A program made the translations under genes and the position numbers. Below, one piece after another: positions 1 to 64,000 of a DNA stretch of 64,000 bases. The stretch lies in assembly GCA_002104905.1 (NCBI GenBank), contig MCFE01000031.1, positions 124,001 through 188,000 on the forward strand, in the 5' to 3' direction. Each line of letters begins with the position of its first letter. The first letter of the stretch is position 1. The notes under the pieces were generated by a model. The model did no database searches. It was not told the origin of the DNA and saw only the letters and a list, made by a program, of their open reading frames with translations. This DNA comes from Basidiobolus meristosporus CBS 931.73. Lineage: Eukaryota > Basidiobolomycota > Basidiobolomycetes > Basidiobolales > Basidiobolaceae.

Positions 1-350
1 GCTAATTTCTGGAGTAGAAATTGATCCCCCAGCTAATTTGGAGCACAGTGAAGCCTGCATATATGGGAAACAAGCCAGACAACTGTTCAAGAGCTCTGGG
101 TTAATCAAAACTAAGAAAAAATTAGATCTAATTCACTCAGATCTGTGTGGACCTATGCAAAACTTATCCTTAGGCGGGATGAAGTATTCAATCACATTTA
201 TTGATGATTATACAAGATACACATGGGTTTACTTCATGGAGAGAAAGGAAGAAGCTCTGTCTAAGTTCAGGGAGCTTAAAGCCATGGTGGAGAGAGAAAC
301 TGGTGAAAAAATCAAGAAAATACGCTCTGACAATGGTAGTGAATATACCC
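1..350 (+). mobile_element. Ty1/copia integrase fragment, left arm of inverted repeat
   Basis: This fragment encodes the GAG-pre-integrase zinc-binding segment and the start of a copia integrase core. It carries the same residues as the other integrase copies here, such as HSDLCGPM and the second catalytic Asp region (RSDNGSEY). It runs off the left edge of the window and stops abruptly near 350, where it meets a second copy of the same domain in opposite orientation. It is a dead fragment. Its sequence is repeated in reverse at 572-921 and forward at about 4050-4400. Confidence 0.85.
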
Positions 351-986
351 AATAAGTATTCTGTTATAACTCCTATTTTTAAGGTATACAGCAGTGGCAA
401 CTGATTCTGCCCAAAAATCATAGGATAATTTTTGATCATGGATCATAGATCTTGCCATATCAATTATTGATCTGTTAGCATGTTCTGCTACTCCATTTTG
501 CTGTGGGGAGTATGGTACAGTAGTCTCTTGCTTTATCCCATGAATTTTGCAGAAGTGGATGAAGAGTTTTGGGGTATATTCTCCACCATTGTCAGAGCGT
601 ATTTTCTTGATTTTTTCACCAGTTTCTCTCTCCACCATGGCTTTAAACTCCCTGAACTTACACAGAGCTTCTTCCTTTCTCTCCATGAAGTAGACCCATG
701 TGTATCTTGTATAATCATCAATAAAAGTGATTAAATACTTCATCCCACCTAATGATAAATTTTGCATAGGTCCACACAGATCTGAGTGAATTAGATCTAA
801 TTTTTTCTTAGTTTTGATTAACCCAGAGCTCTTGAACGGTTGTCTGGCTTGTTTCCCATATATGCAGGCTTCACAATGCTCCAAATTAGCTGGGGGATCA
901 ATCATCACTCCAGAAATTAGCTGATCTTTGATCATTTTACGCAAATAATCAAAATTGATGTGTCCAAATCTCCTGTGCCAAAGCAT
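312..986 (-). pseudogene. Copia integrase, truncated
   Basis: An open frame of about 210 residues encodes an HHCC-like start (RRFGH...CEACIYGKQAR), then the integrase core with IHSDLCGPM, RSDNGGEYT and PYSPQQNGVAE. It matches the integrase at 4020-4720, but ends early at the junction near 355 with about 15 unrelated residues. The missing C-terminal half and the lost RT/RNase H make it a remnant. Confidence 0.85.
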
Positions 987-1028
987 TGGTGTCTATTCAT
1001 TTAAGTTACCTATATTGGCTTCCAGATA

Positions 1029-1390
1029 TTATGGAATATAAGTAAAGTTGTATAGATTCTGATCTCTGATGCCCAAAGCAACATGGGCACCATTTTGATC
1101 AGTGATCCTGCATCCAGAATTGTCAAAACTGAAACTGAGTCCTTCTACTGTGGCCTTGCTTACAGAGAGTAGGTTCTTGGCTTTCTCTGGTACATAGAGT
1201 ACTTCTTTGAAAGTCAGTGTATGGCTTCCTTCACTGCTTCTTAGGTTTACTTGGAAAGTTCCTTCTCCCACTGCATCAAGTGTTCTATCATCACCCATGA
1301 AAACCTTCTTAATTGGAATTTCTTGATATTAGGTAAAAAGTTCTTTTTGGAGTGTAAAGTGTTGAGATGCTCCAGAGTCAATATACCACG
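1029..1390 (-). pseudogene. Copia protease and pre-integrase region
   Basis: The aspartic protease active-site motif DSGAS is encoded at about 1380-1365 on the minus strand. After a frame break near 1335-1300, the conserved protease flank follows (MGDDRTLDAVGEG, then the KNLLSVSKA region). The same segment appears forward at 3845-4010. The breaks show that the polyprotein frame is lost. Confidence 0.8.
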
Positions 1391-1673
1391 TCTGAGAATC
1401 CTTGTTTGTGGTCATATTTAGTGCAGATATGAATAGTCTATCTTCAGTTGTTGCAGCATTTCCATAATCAGGCTTCTTTTACTGATTATCTTTCTTTTTG
1501 AGACACCAGTCTGATGTGTGTCCTTTCCTTTTGCAGTAGTTACAATGCAGGTTGCTGTTGCCTTTGTAGGGTATTGGGTACCTCCTTTGTTGGTTATCAT
1601 TGCTTATTAAAGCATTTTCTTCTTCCTTCTTATTGGCACTTGATTTTCTTGATTCTTCATCCAGGAGCCTTTC

Positions 1674-2215
1674 TTATATGTAATTTAAGGTCAAATCTTC
1701 AGTTCTGGACTCTAGGGCTGATACAAGGCCCTGAAGCTTTTCTGTCAGGCTATTCAGGATGGTAACTATCACATCCTCATCAGTAGTTGGTATGCCCACA
1801 GATTCCATCTCATCTACCAGCAGGGTAAATCTGTTAATTAGATTTTTCATTTCTTCTCCTGGCAGCATCTTTGTAGTAAAGAATTTTTGTCGCAGATACA
1901 TCTTCTTGGCAGCTGAACATGACTGGTAGGTGCCTTCTAATGCTTTCCAGGCATTCTTTGCTGTTTTTGCTCTTGAGCATTGAATTAGCAGTTTGTCCTT
2001 GACATTAAGGCAAATGCAGTTAAAGGCACTTTGTTCTTTCTTCTGGTACTTTAAGGCTTCCTCTACCATGTTTTTGGAAGGGCATGCTTCTCCCATGACA
2101 ATTTCCAAAGACCTCTTTCTTGTAGCAGCATCTTCAGCTTCACCTTCCACACTTGGTAGTTAGATCCATCCAACTTTTCAGCCAAGGGAAAATTCCAGTA
2201 ATAGCAGTAGTAGAC
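1674..2215 (-). pseudogene. Copia gag (UBN2-type) with frameshifts
   Basis: A typical copia gag start (KLDGSNYQVWKVKL) is readable in one frame from about 2185, but the ATG at about 2215 lies in another frame. A second break near 2100 moves the rest into a third frame. That last frame is open for about 158 residues and includes the YLRQKFFTTKM segment typical of the UBN2 gag domain. The CCHC knuckle (CNYCKRKGHTSDWC) lies downstream near 1510-1555, past a further stop. Confidence 0.8.
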
Positions 2216-2230
2216 ATTGCAGAGAGTGAC

Positions 2231-2248
2231 AGCTCAGGGCTCATAACC
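2231..2248 (-). other. Primer-binding site for half tRNA-iMet
   Basis: Directly after the minus-strand LTR the sequence is GGTTATGAGCCCTGAGCT. Its start is complementary to an initiator tRNA-Met anticodon stem-loop (GGGCUCAUAACC, anticodon CAU) rather than to a tRNA 3' end. Drosophila copia and yeast Ty5 are known to prime from such a half tRNA. The position next to the LTR makes this the likely minus-strand primer site. Confidence 0.65.
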
Positions 2249-2597
2249 TGTTGTAAGAGTTTTGGAGATATTGGAAGTGATTTGGAGAACAAGTAGATTA
2301 TTTGGTTTTCACTTAATGATTTATTGAGTGTAAAAGTAGCATTTATACTTTTACCTGGTCTTGGCATAACAAACATGTAGAACAGGTTAAGGAAGGTCCC
2401 AAGAACATGTGTGCAAAGTTTGGGGCTGTTTGAACAACTTTGAGAATTTTCATGTTCTGGGTACCTGGTATTTTGGTGAAAGTATTCTAAGTAAATCCCA
2501 ACAAGGAATTTGGTCAGTATTTTCTAGGATTTGAGGGTAATGATCTAAGTAACTAAGTTAGGTGAATATTTAGGTGGAATTACAAGTTTTTACAACA
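2249..2597 (-). repeat. Copia LTR (5' LTR of the minus-strand element)
   Basis: This 349-bp LTR begins TGTTGTAA and ends TTACAACA on its own strand. It is closely similar to the forward LTRs at 3475-3823 and 6710-7058, which have exactly the same length. To its right the flanking sequence continues directly into copia reverse transcriptase of opposite strand, so this element landed inside another copia copy. Confidence 0.9.
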
Positions 2598-3474
2598 GGG
2601 ATCATGTTCTCCATAGACAGAAATACCCAGACTATTACCCTAAGTCAATCCAAGTATATTCAAGATATACTAAAGAAGTAAAACATGGAAGACTGTAAAC
2701 TGGCAGCTACCCCAATGGAGACAAACCTTCACTTGGTCAAAACTAACCAAATCAAGAGAGCTTGGTGCCATCTGAGAGCCCTTACTTTCCTTAACAATCT
2801 ATTGTCAGCAGTCCAATGTATATCATGCTTGGAACACGTCCAGATATTTCATATTCAGTGAGAGTTGTCAGCCAACATAATCAGAACTATGGATCTGATC
2901 ATATTGCAGTAGTAAAGCAGATTTTTAGATACCTAAAAGGAACTGCTGATATCTGCTTAAGATATACTTATAAGAACTTGGAACAGGATTGTGTGGGATA
3001 CTCTGATGCTAATTGGGGATGAAATTTGGATGACAGAAGATCTACCACAGGATACACCTTTCTTTACTGTAAAGGAGCAATTTTATGGAATTCAAGAAAG
3101 CAACCAACTATAGCACTTTCTACCACAGAGGCAGAGTATATGGCAGCCTGTGAAGCTACAAAAGCAGCAATGTGGTCAAGAAAGCTTTTTACAGGTTTAG
3201 GCCTATGTCAAAAAACCCATGTTACTTTATTTCAAGATAATCAAGGATGTATACAATTAGGTAGAAATCAAACTTTTCATGCTAGAACCAAGCACATAGA
3301 TATTAGACATCATTTTATACGTGAAGCTATAGAGAATAACTTAGTTAACTTAGTTTACTGTCCTACAGATGGAATGATTGCAGACATATTCACCAAACCA
3401 CTAGGCAGAGACAAGTTTGAATATCTTACGTCAAAATTAGGATTAGTCAGTATGAACATTTAGCTGAGTGGAAG
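2598..3474 (+). pseudogene. Copia RT C-terminus and RNase H fragment
   Basis: The fragment starts at GGGATCATGTTC, which aligns with position 5837 of the downstream element, inside the RT connection region. The RNase H part is open from about 3026 to 3463, with TTEAEYMA, FQDNQGC, HARTKHIDIRHHFIRE and IADIFTKPL, the usual end of copia pol. A stop near 3020 and frame breaks at 2690-2810 separate it from the RT remnant. The 5' part of this element was lost where the minus-strand LTR joins. Confidence 0.85.
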
Positions 3475-3823
3475 TGTTGTAAAAATTTGTATTTTCACCT
3501 AAATATTCACCTAGCTTAGTCACTTAGATCATTACCTTCATATCCTGGAGAATACTGACCAAATTCCTTGTTGGGATTTACTTAGAATATTTTCACCAAA
3601 ATACCAGGTACCCAGAACATCAAAATTCTCAAAGTTGTCCAAACAGCCCCAGACTTTGCACACATGTTCTTAGGACCTCCCTTATTCTATTCTATGTGTT
3701 TGTTATGCCAAGACCAGGTAAAAGTATAAATACCACTTTTACATTCAATAAATCATTAAGTGAAAACCACATAATCTACTTGTCCTCCCAATCACTTCCA
3801 ACATCTCCAAGACTCTTACAACA
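3475..3823 (+). repeat. Copia LTR
   Basis: This 349-bp LTR has perfect 8-bp inverted ends, TGTTGTAA and TTACAACA. It follows the RNase H stop and a short purine tract (GAGTGGAAG) as a 3' LTR should. It also sits directly before the next copia internal region as its 5' LTR, so it is shared by two tandem internal regions. Confidence 0.92.
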
Positions 3824-6709
3824 ATATCAAGAAATTCTAATTATGAAGGTTTTCATGGGTGACAATAGAACGCTTGATGCAGTGGGAGAAGGATCTATCC
3901 AGGTAAAACTACAAAGCAGTAAAGGAAGCCATACACTGACCTTTAAAGAAGTACTCTATGTACCAGACATAGCCAAGCACCTACTCTCTGTAAGCAAGGC
4001 CACTGCAGAAGGGCACATCAATTTTGATTATTTGCACAAAATGATCAAACATCAGCTAATTTCTGGAGTAAAAATTGTTCCCCCAGCTAATTTGGAGCAC
4101 AGTGAAGCCTGCATATATGGGAAACAAGCCAGACAACAGTTCAAGAGCTCTGGGTTAATCAAAACTAAGAAAAAATTAGATCTAATTCATTCAGATCTGT
4201 GTGGACCTATGCAGAATTTATCCTTAGGCAGGATGAAGTATTTAATCACTTTTATTGATGATTATACAAGATAAACATGGGTCTACTTCATGGAGAGAAA
4301 GGAAGAAGCTCTGTCTAAGTTCAGGGAGTATAAAGCAATGGTGGAGAGAGAAACTGGTGAAAAAATCAAGAAAATACGCTCTGACAATGGTGGAGAATAT
4401 ACCTCAAAACTCTTCATCCACTTCTGCAAAATTCATGGTATAAAGCAAGAGACTACTGTACCATACTCCCCACAGCAATATGGAGTAGCAGAACATGCTA
4501 ACAGATCAATAATTGATATGGCAAGATCAATGATCCATGATCAAAAATTATCCTATGATTTTTGGGCAGAATCAGTTGCCACTGCTGTATACCTTAAAAA
4601 TAGGAGTTATAATAGAATACTTTGTGATTCTACTCCATTTGAAGCATGGTATGAATACAGACCAAGTGCAGAACATCTAAGAATATATGGGTGTACAGCA
4701 TATGCCAAGAAACTGCCCAGAAATTAGTCAAAATTTGAGCCAAAAAGTGTAAAATGCATATTTTTGGGCTACTGCAATGAAAGTAAAGCATACAGACTCT
4801 ACAATACCAAAGCAAAGAAGCTGATTAAGTCCAGGGATGTGTTGTTTGATGAAAATTCAAAATATTCACAACAAATGACATCAGATGATGACAAAAATCT
4901 GATCTCAAGTCCACCAATTGTCAGGATTGAATCAGAGCAAAACAATGAAAATTTTTTCACTCCAGAGGACTCTGCAACCATGGTTCAGCCAGAATCAGTG
5001 CCAAGAAATATCTCAGAAGTGACCATTCCAGTATCAAATGCCCGGAGATCCAATTGGACAAGTAATAGCCCAAATTACTATATCAATGAGGGTACATACT
5101 TAGCCTATGCCTATTCAGTCCATAATGATGAACCCCAGACTGTAAAAGAGGCCCTAAATAGCCCTCAGACAAAGTTTTGGAGATCTGCAATGACTGAGGA
5201 ATATCAGGCCCTGATGGAAAATCAAACTTGGAACTTAGTCAAATTACCAATCAACCAAAAATCAATTGGAAGCCGATGGGTCTTGAAGACAAAATACAAG
5301 GCTGATGGTACAATTGAAAGATACAAAGCAAGACTTGTGGCCAAATGATACACTCAAACAAAATGACTTGACTATACTGAGACCTTTGCACCGGTAGCCA
5401 AGTTTAATTCCATCAGATTAATATTGGATATTGCAGCCAAATATAAGTTTTTCATTCATCAAATGGATGCAAAAACTGCATTTTTGAATGAAGAACTTGA
5501 TGAGGACATGTATATGGACCAGCCTGATGGGTTTGCTGACCAAGATAACCCCCCTTTGGTCTGCAAGCTTAAAAAGTCACTATATGGTCTCACACAATCA
5601 CCAAGAGCCTGGAATTGCAAGATAGATTCTTATTTGGAATCTTCAAGTTTCAAAAGGAGTAATGCTGACTAAAGTATATACTATAAGCCATATAGAGCCA
5701 GTCCAGCTCTATTAGCTCTATATGTGGATGATCTTATTATAGCCGCCAATAACCTAGAAACATTGAAAGAAACTAAATCCAGCCTATCTATGGAGCTCAA
5801 GATGTCCAATCCAGGAGAACTCAGTTACTACTTAGGGATCAAGTTTTCCATAGACAGAAGTACCCAGACTATTACTCTAAGCCAATCCAAGTATATTCAA
5901 GATATACTCAGAAATACCAAATGGAAGACTGTAAACTGGCAGCTACCCCAATGGAGACAAACCTTAACTTGGTCAAAACTCAACCAAATCAAGAGAGCTT
6001 GGTGCCATCTGAAAGCCCTGACTTTCCTTATCAGTCTATGGTCAGCAGTCTGATGTATATCATGCTTAGAACATGTCTAGATATCTCATATTCAGTGGGA
6101 GGTGTCAGCTAACAAAATCAGAACTATGGATCTGATCATATTGCAGCAGTTAAGCAGATTTTTAGATACCTAAAAGGAACTACTGATATCTGCTTAAGAT
6201 ACACTTATAAGGATTCAGAACAGGATCTTGTGGGATACTCTGATGCTGATTGGAGACAAAATTTAGAAGACAGAAGATCCACCACAGGATACACCTTTCT
6301 CTACTGTAAAGGAGCAATTTCATGGAATTCAAGAAAGCAACCAACTGTAGCACTTTCTACCACAGAGGCAGAGTAAATGGCAGCCTGTGAAGCTACAAAA
6401 GAAGCAATGTAATCAAGAAAGCTTTTTACAGATTTAGGTCTATGTCAAAAACGCCTATCACTTATTTCAAGATAATCAAGGATGTATACAATTAGGTAGA
6501 AATCCAACTTTTCATGCTAGAGCCAAGCACATAGATATTAGACATCATTTCATACGTGAAGCTATAGAGAATAACTTAGTTAGCTTAGGTTACTGTCCTA
6601 CATATGAAATGTTTGCAAACATAATTACCAAACCATTAGCTAGAGACAAGTTTGAATATCTTGGGTCAAAATTAGGACTAGTCAGTATGAGCATTTAGCT
6701 GAGTGGGAG
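3824..6709 (+). pseudogene. Copia internal region lacking PBS and gag (protease edge, integrase, RT, RNase H)
   Basis: The LTR end is joined directly to the protease edge (MGDNRTLDAVGEG), so PBS, gag and the DSGAS motif are deleted. Integrase follows (about 4020-4900, stop at 4273), then RT with QMDAKTAFLNEEL and the catalytic YVDD at 5721-5732, then RNase H to about 6698. Several in-frame stops (near 4726, 5346, 5364, 5672, 6375) and shifts make it inactive. The residues match the fragments at 1-3463. Confidence 0.9.
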
Positions 6710-7058
6710 TGTTGTAAAAATTTGTAATTTCACCTAAATATACACCTAACCTAGTCACTTAGATTGTTACCTTCAAATCCTAGAGAATACTGACCAAATT
6801 CCTTGTTGGGATTTACTTGGAATAATTTCACCAAAATACCAGGTACCCAGAACATGAAAATTTGATAAGTTGTCCAAGCAGCCCCAAACTTTGCACACAT
6901 GCTCTTGGGACCTTTCTCATTCTATTTTACATGTTTGTAATGCCAAGACCATGTAAAAGTATAAATGCTACTTTTACATTCAATAAATCATCAAGTGAAA
7001 ACCACATAATCTACTTGTCCTCCCAATCACTTCCAATATCTCCAAGACTCTTACAGCA
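6710..7058 (+). repeat. Copia LTR (3' LTR)
   Basis: This 349-bp LTR starts TGTTGTAA and ends TTACAGCA. It follows the RNase H stop and the purine tract GAGTGGGAG. It differs from the 3475-3823 LTR at scattered positions, so the two are not fresh twins. Confidence 0.92.
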
Positions 7059-8018
7059 ATACTGAGGCCTTTTAAGAGATACCAAGTTATAAGTAATTAA
7101 CATATAGGTAAGCTTAGTCCAAGTATATTCTGTCTAAATACTGGACTATGAAACCTTTTTGGCTATGATAAGGTCACTACTTGGATGAGTATGCAAAATG
7201 CACAACAGGGACCTGGATGTGGTTTGCCATTACTGCAGGAATGTGCAGCTATACAGCAATTAACTGATGTAACTAAAATTAAGTACTCGCACAGTAAAAC
7301 TAATGGCGAGCATATGTAAAGAGGTCTTCAAGATGCAATGGGTAGAATTTAGGGGCATTTGGATGAGATGGGTGAGCTCGAAATGTTTGATGAGCGATAG
7401 CTAATTTCCATAATGTAAGCAAAATCTCATGTCAATATTCTATATGCTAGTAATTTGTTGAGAAACTCATGGCATGAATAATTTTGATGCTAACCCAATG
7501 AATTGCAACAGCATATTGGCCTCTAAATTGTCATGCAGAACCATGGTTAAAAAGGCCGAGATTTTCCAAGTACCAATAAATGCGTACAAAAAAGAAATAA
7601 GTGCTTATGCTGTGAGTCACAGTCTCACCAGCTTATTGCATCAAATGATGTGTGACAAATGCCTTCGAAACTTGGGACTAATTCGTAAAGGCAGAAAGGG
7701 GCATCGCGGGGCTAGGCTAGCTTCATAAAGTTCAATATGATGTGTTGTGAGAGGCGAAATAAAAAGTTTGGGGTGCGTTGGCAAGCACCTTAAAGATTCA
7801 AACAAGCCATCAGACTTCCCACGGATTTACTAAAAACCACAAACGGAGGAGAAATCGGAATCAATACTAAATAAGGGCAGCACGCGGACCGTAAAAGGAG
7901 AAAACTCGAAAAAATGGAACCTAAGACCAGTATATTTATTGCATGGAGAAAGTATTATCAAGAGCTCAAAGTCACACAGTGCATTTAAATTACAAGATGG
8001 AGTAACATGAATAGTTGC
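7059..8018. other. Intergenic, no gene seen
   Basis: AT-rich sequence between the last LTR and the first quinone oxidoreductase gene. An open frame at 7474-7728 has no recognisable domain and looks like chance. Confidence 0.6.
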
Positions 8019-8642
8019 TTATTCTCTACCACGAACATACTGAGCGACAATACTGGTGAAGTATTCTCCTTGGTGAACAGCTACCTCCAATTCCTTGGCT
8101 GAGGGCATTCTGGAGCCATCTCCGTTGGCAATGGTCCCGGCACCATAAGCACTTCCACCAATCACCTCGCTGTTGTCAGTCAGGTGTGGTGAGGTGAAGC
8201 CCAATGGCACGTAGATGATCCCATGGTGGGTAAGGGTGGTGAGGGAGGTCAAGGCTGTGGTCTCTTGGCCACCGTGTTGGGATGCGGTGGAGAAGAAGAA
8301 GGTGGCCATCTTCTTGGCGTACGCACCGCGAGCCCAGAAGGCGCCAGTAGCATCCCAGAATGCTCTCCATTGGCCTGGCATGGCTCCGTATCTGGTGGGT
8401 ATACCGAAGATGAGGCCATCAGCTTCCTCCATGAGCTCTGGTGTGATCACTGGAATGTCGGGCTTGGGTGGAGCATGCATCTTGTCAAGAATCTCCTGCG
8501 ACAGGGTCTCGGGCACCTGGAAGATTGACACCTCCACATTGTCGACCTTCTCAACACCCTCCTTGATGGCAAGGGCGAGTTTGTAGATGTGATGGTAGAC
8601 GGTGTGGATGATGATGAAGATCTTTGTCTTTTGGGAAGCCAT
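8019..8642 (-). CDS. WrbA/Pst2-type NAD(P)H:quinone oxidoreductase, copy 1
   Basis: This single-exon gene encodes 207 residues of the flavodoxin-like WrbA family (yeast Pst2/Ycp4, plant FQR1). These enzymes bind FMN and reduce quinones by two electrons, limiting semiquinone and oxidative stress; the yeast members associate with membrane domains. The FMN phosphate-loop region is near the start (IIIHTVYHHI), followed by the family signatures IPTRYG.MPGQWRAFWDATG, FFSTASQHGGQETT and GGSAYGAGT. The start MASQKTK matches copies 3 and 4; an upstream in-frame extension covers promoter sequence and is rejected. A TATA box lies about 80 bp upstream. Codons are strongly C-ending, suggesting high expression. 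Confidence 0.93.
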   Translation of the reverse strand: MASQKTKIFIIIHTVYHHIYKLALAIKEGVEKVDNVEVSIFQVPETLSQEILDKMHAPPKPDIPVITPELMEEADGLIFGIPTRYGAMPGQWRAFWDATGAFWARGAYAKKMATFFFSTASQHGGQETTALTSLTTLTHHGIIYVPLGFTSPHLTDNSEVIGGSAYGAGTIANGDGSRMPSAKELEVAVHQGEYFTSIVAQYVRGRE

Positions 8643-8722
8643 GATGCAGAGTGATGGTTGAGAGAGTAGTAGTGAGAGATGCGCCACTTGGTTGATAGTG
8701 TTTGGTGATGCTTCTTGACATA

Positions 8723-8731
8723 CTTTATATA
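8723..8731 (-). promoter_or_regulatory. TATA box of quinone oxidoreductase copy 1
   Basis: TATATAAAG on the minus strand, about 80 bp before the ATG. It sits in a longer promoter block shared with copies 2 and 4, with the same leader start (AGAAGCA.CACC). Confidence 0.75.
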
Positions 8732-9310
8732 GGCAATCCGAGTTTGAGCGCTCAACCATCGGACTATTTGCCACTCTTACTAAGCTGCGATTAATCATAC
8801 ACGAGGTGGTCGGATATACCCCTAAATGGGGAAAGTATTTTACTTGACTACATTTATTTTCATCATCTCATGGTCACTGTTGTTTTGTGACTACATAGCC
8901 TGAATGTCGGCGGCATATGTTATGGTTGTATTTCTTTACTTGGGAGAATCAAACGCCGAATATGCGCTATATAATCCAAAGCTTGAGTCCCAATCCTTCA
9001 GAGTGTATGGTTACTCTACGAAGCAAAGCTAATGGAAAATGCCTACATGAGATCTCGGATAAATTTCCAAAAGTAGTGTTTAGAGTCCTATCAGGGAAAA
9101 ACACCCAATCCGAATTCCCGAAACTATTGTTCTGTAACGTAGATACAATTTGCACTCAAGTAAGCTCAAACTCTATGCTTTCCAAATGATCACGTTTGAT
9201 TGCGTTTACATTGATAATATTCATTTCAACTAGATAGTTCTATTGATTTTTATTCATTACGATACAATTACCAATACGTTTATGTACTAACAAGTTTTGG
9301 GAGGAGTGGA

Positions 9311-9935
9311 TTATTCTCTACCACGGACGTACTGGGCAACAATACTGGTGAAGTACTCTCCCTGGTGAACAGCTACCTCCAATTCCTTGGCTGACGGCAT
9401 TCTGGAGCCATCTCCATTGGCAATGGTCCCGGCACCATAAGCACTTCCACCAATCACCTCGCTGTTGTCACTCAGGTGTGGTGAGGTGAAGCCCAATGGC
9501 ACGTAGATGATCCCATGGTGGGTAAGGGTGGTGAGGGAGGTCAAGGCTGTGGTCTCTTGGCCACCGTGTTGGGATGCGGTGGAGAAGAAGAAGGTGGCCA
9601 TCTTCTTGGCGTAGGCACCGCGAGCCCAGAAGGCACCAGTAGCATCCCAGAATGCTCTCCATTGGCCTGGCATGGCTCCGTATCTGGTGGGTATACCGAA
9701 GATGAGGCCATCAGCCTCCTCCATGAGCTCTGGTGTGATCACTGGAATGTCGGGCTTGGGTGGAGCATGCATCTTGTCAAGAATCTCCTGCGACAGGGTC
9801 TCGGGCACCTGGAAGATTGACACCTCCACATTGTCGACCTTCTCAACACCCTCCTTGATGGCAAGGGCGAGTTTGTAGATGTGATGGTAGACGGTGTGGA
9901 TGATGATGAAGATCTTTGTCTTTTGAGCAAGCCAT
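9311..9935 (-). pseudogene. WrbA/Pst2-type quinone oxidoreductase, copy 2, frameshifted at codon 3
   Basis: The body is almost identical to the other copies (HLSDNSEV instead of HLTDNSEV). The start region reads ATGGCTTGCTC instead of ATGGCTGCTC. One extra T near 9929 puts the ATG out of frame, and the ATG frame ends after about 30 unrelated residues. The true frame is open through the shift but has no upstream in-frame ATG, so expression would need a non-AUG start. Promoter and TATA box are intact. It is either a very young pseudogene or a sequencing error. Confidence 0.8.
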
Positions 9936-10018
9936 GATGCAGAGTGGTGATTGAGAGAGTAATGGTAGTGAGAGTTGGGCTGCTTGTTTGATAGTATTCG
10001 GTAGTGCTTCTTGGTGTG

Positions 10019-10027
10019 CTTTATATA
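10019..10027 (-). promoter_or_regulatory. TATA box of copy 2
   Basis: TATATAAAG on the minus strand, about 85 bp before the ATG, in the same promoter context as copies 1 and 4. Further upstream (about 10062-10130) the motif ACTTTTACTAAGC..GGGATTAAT is present twice. Confidence 0.7.
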
Positions 10028-10501
10028 GCATAATCTGAATTTGAGTGCTTATACATCGGAGTATTTACCACTTTTACTAAGCTAGGGATTAATCATGAGT
10101 ATTGCCACTCTTACTAAGCCGGGATTAATTATATATAATGTGGTCGGATATACCCCTAGATGGAGAAAGAGATTATAGAAAAGAATTTTACTCGGCCCTG
10201 CTACCTGGCTCCGTATTGATCTACTCATATTTTCATCTTCTCACGACTACTGTCGTTTTTATAGCCACATGACCTAAATACCAGTAGCACCCGCTTAGGA
10301 AATGTACGGAGAGTACTAATCAATGCAACCCCTTAATATGCGTTATATAACTAATAAATCCCTCAGAGCAAGCCTACTTTATCAAGTGTTTACCATTGAT
10401 GTAAATAATGCACCTTTCAGCTCTATAATTTTATTGACTTGTATTCAATTCGACGAAATTACCAGAAAACTTATGTACTAACAGACTTTATCGCCTGTGA
10501 A

Positions 10502-11125
10502 TTATTCTCTACCACGGACGTACTGGGCAACAATACTGGTGAAGTACTCTCCCTGGTGAACAGCTACCTCCAATTCCTTGGCTGACGGCATTCTGGAGCC
10601 ATCTCCGTTGGCAATGGTCCCGGCACCATAAGCACTTCCACCAATCACCTCGCTGTTGTCAGTCAGGTGTGGTGAGGTGAAGCCCAATGGCACGTAGATG
10701 ATCCCATGGTGGGTAAGGGTGGTGAGGGAGGTCAAGGCTGTGGTCTCTTGGCCACCGTGTTGGGATGCGGTGGAGAAGAAGAAGGTGGCCATCTTCTTGG
10801 CGTAGGCACCACGAGCCCAGTAGGAGCCAGTAGCATCCCAGAATGCTCTCCATTGGCCTGGCATGGCTCCGTATCTGGTGGGTATACCGAAGATGAGGCC
10901 ATCAGCTTCCTCCATGAGCTCTGGTGTGATCACTGGAATGTCGGGCTTGGGTGGAGCATGCATCTTGTCAAGAATCTCCTGCGACAGGGTCTCGGGCACC
11001 TGGAAGATTGACACCTCCACATTGTCGACCTTCTCAACACCCTCCTTGATGGCAAGGGCGAGTTTGTAGATGTGATGGTAGACGGTGTGGATGATGATGA
11101 AGATCTTGGTCTTTTGCGATGCCAT
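10502..11125 (-). CDS. WrbA/Pst2-type quinone oxidoreductase, copy 3
   Basis: This gene encodes 207 residues, start MASQKTK, with the same FMN and dimer signatures as copy 1. It carries TGSYWARG where copies 1 and 2 carry TGAFWARG, a trait shared only with copy 4. Its 3' flank (TTATCGCCTGTGAATTA region) also matches copy 4 in inverted orientation. Its promoter is unlike those of copies 1, 2 and 4: the upstream block is different and the TATA-like stretch (about 11190-11200) is weaker. It may be regulated differently. An ORF extending to 11158 only adds leader sequence. Confidence 0.93.
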   Translation of the reverse strand: MASQKTKIFIIIHTVYHHIYKLALAIKEGVEKVDNVEVSIFQVPETLSQEILDKMHAPPKPDIPVITPELMEEADGLIFGIPTRYGAMPGQWRAFWDATGSYWARGAYAKKMATFFFSTASQHGGQETTALTSLTTLTHHGIIYVPLGFTSPHLTDNSEVIGGSAYGAGTIANGDGSRMPSAKELEVAVHQGEYFTSIVAQYVRGRE

Positions 11126-11848
11126 ATCGAGAAATGAACAGAAAACTTGGAGTAACAAGAGTGATTGCAGTTGGTCAAACCTTTCAGTATGTATTATATA
11201 TTATAACCAGACGCCCCCTTTCGGATAATAGTGCCATATTTGGACGGCATCATAATTCATGGCTAAGTCGGCTGATCTTCTGGATGGGCTATTAGTCACA
11301 TATCAATGTATGAATTCATCTAATCTTTCAAATATTGGTGATGGTGTTATCAGTGGCTAAAATGGTCCAAGCCTGGCTTCTTAGGCGGAATGTTGATTCC
11401 TAAAAATTGACTGTTGGCCTACAGTTACTGACCCTTCACAGGTTATTACATAACAACCTCCGTTCCGCCCAATATAGCACCTAATATTGATAGGGACTTC
11501 GGGTCTGTTTTAATGTCAACATCAAAAAAATTGAATTTTCAGTCAATGGTACCCCAGCAGTATCTGTCTAGATAATACCCAAATGATTTTATCATGTGAT
11601 TGAAGGAGATTACGAGTTCGTAATATAGAGAGTGAAGAATCCAAATAATCGGAAATATCCCTCTATTTAGCTGCATATCCGATCAGCATGATTAATCTCT
11701 AGCTTAGTAAAAGAGGTAAATACTCCGATATATGAGGACTCGAGCCCGAACGGGACTATATAAAGCATATCAAGAAGCATCACCAAACACTATCAAACGA
11801 GTGACTCAACTCTAACTACTACTGCTCTCTCAATCACCACTCTGCATC
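11126..11848. promoter_or_regulatory. Divergent intergenic region between quinone oxidoreductase copies 3 and 4
   Basis: This 723-bp stretch separates two divergently transcribed, almost identical genes. The right half (about 11670-11848) carries the promoter block also found upstream of copies 1 and 2: CTTAGTAAAAG, CTCCGAT, then TATATAAAG at 11757-11765 and a pyrimidine-rich leader. The left half has no such block. No gene is seen inside. Confidence 0.7.
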
Positions 11849-12472
11849 ATGGCTGCTCAAAAGACAAAGATCTTCATCATCATCCACACCGTCTACCATC
11901 ACATCTACAAACTCGCCCTTGCCATCAAGGAGGGTGTTGAGAAGGTCGACAATGTGGAGGTGTCAATCTTCCAGGTGCCCGAGACCCTGTCGCAGGAGAT
12001 TCTTGACAAGATGCATGCTCCACCCAAGCCCGACATTCCAGTGATCACACCAGAGCTCATGGAGGAAGCTGATGGCCTCATCTTCGGTATACCCACCAGA
12101 TACGGAGCCATGCCAGGCCAATGGAGAGCATTCTGGGATGCTACTGGCTCCTACTGGGCTCGTGGTGCCTACGCCAAGAAGATGGCCACCTTCTTCTTCT
12201 CCACCGCATCCCAACACGGTGGCCAAGAGACCACAGCCTTGACCTCCCTCACCACCCTTACCCACCATGGGATCATCTACGTGCCATTGGGCTTCACCTC
12301 ACCACACCTGACTGACAACAGCGAGGTGATTGGTGGAAGTGCTTATGGTGCCGGGACCATTGCCAACGGAGATGGCTCCAGAATGCCGTCAGCCAAGGAA
12401 TTGGAGGTAGCTGTTCACCAGGGAGAGTACTTCACCAGTATTGTTGCCCAGTACGTCCGTGGTAGAGAATAA
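11849..12472 (+). CDS. WrbA/Pst2-type quinone oxidoreductase, copy 4
   Basis: This is the only plus-strand copy, with 207 residues and start MAAQKTK. It is nearly identical to copy 3, including the TGSYWARG variant and the 3' flank to about 12500, so the two form an inverted duplication or are homogenised by gene conversion. The TATA box at 11757-11765 lies 84 bp upstream. The predicted role is FMN-dependent two-electron quinone reduction. Confidence 0.93.
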   Translation: MAAQKTKIFIIIHTVYHHIYKLALAIKEGVEKVDNVEVSIFQVPETLSQEILDKMHAPPKPDIPVITPELMEEADGLIFGIPTRYGAMPGQWRAFWDATGSYWARGAYAKKMATFFFSTASQHGGQETTALTSLTTLTHHGIIYVPLGFTSPHLTDNSEVIGGSAYGAGTIANGDGSRMPSAKELEVAVHQGEYFTSIVAQYVRGRE

Positions 12473-12972
12473 TTCACAGGCGATAAAGTCTGTTAGTACA
12501 TAAGTGTTCCGGTATATCCATAGAATTGAATATTGTATTCAAAGGTATTGATGGGGCAATGCTCATACTTGAGATTCCTCATAAATCATTTTCATGACTT
12601 CTGAATGCAAATAAACGCATACCATTGTTGAATTTAACCTGGGAAAGCTGCATGATAGGACATGCCCTAGCACTCAAAAAAAAACATATTGTACGAAGTA
12701 GCCTTGTCCAAATTGGTAATACGGTTTGCTCGGAGTAACTGACTTGCTTACACATACCATATTATTCTTGCGAATATTGAAAGTAACTAATGCGCGAAAT
12801 CTCTCTCTTAAGTCGAACGACGAATTAGTAGACATGGATTGATTAAACAAATAATTAAACGAAAACTAATCTTCATTGATCATTTAACATCACCCCTGGA
12901 GCGATCCATGATTTGTACATTGCGCATGAATATCAAACAACTGTCGAAGTTGTTAGATAGTTCAACAGTACA
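12473..12972. other. Intergenic, no gene seen
   Basis: Tail of copy 4 and upstream region of TRAPPC2. Nothing recognisable. Confidence 0.5.
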
Positions 12973-13641
12973 ATGTCAGGCTTCTATTTTGCGATTGTTG
13001 GGAACAAGGATAACCCAATCTATGAAGCTGAGATTGGCTCGCCAGCTAGAGAAGTTGCCAAGGTATTTGTTAGAAACCTGCTTTCTACATTCTTCTTAGC
13101 ACTTTATAAACCGTTACGATTTAGAATGACGACACAAAACATTTATATCAATTCGTGGCTCATAGCGCTTTAGACGTAGTAGATGAAATGATATGGACAA
13201 CGAATGCACTGTAAAGTGACTATTTAATTGCTCCTCTTCGCACGTTCCGAGCTTACTCATTTTACTTGTAGTTACTTGAAAACAGTCGACAAATACAACG
13301 ACTGGTTCGTCTCCGCTTATGTAACCCCTAGCAGTATCCTTTGCCTGTCACTATGATTTTCAAAATGCTCTACATTCAATGTATTATCCCTTCACCAGGT
13401 ACAACAGATGTTCGATTGCTGTTGCTTCATGAAGCCAAGAACGATGACGCCATCTTCAACTTTTTCAAAGATTGTCACGAGCTTTATATTCGGGTAAAGG
13501 TCACATTTCTTCAAAAGGTCCACGGTACATTCTTATCCTTTTCAATAGGCTTTGATGAACCCTTTCTATGAGCAAAACTCTTTGATCACCTCTACCAGCT
13601 TTGATACCAAAGTACGTGCTCTTGCCAGAAGATATCTTTGA
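12973..13641 (+). CDS. TRS20: TRAPP subunit TRAPPC2/Trs20 (sedlin)
   Basis: Sedlin is a longin-fold core subunit of the TRAPP tethering complexes that activate Ypt1/Rab1 in ER-Golgi traffic and autophagy. Five exons (12973-13062, 13125-13210, 13272-13333, 13408-13493, 13549-13641) sum to 417 nt, giving 138 residues against 140 in human. Landmarks are MSGFYFAIVGNKDNPIYE, AHSALDVVDEMIW, YLKTVDKYNDWFVSA and MNPFYE with the F-D-x-K-V-x-x-L tail. The third intron (13334-13407) begins GTATCCTTTG and fits a U12-type intron. Using its distal AG (CAACAG) gives the exact length of the human protein in this segment; the nearer AG would insert three residues. Confidence 0.93.
13334..13407 (+). other. U12-type GT-AG intron in TRAPPC2
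   Basis: The 5' splice site GTATCCTTTG matches the minor-spliceosome consensus RTATCCTTT. The branch site is TCCCTTCAC with the branch A at 13394, 13 nt before the 3' end at CAACAG. Length is 74 nt, phase 1. The phase and protein alignment support these ends. Confidence 0.88.
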
Positions 13642-14040
13642 TATTTGTACTTTAGCTGGATGCACGTACTATTTTAGTAGAGTTCCTTAAATCTAGTTAA
13701 CATGTAAATAAATGGCATCAGACGAGCTTTGTGATATCATAGCTTACGATCATCTCCTTTCCCTTCCCATACATGTTCAAACATTTTATTGTACTTTGAA
13801 ACGAAATATATATGAATCCTACAATCGATTTGTATCATGTAGATTATATTGATGACTAAACAACTATCGCAGAAATCTCTTTCAAGCCGTTTAACACCAA
13901 TCATATCACGCAGTGGTCATTGGGGGTATTTGATTAGCATGATTGTAAGAAAAAAAGAAATTCAGGGATACACCCCATTTCTTTGGTACAAATGGTTTCG
14001 TTATCTGAACCGCGGTTTGCGCGCTTTCAGTCTAGTAAAA
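13642..14040. other. Intergenic, BuGZ promoter region
   Basis: No gene seen. The BuGZ reading frame stays open upstream of its ATG to 13849, but that stretch shows no conserved features. Confidence 0.5.
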
Positions 14041-15213
14041 ATGGCCAAGAAGAAGAGAAAGACTATTAGACCCTGGTGTTGGTATTGTGAACGTGATTTT
14101 GACGATGAGAAGGTTCTTATTCAACATCAGAAAGCAAAGCATTTCAAGTGCCCCCACTGCTCAAAAAAGCTTAACACTGCTGGTGGAATGGTTGTACACG
14201 TAGCTCAGGTCCATAAGGAAACCATCAGTAAAGTCCCAAATGCTCTAAAAGGGAGAGAATCCACAGATATTGAGATATTTGGAATGGAGGGAATCCCAGA
14301 GGAAGATCAAATCGCTCACTTACAAGCTATCGAAGGTGACAATCCTAGTAAGAGACTGAAGTCATCCGATTCTACCCCCGAGGTTCAAACTCCACCTGTA
14401 ACCATGGCTAGTTATCCACCTTCAGTTGGCGCTTCTTACAGTGTACCTCGTGCTCCACCTGCAGCGTACCCTAGCTATCCTGCTGGTTACATGGCTGCTC
14501 CTCAATATGCAGCGTACTATGGTGTTCCCGTACCACCATATCAAAATCCTTACGGATATAGACCTGGGTAATGACTGAATTTATATCTTTCAGACTAGTG
14601 TTCCTGAACTTACCTCTTTAAACAGGGTTCCTGCTCAATATGCCCAACCTGCTCACAATCCATGGGCTCGTCCGCCTGTACCCGGTGCTGCAATCCCTCC
14701 TCAAAATTACTATGCTCCACCTGCTCCACCGGCACCTGGGACTTCGCCATATACTCAGCCTGCTGCCGCACCCGTACCCACACCAGTACCTTCAACCGGT
14801 ATAGTACCTACTTCAACAACTTATCCTGCTTACACCACACAGCCCACCGCTCCTGTAGTGCCTAGTTCTTACGAACAAGTGGTACCACCTGCTGCTGGTG
14901 TTTTACCGACTGCTCTTGAGGAGGATACTTCCGCCACACCCATCTTAGCCACTTCTACACTAGCTGCCCCAACCCAAGGGAAATCCAGTACTGTGTTGGT
15001 TTACAATGATTCCGAACTATCCATTGTAAGAGGCCATATTCCTTGTCATCTGTGTAAACATTGATGTTAACCGAGCTCTTCTCACTATAGGAGGAAACTA
15101 GAGCACGATTGGACAAATACCGTTATACTGATGAAGACATCAAAAGACAGGTGGAGCAACTTGATCTTTCGATTGAATCACGTCTTGCCGGATTTAAAGG
15201 CAAATCGTCATAA
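14041..15213 (+). CDS. BuGZ/ZNF207-like C2H2 zinc-finger protein
   Basis: Three exons (14041-14567, 14626-15025, 15091-15213) give 349 residues. The N-terminus [20 protein letters not shown] starts a tandem C2H2 pair (C-x2-C...H-x4-H, then CPHCSKKL...H-x4-H), followed by [16 protein letters not shown], the hallmark of ZNF207/BuGZ. The centre is long and low-complexity, rich in Pro, Ala and Tyr. The C-terminus contains [12 protein letters not shown], like the conserved tail. In animals BuGZ binds Bub3 and microtubules at kinetochores and also contacts splicing factors; the role in fungi is less clear. The start at 14041 is chosen because the zinc-finger signature begins at once. Confidence 0.88.
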
Positions 15214-15827
15214 AGCTTAATTCCGCTAATTTGACCTTCATGTTTCTTATGTTGACGACGTTTGGAGTCCATGATAGCGAGTTGAACGGTATTTGTAAAT
15301 ATGACACGGGGAAATTTCTCCACCCGGTAAGGTATGCGATGCCTGGTAAGAGCTCTTGTACTGTCATCATTGCCGTTATACGGTGGCAACGCCATCCGTA
15401 GCACTCCCCCGTCTTTGTTTATATAAAAGAATCTTTAGAAAAGCTCCATATTAAATCCTCTTTTTGGCTTAGTTCTTATACACAAAAGGCAGCATCGTGT
15501 TGATCTTCAAAGGGTCTGTATAAGAAACGATAGTGATTTTCCAAATGTAAACTGAGTGGGAATGCAACCTTTTTTAGTGAATCGACAGCTTTCTTTCTCT
15601 TAATCAAATCAGCGCAAATATTTGCTCAAGGTTAGTTTATTCCATTCCTGAACGAATATTGTGGTGCCGATCAGTGAACAAACACAACATAATAAACTAT
15701 CGCGAATTCTGTGTCATCCACGCGTTTTTTGTTGGCTAGTTCATTGGATATGATCAGTAAACAAACCAACACTACATCTATGTTTGGTACGAGGCTAGCT
15801 TGACCTTGGATTTTTTATTGTTGGGAC
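15214..15827. other. Intergenic, no gene seen
   Basis: Between the BuGZ-like gene and PSF3. An antisense open frame at 15123-15404 overlaps the BuGZ end and has no domain. Confidence 0.5.
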
Positions 15828-16777
15828 ATGGAGGACTACTACGATGTTGATGCCATCCTTGCGGAACAACAAGTATGATGTTGGCCTTTTCCTCAGTAAG
15901 ACGCCGCTAACCTAGAAACCAACCGTTTAGAGATTACCACTGATATTCAAAATACACGCCGAAGGCTTAGGCTATCTTGATGGATCAGAGGAGCCTGATG
16001 TACGTTCAAGGGTTTTGCTAAATAATCTTGTACCGATTATCCGACTTACTCCATCCCTTTATGTTAGTTAGCAGAGAATACTCGACTTGAACTCCCCTTC
16101 TGGCTAGTCAAGCAACTTGCGCAGCAGTAAGTACTCAGCAGTGGAGAAGTACAACTTCACCGTACTCACGCTGCTTTTTAGCCGAGAATGGTTTGAGGTG
16201 GAGATACCAAAGTGCTACGGAGCCAAAGTACGAAACAGCCTAAGGGCCTGCTCAACCAATGTCAACTTCCACTCACTGAATCCATACTATTACTTGTACG
16301 GATTGCTGCTGGTAGATCTGTATCCTCAATGTGACGAGTGTTATTCGGAAACCAGTCTTCTTTGAAACTTTATCCCTTAACTCTTAACTGATGTTTCAGC
16401 CTTGACGACGTTGACCTAAACATGGTGCTCGCAGACGTAAGCCAATTGACACCATCGAGGAAGCGCATTTGAACTGATCAGTAGCATGTAGGCTTTCAAA
16501 GCACGGATCCAGCTAATCATGGACTACACCCAAACCGTCCAGAACCGAGTCCAGGCAGAATTTGTCACCATATTGGACGAGACAGAGAAAGAATGTGCGT
16601 GAGGGAGTTCCAATGGATTCGAAATAACCCAGAGTCTAACCAACATCATACGTTCATTATCTAGTGTACAAAATCGGCGCGGACAGTCAAGCAGCCCTTC
16701 GTAAATGGAACAACCGAACGCTGTTTCGACTCAAGACCGCAGAGGTTTTGCAGATCCATGGGAAATCGACCTTCTGA
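15828..16777 (+). CDS. PSF3: GINS complex subunit Psf3
   Basis: Psf3 is one of four GINS subunits that bind Cdc45 and Mcm2-7 to form the replicative CMG helicase. Seven exons (15828-15872, 15931-15999, 16077-16126, 16182-16319, 16400-16436, 16492-16594, 16665-16777) sum to 555 nt, 184 residues, a normal size. Landmarks are MEDYYDVDAILAEQ, the GLGYLDG loop, LELPFWLVKQLA, LNPYYYLYG and the C-terminal RTLFRLKTAEV. The fourth intron (16320-16399) has U12-like signals. The third exon boundary was chosen at GCAGAG because nearer AGs break the frame. Confidence 0.9.
16320..16399 (+). other. Probable U12-type GT-AG intron in PSF3
   Basis: The 5' site is GTATCCTCAA, one base off the RTATCCTT core. 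The branch region CTCTTAACT has its A at 16387, 12 nt before the 3' end; a stronger TCCCTTAAC lies 7 nt further up. Length is 80 nt, phase 2. The call is less certain than the other four because of the 5' mismatch. Confidence 0.7.
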
Positions 16778-17918
16778 AAGCCTGGGACTCCACCTTGCCC
16801 TGTGTAATCTTTCACACTTCCCAAGCTCATGTAATGATGATGATGATAGTGATAATAATAATAATAATATTAATTGCCCAATGAGTCAGATTGCATATTC
16901 GTAGTTTCTTAGGGAAATGACCACCACAAGGGATTGCTTGGTGGAAAGTCCCGGGAGAAGTTTACACAGGCACCACCACAAACCACCTGCTCAACCCACA
17001 GATCGAAATTGGATAGACATGCACAAAGCGCCTCCCACGATGCAACCCTCATATTACTGATCATGATTACATCCAGCTACGACCCTTCAAACCCTACCCA
17101 CACGCTAGCTACCTTCACTACCTACCTTATCAGTACATCTATCTACGCCCAAAGCTATGTAGAATAACGGGTATTAGTAATTGGTGGGTTATCGATTCCT
17201 AATCAGATGAATAACAGCGATAACGCGCATCATTTGGTCCTACAACTACTCGCAGCGGTAATTCCTTGTGGCCCAGTGACGAATGATGAAAGCAGCAGCC
17301 ACGTGAATTGATCGAAATATCACGATTAGTCTAAATGTGGCGAGGGGTCAGGAAATAGGTTGTCGAGCGCTCAACGGAGGTAATAATAGGGAATTTGGAA
17401 AGAATCTGAGCCCAATCAAAATTATCCAAATCTCCCCAACTTGCCGGCGAGCTGGGGTAGATCAGCGCAATGTATATCTTGGTCTCGACAAATCGATAAT
17501 AACCTCCAGTTGGGCCCTGTTGGAAAGTGGGGAGATTGTGGGGTTTCTTCCGTCGTTTTCGCGACTGAATGCCACAATGGCTTTCGTAGATGCACTCTCG
17601 AGAAACTGATTGATGTAGAGCGCCTCTGGTGTGGCTCCGTGTGGTATAATGCTTGTTGTGAGTTGGATTTGCACGTCAAAAGCGTCAAAGGCGACCGGAT
17701 TTATCAGCAACCCGCATATGGGCCAAGGATCGATCGGATTCGGAACAACTCACACTTTCCCCTATTGTATCCACGCTTAATTTCATCACTGATTTTTTGC
17801 TTCTGGTGTACCTTCCATTTGAGGCGCATGCTTATATAAAGTTTGGTATTTTACCATTTCCCGCCAGTCTGTCACTCTTGATATTTACTCGGCGTTTTTC
17901 GCTTCCCGACTACAAACT
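16778..17918. other. Intergenic with a short microsatellite
   Basis: No gene seen between PSF3 and the NADH dehydrogenase gene. A trinucleotide run of GAT/AAT units lies at 16834-16872. Open frames at 16934-17167 and 17337-17839 have no recognisable domains. Confidence 0.5.
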
Positions 17919-19785
17919 ATGCAGAGCCAACGTGTGTTTAGAGGTTGGGATACTGGTACTATCAAGTGAACATATGCGTTCTGTTTCTAACTGCGTGCCC
18001 ATTTAGCTGCCACTTCTGTTGCTCGCCGCTCCCTCCTCCTCTCCACCTCTAGAGCCTACTCCTCCGTTTCTGCCGCTGCCCAGCCAGTCAAGAAATCCAA
18101 ATGGAGATACGTAACTCGTGGTGCCCTCGGGCTATCTGTTGGTGCTGTTGGTCTTGTCGGTTACAGTGAGTTTATATCCAAGAATAGCCTGGCGCAGTGG
18201 CCACCAGTACTAATCCTTTCAAAACTTAGCCGCCTATTCGCAGCGTCACCCACCTGCTCAAGCGGAATTTGATCCTTCGAAGAAGACTTTGGTCATCCTG
18301 GGTACTGGTTGGGGTTCCACCTCTATCTTGAGAGAACTCGATACCGATAAATTCAATGTGGTTCGTATTCCTACTTTCCTGTGGCCGTCTTGTGTTCTCT
18401 CACTTACGGTTTCTTCCCTGGCTTAGGTTGTCGTTTCCCCCAGAAACTATTTCCTCTTCACTCCTTTGTTGCCAAGCTGCACTGTCGGCACCATCGAGAA
18501 TCGCTCCATCATGGAGCCAATTAGATACATCACGCGTCACAAGAAGAGAGAGGTCCATCTCTTCGAAGGTGACTGTACTGACATTGATCCAGTCAACAAG
18601 ACCATTACAGTGAGCGGTATGTAGCCAAGAGGAGCCCATTTTTTGGCGTAGCAAGGTCCTAACCATTGAACGTAACTAGATAACTCTGAAATCAAGGGAG
18701 CCGTCAGCAACACCACCTTGAAGTACGACTACCTTGTTGTTGGTGTTGGTGCCGAGAACCAGACTTTCGGTGTTCCAGGAGTTCGCGAATACGGTTGTTT
18801 CCTGAAGGAGATTTGGGATGCCAAGAAGATTCGCGCTAGATTGATGGACTGTTCGTAGTGCTTACTTGACCCTTTTTTGTAATGGCCTTCACTCAACGCA
18901 GTTTCTGATTTAACAGGCATCGAGACAGCCGCTTTTGGTGACCAGCCCGAGGAGGAGAAGAACAGACTGTTACACATGGTCGTTGTCGGTGGTGGACCCA
19001 CTGGTGTCGAGTACGCCGCTGAGTTGCACGATTTCTTGACCGATGACCTTGCCGTGTGGTATCCTGATATCGCAGGAAGAATCAAGATCACCCTTATCGA
19101 GGCCATGCCCAATGTCCTGCCTTCTTTCTCCAAGCAGTTGATCGAATACACCGAGTCCACCTTCTCCGAAAACGAGATCAAGGTGCTTACCAAAACCGCA
19201 GTCAAGGAGGTCAACGAAAAGAACATCGTCGTCGAGAAGGCTGACAAAACTCGCGAGAACATTCCCTACGGACTTTTGGTCTGGGCCACTGGTAACACCG
19301 CTCGTCCCATAGTCAAGGGATTGATGGAGAAATTGCCCGAAGCACAGACAGGCAGACGTGGTCTCCTAGTCGATGATCACTTGATGTTGCTTGGTGCTAA
19401 GGATATCTTTGCCCTTGGTGATTGCACCTTCACCAAGTATCCTCCTCTTGCTCAGGTTGCCAATCAACAAGGTACCTACCTTGGCAAGTTGCTGAACGAA
19501 ATTGCCGACAAACAGGAAGCCAGCCAGAAGGAGGTTGCTGAAATCAAGGAGGAGTTGAACACTTTCACATACTCCCACAGCGGATCCTTGGCCTACATCG
19601 GTGCCGAGAAGGCCATTGCCGATTTCCCCATCATGCATGGCAACATTTCCGCCGGTGGGTTGGCCACCTTCATGGTGTGGAGAAGCGCATACCTTTCCAA
19701 GTTGTTCTCGGTCCGCCAGAAGACTTTGGTCTTTGCCGATTGGTGCAAACAGAAGATCTTCGGTAGAGACATTGGACGGGAGTAA
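17919..19785 (+). CDS. NDE1: Type II (rotenone-insensitive) NADH dehydrogenase, mitochondrial
   Basis: NDH-2 enzymes oxidise NADH and pass electrons to ubiquinone on the inner mitochondrial membrane without pumping protons. Six exons (17919-17931, 18007-18165, 18230-18360, 18427-18616, 18680-18850, 18917-19785) sum to 1533 nt, 510 residues. The N-terminus is Arg/Ser-rich and then hydrophobic, a mitochondrial presequence. Two dinucleotide folds are visible, [10 protein letters not shown] for FAD and [11 protein letters not shown] for NADH, plus [13 protein letters not shown] and the second FAD contact FALGDCT. The C-terminus [11 protein letters not shown] is the membrane anchor. No EF-hand is seen. 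External rather than internal orientation is inferred from similarity to Nde1, so the symbol is tentative. Confidence 0.92.
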
Positions 19786-20345
19786 ATGGCAGTGGTTGTC
19801 ACTCTTTACCATGTAATATTACTCTTCTCATATATTCGCAAAACTGCTCGCGCGGGTCCGGTCGCCTCATAGAATGTTATTTAATTTGATCTCTTTTCGT
19901 CAATAAAACGGTCGTTAATAATGGATTTCACGTGTTTGATACCGCTTCCCTGGAGGTGTAACCCACCGCTTGTGTGATGTGGTACAAGGTAGCAGATACG
20001 GGTAGTGGATGCATCGTGTCTTTCTTGTATCGGCGTTTTCCAAAAGAAGTTGGGTTTGATTTTAGAGCGTTAAGCAAGTATTTAATCAGCGTGGGGAAAA
20101 GGTGGTTAACGATGTGGTGAAATCATGTCTCAGTGGAGATGAATAATGACGTTGATAAATCTTTGGCAGCCGATGATGGAATGGGTGACGGTCAGGTACA
20201 ACAAATAAGTGGACGTAACATTGCTTAGTGGCGGCGATCTACGGCTTTGAAGTGTCAGAATCATTCTGACCTCATCCTACGCGGTTGCATATAAAAATGG
20301 CAGTCGGCTCGACATACAACTCAGAATTCACTACACTCCTCCACA
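19786..20345. promoter_or_regulatory. Intergenic and promoter of the MLRQ-like gene
   Basis: A TATA box TATAAAA lies at 20290-20296, about 50 bp before the next ATG. No gene is seen in the rest. Confidence 0.6.
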
Positions 20346-20702
20346 ATGGCCAGTACCGTCCCTAGAAACCGCGGCTTCCTGAAGATGCTAACCATCGATC
20401 CTAGCAACATTCCCTTGCTTGCAATCATGTCTGGGGTGTTTGGCACCGTTGGGTATATGATAGGACGCAAAAACATGAATGCTGTTCCTGATCAGAACAT
20501 CCGTTTGGCCTCCACAAATCCCCATCCATGGAATGAGGACAACCCTAAGAATGCCAACTACAAGTACAAATACAAGAAGGGTGATCACCCAGAGGCTGAG
20601 GAGGTGCATGCCCCCAGTGCAGTCAACACCACCTACGTTAATGCCAAACTCGATCAGGAAGCCCACGAGCAGCTTCCATCCTCTGTGAAAACCAGCCGTT
20701 AA
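20346..20702 (+). CDS. MLRQ/B12D-type small mitochondrial inner-membrane protein (NDUFA4-like)
   Basis: This is a 118-residue intronless protein. A single hydrophobic segment (IPLLAIMSGVFGTVGYMIG, about residues 20-38) is followed by the RLASTNPHPWNED stretch, which matches the N-x-P-x-PWN motif of the MLRQ/B12D family. Members are small subunits associated with respiratory complex I or IV. The C-terminal half is polar and Lys-rich and longer than in the animal protein. Assignment to a particular complex is not possible from sequence. Confidence 0.75.
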   Translation: MASTVPRNRGFLKMLTIDPSNIPLLAIMSGVFGTVGYMIGRKNMNAVPDQNIRLASTNPHPWNEDNPKNANYKYKYKKGDHPEAEEVHAPSAVNTTYVNAKLDQEAHEQLPSSVKTSR

Positions 20703-21056
20703 GTAAATACGTTGTTGTACTATACATCTCTCCCTAGTCATGTAACCTTATTGTCCCCACGAATCAATGAATTAAATTTCGAACATGAATCGTGCAGGAA
20801 TTGTACACACTTTTAGTGCAAGGGAGTGTGGGCATTAAGCCGTATTGGGAATGGAAATATGCAAAGAGTGCTAGCTCTGAGACAGCCAGCCTGTGGAATG
20901 GCTGACCTAATGATGCTTTTGAGGTATAAATGAATAGGCGGGGGGAGGTGGGAGAATATGGAATTCGGGGGCGCGTGGCAGTTACGAACATTTAAATAAG
21001 GTCTCCCGAAAGGTGAAGCAACAGTAACCATCGACCTCCACTCGTTGTCTATCGCG
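20703..21056. other. Intergenic, promoter of the Kre9-domain gene
   Basis: A TTTAAATA element near 20990 lies about 65 bp before the next ATG. Nothing else is seen. Confidence 0.5.
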
Positions 21057-21623
21057 ATGATTCGTATATTGTGTTTGCTAGCTTCATTGTTCGTCACAGC
21101 TGTACTAGGGGATTTTTCCATCACTAGCCCAGTGAGCGCTGTATGGAAGGCTGGGACCCAGGAGGAAATCAAATGGAAGGAGGACGCTGGGGGCGATGCA
21201 ACGCCTGGGTTGGTTGACCTGCAGTTACTTACCGGCGCGTCCAACAATCTCACGGTTGTCCTTACTATCGATGTTAACATCAACAGCACTCCTGGCTCAT
21301 ACAAATGGAATATTCCTGGTCAAATTCCGGAAGGGAATCAGTATGTGCTGAGAATAGGGTCCGGAAAGAATCAGAAATACAGCCCATACTTCATCATCCT
21401 GAATCCTGTTGTTGCTGCTGGCACTCCATACACTGGACCCAAAGGGCCAGCCGGTAGCTCCGAAAACAGCGGTAACTCACCCGTCTTGAATGCCAAGAGT
21501 GGAGTGAACAACGGAAGTACGGATGCCAACTCCAAGCCATCCGCTGCCTCCCTATCTTTACCCAGCCTCTCCATCATTGCACCCGCCCTCATCTTATCCA
21601 TCGGGATTTGGGTCGAATATTGA
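21057..21623 (+). CDS. Secreted GPI-anchored Kre9/Knh1-like domain protein
   Basis: This protein has 188 residues. It starts MIRILCLLASLFVTAVLG, a signal peptide, then FSITSPVSAVWKAGTQEEIKW, the typical opening of the Kre9/Knh1-like (Ser-Thr-rich GPI-anchored membrane protein) domain, running to about residue 118. A Ser/Asn/Gly-rich linker with N-glycosylation sequons follows. The end is a hydrophobic tail (LSIIAPALILSIGIWVEY), preceded by small residues that suit GPI attachment. Such proteins sit at the plasma membrane or wall of fungi; some family members affect beta-1,6-glucan. The ATG at 21057 is used because the frame extends upstream only to a TTG. Confidence 0.85.
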   Translation: MIRILCLLASLFVTAVLGDFSITSPVSAVWKAGTQEEIKWKEDAGGDATPGLVDLQLLTGASNNLTVVLTIDVNINSTPGSYKWNIPGQIPEGNQYVLRIGSGKNQKYSPYFIILNPVVAAGTPYTGPKGPAGSSENSGNSPVLNAKSGVNNGSTDANSKPSAASLSLPSLSIIAPALILSIGIWVEY

Positions 21624-21913
21624 ATTGAACTGTAATGCTACCATAGACTCTGGTCAATCCATAAGTTTAGTAATAAATTTTTAAATCAACCTGTGAAGAA
21701 TTTTATCATCACTTGGGTGAAGTCGAGGTAGGACAAAGCTTGAATAAGGATGTTTTTAAACCGAATCATCTCGCCGACCATAATATCCGATAAATTGCCT
21801 CTGCGCCCCTTTGTATTTTCCGTGCCAACGTTTCTATTTACTTGCTAGTTGAGCGTGTATTCTGGACAAATACCGAGGACTTTATAAACGGAACAAGGTG
21901 GAGTGTGAAAAGA

Positions 21914-23737
21914 ATGGACAAGTACCAAGTATGATATCGTTTGCTCTCTGGTTCTTTCCCTTGGCTTGATTTTGCTCCACATACATTCGATGGCTATGGC
22001 ATGTCGTTGATCCCTTCCCATATCTCCCTTCTCACCTCGAATATGCACGATCCTCTTCAACTGTCACCGAGCTAACCTAAACTTCCTCTATTTTATTATC
22101 TATCCAAATCTCCGTCGTGTGCTTCCGTCTTACTCTTGCACTCTACCCCACCCGACCTTCACGAAACTCTCAATAGAAAATAGAAAAGCTAGGAGAAGGT
22201 AGGTTTCTCCGGCTGCTTACGAACATGAAGGAGAAAGTGAGTTACCATCCTTGCTAACGACTCGGTCGTAATTAGGCACATACGGTATTGTGTATAAAGC
22301 ACAGAACCGAGAAACCAGCGAAGTAGTAGCTTTGAAGCGGATACGATTGGATAATGAAGAGGAGGGGGTATGTTGACCTGAACCTTAGCTTCTATTTTAC
22401 GCTGAATACATGTATATTTTGCGCAATGCAGAGAAGACTGACGTTGGTTTCATTGTCTGAAGGTCCCGTGTACAGCTATTAGAGAAATATCCCTACTGAA
22501 GGAACTCAAACATCCAAATATTGTTAGGTGAGTACGATACCATGAAAAGCTGGGAGAGTTTGTATGCTCGCTTGGTTCAACAATGATTGGTTGTTGCTAA
22601 AGTTTCTTCCGACTGTTCAAAGGCTCTATGATGTTCTGCACACCGAGAAAAAGCTCACACTAGTGTTCGAATACCTAGACTCCGATCTGAAAAAATTCTT
22701 GGATACTTACGGTGGAGACATCGACGTGTTCACAATCAAGGTACATGCTCACTTACAGCAAGTGCTCAATCGTGGGTGTCGTTAATCATATCCTACTTGC
22801 TATTGCTATAGCAACTCATGTACCAACTGCTTCTGGGCATCGCCTTTTGTCACGAACATCGAGTGCTTCATAGAGTAAGAACAGCGATTGCTCTGGATTC
22901 CGTAGGCGTACCGGCTAACCTCTTCCACTAGGATCTGAAACCACAGAATCTGTTGATCAACAAAAAGAACGAACTCAAGCTAGCGGATTTTGGATTGGCA
23001 AGGGCATTTGGCATCCCAGTCAGAAGTTACTCGAATGAAGTGGTGACACTGTGGTATCGTGCCCCTGATGTGCTGATGGGCTCCCGACAGTACTCTACCT
23101 CCATCGATGTGTGGTCGGTTGGATGTATCTTTGCAGGTCTGTGAACGTTCTCGTCCAGTTGAGCAACTTCGGGATTACTCACATTGACATAGAAATGGCA
23201 TCCGGAAGACCTTTGTTCCCGGGAACATCCATTAATGACCAGCTAATGCGCATTTTCAAATATCCTTTTTAAACTTCTCTTGTGCGGCAATTCACGTGAC
23301 CCTGTTGTGCCCTTGACTTTCAGTTTACAGTGCAAGGAACGCCCACCGAGGAAACATGGCCTGGCGTCTCCCAGCTAGCGGACTTCAAGGTAGATCAATT
23401 ACCCTCGGTGTGCCGACACAACTACTAACCACTGGGTGTATAAACCAGAAGGACTTCCCTGTTTATCAGAAGGTACCACTAGAGACCCTCCTGCCCAAGC
23501 TAGATGTGCACGGGATAGATCTGATCAATGTGAGTGGGCGTAAGTATCGATGATATCCGTGACGACTGCTAATTGCTCTGTCCACAGAAACTACTCGAGC
23601 TCCAGCCAGAGAAAAGGATCAGCGCCGAGAACGCGCTTCAGCGTAAGTTATCCACAATCCACAGCATGCGAGATCCCGGTTGACAGGACTTCAATCCCAC
23701 AGATCCATACTTCGACGGGCTAAACAGGAAGGAATAA
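21914..23737 (+). CDS. Cyclin-dependent kinase, Cdk5/Pho85-like, with PCTAIRE helix
   Basis: Twelve exons (21914-21928, 22177-22198, 22276-22367, 22463-22527, 22623-22740, 22812-22874, 22932-23136, 23193-23259, 23329-23389, 23449-23529, 23588-23642, 23703-23737) sum to 879 nt, 292 residues, exactly the size of human Cdk5. The first exon is only MDKYQ, and KIEKLGEG is on a 22-nt second exon. GTYGIVYK is the Gly-rich loop and VALKRIRLD holds the catalytic Lys. The cyclin-binding helix is PCTAIRE. HRDLKPQN is the catalytic loop, [13 protein letters not shown] the DFG segment and VVTLWYR the T-loop end. Intron 8 (23260-23328) is an AT-AC U12-type intron. An ATG at about 22226 (MKEK) is not the start, because it cannot splice in phase. 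Confidence 0.93.
23260..23328 (+). other. U12-type AT-AC intron in the CDK gene
   Basis: The intron starts ATATCCTTTTT and ends TTTAC. The branch site CCCTTGAC has its A at 23316, 12 nt before the end. Length is 69 nt, phase 2. No GT-AG alternative works: the read-through frame stops at once, while AT-AC splicing gives [12 protein letters not shown], the expected kinase sequence. Confidence 0.92.
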
Positions 23738-23868
23738 CCAAGGAACACGTCCCGATCACCCATCAGAACCCACAAACCAGTTAATTTCTAATAAAGTCAA
23801 CAGAGTACTAGCAAAGAAAAGGCCAGTTTATTAAATCAACAAATGGAATCAACTGTTGAGGAAGGGAT

Positions 23869-24420
23869 TTATTGACGGCTAGCAACCAATCTCTTGCGGG
23901 CCAATTGGCGCTTGTTGAGCTTGGGGGCCTTGCCATCATCCTCACGCTTAACAGTGGCATCCTCCTCGGCAACGATGATCTCGATGTGGCAGGGGCTGCT
24001 CATGTAAGGGTTGATTCTACCGTGGGCACGGTAGGTACGTCTACGTTGCTTGGGAGCTTGGTTCACTTGGATGTGCTTGACAATCAAAGACTCGGTCTCC
24101 AAACCCTTGTTCTCAGCGTTGCTGTGGGCGTTCTTGAGAAGACCCAACAAGAATTCGGCGGACTTGACGGGCCAGCGTCCCTTGGTGGTACCGAAGGCCT
24201 TGGCTTGAGCGCAGCGACCAATGCCACCGGCGAAGCGGCGGAAAGGAATGCATTGCTTGTGAGACTTGACATCCTCGAGGTAGGTGATAGCCTTGTCCAA
24301 CTTCATGCCGGAGATGGCAGCGGCGGCCTCGCGGGTGTTCTTGAAGTGGACACGAAGGTAAGAGCCACGAGTTTGGGCAGACTTGGCGCTGTTAGCGGGA
24401 GTGGCAGAGTATCTAACCAT
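23869..24420 (-). CDS. RPL17: 60S ribosomal protein uL22 (RPL17)
   Basis: This protein has 183 residues and no coding introns. It starts [10 protein letters not shown] and contains [44 protein letters not shown] and [23 protein letters not shown], all typical of eukaryotic uL22, which lines the polypeptide exit tunnel. The C-terminus is a Lys/Arg-rich eukaryotic extension. A probable 5'UTR intron lies upstream (TTGTAG|GTAAAG to CCTTACAG|GTCAG on the minus strand). The CDK gene ends 131 bp away, reading toward it. Confidence 0.95.
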
Positions 24421-25056
24421 CTTTTATTAACTGACCTGTAAGGGAAACGTTCCAGCATTAATCTAAGTATATGGACATGGGATGGATGCAACGGAGATTC
24501 GAACAGATTGCACCATCTCCTCTCGAAATCATGTGCAAATCCCAACAAACGTAATTCTAAAACTTTACCTACAAGAGTAAGCTCGAGAGGTATGGTAGCG
24601 GAGAGAGACAGCAACCCAGTCAGTGCCAGAGTCTATATCTGATGGCAGTTGGTTTCTATCGGCCGATCCTATTGGCTGGCAAACAAATGCGCAAATTTTT
24701 CCTCTGATGAGCGGCACTCCACCACCCATTCTGATGAGCCGGCCCTCCTCCACCTTTCCACATCCACCGAACTCTTGTCCCGCATCCTAATTAAATATGC
24801 TTTATTGTAAACCGACTGAAGTATGAGAAATGGGTTGTGTTCCAAATGCACGAGGGAAGAACGAATACAAGCGAAGTAATAAAAGCAAGAGAACGGATTC
24901 TAACGAAATTAACAAAACAAACAGTCTGTCGCTCGGCTTCTTCGGGGTGCGAGCTTCATTAAAAGTAGACAAAGAACAAGAGAGGAGAATGTAACCAATA
25001 TATATACAAGGGTTCCATCGCTGATAGCTGCGTTAGCTTTTTAAATAGAATCTAGT
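24421..25056. other. Promoter and 5'UTR region of RPL17
   Basis: It holds the likely 5'UTR intron of RPL17 near 24430-24570. The remainder shows no gene. Confidence 0.45.
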
Positions 25057-26281
25057 TTACCGCGCCTCCAGGGCCTTGAGTTTGGAGTCCACCAAGTCAC
25101 TAAGGTCCTTTAGACAGGAGTCGGTCAAGGTGTATAAATCGAAGTGGAACTCTCCTAATAAATGGAAGGAAATCGAATTTAGAAATGGTCATCAGTGAGC
25201 ATTGTCAGGCTCCTCGTATTACCCTCCACATCTTCGTTCACATATGTGTTTTTGCTCTTTCGTTCCTTGACAAAATTCACGACATCTACGATATCACTCC
25301 CAGACAGCTTATACAGTTTCTCGGCAAGCAGTTCGCAGTTAATCTAAACGCAAGCATGACGTTGAGTGAGCAATGTTGGATATGTGGATGGCTTCAGTGA
25401 TCGATGTTACCAATTCGGCCTTTTCGTCTTTCTCCGGTGAGATGGACGATAAGGATGGGACCACCATATCGGAGTCTGGTTTGGGCTTCTTTCTGGAAGA
25501 CTTGGCCTTGTATGTAGTGCTTCGTTTTCCTTTGGCGGCGGTGGATTTTTCAGGGGTGGAGACCTCCTCTCCCTCAGAATCCTTTCCACCCCCCAACGCT
25601 TTCAAGAGCGCGCCTTTGGGATTGCTAAATGTCTACAAGCCTAAAGTCAGACCGGCACTTCTTTTGAAGGTAAGGAGCATACTTACGACGACGTGTGGCA
25701 CTTCATAATGAGTGGAGCGAAAATTGAGGTCGTGCTCTAAGGGGTAGGTGGTCTTGTCGACAAAATGTAGGATGACCTGCATATCGAACTCGCCCCAACC
25801 TTTCTCTTGGAGAGAATAAGGCGGTTTGGATGTCACTGTTCAATTACAAAGAGAGGGGTTGTGTGAGTTGGATCTGAGTTGAAGTTGGGTACGTGAGTGG
25901 TTGGGTGTCCGCGATGGCTCGAAATCAACAACAAAAAATACGCGTATTTCTGCGGGAACACGCACGTCCAAGTACTGATGAAAGATTGTGGTGACTCCTC
26001 AGCATACGCCAAGAAAAAGGCGCCACGCGGGCACGCCAACATACAGAGGCTTGTAGAAAAGGAAAAGAGCACTTACTTCTTTTTGGATTGGTAAAGCTAG
26101 GGTGGAGTATGTATTCCACCTTCTCCACATATTCCATGTTGCATCTTTCATTATTTTCGTCCAAACCATACACCGACAGTTTCCATTTGCGAATGGGGTG
26201 GCCACTAACAGGCTTTGCACCCTTCATGATCTCATGCTCAGTAACAAGCTGGACCTTCTTTGTGATCGTGTTGACTTTCAT
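25057..26281 (-). CDS. YEATS-domain protein with ANC1 homology domain (Taf14/AF9-like)
   Basis: Five exons (26281-26077, 25835-25687, 25632-25411, 25343-25223, 25154-25057) sum to 795 nt, 264 residues. The YEATS acyl-lysine reader spans about residues 1-135, with GHPIRKWKLSVYG, VEYILHPSF, YSLQEKGWGEFDMQV and HDLNF. A Ser/Lys-rich linker follows. The C-terminal AHD (LLAEKLYKLSGSDIVDVV and GEFHFDLYTL) recruits partner proteins. Family members work in TFIID/TFIIF, SWI/SNF and INO80 (yeast Taf14) or the super elongation complex (animal AF9/ENL). Which role applies here cannot be told from sequence. The first ATG may not be the true start, since conserved YEATS sequence begins at once. Confidence 0.88.
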
Positions 26282-27010
26282 GAGTAAACGCCTAAAACTA
26301 CCGTCTTCCCTGGATTCTTCACAGTTGTTTGGTTATCGAACCTGCAAGAACAATAAAATGTAACGCCAAGTTAAAGTCACGTATAAAGCTGTTTAGGATC
26401 TATGTTAGATTAATTTCCCAAATCTGTAAGTTTAGTTTTGCGCACGCGACATTCATCACGAGAAATCAGTAATGGATTTTTTTTCATTTTTCTATGGACT
26501 CGATTCAATGATCCCTAAGCCAATAATTGACTGCTTAAATGATTGGAGTCCTGGGTCTTGAATACCGTCATTTTCAAAAAACCTACCGGTGCTTTGGTGC
26601 TTGAATGCATGGAGAAATAGGAAATCTAAACAATGGCTTGGTGTTGGTGCTTTAGTTTATTTACGGGGGTTTTTATTGGAAAATGGTAAAGAATGTACTG
26701 ATTTTGATTGGGTTAAATACAGAATAAGCTGGTGGAAGTTCTCATGGCATGTTCAACGAATCTCTCCGTCACCCAGGAGCTCGCGTCAGTCAAAGGACTG
26801 TCTAAGGTGCTTGTGTACATTTGCCAGCAAAAGGAATAAAGATAGGTGATAGATGATAATAATTTATGCAAAAATAAGAAGCAAATACAAACATACGATG
26901 GGATAGGTGCGATATTAATCGTGGCAATGTGAAGCTGGTCTTGTTCCTGGACAAGTGGAGTGGAAGAGGTGTGCTTTTCCGCGGTAACATGAAGGTAGGT
27001 TGTGATAGTA
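26282..27010. other. Intergenic, no gene recognised
   Basis: Region between divergent YEATS and convergent mitofusin sequence. A minus-strand open frame at 26713-27024 could be 3'UTR of the mitofusin gene; it has no known domain. Confidence 0.45.
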
Positions 27011-29532
27011 TCAGTACAATGCATTGTGGGAGGCTATGATCTTACGTTCCTCGGTGTCAATGGCATTGACTGCGCTGTTCAACGTGAGAACCTTCTTTGA
27101 TAAGGTGCCGAAATACTCTTTAGCCTCAACGGCCGCCTTCTGCTTCATTGTTTGCTGTAGACGTTTCTCCTCCTGAACCTTGACGGCGTTTTGGAAACGT
27201 GTTTGCAAGTCCCATGAGGACATTCTTAGAATGTTTCTGCTTTCCTTGGTAATGCGCTGGACTTGATTGTGAACGTAGTTGGTCTTCCGGACGTTATCAC
27301 GAATCTTGTTGGCAATCTTGCGCTCTACCACATGGCGCATGTCAGAAACGATGAAATAAACAGCTCCGGCACCTATATAGTGATGGTGAGTGTCATTCTA
27401 GGCGCTGAAATGAATCCCAACTCTAACTTACCAACAACCACGCTAAGCCATCCCCAACGTCTAGGTTGGAACCCGATGCTGCTTCCCATGTCCAAGAAGC
27501 TTGTGAACAGCTTCTGATAGCCTATGTATTTGCCGAGAATCATTCCAGCTGAGCCCAAGGATAAAGTCATCATATTGAACTTCTCTCTCAAATCAATCAA
27601 ATCGGTGATTTCGACCTGAATGTCCAGCTTCTTAGTTGGGCTTGGGACACAGAATAGTGACTCGACGTCGATCTCTGATTGCGACTGATCCAGGTGCTTG
27701 TTTGCCCCAAGTTTGTCTAATCTTTGAAGACCAACTGAGGTACGCTCTTTAGCCTTGATCTCACATTCGACAACCCGATTTTCAACAAAGTTCACCATAG
27801 TGTTCTTCACTTGTTGAGCGAACTGCCATACGTAGAGAAGTCCCTTCCATTCGACAACAGAGGAGAACTCTTCCAAGGTTTCAATGGCATTGTTAAGCTT
27901 GGAGCGAGAGTGCAAGTCAACATAGCTACAAATGTCCTCCAATATCCTATCAGCGTCATTGATGATGCGTTGGCTACGATTGATGATCTCTTCGTAAGCT
28001 GGCTTGTCTTCCTCCAGACTTTGAGTGGCTTCCGCCAGATCTTTTTCGGCCTTTTCACGATTATAGGCGGATAAGATACTGATGTCACTGAAAATATTTT
28101 TCAAGAACAATTTCGCGGGAGCCAGCTTGGACTTGGCACGTTTTTCCAAAGCAAATGAGCGCAGGCTTTGCTCCAATTTGGCGAACTCTTCGGGTGTTTC
28201 TTCCGAGTTTAGACAGTTACTGGCGCTGACAAAGTGCACAAAATCGTCAGCGTCTTCATATGTGCGGGGAGATATCTCTTTGATTTGCTCCAGGATTTGT
28301 CGTTTGCATCTGGCCTTGTCACGGATGTTATCGAACCGATTGACAACAATAAAGATATACTCCTTTTCACGGCCAGCGCTTCTCAAGAACTCTTCGCCCT
28401 AGATGAAAAGCATGTTTAAATATTCAACCGTTGTCGATCAGATGATAATCCGGCACTTACCGAAAGGGTAAAATGATTCTCAGCGCCAACAACAAATACT
28501 ACAACATCGATCTCCTCTTGACGAGCAAACAAAGCAGTGGTCTTGATGGAATCTCTGTTTAATCCAGGTGAGTCGATTAGAGCAATGTCGACTATCCCGT
28601 TGTGGAGCAGACTCTCTTTAGCTTCGCGCCTGTCGGTGCAGTAGACTTTGAGCATCGAGTATACTTCATAATCATCAAGAACAGTAGTTTTCGAGGTGTC
28701 TCAAATCAATCCTAGTGTAGGTGGAGGGGTCGTTTCTATCATATTTCGAGGCATCGGTGATTCCGTGTACTTCCTCCACTCCCTCATTCATCTGAGCATC
28801 CAATACTTCGCAGAAGAGAGATGTACAGGGCTGCTGATCAGCGGGGACAACTTCGCGTTTTAAGAGGGCGTTTACAAGGGTACTCTTGCCCGCATTAAGG
28901 TCACCTGTGACCAGCATTTTAGAGCTAGTATCGGAGATTCTAGCATAAAGCTTGTTCAAGTGAGTCAAGGCATGACCGAAACGTTCGTCTAGGAGCTTAG
29001 AAATAGAGGACTCTTCTAGCTTGCTAACATCAAGAGAAGTTTGAGTGCCGAGTTTGACATCAAGCTTCAATACATTAAGCCCCAACTCCGCTTTATCAAC
29101 GCTAGCGGTAGGGATGTTAGAAGATGAGTTCGAACGAGCTCTACGAAGAGGACCCTCCACTGGCTTACTTTCTTGATCCTCTCTGTAGGTTTGGTTACGT
29201 CTGATAGGACGTCTTTGGCCCTCATTAGTGAGCCATGGATATTGAATAGCTCGACGGTTCTGGTTAGTACAACGTAGTTCCTCCACCATGCCCTGAGCAC
29301 TTCGTATCAACCCAAGCAAACGACTACTTTTATCAGCATATATCTGTTGTTGGGCATATTGGTCGAGAGGATTGATAAAGGGGGAGGCAGGTGGAGTAGG
29401 GGTTTGACCTAAGTGAAGAGTTCTAGAAGCAGGCCTGACATTGGCAGCTCTTGAGGTACTGGGCTGCTCCAAGTCTAAAGCAGCGAGACCAGAGGCGTTT
29501 GTGTTTTTCGAGGAGTATGGTAAATACGACAT
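27011..29532 (-). CDS. FZO1: Mitofusin (Fzo1), outer-membrane fusion GTPase, with apparent frameshift
   Basis: Fzo1 is a dynamin-like GTPase that drives mitochondrial outer-membrane fusion. The exon blocks 29532-28461, 28398-27432 and 27372-27011 encode about 799 residues once one extra base is allowed for. The N-terminal region is long and low-complexity. The GTPase has [15 protein letters not shown] (P-loop), the switch Thr in [17 protein letters not shown] (G3) and NRFD (G4). Two coiled-coil regions flank the membrane segment, which contains a hydrophobic hairpin near [17 protein letters not shown]. At 28683 one extra T breaks the frame between LRHLENY and LDDYEVY. Without it, exon phases add up exactly, so the break is an indel or error. 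The C-terminal end is taken at the first stop. Confidence 0.88.
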
Positions 29533-30439
29533 TACGAAAAAAATATCGATGAAAGTTTCTCTAAAGAATTAGAAGAAAGCAGTCAGCAAGAGAAATGTGT
29601 GTACTCTAGGACTCTTATGTAGATGGAACAGAGTTAGGGGTGTCGAGTAAGGGAGCAGCTTTTGGAGATTTTTGCATTTCCTAATCCGAATGCCCTGGGT
29701 CCCTCGTATTCTCCCCATTCATTAAGAAATTTATTTGTTTCTAATGGAGAGGGAATATCGTTTCGTATTTACAATCTTACGAGTTGATTCGAGATCACAT
29801 TGTAGGTATTTTCTCACCAATAAACTCGCCCTCGCCTTGGATCCCATTCGCCCACCACTCGAGAGAAGTGTGGTAATTATCGTGATCGGGGTTGGGAAGC
29901 GGATTTTGCCGGCTTTTGGTTCCTCAACCAACATTCCCCAAGAATATTTCGAATTGGGGAAGAGGCTGAACATCTCTAAATTAGGGAAGTTTTTTATTTT
30001 ATTTCTGATGCAGCAGCGGTAGATCTTTATATTTAAGCACATTGCTAACTTTAATCCCGAACATGACTAGGCGAAACGGTATTGGGCTATCATGAGGAGT
30101 TTCAAATGTTAGGCGAAGTTTAGGATTGGATCATTACGTAAATAGGGTCGAAGATGCTTTGGGTGGAATCAGGATGTAAGCAAGCTGCATATCGGCGATT
30201 TAGTGTAATGGAATAGGAACAGCAGTAGCATGGATGCCATCGTTGTATGGGAAATAATGGTAACACGGACCTCCAACGCATGGCTCGGTGATTTTCACGG
30301 TCATCAAGCACTTCCACAAGTCCCGTTTCCCATGAATACGTGGATATGATTTAGGTAACATTGAATTCAAACCAATTTTATTTAGCATACATTCAAACTA
30401 CGAGGAGAGCATGACTGCAGTCCACACAGTAGGTTCCAT
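29533..30439. other. Intergenic, no gene seen
   Basis: Holds the mitofusin promoter and the 3' flank of the histidyl-tRNA synthetase gene. Overlapping open frames on both strands lack any domain. Confidence 0.5.
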
Positions 30440-32047
30440 TTAGGCTCTACCAAGGCGTTTCTTGAGTTCCTGAATCATCTCGCTTCTAGAAATAGTGACA
30501 CCACCGGCATTTTCTTGCTGTTTGGCTGACATATCTTTGATCTTAACGATTCCTTGCTCTAATTCATCCTTTCCAATAATAACTGCCCAGGGAATTCTGT
30601 CGCGATCACAGACGCTGAATTGTGCCTGGAGTTTGGGCTTGGCCTTGTACATGTATTCTGCTTTAATGCCACTCTCCCAGAGTTCGGTGGCAATCTGCAT
30701 ACGCTCTTCAAGAAGACCATCACCGACTGCGATGACATATACTTCGCACTCATTGGATTTAATGCTCTCCAATTGGCTTCTTCTCATGATGATGGAGAAC
30801 ACACGCTCGACACCAATGCTAAGTCCGACACAGGGGATGTTGCTCTTTTTGCTACCACCGGCAAACATACCAACCAAGTTGTCGTAACGACCTCCGGCGG
30901 AAACGGATCCGATACGAGTTTGACTGTCATCATCACCAGCTTCCTTGGCCTTCTTCTTCATTTCAGCGGTGATTTCTGGGAGAAGATTTTCTTCGACTAC
31001 TGCCTCATAAATGACACCGGTATAGTAATCCAATCCTCTGGCAAGACTGAGATCAAAGGAGACATACTCCAAAACTTTGAAAATCTCAAGATATCTCAAG
31101 AATAGCTTCATGTCATTAAGACCAGCCTTGGCGCTAGCGTTGGCCATCAACACATCGTCTTGCTCCAATTTCTCCAAAAGATCCCGTCCACCCTTAAGTT
31201 TGACATATTCGCCAATCTTATCGGCAACAGCCCCATCGAGTCCCTTATCTTGAGTCATCTCCTTACGGACATCAGCCCAAGGCATCTTATCCAACTTATC
31301 AACAGCAGAGGAGATGGTACGGATTTTGTCGGCGGGAACGCCACAAACTTCGAAGAGACCGTCGAGAATCTTTCTGTGGTTTACTTTAATGGTGAACTTT
31401 CCTACATCCAATGCGCTAAGGATCTCGACAACGATGCGGATGACCTCGGAATCAGGCACCATAGGCTCGTAGGTTCCGGCAATATCAAAATCGCACTGAT
31501 AGAATTCTCTCATTCTACCCTTGGTCATAGCAGGCTGGTCACGACGGTAGACCTTAGCAATTTGGTAGCGTTTGATGTTTTGGTAAGTAGTACCGTTCAT
31601 TGCCAAGAAACGGGCAAAGGGAACAGTAAGGTCGTAACGAAGGGCACATTTTTCACCACCTTGGTCTTCAAGATCGTAGATAAGTTTGCTATCTTCTCCG
31701 TATTTACCGGTCAAGATTTCTTTGAGCTCAAAGACTGGTGTATCAATCGTGACACCACCGTGACGTTTGAAGACGTTGATGATGGTGGAGAAGATGTGTT
31801 CACGAATGGCCATTTCCTTGTCGTTGTAATCTTTGGTACCCTTGGGAGTCTTCAAAGTGAAGGCATTGCCCTTCTTCTTCTTGCCATCGGTGCTTTCACC
31901 TGTAAGTGCAGCAAGTTGCTTTTTCAAGCCCAGTAGGACGGCGACTTCAGCATCAACCTCCGCCTTGTCAGCGTTTGAAATTTTGAGGGCACGTACTTTG
32001 TCCCCGACTTGGGTGATGGACTCTTTGAGGGATTCGACACTAGTCAT
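30440..32047 (-). CDS. HTS1: Histidyl-tRNA synthetase with N-terminal WHEP domain
   Basis: This intronless gene of 535 residues charges tRNA-His. Residues about 1-50 form a WHEP helix-turn-helix ([28 protein letters not shown]), an RNA- or protein-binding add-on known from metazoan HisRS. The class II core shows [31 protein letters not shown], motif 2 [33 protein letters not shown] and motif 3 [10 protein letters not shown]. The anticodon-binding domain fills the C-terminus. The ATG at 32047 is chosen; the frame continues upstream only to a TTG at 32071. No mitochondrial presequence is seen, so dual targeting would need another start. Confidence 0.95.
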
Positions 32048-32353
32048 AACTGTAAGGCTACTTTGGGCCAAAGTGGCTTCTCACTGTATGGCCGCCTTCT
32101 AGGGGAATTTTTTTTCATTTTTTCGATTTTTTTAACACAACATACACTCCGATTACCTTGATCAATCGATTTGTGAAGTCGGATAGCGCTAATCAAGCGA
32201 CTGATCCATCAATCTCGGCAGATATCTTGGGTTGCCACACAATGAGTAATAATGAGAAAGACAAGATTCGCTTCAAGTGACGAAGTGATTTATTGAAATC
32301 TGTACAAAATATACCATGTGAGGTGTAGAACCAAGGTGCCAATAAATGCGCGC
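32048..32353. other. Intergenic
   Basis: Short spacer with T-rich runs near 32100. No gene. Confidence 0.5.
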
Positions 32354-33700
32354 TTATTCACGTCCGGTGAGCTCTTTGGTTTCTTGAACAGTGGCTTCAA
32401 GATCTTCACTGACGTATTTATCGAAAAGATCCTGCTTTCTTCTTCGGACAAGAAAGCCCTCCACATCCTTCTGAGATGGAACATCCACGTGGGCAATAAA
32501 CTTCACTTCGGAGTTATCCACATCGCCCTCAGCCACAGAAATGCTGGCTGGCTCTCGGGAGATGCTTCCTTCGCCTCCTTTCCTCTTCCTGCCCTTGGCG
32601 GTTCCTTGGTCATACTCCACCAGTATAAGGTCGTTGCTTTCTTCCAACCTAGCCCTCACTTGAAGGGAAAACCGGGTTCAGTACGGAGCCTGTTTCCGAA
32701 GGTAAACAAGGATACTTACGCTCTTTCTCTTGCTTTTCCTCGTATTCCAATAAAATACCATCGTCTTCATCGCGATAGCCGTAATAGTCGGCATTGACAT
32801 TCTTATACATCTCGTAGCGCGACTTGGATTCTACCTCTTGAGCGGCTGGATTCACCCGTAGCGAAGTTGGCCGTAAGTACGCTATTCACTGATTGGCCAG
32901 ATAAATACGTTACCTTCCACTTCAAACAACTCCTTCACCCCAGGCAGCTCTCTCGCTCGACCAAAGTACCTAGAAAAGATGAAAAGTGAGGGGCAGTCCA
33001 CCGGCAAGCCTTAATCTCGGAGATTTTACTTGTATCCACGGTTCCCAGGCACCGATTTGCCTTCATTGTCAATTATTCGCGGTGCTATTCTCTAATTACG
33101 CGAATTGAACGTGAGCTTATTCTGGTGTTGACGAACAGTCGACTCGACTGAACTATACCCTATAATCCGGACCGCCTAGATCTTTTATCTGTCTTTCCCA
33201 ATGACCCTTCTCTCGAATGAGCTTGTTGATCTCGTCGTTCATATCTCTGACCTGATAATCCGAAAGTCCGGCTGTCAATGAAAGAGGTAAAAGTAAGTAT
33301 ACGGCATTATGGCGGCCTCACTCGATACACTCCAGCCAAACTAGTACGATCCTACTAGATTTATACATACAGTTCTGGATCTGGGTCACTTTGCGAGAAA
33401 TTTCGTTGATAATTTGACGTCTCCATTTCTCTGCTTCCGGTAAACTACGGCACTCTGAGGCTAGATAAGGTCTGCGCTCATTCTTGTTGAATCCTAGTTC
33501 TGCGGCTCTGGCATCGCGGAACCGATGGAGCATAGATCTGGAAAATAAATTACACGCTTTCTTAGTAAACAATGGTCGGAATGGGAGCCAAGGTGGGCGG
33601 GTATTACTGAGCCTTTTCTTCATTACGTGCCTAGATAGGGTTAGGTAGGTATGTTTAGAGACATGTTTGGGTGTAACGAGTAAAACGGAGAACATACCAT
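32354..33700 (-). CDS. ISY1: Pre-mRNA splicing factor Isy1
   Basis: Isy1 is part of the Prp19-associated (NTC) complex and acts in the first catalytic step of splicing. Eight exons (33700-33698, 33630-33608, 33537-33371, 33271-33159, 33091-33030, 32969-32914, 32845-32720, 32658-32354) sum to 855 nt, 284 residues. Landmarks are [69 protein letters not shown] and [18 protein letters not shown]. The first coding exon holds only the ATG: the intron GTATGT starts right after it. The exon 6/7 junction (VE|AAQEVES) is less certain than the others. Confidence 0.9.
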
Positions 33701-33983
33701 CTCTACGATACAGGTTCGCTTGTACAAGCAACGGTGGAGGAAGTTGGATTAAAAGGGAGGTTTAATCAAAAACGGCAAGATATCCCGACTCGCAACAATC
33801 TAATCAACCTGCGAGCATTTCGTGACGACGGGCATCCCCTCCGAAATTTTTGAATTTGAAATTTCCAAATCATGGGATTCCGAATTGGAAAAAAGATTTT
33901 GAATTTATTCGTCTAAGAAAAACTTTTGCTTAGTTGTGTTTGCCGAGACTCAAGCTTATCAGTACTTCGTCTTTATTTTGAAT

Positions 33984-34590
33984 ATGAGTTTCGTTAGCAG
34001 AGCATTCCAAGCGATAAATAGGGTTAAATGCGCCGGTTTCAGACCCAGAGGGATGGAGGAATTTTTCGAGGGTGGCATGGCCCTTCCCAAGGAGCAGCCC
34101 AAGACCGGTAAAGTCTTTCTCTCTCTTCCCAGACAACCAGACATCCTCCTAACCACCAGCGTTCAACATGTATAGGCCGCTCTTGGAGAGCCGGAGAGTT
34201 GCGTAACAAGAGTTTCGAAGACCTGCATAAGCTTTGGTATGTTGTGCTCAAGGAACGCAACATGTTGGCCAGTCAAAATGAAGAAGCCAAGCGTTGGGGA
34301 ATCACCGAGCAATTCTTCACCAACAAGACCAGAGTCATTAAGGTTTGTTGAGTGGTTTATTTCCTTTGCAGGGTTTCCGTGTGAACTTCTGGCTCACCCG
34401 GTGCTTTCGCTTTCTCTAGTGCAAGAAGACCATGGCCAGAATCAAGTCGGTCCTCAACGAGCGTCGCATAGAATGGGAGAAGGCACAGAAAATCGTCAAG
34501 CAAAATGCCAAGGATGAAGCACCCACTGTTACTGAAACCACTGGCCGTAAGAGCTCCAAGAACAGAACTAAGGGCGCTAAGCATCAATAG
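33984..34590 (+). CDS. MRPL4: Mitochondrial large-subunit ribosomal protein uL29m (MRPL47/Mrpl4)
   Basis: Three exons (33984-34107, 34176-34342, 34420-34590) sum to 462 nt, 153 residues. The motif [31 protein letters not shown] is the uL29m signature. The N-terminus [18 protein letters not shown] fits a mitochondrial presequence. The C-terminus is basic. It lies near the polypeptide exit in the mitochondrial ribosome. It is divergent from ISY1 with only 283 bp between start codons, so the promoter is probably shared. Confidence 0.9.
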
Positions 34591-36959
34591 ACATCCCCTT
34601 CATTATACATATACACAGTGAGATAATAACAATAAACACATTCATCATGCATATTTGTTATAAAGATCGGTTCCATTGGTATGGCGGAGGTGTATTTATG
34701 GTGCTCTGTAGTGTTGAAATCATTCCTACAAGTCCTGGTACACAAGCATTGACCTGTCGGAAAAAACCAGTTAGCATCTTACAATTCTGTGATTAAAGCT
34801 GGCTCTAACATTGCTTGGCAATAATTGTTTGGAATCTTGAAAAAGCAAAGAGTGCCCTTGAACCCCTGCTACAATCTCATATAACCATCTCTATGATACA
34901 GCCTTAGCTCTGGTTCTGTGCAATTCATGCATTCACTTGAACCTTAGGTAACTTATCCACTAGAAAAGTATCAATTCACCCATTTGCAATACTCCTAAAC
35001 CAGGTGGACAGTATGTACTTTTCCGGATCCTCAATAAAGCTCATTAGATTACATTCTCTGGCTGGGCGACGATGGGAACAAATTCACTTACACCTCATGT
35101 CTAAATGTTTACCATATCCGCATACAAAGGACAGCGCATCCAAGGCTGCCGATTAATAATATTGAGTTGATTCCGTTTTCGTGGTTAATTAAAGCCAACG
35201 ATTTTATGATGCATGAGGCTCTTATCATGCCGCCAAGTTGGTCTCCATCCCAAACAACCCGCCGAAATGAATTTGGCTACAGGGCCTCATCCATTAGTGG
35301 AATAAGGGGGATCCGACGCTACCAGTTTGGTAGAATGACAATGATCAAATGTGGAGCTCCTATTAGTGCGGCATCCCTATTCATGAAGAAAAATCGAGTT
35401 AAACTTAGGCTGCATTTGAAGAAAAAATGTTCTCACCGTGTGGGATAGGAGTACTCAGATGTAGATTACTGTTTGCTAGCCCATCACCGCGCTGCCAAAT
35501 CCGACCGTAAACGGGTACATTCCCATCTTCCCTGTCACTGACGAATCTATACAAGATCGATATCTAGGATGGCACATGCTATGGTCAACTGATGGAAAAT
35601 GGGAAATGATTATCTCGAATGTGTGACCAGTGTCACTTTACGTATATGTTCAAAAATGTCATCTCTGATGTGAACTCCAGATAAACTTTCACACACCTGC
35701 GAGCATACTGTAAGCTCCATCGGTGAGAAAATGCTGAAATCCGGAAGGCTTGGGATTATCCTTGCCCATCCGAGAATCCCCGAGGTCCAGTTTAACCATA
35801 TGACAGGATGCCCGACTGCTTTTATAACCGGCTGGGGGAAGATTATTCGCATACTCTCACTTCCACATGAAAATACATGGCTTGGCCACCAAGATTGACT
35901 GCAATCAAGATTCTCGCCATATAAGGATGCCTCATTAGGAGTCAACTGATTGTCACCAAAGTTTTGCATTCCAAAGTGAACCATGGACTGGGATCAATCG
36001 AAAATCTCATGTGGCCTGGCGCGTCGAAATGGCAGTGTAACGCATTGTGTCATACATCCATCAGTCATCTAATGTCAGCATTGGCTAGCTGTCACTTGAG
36101 TACTTTGACATCTCGGGGGGTTTCGGAAAGCCCTTATCTCTTATCACCCGTATCGTCAGGCTCAGAAATACTAGTAACCTGTGTAACACAGATGATCTAT
36201 CCAAGCGGCGTCTAGTCTAACAGGTCGCCCACTGCGCACCATTCAATTCATCCATAGCAGTCGCAGACACAGTCCAACCTTAAAAAAGCAAGTCTTGCAA
36301 AATCCCGATAAGTTCCACTTTGATACATCGTTAATCTCTTGATTATTAAGACAATTAGCAGCGGGTGGCTAAATTAATTGAGTCGCCAGCATTCGAGGCC
36401 AGAACAGTAGATCCTTTGTCTATTTGATGTTACTTGTTTGTGCCGAAACGGTCGATGGAGGCTGGAGGTTTTAATTAAGGTGCGGGCTCCTGGCACGCAA
36501 GTGAGCAATTTAGTGAAATGAAATGTGTAGGGGGAGGTTGAGCTAGGCGAGTGAGCTAGGAGGTAGTTCAGTTACATCCAGGCAATCCAGGATAATCCTG
36601 CACTTATCGGCACGGAGATACATAGATTAGCCTCAGAATCGGCGGATTCCCATGATTATCCACGCCCTTCGGAAGCGGTGATCAAGTGAGACCCTCATAA
36701 TAGCTGTCAAACGGTTTGCTGGAACTAAATCAAGTAATGACAAAACGATAGTAGCCGTTTAATGGTGACCAACCGAGTCTACAAATGGATCTGACCCTGG
36801 TGCTTGTGAACGACTTGATTAAAATACAGTACTAGTGGTGGACGGGGTGAGGCGAAAATATCAACATGCAAGGAGCGGATATCATTACATTAGTGGGGAG
36901 GAGCGGGAGTTGTACAAGAGGATGGAGAGGTGGGAATATTCAATATTATAATGTAATCT
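34591..36959. other. Long gene-free region
   Basis: About 2.4 kb with no supported gene, RNA gene or repeat. Open frames such as 35167-35448 and 35610-35984 have no domains and no sign of splicing. It may hold distal control sequence for the homeobox gene next to it. Confidence 0.5.
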
Positions 36960-37694
36960 CTAGTATAGCTTCTGCTTCTTCAGGTAGGAGGACTTCTTTG
37001 ATAAAGATCCCGAAGAATATCTACGCTTGCTAGAGCTGGTTTCCTCTCTTTGGGCCTCTCCGGAGAATTGTATCAATTCCAGGTCGCAGCCCTGTCTTCC
37101 GAGCTCGCCATTTGCCTGGGCACTTTCGATCATGGGCTGCAGGATTCTTCTGCGAGCGTTGATGAACCAGTTGCTGATCTGATTCATGGTGAGTTTGGTT
37201 TCCATTGCTAGGGAGATCTTTTCATCTTCAGTGGGATATGGGTGCTTCACGTGCTTGGCCAGCCATGATTTCAAAATAGCGGTGACTGCTTTGGGAAGGT
37301 TGCCCCGACGCTTCTTTTGGTTTGGTTTGGTAGGGGTGGTGATCTCGGAGCTGTTCTCAAACGAGGATGGTGCTTCAGCGTATGTGGGTGATGGGGATAG
37401 GGATGCGCTGGAGCACGATGAGTCGGAGCTTACGCTTTCCCTGTCGGCCTCATAGTGGACAGGCTCAGGGGCGTAGCTGTAGCCAGTCCATTCTTTGGCG
37501 TTGTGGAAGAGCATCTCTTCAATGCGCTCTTTGTGTCCGCCAATGTAGCTACGAGGTTGCTGATCATTATGAATGATGACGACAGGGCTAAATACTCGTG
37601 GCTATTGATGGAAGATGGATTAGATGGAATGTTTACATGCAGAGGAGTGTTTCATGCGAACCTTAGAATCAGGGTAAGAAAGGTGAACGGCCAT
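36960..37694 (-). CDS. TALE-class homeodomain transcription factor
   Basis: Two exons (37694-37662, 37559-36960) give 210 residues. The homeodomain is at about residues 85-145: [19 protein letters not shown], then [19 protein letters not shown], then [15 protein letters not shown]. The three-residue loop extension with PYP and the WFINARRR recognition helix define the KN/TALE group. The rest is Ser-rich and likely disordered, with a basic tail. In fungi TALE genes control mating type or development; this gene stands alone with no partner HMG or HD1/HD2 pair, so a mating-type role is not supported. Confidence 0.9.
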
Positions 37695-40123
37695 GTCAAG
37701 TGTCAGTCAATAATACGATGGAACAGGTGCGATGACTATGTCGGTTGAGGAGGCACAAGAATATGGGCAGCCTAGGAACCAACGGGCCTTTTTATAGATT
37801 CCATAGCGATTGTTGATTGATGCGTGTAGTAATTCATCATTAAAATCAGTGTAATGTGCCACAAGCATCTAAGGTGTTAAATGGTAATTACAAGGAAATG
37901 TGATAATCAGCACTCAACCGATCACAGCAACGGCTCAGTGTTTTGAGTGTTTCATTCATCGCTAGTTGTGCCTTCAGAAACCAAGTTAATAATTCAATGC
38001 TCATGCACACCACCTGAGGAATTAGGGCAAAAGGGGCATTTGGATTGGGGTGATGTCAAAATGCGTTTGAGTTTGGACTAACTCGGTTGTTTCGCAATAT
38101 TTCTGCATACAGGAGGACATGCATTAGTGAAGAATTTGTTTCAATCGTGTAAATTCGGGTGAAATGAGCTTGAAAGGCGAGCCGTGTAACACAGCAAATT
38201 TGTTCAACTTCAGACCTGCTACGGATGATAATCTAGGTGGTGATCTCAATGTTGCATGCAATGATTTAGTCGAAAGGTATTTACAATGTAAACCGACATG
38301 TATCTACAATGCAGGCCAAACAAGTGCGTTGGAGCAACTCCCGGATTTCTACGCTGTCCTCGAACCGGTTGGTTTGGGTTTCTCATGGCCAATTTAGTGG
38401 GAATGTTCATCACCCAAGAATGCACCACCCGTGCATTCTGCAAGGGACTGGAGGCGTGTTATGAAATTCAGCTCATCTGCCTGGTAACTGCTGCTAACCC
38501 ATCGCTTCATCTTGGCTCTCTAGTCAGTGTGGTTAAGCTTTTCTCATAGCACTTGGTTAACCAACCTTAAACGAGCCAGAACTAGGGAATTTTGAGGCGT
38601 GTGACTCCCTTCCTAAAGAGTAGCTCGTACACCCCACTGATATAATTGATAGTGTCATTCATAAAAATTGTGGAGCGCTGAAACCTTATCAACGAAACAA
38701 CCCTTTGTGGCTCTTTATCAAGCAAATCTATCCTCAGCTGATGACTTCTTTATCGATGCAAATAAAATCACGGATAAATTAGTTTCTACGAAGCTTGAGC
38801 GCATCTCTCGCCCTCGCCCTCACCAGTATTGCATGACCAAAATAATCAATTAGTATTATACGTGTTGTTATATTACTCCAACCTTCCCAAAGTGGTTCGG
38901 GTTGGTCGATGGTGTTCGATGACTACTATTGCGGCATTCCTCTTGAATGATGACAGTTTGCCATTTTGGAGTGACACCTGTCATTTCTTTCCGCTCCCCG
39001 ACAATCTCCGATGGCTTTCTGGTTTGTAAGCCTTTCCTATCTACACCATTGATGTTTTGTCCGTGGGTGAATCTTGGCCGGTTGACAAATGAACAATCTT
39101 CATCTCGCATCTCGCATGTATAGTACAACACAAGTAATTGGTGTGCAACAGAAGGGTCTTCAGTGAGTGAGGTTCCGGTGTAACGGCTTCAGGCCACGAG
39201 AGATGATGAGCCACTCGGCGGATTTAAGCTTCTATTTACATTGATGCGGATAATCTTGAGTAGTTACCAAGCAGAGTGACCACTTTTGTCTGTCAAAGTG
39301 TGGGTTTATCTGCCCAGTCTGTCCACAAATCAGTGGTCAGGGTTCCGTGACCCGTATTATTTTCGGAGGCTACTGATGTGTACTCTACCGATGTGACTGC
39401 CATGGAAAAATACTACTGCTAAATGTGCAGCCCATATCTATAATTCCGTTGGCACGGCACGTGCTTGACAATTGGGGATGCAAGTTATCTCCAAATATTT
39501 TGATGGGGCTGTTTGGTAGTATGAAATGAGTAGATGCATGTTGCCCAAGTGGAACTGGTTCAGTTTGAAGGCTCTGGAGGGGCACTCCACATTGAACAAA
39601 GGATCTTCAGTACTCTATTCCCAGGCTATAACACCCACATTGCTGATACTGATATGAATCCTATAGCATGACTGCCCTTCACTTGAGCAATGTGGCACAT
39701 GCACTATCTAGTAGCATAGCTGCAAGAAATTCAGAGGATTCAAATATAGACCCTAAATAGTGGTCCAATATGACTGGGCAGTGCCCAAATAGCAGCAAAA
39801 CAGCCAGTATGACCAGTGATTTGAGAGGAGGTTGCTTCGAAGATAGGGGTGAGAAGGGAGTAGTTACTCATACCTAATTAAAATTGGATCCATCGACTAT
39901 ATACTATAGGCTGTGTCATTGGCCCCTGATATCCCCTCCTCTCCCCCTAAACATGACTTGAGGGTGCGATATGTGCGTAGTGTATAAATACAAAGGAAAA
40001 TGGAGAGAATTATTTGCGATTTGAGCTGGTGAATTTGACTTCTTTGGTGTGTAGGCTTCGCGAAACCCATCTTTTCTCCTCAAGTAATCAGTCAAAATTC
40101 CGACCAACACTCACAAAGATAGG
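37695..40123. other. Long gene-free region
   Basis: About 2.4 kb upstream of the homeobox gene and of GIS2, with no supported gene. Open frames at 38164-38549 and 38668-39131 lack domains. Together with 34591-36959 it leaves the homeobox gene isolated in 5.5 kb of non-coding DNA. Confidence 0.5.
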
Positions 40124-40665
40124 ATGTCCCAACGCAGGACTGGGTATTCCATTTGTTATAATTGTGGCGCTCCTGGACACCAAGCGAAACAGTGCAGTAA
40201 GGCAGAACCCGTCTGGTAATTAGTTAATTTTCTCTAGGCCAATATCCCAATCGTAACCAATGAACATCTACTAGCTACAACTGCAACGAGACTGGCCACC
40301 TTAGCCGGGACTGTGACGAACCAGTTGCTACCAAAAAGTGTTATCGTTGCGAGTCGACTGAACATTTGTCGCGAGACTGCCCTGTAACTCTAGCCGACGG
40401 ACCCGAGTGCTACAAGTGCGGCAAGTCTGGCCATTATGCAATTGGATGCCCCGAAAATGTTGGCAAGTTCAACAAATCGTGCTTTACTTGTGGTGAGTTT
40501 GGCCACCGATCCAAGGATTGCACGAACGAAAGCAAATGCTACAGCTGCGGTAAGACCGGACATATCTCCACCGATTGCTCACAAGTAGGCCAAGTCTGCT
40601 ATGGATGCGGTGAGAATGGTCACATCAAGAGTGACTGTCCTGATAGAATGGCTAAGGTCAACTAA
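40124..40665 (+). CDS. GIS2: CCHC zinc-knuckle protein (Gis2/Byr3/CNBP)
   Basis: Two exons (40124-40215, 40275-40665) give 160 residues. Seven C-x2-C-x4-H-x4-C knuckles are visible, from CYNCGAPGHQAKQC to CYGCGENGHIKSDC. The third has E-H instead of G-H before the His. This is the single-stranded nucleic-acid-binding family of CNBP (animals), Byr3 and Gis2 (yeasts), which bind mRNAs and G-rich sequences and affect translation. It is not retroviral-type gag, as it has all seven repeats and a normal intron. Confidence 0.92.
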
Positions 40666-40860
40666 AAGCAATTTCCCACCAATCCTAGCCCATAATTTAT
40701 TCTTTTACCCAAGAGCCTCTTCATAAATAAATACTGGTTGAACGTTACTGACATCAATTATTGGTCCCATGACGAATCCCTGATCTTTCCAATTTGATTA
40801 GAAATTCTCTCACCAAGGACTTTGGGCAGTATTGTGCTTTAGGCGCTCACCTCCGCCAGT

Positions 40861-41678
40861 ATGATAAAGTCAGTGCTGATATTCAATAATCACGGGAAGC
40901 CTCGGTTGATGAAATTCTACCAGCAGATCGTAAGAACACTGAGTCTACCTCGAGCATCTTTCGAAACCATCGGTTTACTTACATTGGTTTCCCTCTTAGG
41001 ATGTTACTATTCAACAAAAGATTCTAGAGGAAATATTCAGTCTGGTCTCTGAAAGACTAGATACCGAGTGCAACTTTCTGGAGGGAAGCACGCTTTTGGG
41101 GGGACCTGACACTCGCATCATTTATCGAAACTACGCGACTTTGTACTTTGTGTTTGTGGTGGATTCCTCGGAGAGCGAGCTCGGAATATTAGACCTGATT
41201 CAGGTAAGTAGGACCCCCCTGTCGCTACCATATCCTTTTACTTATATAGAGCACGAAACAGGTGTTTGTCGAAAGCTTGGACCGCTGTTTTGAGAATGTC
41301 TGCGAGCTCGACTTGGTATTTTAAACACGACTTTAAGTTATTCCTCCCCTCTTTCTAATAGCTTACATCCCCCCCCCCTACCTGTAGATTTTCCATTGGG
41401 AGGAGGTAATTAATGGCAGTTGATATTTCTGTTCAACCCTCACTTTCTAATTCTCTGGTTTAGATTCATCATATTTTAGCTGAAGTGGTCACCGGTGGTA
41501 TGGTAAGTGCACAATATCAGACAACATGAATATAAGCTAACACTGCCCTGTGCAGGTTCTTGAGACGGACCTTGAGAAGATTACCCTAGCTATCCGGGAG
41601 GCAAACAAGTTGAAGAAGTCCAGTAGCTATACAATGTCTTCCATGAAACTAGATCAGCGTAGAAACTTCATTGGATAA
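40861..41678 (+). CDS. APS3: AP-3 complex sigma subunit
   Basis: The small subunit of the AP-3 adaptor sorts cargo from Golgi or endosomes to vacuole and lysosome. Six exons (40861-40929, 41000-41203, 41262-41315, 41388-41405, 41464-41502, 41556-41678) sum to 507 nt, 168 residues. Landmarks are MIKSVLIFNNHGKPRL, CNFLEGSTLLGGPDTRIIYR, YATLYFVFVVDSSESELGIL, FVESLDRCFENVCELDL and GGMVLETD. Exon 4 is an 18-nt microexon encoding IFHWEE. The sigma-3 assignment rests on the start and the CNFLEGG-like stretch. Confidence 0.92.
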
Positions 41679-42164
41679 ACACGACATCTTGTAAAATATT
41701 CAGCCACTCCTTTGAGATGTAAAGCTTTAATCACCTAGAGGGATGTTATGTAAATCTTTGGCGCACTTCACTTTCAGAAAGTATAGATCCATCAAAATAA
41801 ATCAGCGTCACTGAAAAATTTTTGGTCTTCAATCATGCATCCTATCACGTGGGAGGGTGGTGAACTCCAAAGTGCGATGAATTTAGGTTAAAATCCCAAG
41901 GACAGGATTCAACTTAGGCATACTGCTAAACAAAGCATTCATTTATTTGTGGGATTTTTTTTTACTCTATTAAAGCTGCACCATTCCCTTCTTTCTTTTC
42001 CCAAGGGCAGCGAATATACACGAATACAAATATACCATATTTTAAGCTATTTGGTAAGCCCCTAGAGATAAACCCTTGGTTTTTTTTCTATTTTCCTCCG
42101 GCGGTATTTTTATGAAGCCAAGTTACGAGCCATTCTAATCTCTCTCACACTCGATCGGTAGATA
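41679..42164. other. Intergenic
   Basis: No gene; promoter of the poly(A)-binding protein gene. Confidence 0.5.
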
Positions 42165-43137
42165 ATGTCAGACCAAGAAAACCCCACCTCCAGCGATGTC
42201 AATGGAGTTGAACCTGCTCAAGAGACCCCCGAAAACAACGTCGACGTCGACGTCGCCGATGTAGACGAAGTACAGTTCGATTAACTCGCTCGCCAACGCC
42301 CACCAGAACGTGTCTAATGCAATCTTGATTTTTCTTAGGAACTAGAGGCGATGAAGCAACGTGTTCAAGAAATGGAGCAGGAGGCTGCTAAGCTAAGAGA
42401 AATGCAGGCCCAAGTCGAGCAAGAAATGAACATGAACGCCTCCTCTGGTAAAGAAGTCTTCAGTTTGAGTTTGATTCTGCACATCTAACGACGCGATCTA
42501 CTTGCATCCTTTCAGAGGATCAGGAAACTCTCGATTCTCGCTCAATCTATGTTGGGAACGTAAGCGGATCCAGGGTTGTTTATTTATTGGTGATGCGCTT
42601 TTAGCTAAACACCTTCATGGTATTTAGGTTGACTATGGCTCCACTCCTGAAGAACTTCAAGCACATTTTCAGTCATGCGGCACCATCAACCGTATTACTA
42701 TTATTTGTGATAAATGGAGCGGTCATCCCAAGGGGTATAGTGTGGCATATTTTAGACTGGAAAATTCGATCATCCATTAATATCAAATTTACTTAGTTAT
42801 GCCTACATCGAGTTCGCTGATAACTCTTCAGTCACTAATGCAATGGTGCTAAACGAGTCACTGTTCCGAGGCCGTTTACTTAAGGTATGTGAACCTTACA
42901 CTCGGTTAGCTGATCCCAGCTTGCTCATTGTACATAAATCAGGTTACGCCGAAGCGAACCAACATCCCAGGTATGACTCGTGGTCGAGGTCGCGGTAGAG
43001 GATTCCGAGGCGGATTTAGAGGAGGCCGTGCCATGCATAGGTTTGTACATGGAATGCATACTGGACTTTGGTGATCGCCACTAACCACGCTTCTGCGGGC
43101 ATCCAGGGGACGTCGCGGCTATTTCTCTCCTTATTAG
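42165..43137 (+). CDS. PAB2: Nuclear poly(A)-binding protein (Pab2/PABPN1)
   Basis: It controls poly(A) tail length and nuclear RNA turnover. The order is: an acidic N-terminus (42165-42269), a coiled-coil [22 protein letters not shown], a single RRM with RNP2 SIYVGN and RNP1-like KGYAYIEF, then an Arg-Gly tail ([18 protein letters not shown]) and the terminal GRRGYFSPY, which matches human PABPN1. Seven exons end at the TAG at 43137. The coiled coil before a single RRM and the RG tail separate it from cytoplasmic PABs and other RRM proteins. Confidence 0.92.
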
Positions 43138-43857
43138 GTACATTTGGTGTGGTTTCTGTGATTGCTTTTTGGAGAATATCAGCTCTCAAAATTGGTCCTT
43201 TCATTCAATATTTTCCTATATATATACTATTTAAAAATCCGGATATTTTCCCAATATTTTTGCAACATTTAAAGAATATTTTAGACCACCAATGTTTGTT
43301 GTTCAGTTGTGTCAAAGGGGAGAGATGAACAGAAAGAAATGAGTAAAAACGCCAAGATTGACAAGTCCCAAGAAACCATGGGTTTGATAGATATTCGTCA
43401 AGATCGATTGTATATACACTCGCAATAAATCCCATCAATCAAGTTCAACATCCATGCAAGCCAGGTGGCATCTCACCTTAGATTGGGTCGCTTCCACTGG
43501 GATCGTTTTAGCCAGCTCAGCAATTATCGATCAACAATCTCTAATTTTCTTTACTTGGAAATCGTTTTTCAAGCTGGTCGTGTGTTACTTAAACAGGCTT
43601 TATTGGAAGAGTTTCAAACGGGAAATACCTTTCCAGGCTGTTTATGAGAAATTCCCTTATTCCAAAATGCCATATAGGGTAAGCTTGTAGAAGAATTACC
43701 AGTAAAGGAACCTGGATGTTTTAAAAGAACGAAATCGCTGTTTATAGTCAACCCAACATCTAATTCTCTACGTATAAAAGCCTGCAGCAGGTGAAGGGCA
43801 AAGCCATTTTAGTGACCCCTCAAAGACCCTTCTAAGTGTTGTAAATACTAAACAAAC
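43138..43857. other. Intergenic, no gene recognised
   Basis: An open frame at 43454-43690 has aromatic-rich sequence but no known domain. Nothing else is seen before UreF. Confidence 0.5.
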
Positions 43858-44648
43858 ATGAGTATCTTCACCGCCAACTCACAACACGAAAACTGGCTCT
43901 TGTGGATGATGGCTGATTCTGCCTTGCCAACTGGTGGTTTCGTAGCTTCCTCTGGTCTTGAAGCCTCCGTCCAAGCTGGTTATGTCCATAACGAGGAGAC
44001 CCTCCTGAAATTCATTTCTTCGAGTGTACATAATTACGCACTCTCTACCCTTCCTTTCGTTACCAAGGCATATGAGATTTCCCAGTCTGAAAGTACCGAT
44101 GATGAGAAGGTGGAGCAGCTCATCAAGCTTGACGATTTCTATGAGGCTTCCACTTCCAATGCCATCACCAAAAGAGCCTCCAAAGCCCAAGGAACGGCCA
44201 TGTTGATGTTGTTGAGCAAGAGTTTCGGACAACTTTCCAAATCTGTGGTGGGGACCAAGCTGAAGCTACAAGTCAGATTGGGAAGAATTGGTGGTCATCT
44301 TCCTGTCTGTTTTGGTATGGCTTGTCAGCACTTGAACGTCAGTCTGAGTAAGTTGGAAGCATTTTCTTTGTCAGCGAAACCCAACAAACTAACCCTCCTC
44401 TTCTAGGCAATACCCAGGAACTTTTCCTATTCTTGTTCGTACGCGCCATCATCTCTGCTGCCGTACGTCTCAACCTGGTTGGCCCATACTACGCTCAAAC
44501 CCTTTTGGCTCAATGCCAGGAATTCACGGAAGAAGCCTGGAAGCTTGGCCGTGATGTTCAACCAGAAGATGCCGCACAGTCTTCACCATTATTAGATATC
44601 ATTCAAGGAACCCATGACCACCTTTACTCTAGAATCTTCAACAGTTAG
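43858..44648 (+). CDS. ureF: Urease accessory protein UreF
   Basis: UreF works with UreD and UreG to load nickel into urease. Two exons (43858-44347, 44407-44648) sum to 732 nt, 243 residues. Landmarks are MMADSALPTGGFVASSGLEA (the S-x-P-x-G-x-F-x-x-S-x-G-L-E signature), HLPVCFG and the long helical VRAIISAAVRLNLVGP. It implies that the organism has nickel urease. No other urease gene is in the window, which is normal for fungi. Confidence 0.93.
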
Positions 44649-45155
44649 ATTAATGTTATCATACATGCCCTTCCAAGGAGGGATTTACGTAATTCGCTAA
44701 TTGTATGTTATTAGAATTCGAGTACATATGTGTCTTTATCCAAAACGTTTATTAAAGTTATCAACTGAACATTCGAGGTACATGATAATACCAACCGTTC
44801 TCTAAGCCTAAACCGCAAGCATCTAGCTAACCCCCTAGAGAAGAAACTAGCCATATCGTCATATGAACCGGTCTCAGATACAGCATCCTACCATGTTGGC
44901 GAATGGCTCAGATCTGTAGTGGCAACCATGACACATTTGCCATAATTGGAATTTTTCAAATTTCCCGTGTTGGGAATATTCTACTTGAAGCAACCTACGA
45001 CGATCTAGTTAGAAATTCCATTGTTTTCGGATTTCCAAAATGATGGATATAGAAGGGAAGCTTTACCAGCAGATAGATGAGAATTGTGAGACCTTGTGGG
45101 TTCTATGAAGAACAGGGAAATGGGATGGGCTTTATTGAAAGTTGAAACTCAGCAG
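44649..45155. other. Intergenic between convergent genes
   Basis: No gene is seen between the ends of UreF and the ABCD4-like gene. Confidence 0.5.
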
Positions 45156-47715
45156 CTACAGCTCTACTAGATCCCGCGAGTTGCAAGCCAGATCAATTTC
45201 GAATCCCCCATAGCCATCAAATACCAAGGCGTTATGGTGATACTTTTGTAAAGCTGTGTTATGGCTAACGGTGACACATGTGATCCAAGATCCTGGCATC
45301 TACGGAACAAGCGTTCTTCAGTTTTCGCATCTAGGGAGCTGGTAGCCTCATCAAGAACTGAAGGGAACATGGTTGGTCAAATGTTGGTCTGGGGATAAGG
45401 TAGAATGTCACTTACTAGCAAACCGAGGCCTCCAGTAAAACAGCCGCGCAAAAGATAGGCGCTGTTGCTGTCCGGGCGATAAGAGTTTGTCCCAATTTTG
45501 GCCAAAGTCTTTATCAAATCCAAGACTCTCCTCGAGGCCACTGAGGTCGACCTCTTTCAGTAGATTGCGAGCCTCACCATCGTCAACTACGTTTTCAGGA
45601 AATTTAGTGAATTTAGATCATTGAGTTATCCAGCGCATAACCTACTTGATACTAGTCTTCCGTCAGGATGGCCAGGATACACCATCTGATCCTTCAAAGT
45701 TCCAAACGAGAGGTAAGGAATTTGAGGTAGGAACAACACATCCCGGGCATTCGTTAGCGGCGGTGTTGATATATGTCCTATGAGATTGTGTTCAATGCAA
45801 AATACAAAAGCCAAACCTGCCGAGAAATCATAAATACCCTCACTACATGGCCACAGGCCACAAATCATTCTCAGTAGGGAGGTTTTCCCGCATCCGTTTG
45901 GACCGGTAATAAAGAGGCTCTCACCCTGGTGAACTTCGAAACTCAATCCTGATAGAAAAGCGTCAGTCGACGAATGTTTGTATCGTGTCTACCAACGAAA
46001 ATACCTGAATATAATTGCTTTCCAGCGGGTGTCGTGCAGTTGACATTTTTCAAAACGATCGAGTCGGAGTTGCGTCTAAGGATTGCATCGTCAGCAAATG
46101 CCAACAACTGGTCAACAGAAGTAAATGCTCACTCGAGGGTTTCATGGTAAGGATACTCGATATTTCGGTTTTCAAGCTCATTGTCGATATCGTTCATTAC
46201 TTCAAACATCTGGCCAATACGCGCGGTGTAGCCAGCTAAATCAGTAAATCTCTTTGCTTGTTGTACGACGAGGGTGAATTTGTAGTTGAGATACATGATG
46301 AGAAAAGCGTTCTAAACAATAAGATTGTCAGCATGAAGACTGTTTCAACCAAGAGATTGATGTAGCATTACCTTGCTGATTAATGCGCTTAGATCGGCAT
46401 TGTCTATGGAATCGTATTTGTGGGTAATGAATATGGGTATAGCGATGACGATATAGCTCAGAATGGTGCCAAAGTATGAGTACAGCTGAGTGCCACCTTT
46501 GGAAATTACAAAGTTAGAGTCATGCTGAGGCCTAGAGGCTATGCTAGAAAACCTACTATCCAGGAAAAACTGTTTCCTGACGATTTTCAGTTGACAACGT
46601 ATCAACGATGAAAGGGATTGATCCATATGCTTCTTCTCTTGGTTTTCACCTCCGTAGAAAGCGATGGACTCGGCCATGGTTCTTGCACGGACGTGCATGT
46701 ATCTGATCGGATATCTTAGTACGCTAGGTCTTTGCCGCAACGCGGTAACCGTGTTTACCTATAGTTTCCTTCATAATTCTCTTTCAAGTAGATGAATTTG
46801 ACGATTGGGTCGATCAGACACTTGTTGGCAATGGAGCTAATTACAAAATAAGAATAGACAGCGAGCGGGCCCACAAATCCAGAGATTGACCAGCACTTGT
46901 AGGTATAATATACAATCATGAATGGCGTGATGATCGTATTCTGGGCTATCTCACTCATTTCAAAGGCGAACTTGTCTACGTCCTGTGTAATCCGTTGATC
47001 ACTACCAAGCATGTCAGTGACACTTCAAGAAGAGCAAATCCATGCGATACTTACGGGTTATCAACACGCTCGTCGCTAATTAGCTTGTAAAATATCGATG
47101 GCTGTATATATTTGTTCTGCAGTGTTCTCGATAAGAGCTGGCGGACTTTGACTTGGAAGCAGTTTCCAACGAATATCATGCTACTCTTTCCCTATTTGTG
47201 TGAATAGCTGTAAGATACCTGGTCTGCTCTGCTTCAGTGAAGCTATAGTTTTGGCTTACCAATGCTGAAAAGGTTAGCAGACACCCTGAGTACATCAGGA
47301 GTACAAGGAAGCCACCGTAATCACGCTTGCCGAGTTTCTCGTAATAATGGCTGGTGAGAGTACCCGTGAAATAAACCACCACTTCATTCAGAGTACTGAC
47401 TATCAGCAGCCCAAGGAACAGGCTGGTGGTTATGTTTGGGCGTGGGAAAGAGAAAATGATTCGTAGGATTTTCTTGAAGCGCCTGAAAAATTGCTTGTTG
47501 ATTTTGGGCCTATTTTCTTTCATGTCGTCCTCCAGTTTGTTATCTTCCGGCCTGTGTCTAGAGCTTGTTCGTAGAGTAAATATGGGCAAAAGTTTTTATG
47601 AGAATTCCTCGACTTACTTCGACCGGTTTTGTTGATACCCGTGGTCTTCGTCGATATCCATGCTTTCGAAACCAGTCGTTGCTGAGCTCTGTAAAGGTTG
47701 ATATGCAGCAACCAT
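45156..47715 (-). CDS. ABCD4: ABCD4-like half ABC transporter, with apparent frameshift
   Basis: This gene has over ten exons from ATG 47715 to stop 45156. The N-terminal membrane domain carries [52 protein letters not shown] and GYTARIGQM, which track ABCD4 more closely than ABCD1-3. The nucleotide-binding domain has GPNGCGKTS (Walker A), [14 protein letters not shown] (signature), ILDEATSS (Walker B) and VTVSH (switch His). ABCD4 exports cobalamin from the animal lysosome with LMBD1; peroxisomal ABCDs move acyl-CoA. The function here is open. The last segment ([17 protein letters not shown]) is one base out of frame relative to RRCQDLG near 45284, so a base is missing or the gene is damaged. 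Confidence 0.85.
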
Positions 47716-48165
47716 ATTTGTCTGCGACTGCTGTCCGATATAAACTGAAGTAGCAGGGGAGCACGTTATACGAACAGATTACTCACTATTGGTGTGGAAA
47801 AGTTGATATAAATTTGGTGAAACTGCTGAATCTGAAAGGTGGAATAAGTGAAAACCGTTGGGATATATAACAGAAATCTACAATTTAAGCCAAGATCCAT
47901 TCAAATAGCCACCATAAGGGTATATATACATATATACTGCCTTCCCCCTCAATAGGAAGGAGCTTGAATTATTCCACCATTTGACAATTCACCACACGTG
48001 TGTTGATTAGGTTGAGACAACGGTGGAAATCTACCAAGGAACAATCTGGAACAGTTGGATTGCTTGCCATAAAAATGGTCTAATGAAGGGACAAGGCAGG
48101 ATGTGTCAAAATAAGACTTTCACTTTATTGTGCTCATGAAAGAATACAGTTCTCGAACGTGCAAG
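47716..48165. other. Intergenic
   Basis: Promoter of the ABCD4-like gene and 3' flank of RPL23; no gene. Confidence 0.5.
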
Positions 48166-48692
48166 TTAAACAACGGTACCAGAACTGGAGGCAATTCTGG
48201 GCCAGAGATCGGCGCATTCCTTACCAACAGGACCAGTAATGGCGGAGCCCTTCATTTCACCCTTGGGGTTAACGATGACACCAGCGTTATCTTCGAAGTA
48301 GAGGAAGACACCATCGCGTCTGCGCCAGGCCTTGCGTTGACGGATGACAACGGCGGGCATAACCTTCTTACGAAGATCGGGCTTACCCTTCTTGACGGTG
48401 GCCATGACCATGTCTCCAACACCAGCAGCAGGAAGACGGTTCAATCTACCCTTGATGCCGGTGACGGCAATAATGTAAAGGTTCTTGGCTCCAGAGTTAT
48501 CGGCACAGTTGATGACGGCACCAACTGGGAGACCGAGAGACATACGGAATTTGTTACCAGCAGCTCCTCCGCGTCCTTTGATACATAGGTAGGGTTAGTA
48601 CATGACGCTGGGAATCTATTTATGCGTTGATTCATCCATCAACATGTCGGATAGGATGCATGATGCAAAGACTACATACCGCGCTTAGACAT
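48166..48692 (-). CDS. RPL23: 60S ribosomal protein uL14 (RPL23)
   Basis: Two exons (48692-48680, 48575-48166) sum to 423 nt, 140 residues, the exact family length. The first exon is 13 nt (MSKR plus one base). Landmarks are [61 protein letters not shown] and the [18 protein letters not shown] end. It lies on the subunit interface and binds 25S rRNA. A short intron right after the start is usual for fungal ribosomal genes. Confidence 0.96.
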
Positions 48693-49082
48693 ATTGATAC
48701 GATAGGTGGTGGAAAAAGAAGGAAGCTCCTACTCCATGGCCGTCATTTTGTTCTTGTGTGGATCCAACCCTCAAAAATTTCCACTAGTCACGGGACAGAA
48801 ATTTTTTTCGTTTGGTCGCATTAGATGGTCGAAATTTTTGATTTATCACGATCCAGTCACTTCACTCGGTGCATGGAACATGGGATATTGTGAGTTGATA
48901 CAGTAAGGTAGGGTGGTAGGATAGCAAGATAATGTTAGAGTTAGGACTGTAGCGTAGGGTATTGGGTGCGAGTTGGGTGCGAGTTCATGGATTTTATTGT
49001 AGACTGATGATATCTATTGCATGCAGTTGGTTCATTACAGAGATGTGAGAAGGGGATTAATCAGCAACATGATTAAACTTGT
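48693..49082. other. Intergenic
   Basis: Promoter of RPL23; no gene. Confidence 0.5.
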
Positions 49083-50838
49083 TTACAAAATCATATTGAT
49101 TGGGTTTTCCATGTAAAACTTGAACTTGTTCAAGAAGTCGCCAGCAATAGCTGCGTCAACAACACGGTCGTCGATGCTGAGGTTAACGGTCATGACTTGT
49201 CTGGTCTTCAGGTTGCCGTTAACTGGGGTATTGTAGGAGAACTTGGACTCACCAGAGAGATAATCAAATACATCTGGCTCGGCAACTGGCTCAACAGCGG
49301 CAACCTCGCTAGGTGTAATGAAGCTTTCATCTTCGATCACCTCGATCTTGGTACCTCCGACGGCCATAATACAGGCCTGGGGTGGGTTAATGATGGCAGA
49401 GAATTGGCCAATTCCGAACATACCAAGGTTGGAGATACTGAAGGAACCACCTTGGTATTCATTAGGCATCAACTTGCCAGCACGTGCCTTAGCTGCCAAT
49501 TCTTTGACGGTCTTGGAAATGTCGGTCAAGCCGCGCTGGTCGGCATTCTTGACGATGGGTGTAATAAGACCAGTTGGGGTAGCAACAGCAATGGAGATGT
49601 CGACGGAGTCGATGCTCTCGCCGGCTTCCTTGGCTGGGTTATAACGAACATTAAGTTCAGGAACATCTCTCAAGGCAAGAGAGGTTGCGCGAACAATAAA
49701 GTCGTTGACAGATACGCTGATCTGATTATTCTCCTTCAATGTGCGTCTCAGCTTGTTGATCTCATCAACAACAATCTCTCTGGCTACGTATGAGTGGGGA
49801 ACAGTGGATTTGGATTCAGAAAGGCGGGAGGCGATAATACGACGCATGGTAGTAACGGGAATATCTTCATACTCGGCAGAAGAGCTGGGAGCTGGGGTTT
49901 GAGGAGCGTTAGAAGTGGCTGCTGAAGCCTTGGATTCGGCCTTAGGGGCTGGTGCACTCTTGATGAGACCAAGGTAGCCCAAGACATCTCCTTTAAGGAT
50001 GCGTCCCTTGGGTCCAGTGGCAGGAACTTTGTTGATATCATCAATCTTGTTGTTGCGAACAAGATGGGCAACAGCGGGACTAAGATAGTTATCACGATCA
50101 GCAGAGGCGGTGGCTGGGGTGCTAGCAGGGGCTAGATCGTTCAAGTATAGTGAATTAGAATCAAATCAAGTGAGCCGAGTCTAAAAACAATGTACCTTCA
50201 CTTTGGACCGCGGGTTGCTCGGGGGCAGGTGTGGACGCAGGAGTAGCATCAGCAGGAACCTCAATGCTGCTGATATCGTCACCCTCCTCAGCCAGCAAAG
50301 CAATCAAGGAGTTGACAGCGACACCTTTAGTGCCGTTGGGAACCTATTCCGAGCAATATCACTGTTCAGCAAACTCGCGAGGTTTAAAGCAACTCTTGGT
50401 AGTAACACGTACGATAATCTTGGCTAGAACACCGTCATCCTGGGCTTCAATTTCCATTTGAGCTTTGTCGGTTTCAATCTCAAGAATAATATCACCAGCT
50501 TCCAATTTATCGCCTGTAAGCAAGACAACATTCACGTGTTATCACCCATTTCCGAGAAAGAGAGATAGCTTTTAAGCAAACCTTCGTTCTTCTTCCAGCT
50601 GGTAATGGTACCCTCAGTCATGGTGGGGGAAAGGGCTGGCATAAGCAACTTTGATACCGCATTACTAACTGACGAGTTGTGGAAGCCTATAAGAAGCGGT
50701 GGGGGAATAGTTAACGAAAGTGGTTGAGGAGGGGAAGCGTCTAACTAGATTAGCACTATGGCACATACCACGTCTAAGAGCATTTCTGGGTACACCAGAG
50801 TTCAAAGAGCGGAAAACACCAGAACGAATACTGAACAT
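49083..50838 (-). CDS. PDX1: Pyruvate dehydrogenase protein X / E3-binding protein (E2-like, catalytic motif lost)
   Basis: Exon 1 (50838-50769) and exon 2 (50686-50582) encode an Arg-rich presequence ([14 protein letters not shown]...) and the lipoyl domain start ([14 protein letters not shown]). The lipoyl Lys sits in IETDKAQ. After a Pro/Ala linker comes the E3-binding domain ([16 protein letters not shown] and [11 protein letters not shown]), then a full E2-type core (about 225 residues) with [15 protein letters not shown] and [11 protein letters not shown]. The acetyltransferase motif D-H-R-x-x-D-G reads D-D-R-V-V-D-A, so the catalytic His is gone, as in animal PDHX, where it is Ser. The protein should anchor E3 in the mitochondrial PDH complex rather than catalyse transfer. 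A degraded E2 is less likely, as the rest is intact. Confidence 0.85.
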
Positions 50839-51730
50839 ATTGAGGAGGAAGCAAGAAAAGGCACTACTCGATCAAGCCAGGACGATTTTTTATTTCGAAT
50901 AGATCCTCTACGAGGAAGCACCACAAGATAATCAAAATGGTTGGTCGCACTATATCTGTGATGTTGTCGTGTCTAGTCTACCCCACATCAACCGCCGCCA
51001 TGATCTTATTTTTTTACCCAGCGGTGGTCAATTGGTGCCTTCAGCCTTTGAAAATCAATCCAGAAATGGAAATTAAATGGCAAAGTAATGGTTGATAACC
51101 GAAAGAATACCCACCGAGCCACAATTCAGTCAGAATTTCAAATCATTCTCTGTGATTATCTGCCTCACAAAGGCCGAGCTGTTCCGAATAAGTAGTTTGA
51201 TTCCTGTGGCTTGAGGGGGGATTTCGGATCTTGTGATGAAGCAATATAATCTAGGGAAAGATATTGGATTAAACCGCTTTGTGTTTAAACCGGGGTTTAA
51301 GTGTTTAGGATTAGGGTTAGGGGTTCTTTGCATGAATTGATCTTCTGGAATGCTTGGTTATTGGAGGTTTTCTGCATGAATTGATCTTCTGGAATGCTTG
51401 GTTGTTATGTGAGCTAGTTCAAGCTCAAGGCTATGGAGTTGGCTTCGTCGTGGTGTTGCACAAATTAGTGTCAAAAAACGTCTACGAGTAAATACATGCC
51501 AATCATCTTATTTCTTAATAATTCTTAATGATAAAGGCAGTCCCTCCTGAGTTTGCTACTGGATTTCTACTCGTAAGATTGAAACTTTCTATAATGAGCT
51601 AACTATGAGCTGACATGAATCAAATCAGGGAGGGCAGCATCAACTCCCTGAATAGGATAATACCAACACACTTTATTCAACCCAGCTATCTTCTTTCACT
51701 TGACCTCCACTCAACCATATTTATTAAGAA
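50839..51730. repeat. Intergenic with telomere-like and tandem repeats
   Basis: At 51305-51323 there is a short telomere-like run (TTAGGATTAGGGTTAGGGG). A palindrome TTAAACCGGGGTTTAA precedes it near 51285. A unit of about 35 bp is then present twice, at 51324-51359 and 51371-51406 (TGCATGAATTGATCTTCTGG core). No gene is seen. Confidence 0.7.
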
Positions 51731-54700
51731 TGGACTTGGAGTCCAACGCCGCTGGAATCATAGAATGGGTATGTTCTCACCGTCATCTAAATAACCTGTA
51801 GTCTTACATGTATCTTTCGCAGGTTAATACTTTCGGCTCTATTACTCGTAAAGCTGAAACAATTGCCGATTTTTCTGATGGGATTCTCCTATGGGAGGTA
51901 CTCGCTGAAATGTATGCTGTACTTCCAGGCTATTGCTTCTTCTCACTACATGACCGGTTACTTATGCTTTGTTGAACGAACAGCGATCCTCAGTGGTTTA
52001 AACTCATTCGGTCTGCTGACGTTGGAGACAACTGGGTTCTAAAATTCAATAACCTCAAAAAGCTATACAAATTAATTACCCGATACTACGAAGAAATCCT
52101 GGGCCACTCCTCAGACTTACTAGATGCACCCAACCTTACCTCCATCGCCAAAGACGGGGAAATAAACGAAACCTTGAAGCTGGCTTCACTCATCGTTGCT
52201 TTGGCGGTCCAGTGCGAAAGCAACGCAATCTACATCGAGAAAATCCAATCTCTTACCCAGGAGGCTCAGCATGCTTTGATGTTGGCCATTGAACAGGTCA
52301 TAGTTCTTTTTTGAATCGGGTCTGTTGACCACCGGCCACTAAACCGTTCTCTCGATAGGTCATGAGCAAACTTGGTGACGAACAAGCTGTGGAGAAAGTT
52401 GAGAATCCTCAGCTTATTGCGTAAGTAGTATTTGCGTGAAGTGAAGGTGGTGCGAGTTAACATGGTTGTGCCCGTATGTAGGGACCAGCAGATCCTTGAA
52501 TTGGAGGCCGATAGGGCTCGTGTGATAAACGAGCATGAGGAGCTTAAGCATAACTACAACGAATTAATGGAGGACCATAAGCAGCTTGAGTACAAGATTG
52601 TCGGTATTCATTGGGATCTTTACGCAACTATTATTTATTCACATCCCTTATGATATTAGGAGGATTTAACGACCGAGAAATCCGACCTAACGAACAGACT
52701 ACGGGATTTGGAGCAAGTAGTTGCGAGGGCTGACCAAACTGGCAAAGCAGATTTCTTGATGAGAACCGAAATTGACAATCTGAAGCAAGACTTGTATGGC
52801 TTTCTTAGTGACAGTCTAGATTGATTGAGTGCACCATACTTACTTCGTTCACTTCAGGGAACGGGCTGAGACTCAACGTCACGAGGCCGAGATGCTCTCC
52901 AGTCAACAGGAAGGCCTAATCAACGACCTTAACCGCAAGGTTCGCTTTTCTCAAAAACAATGGCATTCATGATTTCAGACTAACTTGTCAATCAGCTTGA
53001 GGATATTTCCAAGAAAGCCGATGAGGCGACAAAATTGAAGGATCAGTTGCAGGAATATAAGCACGCTGCTGAGAAGCTTCAAAAGACAGAGAATGTGATT
53101 GAGAAGTACAAAAAGAAGCTGGAAGAAAGCACCGATCTCCGCAAGCAAGTTAAGGTATGGGGCGTGGTAAAGCTGGGTTCGGGGCTCTGATATATACTAA
53201 TGAGCCTATTAGACTCTGGAGGATCAAAACAAACAGTTGGTTGAGAGAAATCATCACATCGAAGAGGAGTATCGTAAAGTCAGCCAATTCAAGGCGTTAA
53301 TGGATTCCTACAAAGATCAGATTGCGAATCTAGAAAGCAAAAACAATCTTTTGGTGATCGAGAAAAACAAGCTGGAGTTTGAATTTGGAAAGCTCAAAGA
53401 GCAGTACGATATGCTTGAACTAGAGCGAAATAGCGACAACGAGCAACTCCAAGTTCTTGAAGATCGCCTTCGTGAACTGGAGCTTGGCGGTAATTGTTTG
53501 TGAATAGTTTGCTGTACTCCTTGGTTTTAACGTTTAGTTCCCCAGGTGGAGGACTCGGTCTTGAGCTTAACAGAGCTCATAATGGAGATGGAGATTCTGA
53601 AGTTCCCAGCCAAGGTCTCAGTGAGGCGCTGGCGGAGTCTAGTGCCACAGAGCTGCAAGTATAGTACCGACTCCTTACTAACCGATAGTTGATAATAACT
53701 GGTGCATTTTTTCCAGGAAGCTCAAAGTAATGCGCCTGGAACGGGAAGTGCAGGCAATGCACCAGACAAGAAACGACCCTGGAAACGCCCAGCAAATAAT
53801 TTTGTTGGAAAACCTATTGGAGGATTCCAACAGAATGAAAGGCAAATTCGAGCAAGTATGTCACAGAATTCAGGCTTTTCGTTTACCAGCGTCCATACTA
53901 ACCTGGCATTTTAGGACTATCTCAAAGCGCATCAGCAAAACCTTGTTCTTGAAAACGAAGTAGAGATGCTGAGAGCTGCTGCCTCCGGTGAAGATCCTGA
54001 TCGGTATGACACAAGCTGAACCACCACTACAGACATCAGTAAGATGCTGACACATTCCTGCATCTAGTGCCGCCAGCGATTTCGCCCTCACCCTGCGAAT
54101 GAGACTGAATGATTCTGAGAAGGAGCTCTCTGAAGCGAAGGAGAAGCTTGCCGCAGCAGAGGCGAAGCTTGCAAGTGTTGAGAAAGAGCTGGTGATTTGT
54201 AAATCCGATCGTATCCTTTACACTACGAACCAGTGGTTTCACCATCCAACCTGCATTCCTTGTTGTCCTTGATCGTATTTCACAGTGAACTTGGTCGGAA
54301 AAGACAAACTAGACGCTCTGGCGGCCATTCGCGAAGAGGCAGGTGCCGAGATCAACAAGCTTCAAAAAGAATACGATAGCTTGGTTAGTCGCAACCGCGA
54401 GCTCGACGCCGAAAACAAAAAGCAGATGCTCCAGATCAATGAGCTCCTCATCGAAAAGGATTCAGTTCAAACGCAGAACATCCAAAGCAAAGACATCTTG
54501 CTTGAAAAAGAGCGAATCAACAGGTATTGCTGAATTAGCCCGTCTCCAATTCTCCCTGCTGACTGATTACTGGGTTCCAAGTGAACTAAAGGCAACGCTT
54601 GCAGCATTGGAGAGTAAGAACAAGACAGGCGATGCGGAGCCTCTCAAGAACCAGCTGCTTACTGAATCCCAGAAAAATCTCAAGCTTCTCGAGGAGATTG

Positions 54701-55253
54701 ATAAAAAGAACAATGACATCAACATGTTCTTGGCGAAGTTGAAAAAGGCCAAAGAGGTAGTTGTATGAGGCAAGTGCGTCCTGACGTTCATTTGCTTATT
54801 TCATTCGCTATAGTATATTCGCCATCAAGACTACAAGATGAAAATGCTCAAGGAAAAGGCCGAAACAGTTCCCAAGGTTTGTATGAAGTGCCTTGGACCG
54901 AAGCCAGCCGGTACTCATCCTGCTGGATACATTTTCAGATGAATTACGAGGAGGCTCTTACTTCTCTTCAAGCTGAACTCACCAATCGCGACAAAGAAGT
55001 GGGCAGATTAAAGGTAAGTCAAACTCGAAGCGTTCGCGTAATAGAGCGGTAGGCTAATCGAGAAATTTGCTTCCAGGCACTGGTCAACGAAACCCGCGTG
55101 CAGGCAAAGAGAGAGCAACAACTAATCATCTCTGCCTGGTACGACTTGGCCAGACGCGTTCAGCGAGATGTAGCGGCACCGCAGAGAAATGGGCCGACTT
55201 CGTGGCTAGGTCAGCAGAGGCGTACACTGGATATCCCATTGAAAAGACGTTAG
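51731..55253 (+). CDS. Hook-family dynein/cargo adaptor
   Basis: Hook proteins link early endosomes to dynein and kinesin (Aspergillus HookA, human HOOK1-3). About 18 exons from ATG 51731 to TAG 55253 encode roughly 820 residues. The N-terminal Hook/calponin-like domain (residues 1-155) has FSDGILLWEVLAEIDPQWF, DNWVLKFNNLKKLY and KLASLIVALAVQCE. The middle is a long coiled coil of Glu/Lys/Leu heptads. The conserved end is REQQLIISAWYDLARRVQRD with GPTSWLGQQRR, matching the cargo-binding tail. The intron at 54211-54285 is U12-type. Some middle exon ends rest on frame alone. Finding AP-3 and Vps9 genes nearby is coincidental in eukaryotes. Confidence 0.9.
54211..54285 (+). other. U12-type GT-AG intron in the Hook gene
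   Basis: The 5' site is GTATCCTTTA, a full match to RTATCCTTT. The branch site is GTCCTTGAT with the A at 54272, 13 nt before the CACAG end. Length is 75 nt, phase 1 (GAT C|TG AAC). A U2-type 5' site in the correct frame is absent. Confidence 0.9.
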
Positions 55254-55511
55254 CTCGCATCGTTTATTCACACAACCAATTAGTTATAGTTGGACTTATA
55301 CCTCTGTAGCATAATAGCCTCAATTACATCCAGTTGAAGATCCAAACTTGATGTCGGTTTATTCCTCAAGTCTATTTAATCCAATTCCAAATATAATGAT
55401 GTTCTTGACTAGGGTGCTGTGACTGCATTGATGTGTAGGGGTGGGTATATGGAGATGAATTGGGTGGGAGTATGCAAATGGAAAGGAGTTGGAAGGGCAA
55501 CAATCAAAAGA
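55254..55511. other. Convergent intergenic spacer
   Basis: Short spacer between the Hook and ARH1 stops; no gene. Confidence 0.5.
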
Positions 55512-57035
55512 CTATGCGTTAACGGCTTGGAGCATCTCTTCAACGGAGGTCAATTTCTCACGGGGCTTGCCACGGGCAGCTCCCAAGTCAAACTCGAGCT
55601 TCTCGATGTTCTTCCAATCTTTATAAGAGACGGCACGAACGTTTCTCTCCTTCAAGAGGTTGGGTATGTCCCGGGAAGACTTTGTAGGCTGAAGAAAAGG
55701 TTTTCCGTTCTTGATGTCGGCAGCGATCGCGCCGGCAGTCTCGAAAGCGTCTTGCATGGTGGACACAATCACTCCAGAAGGGCCTCTCTTCAACCAACCG
55801 GAAGTGTACATTCCGTCCAAAACCTGCTCACCATCCATGATTCTTCCGCATACGTTTGGAACCACTCCTCTTCTGGCATCGAATGGAATTCCCTCGATAG
55901 GCGTGCTCTTGTATCCAATGCTTCTGAATACCAAGCCTGATTCTATCTCTTCGTAAGACCCAGTGCCTAAAGCAACTTGCGAGTCGGTTGGGCCTTCCAA
56001 GGTATTGATCTCCATCTTGACGGCTTTGACTCGATTGCTTTCGGAAATAATTTCGACTGGGCTTCTCAAGAACTTCAATGACCAGAACTTCTCGGCGTCC
56101 TTGATGGCATCGGTTGGGATCTCCTTTTCGAGGACTCCTAGCAGGCGTTTCAATGCGCGATTTTTCAACAATAGAGATTGGCCGTGGGCAAGCTGATCCT
56201 TGAACAATTCTGTATCGATCTCCAGTTTGGTGTTGGGTAAGGCAAACATCTCCCGCAGTTCTTTGGTAGTGAAGGAAACCTACGTGACTTTCTTGTTAGA
56301 AAAGGCCATCGAAAAGATGCCGAAAATGGCTCTTTGTACCTGAAGTGGCCCTCTTCTTCCGACAATATGAACACGCTTGATTCGGCTTCTGGATAGAGCC
56401 TCTAAGGCATGTTCGGTAATATCGGTCTTTCTAAGCTCATCGATGGGACTAAGCAACACTCTAGCCACGTCTAAAGCCACATTTCCTTGGCCAACAACCA
56501 TGGCAGTATCGGTGGAGGTCAAGTCGAGGCCAATTTCACGATGTTCCGGATGTCCGTTGTACCAACCAACAAAAGAACGTGCTGAATATACACCCTCCAC
56601 ATGCTCATTCTTGATGTTGAGAACTCTGTCCTCACTTGCGCCATAAGAAAGCACGACCCCATCATATGTGTCTTTAAGTTCGTCTACAGAGATGTCCTTT
56701 CCGACAGTCACGTTCCCGAAAAATCGAAAATCAGGGGACTCCGCCACTTCATCAAAACGATTCATCACTAGCTACAGTCAGGGAGTTCAATACGGTTCAA
56801 TTTAGTGTGACATTCCCTGCAAAGAAACAATAGAGTTTACCTTGACTTCGGGGTGGTCTGGGGCAACACCGAAGCGAACCAAACCATGTGGAACAGGGAG
56901 CGCTTCAAACATATCAACCTTAGTTCCGGGAAGCAGCTGCATAACCTTGGCAGCTGTGTAAAAACCACCAGGTCCGCTGCCAACGATAGCAAGTGAAGGC
57001 GTTCTAGCAGCCTGAGTAACTAAAGTTCTAAACAT
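55512..57035 (-). CDS. ARH1: Adrenodoxin/ferredoxin-NADP+ reductase, mitochondrial
   Basis: Arh1/FDXR passes electrons from NADPH to mitochondrial ferredoxin for Fe-S cluster and heme A synthesis. Three exons (57035 to about 56841, about 56770 to 56342, about 56280 to 55512) give roughly 460 residues. Landmarks are the FAD fold AIVGSGPGGFYTAAK, the signature LPVPHGLVRFGVAPDHPEVK, the NADP fold MVVGQGNVALDVARVLL, HIVGRRGP, and the end SGWLKRGPSGVI with TMQDAFETA. The N-terminus MFRTLVTQAARTPS is a short presequence. Confidence 0.94.
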
Positions 57036-57382
57036 CGCCAGCCTCGAGGAATTCAGATACCGATTAACCGTAAAGGTGAGAGTATTTATAGTTACCCAAC
57101 CCTTTCTCGAGAATTATCACATCAAATCACAGATTCTACCTCATTCATCACTGCCAATGTATTCCCGTGGCACCAAGTCAGGATCAATATAAGCACCATA
57201 AACGATTTTTCTGTGTACCCCTCGGCGTACCTATTTGGAAGACCGTAGCAAGCTGTCATCAAATATGCCGATTTATTACTAATGATAGCTCAGTGGATAG
57301 ACTAGTTGAGATGATACAATTGGATTAAACACTGATTTAAGTAAAGTCCCTTAGTTTCAGTATGTTCCCTCTACCTTGTATT
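57036..57382. other. Divergent promoter region, ARH1 and SPP2
   Basis: About 350 bp between two divergent genes. A tRNA-like stretch near 57290 was looked at and rejected. No gene. Confidence 0.5.
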
Positions 57383-58514
57383 ATGTTCAAGATTACATTA
57401 AAAGGCAAAGACAGTCAGCCAACCTCGTCCAATTCCACCTCCAACAAGTTCAGCTTACTGAAAGCAAAAAACAAACCAAAGCCACGACAACCGGAGATCG
57501 CAAAGAAGAGTGCCTTTGGTGAAGAAAGCAACAAACGCGAAAGAGACGAAAATGAGATCGAATATGTGACCGGGCTTGAAGAGAACCAAATCACAAGGTA
57601 TTTTCAACCAAGTGGCTTCCATCGTATTTCCGGTGCTAATACACTCTTTGATAAGTCTGAATCCCAAAGATACTGGCCCTTTGGTCATTCCCAAGCTAGA
57701 GAACGAGACTTTTGGCCGGAACAAGAAAAGGGCTCACTATATACCAGAGCAAGAACAGAAAAACAGCGATTCTGTGGAGGTCACCCTCTTGAACAACAAG
57801 CCTACCACATACGGTCTGCAGATCCCAACAAAAGCTTCAGCGGAATCTAGCAAGAACACAACTGATCAAAACACCGCGACCGATGTCACAAAGGATGCCA
57901 CTACCACACCGGAAGAAAAACCCGCTGTCAATGCTAATCCTGAAGAAGATTTAACTACTCAAGCCATAAAGGAACTAACTGGAGGTAGGCTTCCATAAAG
58001 CGAATCTACTTGAAGTACCTTAGAGTCTGATTGCTTCGATATATCTAGGAACATCAGAGGAAGGTGCAAGTTCGGAACAGAGAGTATTGCCAGCATTGGA
58101 ATCCAACGACAGAGTTACCGAGGGAGAGCTATTTCGACAGGATGTCGCATCTAGGCCGAGAGAGGTAAGCTGGAGCATACGCGTACCAAACATGTCAACA
58201 ACGCTCACACTTTTTTGTGGCTAGTGTACCCTCGAAGAATACGAGAACGTTCCAGTTGAGGAATTCGGGGCTGCTTTACTTCGTGGAATGGGCTGGAAAG
58301 ATGGCCAAGCAATCGGTAAATCGCGAAAGAATGGGTACGTAACAATGCTTAAAGCTACACTGGATGTTTTCACAGTTGTTCTAACCTCGATCCTCACAGA
58401 ATGCTGAAGCCAATCGAATTCGCCCCACGCCCAAGTTTGCTCGGATTAGGCGCTCGTCCAAAGCCACCGGAGTTGGATAACAAGAACAAGGGGCGTCGCA
58501 GGGTAATTGAGTAA
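57383..58514 (+). CDS. SPP2: G-patch splicing factor Spp2/GPKOW-like
   Basis: Spp2 activates the DEAH helicase Prp2 before the first splicing step; GPKOW is the animal homolog. Five exons (57383-57597, 57656-57984, 58049-58164, 58225-58334, 58400-58514) sum to 885 nt, 294 residues. The start MFKITLKGK matches the family, then PLVIPKLENETFGR, and the G-patch_2 core EEFGAALLRGMGWKDGQAIGKSRKNG with IEFAPRPSLLGLGARPKP. No KOW motif follows, as in fungal Spp2. An upstream in-frame ATG at 57362 would add seven residues. Confidence 0.88.
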
Positions 58515-58744
58515 CCGATAGCTCTCTCGATAGGCGAAGCACTAACCACGCTTTACGCTCCCATCTAGCCATAGAGATAACCAAGCAGCATGTAAATGAA
58601 TTCGTCTACCCGGAGTTATTGTGAATCTTAATATATTTCTACTTCAATACACAGAAGCCATTTCTATAGAATACGATTCAAAAAGAACTGAGCTGTTGTT
58701 GCGACGCATGGAAACAATAATATTACAGAGTGATTATAGGTGGA

Positions 58745-61106
58745 CTACATCTGATTGGTCTCAGGAATAATGGAGTTTGAGATGTCAAGCAATGCCTCGA
58801 TTGACGGTTGCAGTTGACCTTGATTAGCTTGTAGAATTAATTCGCATATGTCAGCCTCAATATTGGGAAACATGTCTCTTAGTGTAGACAGTGCTTGGCT
58901 ATATTCCTGGTATTGCTGTTCTTGCATCATGGCGTTATGTTGTCTTTGTATTTGGCTGAGGGCACCCGGATATGCTGGGTTGGTGGATGGATTGGGAGGG
59001 CTGGACTGTACTTGTGATCTGAGATACCCGCTGTTAGCGGACTGTCTGTGGTTTTGCTCATACTCATCATCAAAATCGGATCCAATGTCTGAGCCAACCG
59101 AGTCTCTAGCTTGAGGATGCAGATGGTTTTGCTCGGATTGGCCAGGGCGGAGAGTATCATCAAAGCTGCGAGATCTAGCCATAGGCTCTGAGGAGCATTG
59201 CTTCCGTGCAATTTCCTCGACTGCTTTATCGATATTTCTAATAGAAAATTGTTAGAGCAGAGATGTGTTGGACTGTACGTCGTACGTTGCGCTTGCCTGT
59301 TAAACTCTTCCTCAGAAATAGAAAGCTGCTTGTAGTCCATATTCTCGATGAAAGAGATAGCCCCCATCTATTCAAGGTTGGTTTCTATCAGTTAGAGCAA
59401 TGAAACCAGTGCCAGGGTTCGATGTCTCTTACTAGGTTTGTCAAGTAGTACTCCGACTCGGCATGGAGCTTCTCAGGTCTTCTAAACCGTGATATGTACC
59501 TAAGGATAGCTAGTATCAGCACCGGGATAGTATAAGCCCCCCTCATCGCCACTTACTGAACATTTGATACAAGTCGCTCCGGATTAGCGCGTAACACTAC
59601 GAAGATCAGGATCGGAAGAAACTTATCGGCACCTGCTTCAGCATCCACATGCTTCAAAAAACGTGAGTCAAAGTTAAGGATACAACATATGACCACAACC
59701 AAGTCACACTAAGCACTGAAGGCAAAAGGATATCAAAGATCACAATGCAACAATTCAGAATGCAGATAAGTTTGTCGCGAGGAGCCTTGTATGTATTTAT
59801 CTTCGCGAGTTCTGATGATTATGGTGTTCGGATTAATACAACAGCTCCATGTATATAGTTTCGCTGATGATAGCTACATACCAGCTTGAGCAAAGCCCAG
59901 GAATGACTCGTTGTGCTTGTTTACGGGAATATCCAGATGCTCCTCTTTTATCCAGCGATAAAGCTGGACTTTCTGGTTAAGGATGTCGTCTTTCTCCACG
60001 TCGTCAGCAGTGAGAGGGCAGAAAGTGCTAGGGTAAGAAGGGAGCATGAGAAAGAGCTTCTAGCCACTCGGAATAAAACCCAATATCTACTATTTATAGA
60101 GCTTGTTCATAATTAACTTTTCCATTCCCTCCAACGCATTTTCAAAGTCAACTTCGGAACATCTGGCCCAGACTTCACAGTTCCGCATATCGTACGCGAT
60201 ATCCTATTCACAGGTAGGTTTTAGCAAGGTGTTTGCTTTGTGCTGAAACGGGTCACTTACGTTCAAGAAGCCATGGATAGCTTGAATTTGCTCGTTTACA
60301 GTGTATGGTTTACGTTGAAAACTAGCCAGAAATCTAACCAAGTTTTAGCACTCGATTGTTATGGAACTGGTGGAAAGTGTAGTCACCTTTTTAGACTGCG
60401 TGCAACAGGAACGGCACTTCTATGTCGGATTTGGTCCAAAAAGCGATGATACTCGAATTGGTCGGTTTTTTGAGTATTCTCCGGGCTGTCCGGTGCATTG
60501 AGAGCCTTATCATGTTGCATACCAGAAGTCGAGCTAGGCGTACCACCGTAGGAGATTGATTTCTGTAAACTTTCGCCTCGAATTCTTCTTTTAGCAGCTG
60601 TTTTACTCTTGGCTTTTGTTGATTGCTCGTCTGATACTTCGGTAGGAAGAGTTATTGAGTCCTCCGAACTCGCTTGGATCGTAGGTTTTTCTGATGGATG
60701 ATGGGTTATTAACAAAGGAGAGGGAGCTGAATACGCAAAGAGAAGAATCTCAACCATTTTCCAGATTGTTGAGTGGATCGAATTCAGCCACCAGGTCGTT
60801 TCTCGCCTTATGGCCGGAGCCAGATGATGGAGATTTCTGTTGGTCGAAATCATCTGGAATGTCAGGGAAGGCCTCTATATATATTTTCGGCGTCAAAGCT
60901 TGACCATCTCTGGAGGAATTCAAAATGAATGCGAGTTTTCTCAAATAAATGCTGAGAGGAAATACTAACTGCATAGTGCTCTCGTTAGAATCATCAGTCT
61001 CCTGGGGTAGCAAAGTATCCTGCCCCGTATTCAGTTGGAGTTTCTCTTTTAGTTCGGCAGATACACCGTTATCCTCAAAGCTTTCGGGTTGCACACTCGA
61101 CTCCAT
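58745..61106 (-). CDS. VPS9: Vps9-type Rab5 GEF with C-terminal CUE domain
   Basis: Vps9 activates Rab5/Vps21 on endosomes. Eleven exons from 61106 to 58745 sum to 1743 nt, 580 residues (61106-60970, 60909-60755, 60690-60387, 60333-60261, 60203-60091, 60027-59882, 59811-59734, 59662-59557, 59499-59433, 59367-59297, 59237-58745). The helical bundle begins FLDQIRHRSAVPVARSLK. The VPS9 domain has KLICILNCCIVIF, GADKFLPILIFVVLRANP, YISRFRRPEKL, SEYYLTNLMGAISFIENM. The C-terminal CUE (LRDMFPNIEADICELIL...IEALLDIS) binds ubiquitin, as in yeast Vps9. Intron 7 is U12-type AT-AC; intron 10 is GC-AG. Confidence 0.93.
59663..59733 (-). other. U12-type AT-AC intron in VPS9
   Basis: On the minus strand it starts ATATCCTTTTG and ends GACTCAC. 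The branch site ATCCTTAAC, nearly the full TTCCTTAAC consensus, has its A at 59674, 11 nt before the end. Length is 71 nt, phase 1. Splicing joins CIVIF-G to FLKHV with no gap in the VPS9 domain. No GT-AG pair gives a working frame. Confidence 0.94.
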
Positions 61107-61464
61107 ACTAATAATTCCTAAGACTCCTGAGCATAAAGCTCTGACTTCAATAAAAATGAAGTCTGGACGATGAAATTGGATAATTTACGTGTTGGATTTT
61201 CCCTAATCTTGATTAGACGTGCTGACGAACTCCTAGTTTGTGACAGTTTTAATGGGTAAATGTAATTCAAGTTTTCACCGATAATAATCAAGTTAAGTTG
61301 TGACTTGATATCTATTCCAGACGAATATGTTCCGAATAGTTTCGCAAAGAACATGAAAAAAAGATTGCTAAAAAAAATACCGTTCGAAGAATCGTGATTC
61401 AAGGTAATATACACTAGTAAGTTCGGTGTATTGGAGTATCGCAGCGTGACAATAGATAAGAGAC
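61107..61464. promoter_or_regulatory. Divergent promoter region, VPS9 and RIX1
   Basis: About 360 bp between divergent start codons; AT-rich, with T-rich runs near 61370. No gene. Confidence 0.5.
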
Positions 61465-64000
61465 ATGTCGAACTCGGAGCGTATACTGGTCGAACACGCA
61501 AAGCTTCTGAATTCCCTGATAAACCATTATTTATCGACGGAAACCGCCGTTGGTACCCATGTACCATACATTCTAGAGACTATCACCTACCATGGCTTAC
61601 TTGAAAATGACAGAAACGACGAATTAGACGAGGCGATTCATAAATGGGAAACTCGTGTTACCTCCCTCCTGCAATCCAAAATTGCTAGCGCCAGATGGGC
61701 TGGTGTTTCGTTCGTGAAGATTAGTTTGGACAATAACGAGCTCTATAATCAAAATGTTACTCACTGGGTATCCGCATTGTTATCTTCAGTGATGGTTAGT
61801 GCTTTTGAATCCCTCGGAATTGATGTATTGTACTGTTGACACATATTTACCGCAGAGGCCCGAGCCCACCCCAGTACTCGAGAGTATTATCACTACTCTC
61901 TCCGAGCTTTTTAAACGTACGGCTCGCAAACCGGAATTCCAACGCGAAGTTACCACCGCATTTTTGCCCCGCTTTAACGTATGCTTATTGAGCCTGTCCG
62001 AAAACCAAGAGTTGCTTGTTCGTACTTTAAAATTATGAGGACCATATTCAGCGCGACTAACGAAAGCATTGCTACCTTAATCTAGCCTTGCATCCTCCGC
62101 ACACTGCGCACTTCCGTTGAAACGTTCCCCTCTATATTCAAACCGTCCATCGACAAGACGCAAGCTCTTTGCTTGAGACATTTGGATGGTAGTATGGACA
62201 GTCAGAGTGCTATTGTAGCGGCTGCCAGCGCTTGCTTGGTTTCACTGCATAATGCAAGCGGAAAAGTCAACTCTGTAGATGCTTGGAGAGCGACCAATGT
62301 TAGATTGATTGGTTCCATCCACCAAGCATTAGATTTGCTATTTGACAGTGTAGAAGAAGGTGAGATGCAGCAAGCTTTTAATAGAGAATTGGTTGTTAAC
62401 CGAGTGTTTATTGTAGATTATCAGAAGAAGGATAATTTGCTCAGTTATGATTTCATGGAGCTGCCCTCGGATTACGTCCAGAAGTTCCCTCTCTTATTCA
62501 ACAGGGTTAAGGCTCTACTCCGCTCCTTGAGTGCTTCATTGAGGTAGCTACATGTTGCATTATCTAATATCCATGTTTATCGCAATGTAGTAACTGTGTT
62601 GATCATAGCTGCAAAGCTGAAAGACCAGTTAGCATTCCGGTTAGCTCTTTGATCGATTTGTTCTGCAGGATTTACAATGTATCCGATAGCTCAGTCGTAA
62701 GTTCAGAAGCCTACAATTCTATACATTTTCGGTTACTTACCTGCTTGGTGTAGATGAGCGAAGATAAAGACAAGAGCGAATTCCATGCGTTAATGGCTGG
62801 TATCCCCAGCTTACATGTGTCAACCACGTCTACTTTGGAGAGCCTTGTTACTGCGTAAGTATTAGCCAGAAGCCTACATAGCTGCACGAATATTCAATTT
62901 GATTTCACATGACAGCGCAGGCGATCATCTACTTTGTTACTCCAATACCTTATCAAGTATGATCCTCAAATCCCTCAATCAGCACAAAGGAAAAGAGTAA
63001 GTGATTTGCCAACGAGCTACGATGGCTTGTAGATCTAATGGCATGCGACCCTAGGTTTGCTCGTGTCTCGGCATATGGCTTGGCTACAGTGTGCATCGAG
63101 ACCTTTGGATTCGGATTTTCTTCGATCATAGACGCCTCAATCATCAAGATCATTCTCCAAGATACCAAAGCGTTAGAATTGAAGGCCGAAGATATTTTAA
63201 GTAAGAAGGAGAATAACACCAGCAAAGTATGGCTTACCGACACCTACATTGCCCTGCATCCGTACTTATTAATGATTATCCTACCACAGAAGCAGCCCAA
63301 GAGACGCAAGGCCAACGTTACCAATTCCGATGCTCTTACTGCCCAGCACAAGATAGTGATCCCTTCTTCTGCACTTCAGCATGCTGCTCTGAGAAGTAAG
63401 TCGCTCAAATGTCAAATCCTAGCCGCCGATTGTATTGACACTTGGCCCTGTTTAGCTTTGAAAGCTGTAATCATTTCGTCAGGATCGTCGATTGCTCCTC
63501 AGCTGCGCACTGCAATCGAGTCCACCTTGATCTCCCATATCTTAACCATAGCTCAAGAGCCATCAGAAAGCGCGAACGAAAACATTGAGAAATTCAAGCT
63601 CTCTTTATACGACTGTCTTCTCAGCGTGGTTATTTCTCCAGCTCAACAGATCCCCTTAGTTCTACCTTACGCTCTCAAGCTGTTCAACCAAGGCTTGAAC
63701 GACAGTAGCTATATGGTAAACAGTTTCTTGTTGCAAGCTCGATTCTCCTGGAATGGCTACTTACATTACTGCTCCATAGATCCGTGCTTTTTGCTCAAAC
63801 GCTGTCTTGCTGTGTGATCTGATTATTCACCCTAGATTGCCACCCACCCTAAAATCCCCTCCTAAGGACGATAAGCCTCCCAACGGGCTGCAACCGTCTC
63901 TGGAACATAGGCCAGCAGCCACTGATTTTGGCCAGAGCAGCTTTGTTGAATTTGCACAAACCAAGGCTGAGCCTGCTATACCAGAATCGGTCTCCTCTGT
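61465..64000 (+). CDS. RIX1: Rix1/PELP1-type pre-rRNA processing protein, cut by window end
   Basis: Rix1 (with Ipi1 and Ipi3) is needed for ITS2 removal and pre-60S remodelling by Rea1. The N-terminal Rix1 domain shows SARWAGVSFVKISLDNNELY, TLSELFKRTARKPEFQREV, ILRTLRTSVETFPSIFKPSI, ending in a Pro-rich, acidic tail (PPTLKSPPKDDKPP) that runs off at 64000. Exon 1 is 61465-61794 and exon 2 begins at 61856; later exons follow about 62085, 62590, 62755, 62910, 63050 and 63780. The segment 63229-63294 could be coding or a 66-nt intron, since both keep the frame. The structure is helical (HEAT-like). Confidence 0.8.

Follow-up and report, generated by a model that had tools for sequence, protein, structure and literature searches.

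Introduction

Minor introns in Basidiobolus meristosporus are already published at the genome level. The sections consulted of the survey by Larue et al. 2023 (PMC10639083) assign this species 249 minor introns, or 0.554% of its introns, the highest density among fungi, and Figure 1 of that survey marks minor snRNAs for each species. Rhizophagus irregularis, likewise an early-diverging fungus, has the full set of four minor snRNAs together with minor introns at a lower density (205 introns, 0.272%), in a phase order of 1 > 2 > 0 (PMC10639083). The same sections hold nothing that we found on the U6atac box or the snRNA promoters of B. meristosporus. Outside the fungi, human TRAPPC2 intron 4 is described, in the portions consulted of two reports, as a minor intron lying between c.238 and c.239 in phase 1 (PMC8199999; PMC7260818).

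Here we analyze a single 64-kb stretch of the B. meristosporus CBS 931.73 genome, referred to as the window. It is nearly certain, in our judgment, that five conserved genes in this window carry genuine minor introns (Table 1), and that the minor spliceosome encoded in this genome removes them. New relative to the published survey is proof at the level of individual junctions, including a TRAPPC2 minor intron kept between human and fungus at the same codon and phase.

Results

Five U12-type introns and their junctions

A first-pass annotation of the window had proposed one U12-type intron in each of five genes, and all five are upheld, four by protein homology across the junction and Hook by an open reading frame. 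The proposed lengths of 69-80 nt and the restriction to phases 1 and 2 are correct throughout. Inspection of the motifs calls for two adjustments. The proposed start RTATCCT(T/C) is an exact RTATCCTT in four introns, and PSF3 starts with GTATCCTC. A branch adenosine 11-13 nt from the last base is found in all five only if the second TTAAC of PSF3 is used, 12 nt from the end; the first possible PSF3 branch site, CCCTTAAC, lies 19 nt from the end and is predicted to pair better with U12 (-8.4 versus -4.4 kcal/mol). The branch motif is an exact TCCTTRAC in VPS9, with variants in CDK (CCCTTGAC), Hook (TCCTTGAT) and TRAPPC2 (CCCTTCAC). The AT-AC ends of the CDK5-like and VPS9 introns had gone unmentioned in the first-pass annotation.

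Table 1. Positions of the TRAPPC2 gene and of the five U12-type introns in the window.
Feature	Position	Strand	Ends	Length	Phase	Remarks
TRAPPC2 gene, start to stop codon	12973-13641	+				five exons, 138-aa model, match over protein
TRAPPC2 U12-type intron	13334-13407	+	GT-AG	74 nt	1	after coding nt 238 (codon 80)
PSF3 (GINS3) U12-type intron	16320-16399	+	GT-AG	80 nt	2	
CDK5-like kinase U12-type intron	23260-23328	+	AT-AC	69 nt	2	
Hook-like U12-type intron	54211-54285	+	GT-AG	75 nt	1	
VPS9 (Rab5 exchange factor) U12-type intron	59733-59663	-	AT-AC	71 nt	1	

Intron ends are backed by protein alignment in four cases and, for Hook, by the open frame alone. The PSF3 junction is ungapped in both alignments (E 9.2e-21 and 9.8e-17), the better of which has two extra residues in the other protein, roughly five positions ahead of the junction. 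The CDK5-like junction, RIFK-VQGTP, is ungapped in a CDK5 alignment, and the window protein is 100% identical across 292 aa to the public CDK protein of B. meristosporus CBS 931.73, whose gene model thus has this AT-AC junction as well. The VPS9 junction, within a full model of 580 aa, is ungapped against plant VPS9A, in which five extra residues follow some seven positions after the junction; its spliced product VIFGFLKHVD fits both VIFGLIRHVD of Rhizophagus and IIFGLLKHL of Basidiobolus paralogue records. For Hook, the coiled-coil frame on either side stays open once the intron is spliced out; an in-frame stop interrupts it if the intron is retained. A whole-gene Hook model was rejected because the frame is lost elsewhere in the gene, so that this intron rests on the local frame only.

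The TRAPPC2 intron matches human intron 4 in codon and phase but not in its ends: the human intron begins with A, as the listed variant c.238+1A>G shows, and the fungal one is GT-AG (portions consulted of PMC8199999 and PMC7260818). The fungal junction is ungapped in the sedlin alignment (E 6.4e-48), and a B. ranarum protein has identical residues there. In the spliced model the other TRAPPC2 introns follow coding nt 90, 176 and 324. This intron, at least, was probably inherited as a minor intron from an ancestor common with animals. When minor-intron reports on the window's genes were sought in the literature, TRAPPC2 alone yielded something.

Motif evidence in the window and the genome

The window was scanned with generic U12 matrices, using 30 resampled sequences that keep dinucleotides as a control. 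Six candidates were obtained, including VPS9 (28.1), Hook (25.5), TRAPPC2 (24.1) and CDK (23.9), with extra candidates on the minus strand at 19406 (24.9) and 59683 (21.3). PSF3 was missed, and the 3' end was wrong for both AT-AC introns. The resampled sequences gave a mean of 0.27 candidates scoring at least 24 (maximum 1), 0.77 scoring at least 22 (maximum 4) and 1.8 scoring at least 20 (maximum 5). Because of the false calls and the misplaced AT-AC ends, the scan alone was rejected as proof; the motif by itself is modest evidence, and proof comes from protein homology at the junctions and from genome-wide evidence.

The false candidates would suit a reading in which the motifs are chance, or belong to standard U2-type introns with a coincidental RTATCCT start, and the GT-AG members could in principle use the major machine. 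We find this reading barely credible, given that AC as the 3' end yields a correct join in the two AT-AC introns, that the TRAPPC2 intron sits at a human minor-intron position (as far as the consulted portions of the human reports describe it), and that the genome holds all four minor snRNA genes. Nor does it account for the genome-wide count, where a strict pattern requiring both motifs to be perfect and together occurs at 116 places versus 4 for a reversed-pattern control. That difference suggests continuing selection; VPS9 is the sole intron among the five to match the strict pattern.

Minor snRNA genes, promoters and proteins

A genome search for U11, U12, U4atac and U6atac, the check proposed in the first-pass annotation, found genes for all four. 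U11 scores 76.8 bits (Rfam cut-off 39) and occurs at two loci, whose contigs share 99.2% identity across 2.3 kb. U6atac (RF00619) is matched over its full length at 63.2 bits, against a cut-off of 33. Up to E 10 there were 24 matches in all, and each of the remaining 23 scores too low to pass; several lie at U6 genes. U12 (46.9 bits) and U4atac (43.4 bits) are each below a cut-off of 53; both are full length, with genome-wide E values of 1.5e-6 and 1.4e-4, respectively. U12 carries the branch-binding sequence GAGUAAGGAU, U4atac carries AAUUUUUGG near its 3' end, and U4atac and U6atac are predicted to form a duplex that includes 13 consecutive base pairs (-36.7 kcal/mol). An Rfam search of the window itself gave no match at gathering scores.

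The element TCCCATA stands at -61 to -66 upstream of U6atac, U11, U4atac and U12, and at the matching place upstream of 9 of 10 distinct U6 genes examined, and is thus common to the five snRNA classes examined. No report of this element in fungi was found among titles and abstract openings of the open-licence PMC literature.

Pfam matches above cut-off identify candidate genes for 25K (SNRNP25), CENATAC and a U11-48K type finger, the last answering the proposed search for an SNRNP48 homolog with a candidate U11-48K gene. The PF05253 finger is present in other proteins too, and it was also matched in 1 of 14 control genomes. A PDCD7/59K candidate reaches 26.3 bits by itself, under the cut-off of 27, which it clears only when neighbouring matches are added. 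PDB look-ups with single exons of these candidates returned weak matches for 25K (E 0.0057) and CENATAC (E 0.49) and no relative for 48K or 59K.

By analogy with the known pathway, these snRNAs and proteins would be expressed, assemble and carry out the splicing. The U11 5' end, AAAAAGGGC, would pair with the intron start TATCCTT, and GAGUAAGGAU of U12 with TCCTTRAC in the branch region. The U4atac/U6atac.U5 tri-snRNP would then join, and U6atac would displace U11, after which splicing would ensue.

An altered 5' splice-site box at the U6atac locus

The sole U6atac gene found shares its core and 3' stem with the Rfam family (RF00619), but its 5' splice-site box reads AGUCGA instead of AAAGGA. 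Pairing of this box with a TATCCTT start is not seen in the usual register, since the replacement removes the base pairs with C6 and U7 in the intron start. Predicted pairing, to which shifted registers or exon bases contribute in part for the Basidiobolus U6atac, is weaker in energy than with the Rfam consensus for TRAPPC2 (-2.3 versus -6.5), CDK (-2.8 versus -7.1), VPS9 (-4.2 versus -7.4) and Hook (-6.3 versus -7.7), with no loss for PSF3 (-5.5 versus -5.4). No report of an AGUCGA-type change was found in titles and abstract openings of open-licence PMC literature.

The weaker predicted pairing at four of five 5' splice sites, together with a single U6atac locus above cut-off in the assembly, could be taken to mean that the minor spliceosome is decaying and its introns are tolerated or inefficiently spliced. 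We judge this very unlikely. U6atac retains its promoter element, T-run terminator and core, all of which look intact along with its pairing to U4atac; the 116 perfect motif pairs versus 4 suggest continuing selection, and the density published for the species is the highest in fungi (PMC10639083, sections consulted).

A more serious alternative, tenable if somewhat doubtful, is that damage or mis-assembly has altered this copy and that an ordinary AAAGGA U6atac lies in an assembly gap. The assembly is in 1311 contigs and yielded one U6atac copy. This explanation has to contend with the intact promoter element and T-run, with the 13-bp run formed with the genome's own U4atac, and with a 26-position core pattern that matches the locus with 0 mismatches and no other place in 89 Mb within 3. 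The pattern AAGGAGAGAANGTTAGCA with at most 3 mismatches occurs at 427 places versus 198 in the control, and inspection by eye of six of these loci among the matches listed found no second U6atac copy. Several of the inspected loci resemble one repeat family.

We give an even chance to the reading in which a busy minor spliceosome, serving hundreds of introns with many AT-AC members among them, runs on the diverged AGUCGA U6atac without the C6 and U7 pairs. The choice of introns would then depend chiefly on U11 and on proteins, with the handover from U11 to U6atac either tolerating or exploiting a different pairing. Pairing between U6atac and the 5' splice site is reportedly required in vivo, according to the title of a 1998 paper by Incorvaia and Padgett. 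A minor spliceosome in which conserved 5' splice sites face a U6atac unable to pair with them in the usual register would test how far such pairing is needed.

Intron density and public gene models

The first-pass annotation had suggested a genome unusually rich in minor introns, which, for a fungus, agrees with the published count of 249 and with the four minor snRNA genes. Its figure of five in about 25 genes does not carry over to the whole genome: the published count is far sparser (0.554%) and averages about 0.18 per 64 kb (PMC10639083, sections consulted). The window may be a locally dense region, noticed for that very reason, or the survey may have undercounted; both explanations may apply.

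The public VPS9 gene model bears on that count. Our VPS9 protein differs from the CBS 931.73 public record only where the gene models differ, and the public model splices differently at the AT-AC intron, which it appears to mis-splice; titles and abstract openings of open-licence PMC literature gave no report of this. AT-AC introns, this case suggests, can be hidden by gene models in this strain, and minor-intron counts based on annotation may therefore be low. The published counts, as the consulted sections describe them, were drawn from existing gene models, from which AT-AC introns like that of VPS9 may escape (PMC10639083).

U12-type introns in the window

Gene models built from the window bear out the five U12-type introns of the first-pass annotation, which span 69-80 nt and lie in phase 1 or 2. 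Alignment to solved structures reveals ungapped junctions in TRAPPC2, PSF3, CDK and VPS9; the better PSF3 alignment places a two-residue insertion in the partner protein ~5 residues before the junction, and the VPS9 alignment contains a five-residue insertion ~7 residues after it. For the Hook junction, the local reading frame is the sole support. Inspection of the reading frames indicates that retention introduces an in-frame stop for four of the introns. The exception is VPS9, whose intron lacks an internal stop and whose retention (71 nt) shifts the frame.

Location and junctions of the five U12-type introns
Gene	Window position	Strand	Termini	Phase	Support
TRAPPC2	13334-13407	+	GT-AG	1	spliced model
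PSF3	16320-16399	+	GT-AG	2	spliced model
CDK	23260-23328	+	AT-AC	2	spliced model
Hook	54211-54285	+	GT-AG	1	local reading frame
VPS9	59733-59663	minus	AT-AC	1	spliced model

The VPS9 model also contains a GC-AG intron (59238-59296, minus). In the motif scan, similar stretches recur with a spacing of ~3.2 kb at ~220-6700 of the window and are probably a repeated element.

The TRAPPC2 intron compared with human

The TRAPPC2 protein from the window shares 92% identity with its Basidiobolus ranarum counterpart, with the next relative at 65%. Its minor intron follows coding nucleotide 238 (exons of 90, 86 and 62 nt) and interrupts codon 80, aligned to His80 in sedlin. In a published table of human variants, intron 4 lies between c.238 and c.239, and p.H80R is assigned to c.239 (PMC7260818). 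The two sets of coordinates therefore agree, and the fungal and human minor introns share codon and phase. The last fungal intron (after nucleotide 324) likewise corresponds to human intron 5, listed directly before c.325 (PMC7260818). In contrast, the human minor intron starts with A, according to the listed variant c.238+1A>G (PMC7260818), and the fungal one with G. The position of the TRAPPC2 minor intron is probably ancient.

Minor-spliceosome genes and a shared promoter element

The broader reading, that this genome combines minor introns with minor-spliceosome genes, is upheld. Rfam models located genes for all four snRNAs in the assembly (89.0 Mb, 1311 contigs): U12, U4atac and U6atac at one locus each, and U11 at two, on contigs 99.2% identical over 2.3 kb. 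U12 and U4atac score under the Rfam cut-offs, yet both match end to end. Pfam searches yielded candidates for 25K (contig C704), for 59K (C1112, passing the cut-off only when neighbouring matches count), and, ~43 kb apart on C436, for CENATAC and the U11-48K finger (161-1876 and 44361-44435). With single exons as queries, the PDB returned weak matches for 25K (E 0.0057) and CENATAC (E 0.49) and none for the 48K and 59K candidates. The CENATAC candidate is of interest because passages in PMC8329584 describe this protein as particularly necessary for AT-AN introns.

Comparison of upstream regions (loci L001-L008, L010-L012 and L057-L060) reveals the heptamer TCCCATA starting at -64 in U6atac, -66 in U11, -64 in U4atac (again at -90) and -61 in U12, and at -63 in four aligned U6 genes; each of these genes also has a TATA between -25 and -37. 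Eighteen U6 genes exceed the cut-off, and among the 10 distinct ones compared (L004 and L059 are one gene), all except L009 carry TCCCATA at a constant distance from the U6 core. The heptamer occurs in the window at 0.07 per kb of strand, giving a chance of ~7e-4 in a set 10-nt slot. TCCCATA is thus a putative shared snRNA promoter element, and its presence upstream of all four minor snRNAs supports each of them as a genuine gene. A TCCCA-containing element is also present in plant snRNA genes.

Genome-wide signal and density

A strict pattern (RTATCCTT, a 30-60 nt spacer, then TCCTTRAC) occurs at 116 places in the genome versus 4 for its reversed control. By eye, the ~100 matches listed include repeats or duplicate contigs (one sequence on C202, C473 and C741; another on C1 and C608). 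Together with the nearly identical U11 contigs, several matches occurring twice make part of the assembly look duplicated or allelic. Only the VPS9 intron among the window's five meets the pattern, which is therefore far from complete. Among 30 different matches compared, the first base is A in 23 and G in 7. At 8-16 nt past the branch A, an AC is present in 21/23 A-starts and 2/7 G-starts, and an AG in 5/23 and 4/7, respectively. AT-AC introns thus seem common in this genome, with the caveats that requiring a perfect branch motif may favour the AT-AC subtype and that some matches may not be introns.

Five introns in ~25 genes was too strong as a genome-wide density. Larue et al. 2023, in the passages on this species, report 249 minor introns (0.554%) in B. 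meristosporus (PMC10639083), implying ~45,000 introns and a mean of 0.18 minor introns per 64 kb. Five in one window then has a Poisson P of 1.3e-6, ~0.002 over all windows, or 2.7e-4 if the window holds 100 introns. The window may be unusually dense and selected for that reason, the published count may be too low, or both may apply; the paper notes that annotations of many genomes may lack minor introns, as is known for certain annotation pipelines (PMC10639083). The main finding, minor introns in B. meristosporus, is already in print. Three points are worth following: the altered box of U6atac, the TCCCATA element, and the public VPS9 model with its apparent mis-splicing.

The U6atac 5' splice-site box

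The sole U6atac gene found (locus L002, 1501-1634 minus; contig C779, 39963-40096) has AGUCGAGAGA where the Rfam consensus has AAAGGAGAGA, so that its 5' splice-site box reads AGUCGA in place of AAAGGA. In the usual register, UCCUUU in the intron start base-pairs with AAAGGA; the replacement loses the pairs to C6 and U7. Predicted pairing, here versus with the consensus, weakens for TRAPPC2 (-2.3 vs -6.5 kcal/mol), CDK (-2.8 vs -7.1), VPS9 (-4.2 vs -7.4) and Hook (-6.3 vs -7.7) and is not weaker for PSF3 (-5.5 vs -5.4), where the energies for this genome's U6atac owe part of their value to a shifted register or to pairing with exon bases. The U6 of this genome retains ACAGAGA, including at all 11 loci checked.

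The U6atac gene has the promoter element, a TATA at -28 and a terminal T-run. It is predicted to form a 13-bp run with U4atac of this genome at -36.7 kcal/mol, compared with -31.8 and -27.6 after swapping one or the other partner for its Rfam consensus and -35.1 after swapping both, a loose comparison given strings of different length. An assembly error at this locus may account for the altered box, or a second U6atac copy may be missing from the assembly; a whole-assembly search within 3 mismatches found no second locus with the U6atac core.

AT-AC introns and public gene models

VPS9 from the window matches 549 of the 555 residues of the public record K493DRAFT_404578 from B. meristosporus CBS 931.73, with mismatches only where the gene models differ; together with the CDK match below, this assigns the window to that strain. 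The record has VIFDILLPSHVD where AT-AC splicing yields VIFGFLKHVD; the corresponding residues are VIFGLIRHVD in Rhizophagus irregularis and IIFGLLKHL in two Basidiobolus paralogue records. Since these relatives resemble the AT-AC-spliced product, K493DRAFT_404578 appears, on this alignment, to mis-splice the intron. Relative to our model, it also lacks 11 residues near an upstream exon edge (window 60910-60969, minus), and its C-terminus is cut. At the corresponding site, the paralogous record K493DRAFT_334882 has IIFDILFITCCYLAK... (IIFDILF...), as if an AT-type minor intron had been retained, and the B. ranarum orthologue omits this stretch. The public CDK protein of the same strain, CBS 931.73, shows 100% identity to the window's CDK across 292 residues and has the exact junction of AT-AC splicing; not every AT-AC intron is therefore missed by the annotation.
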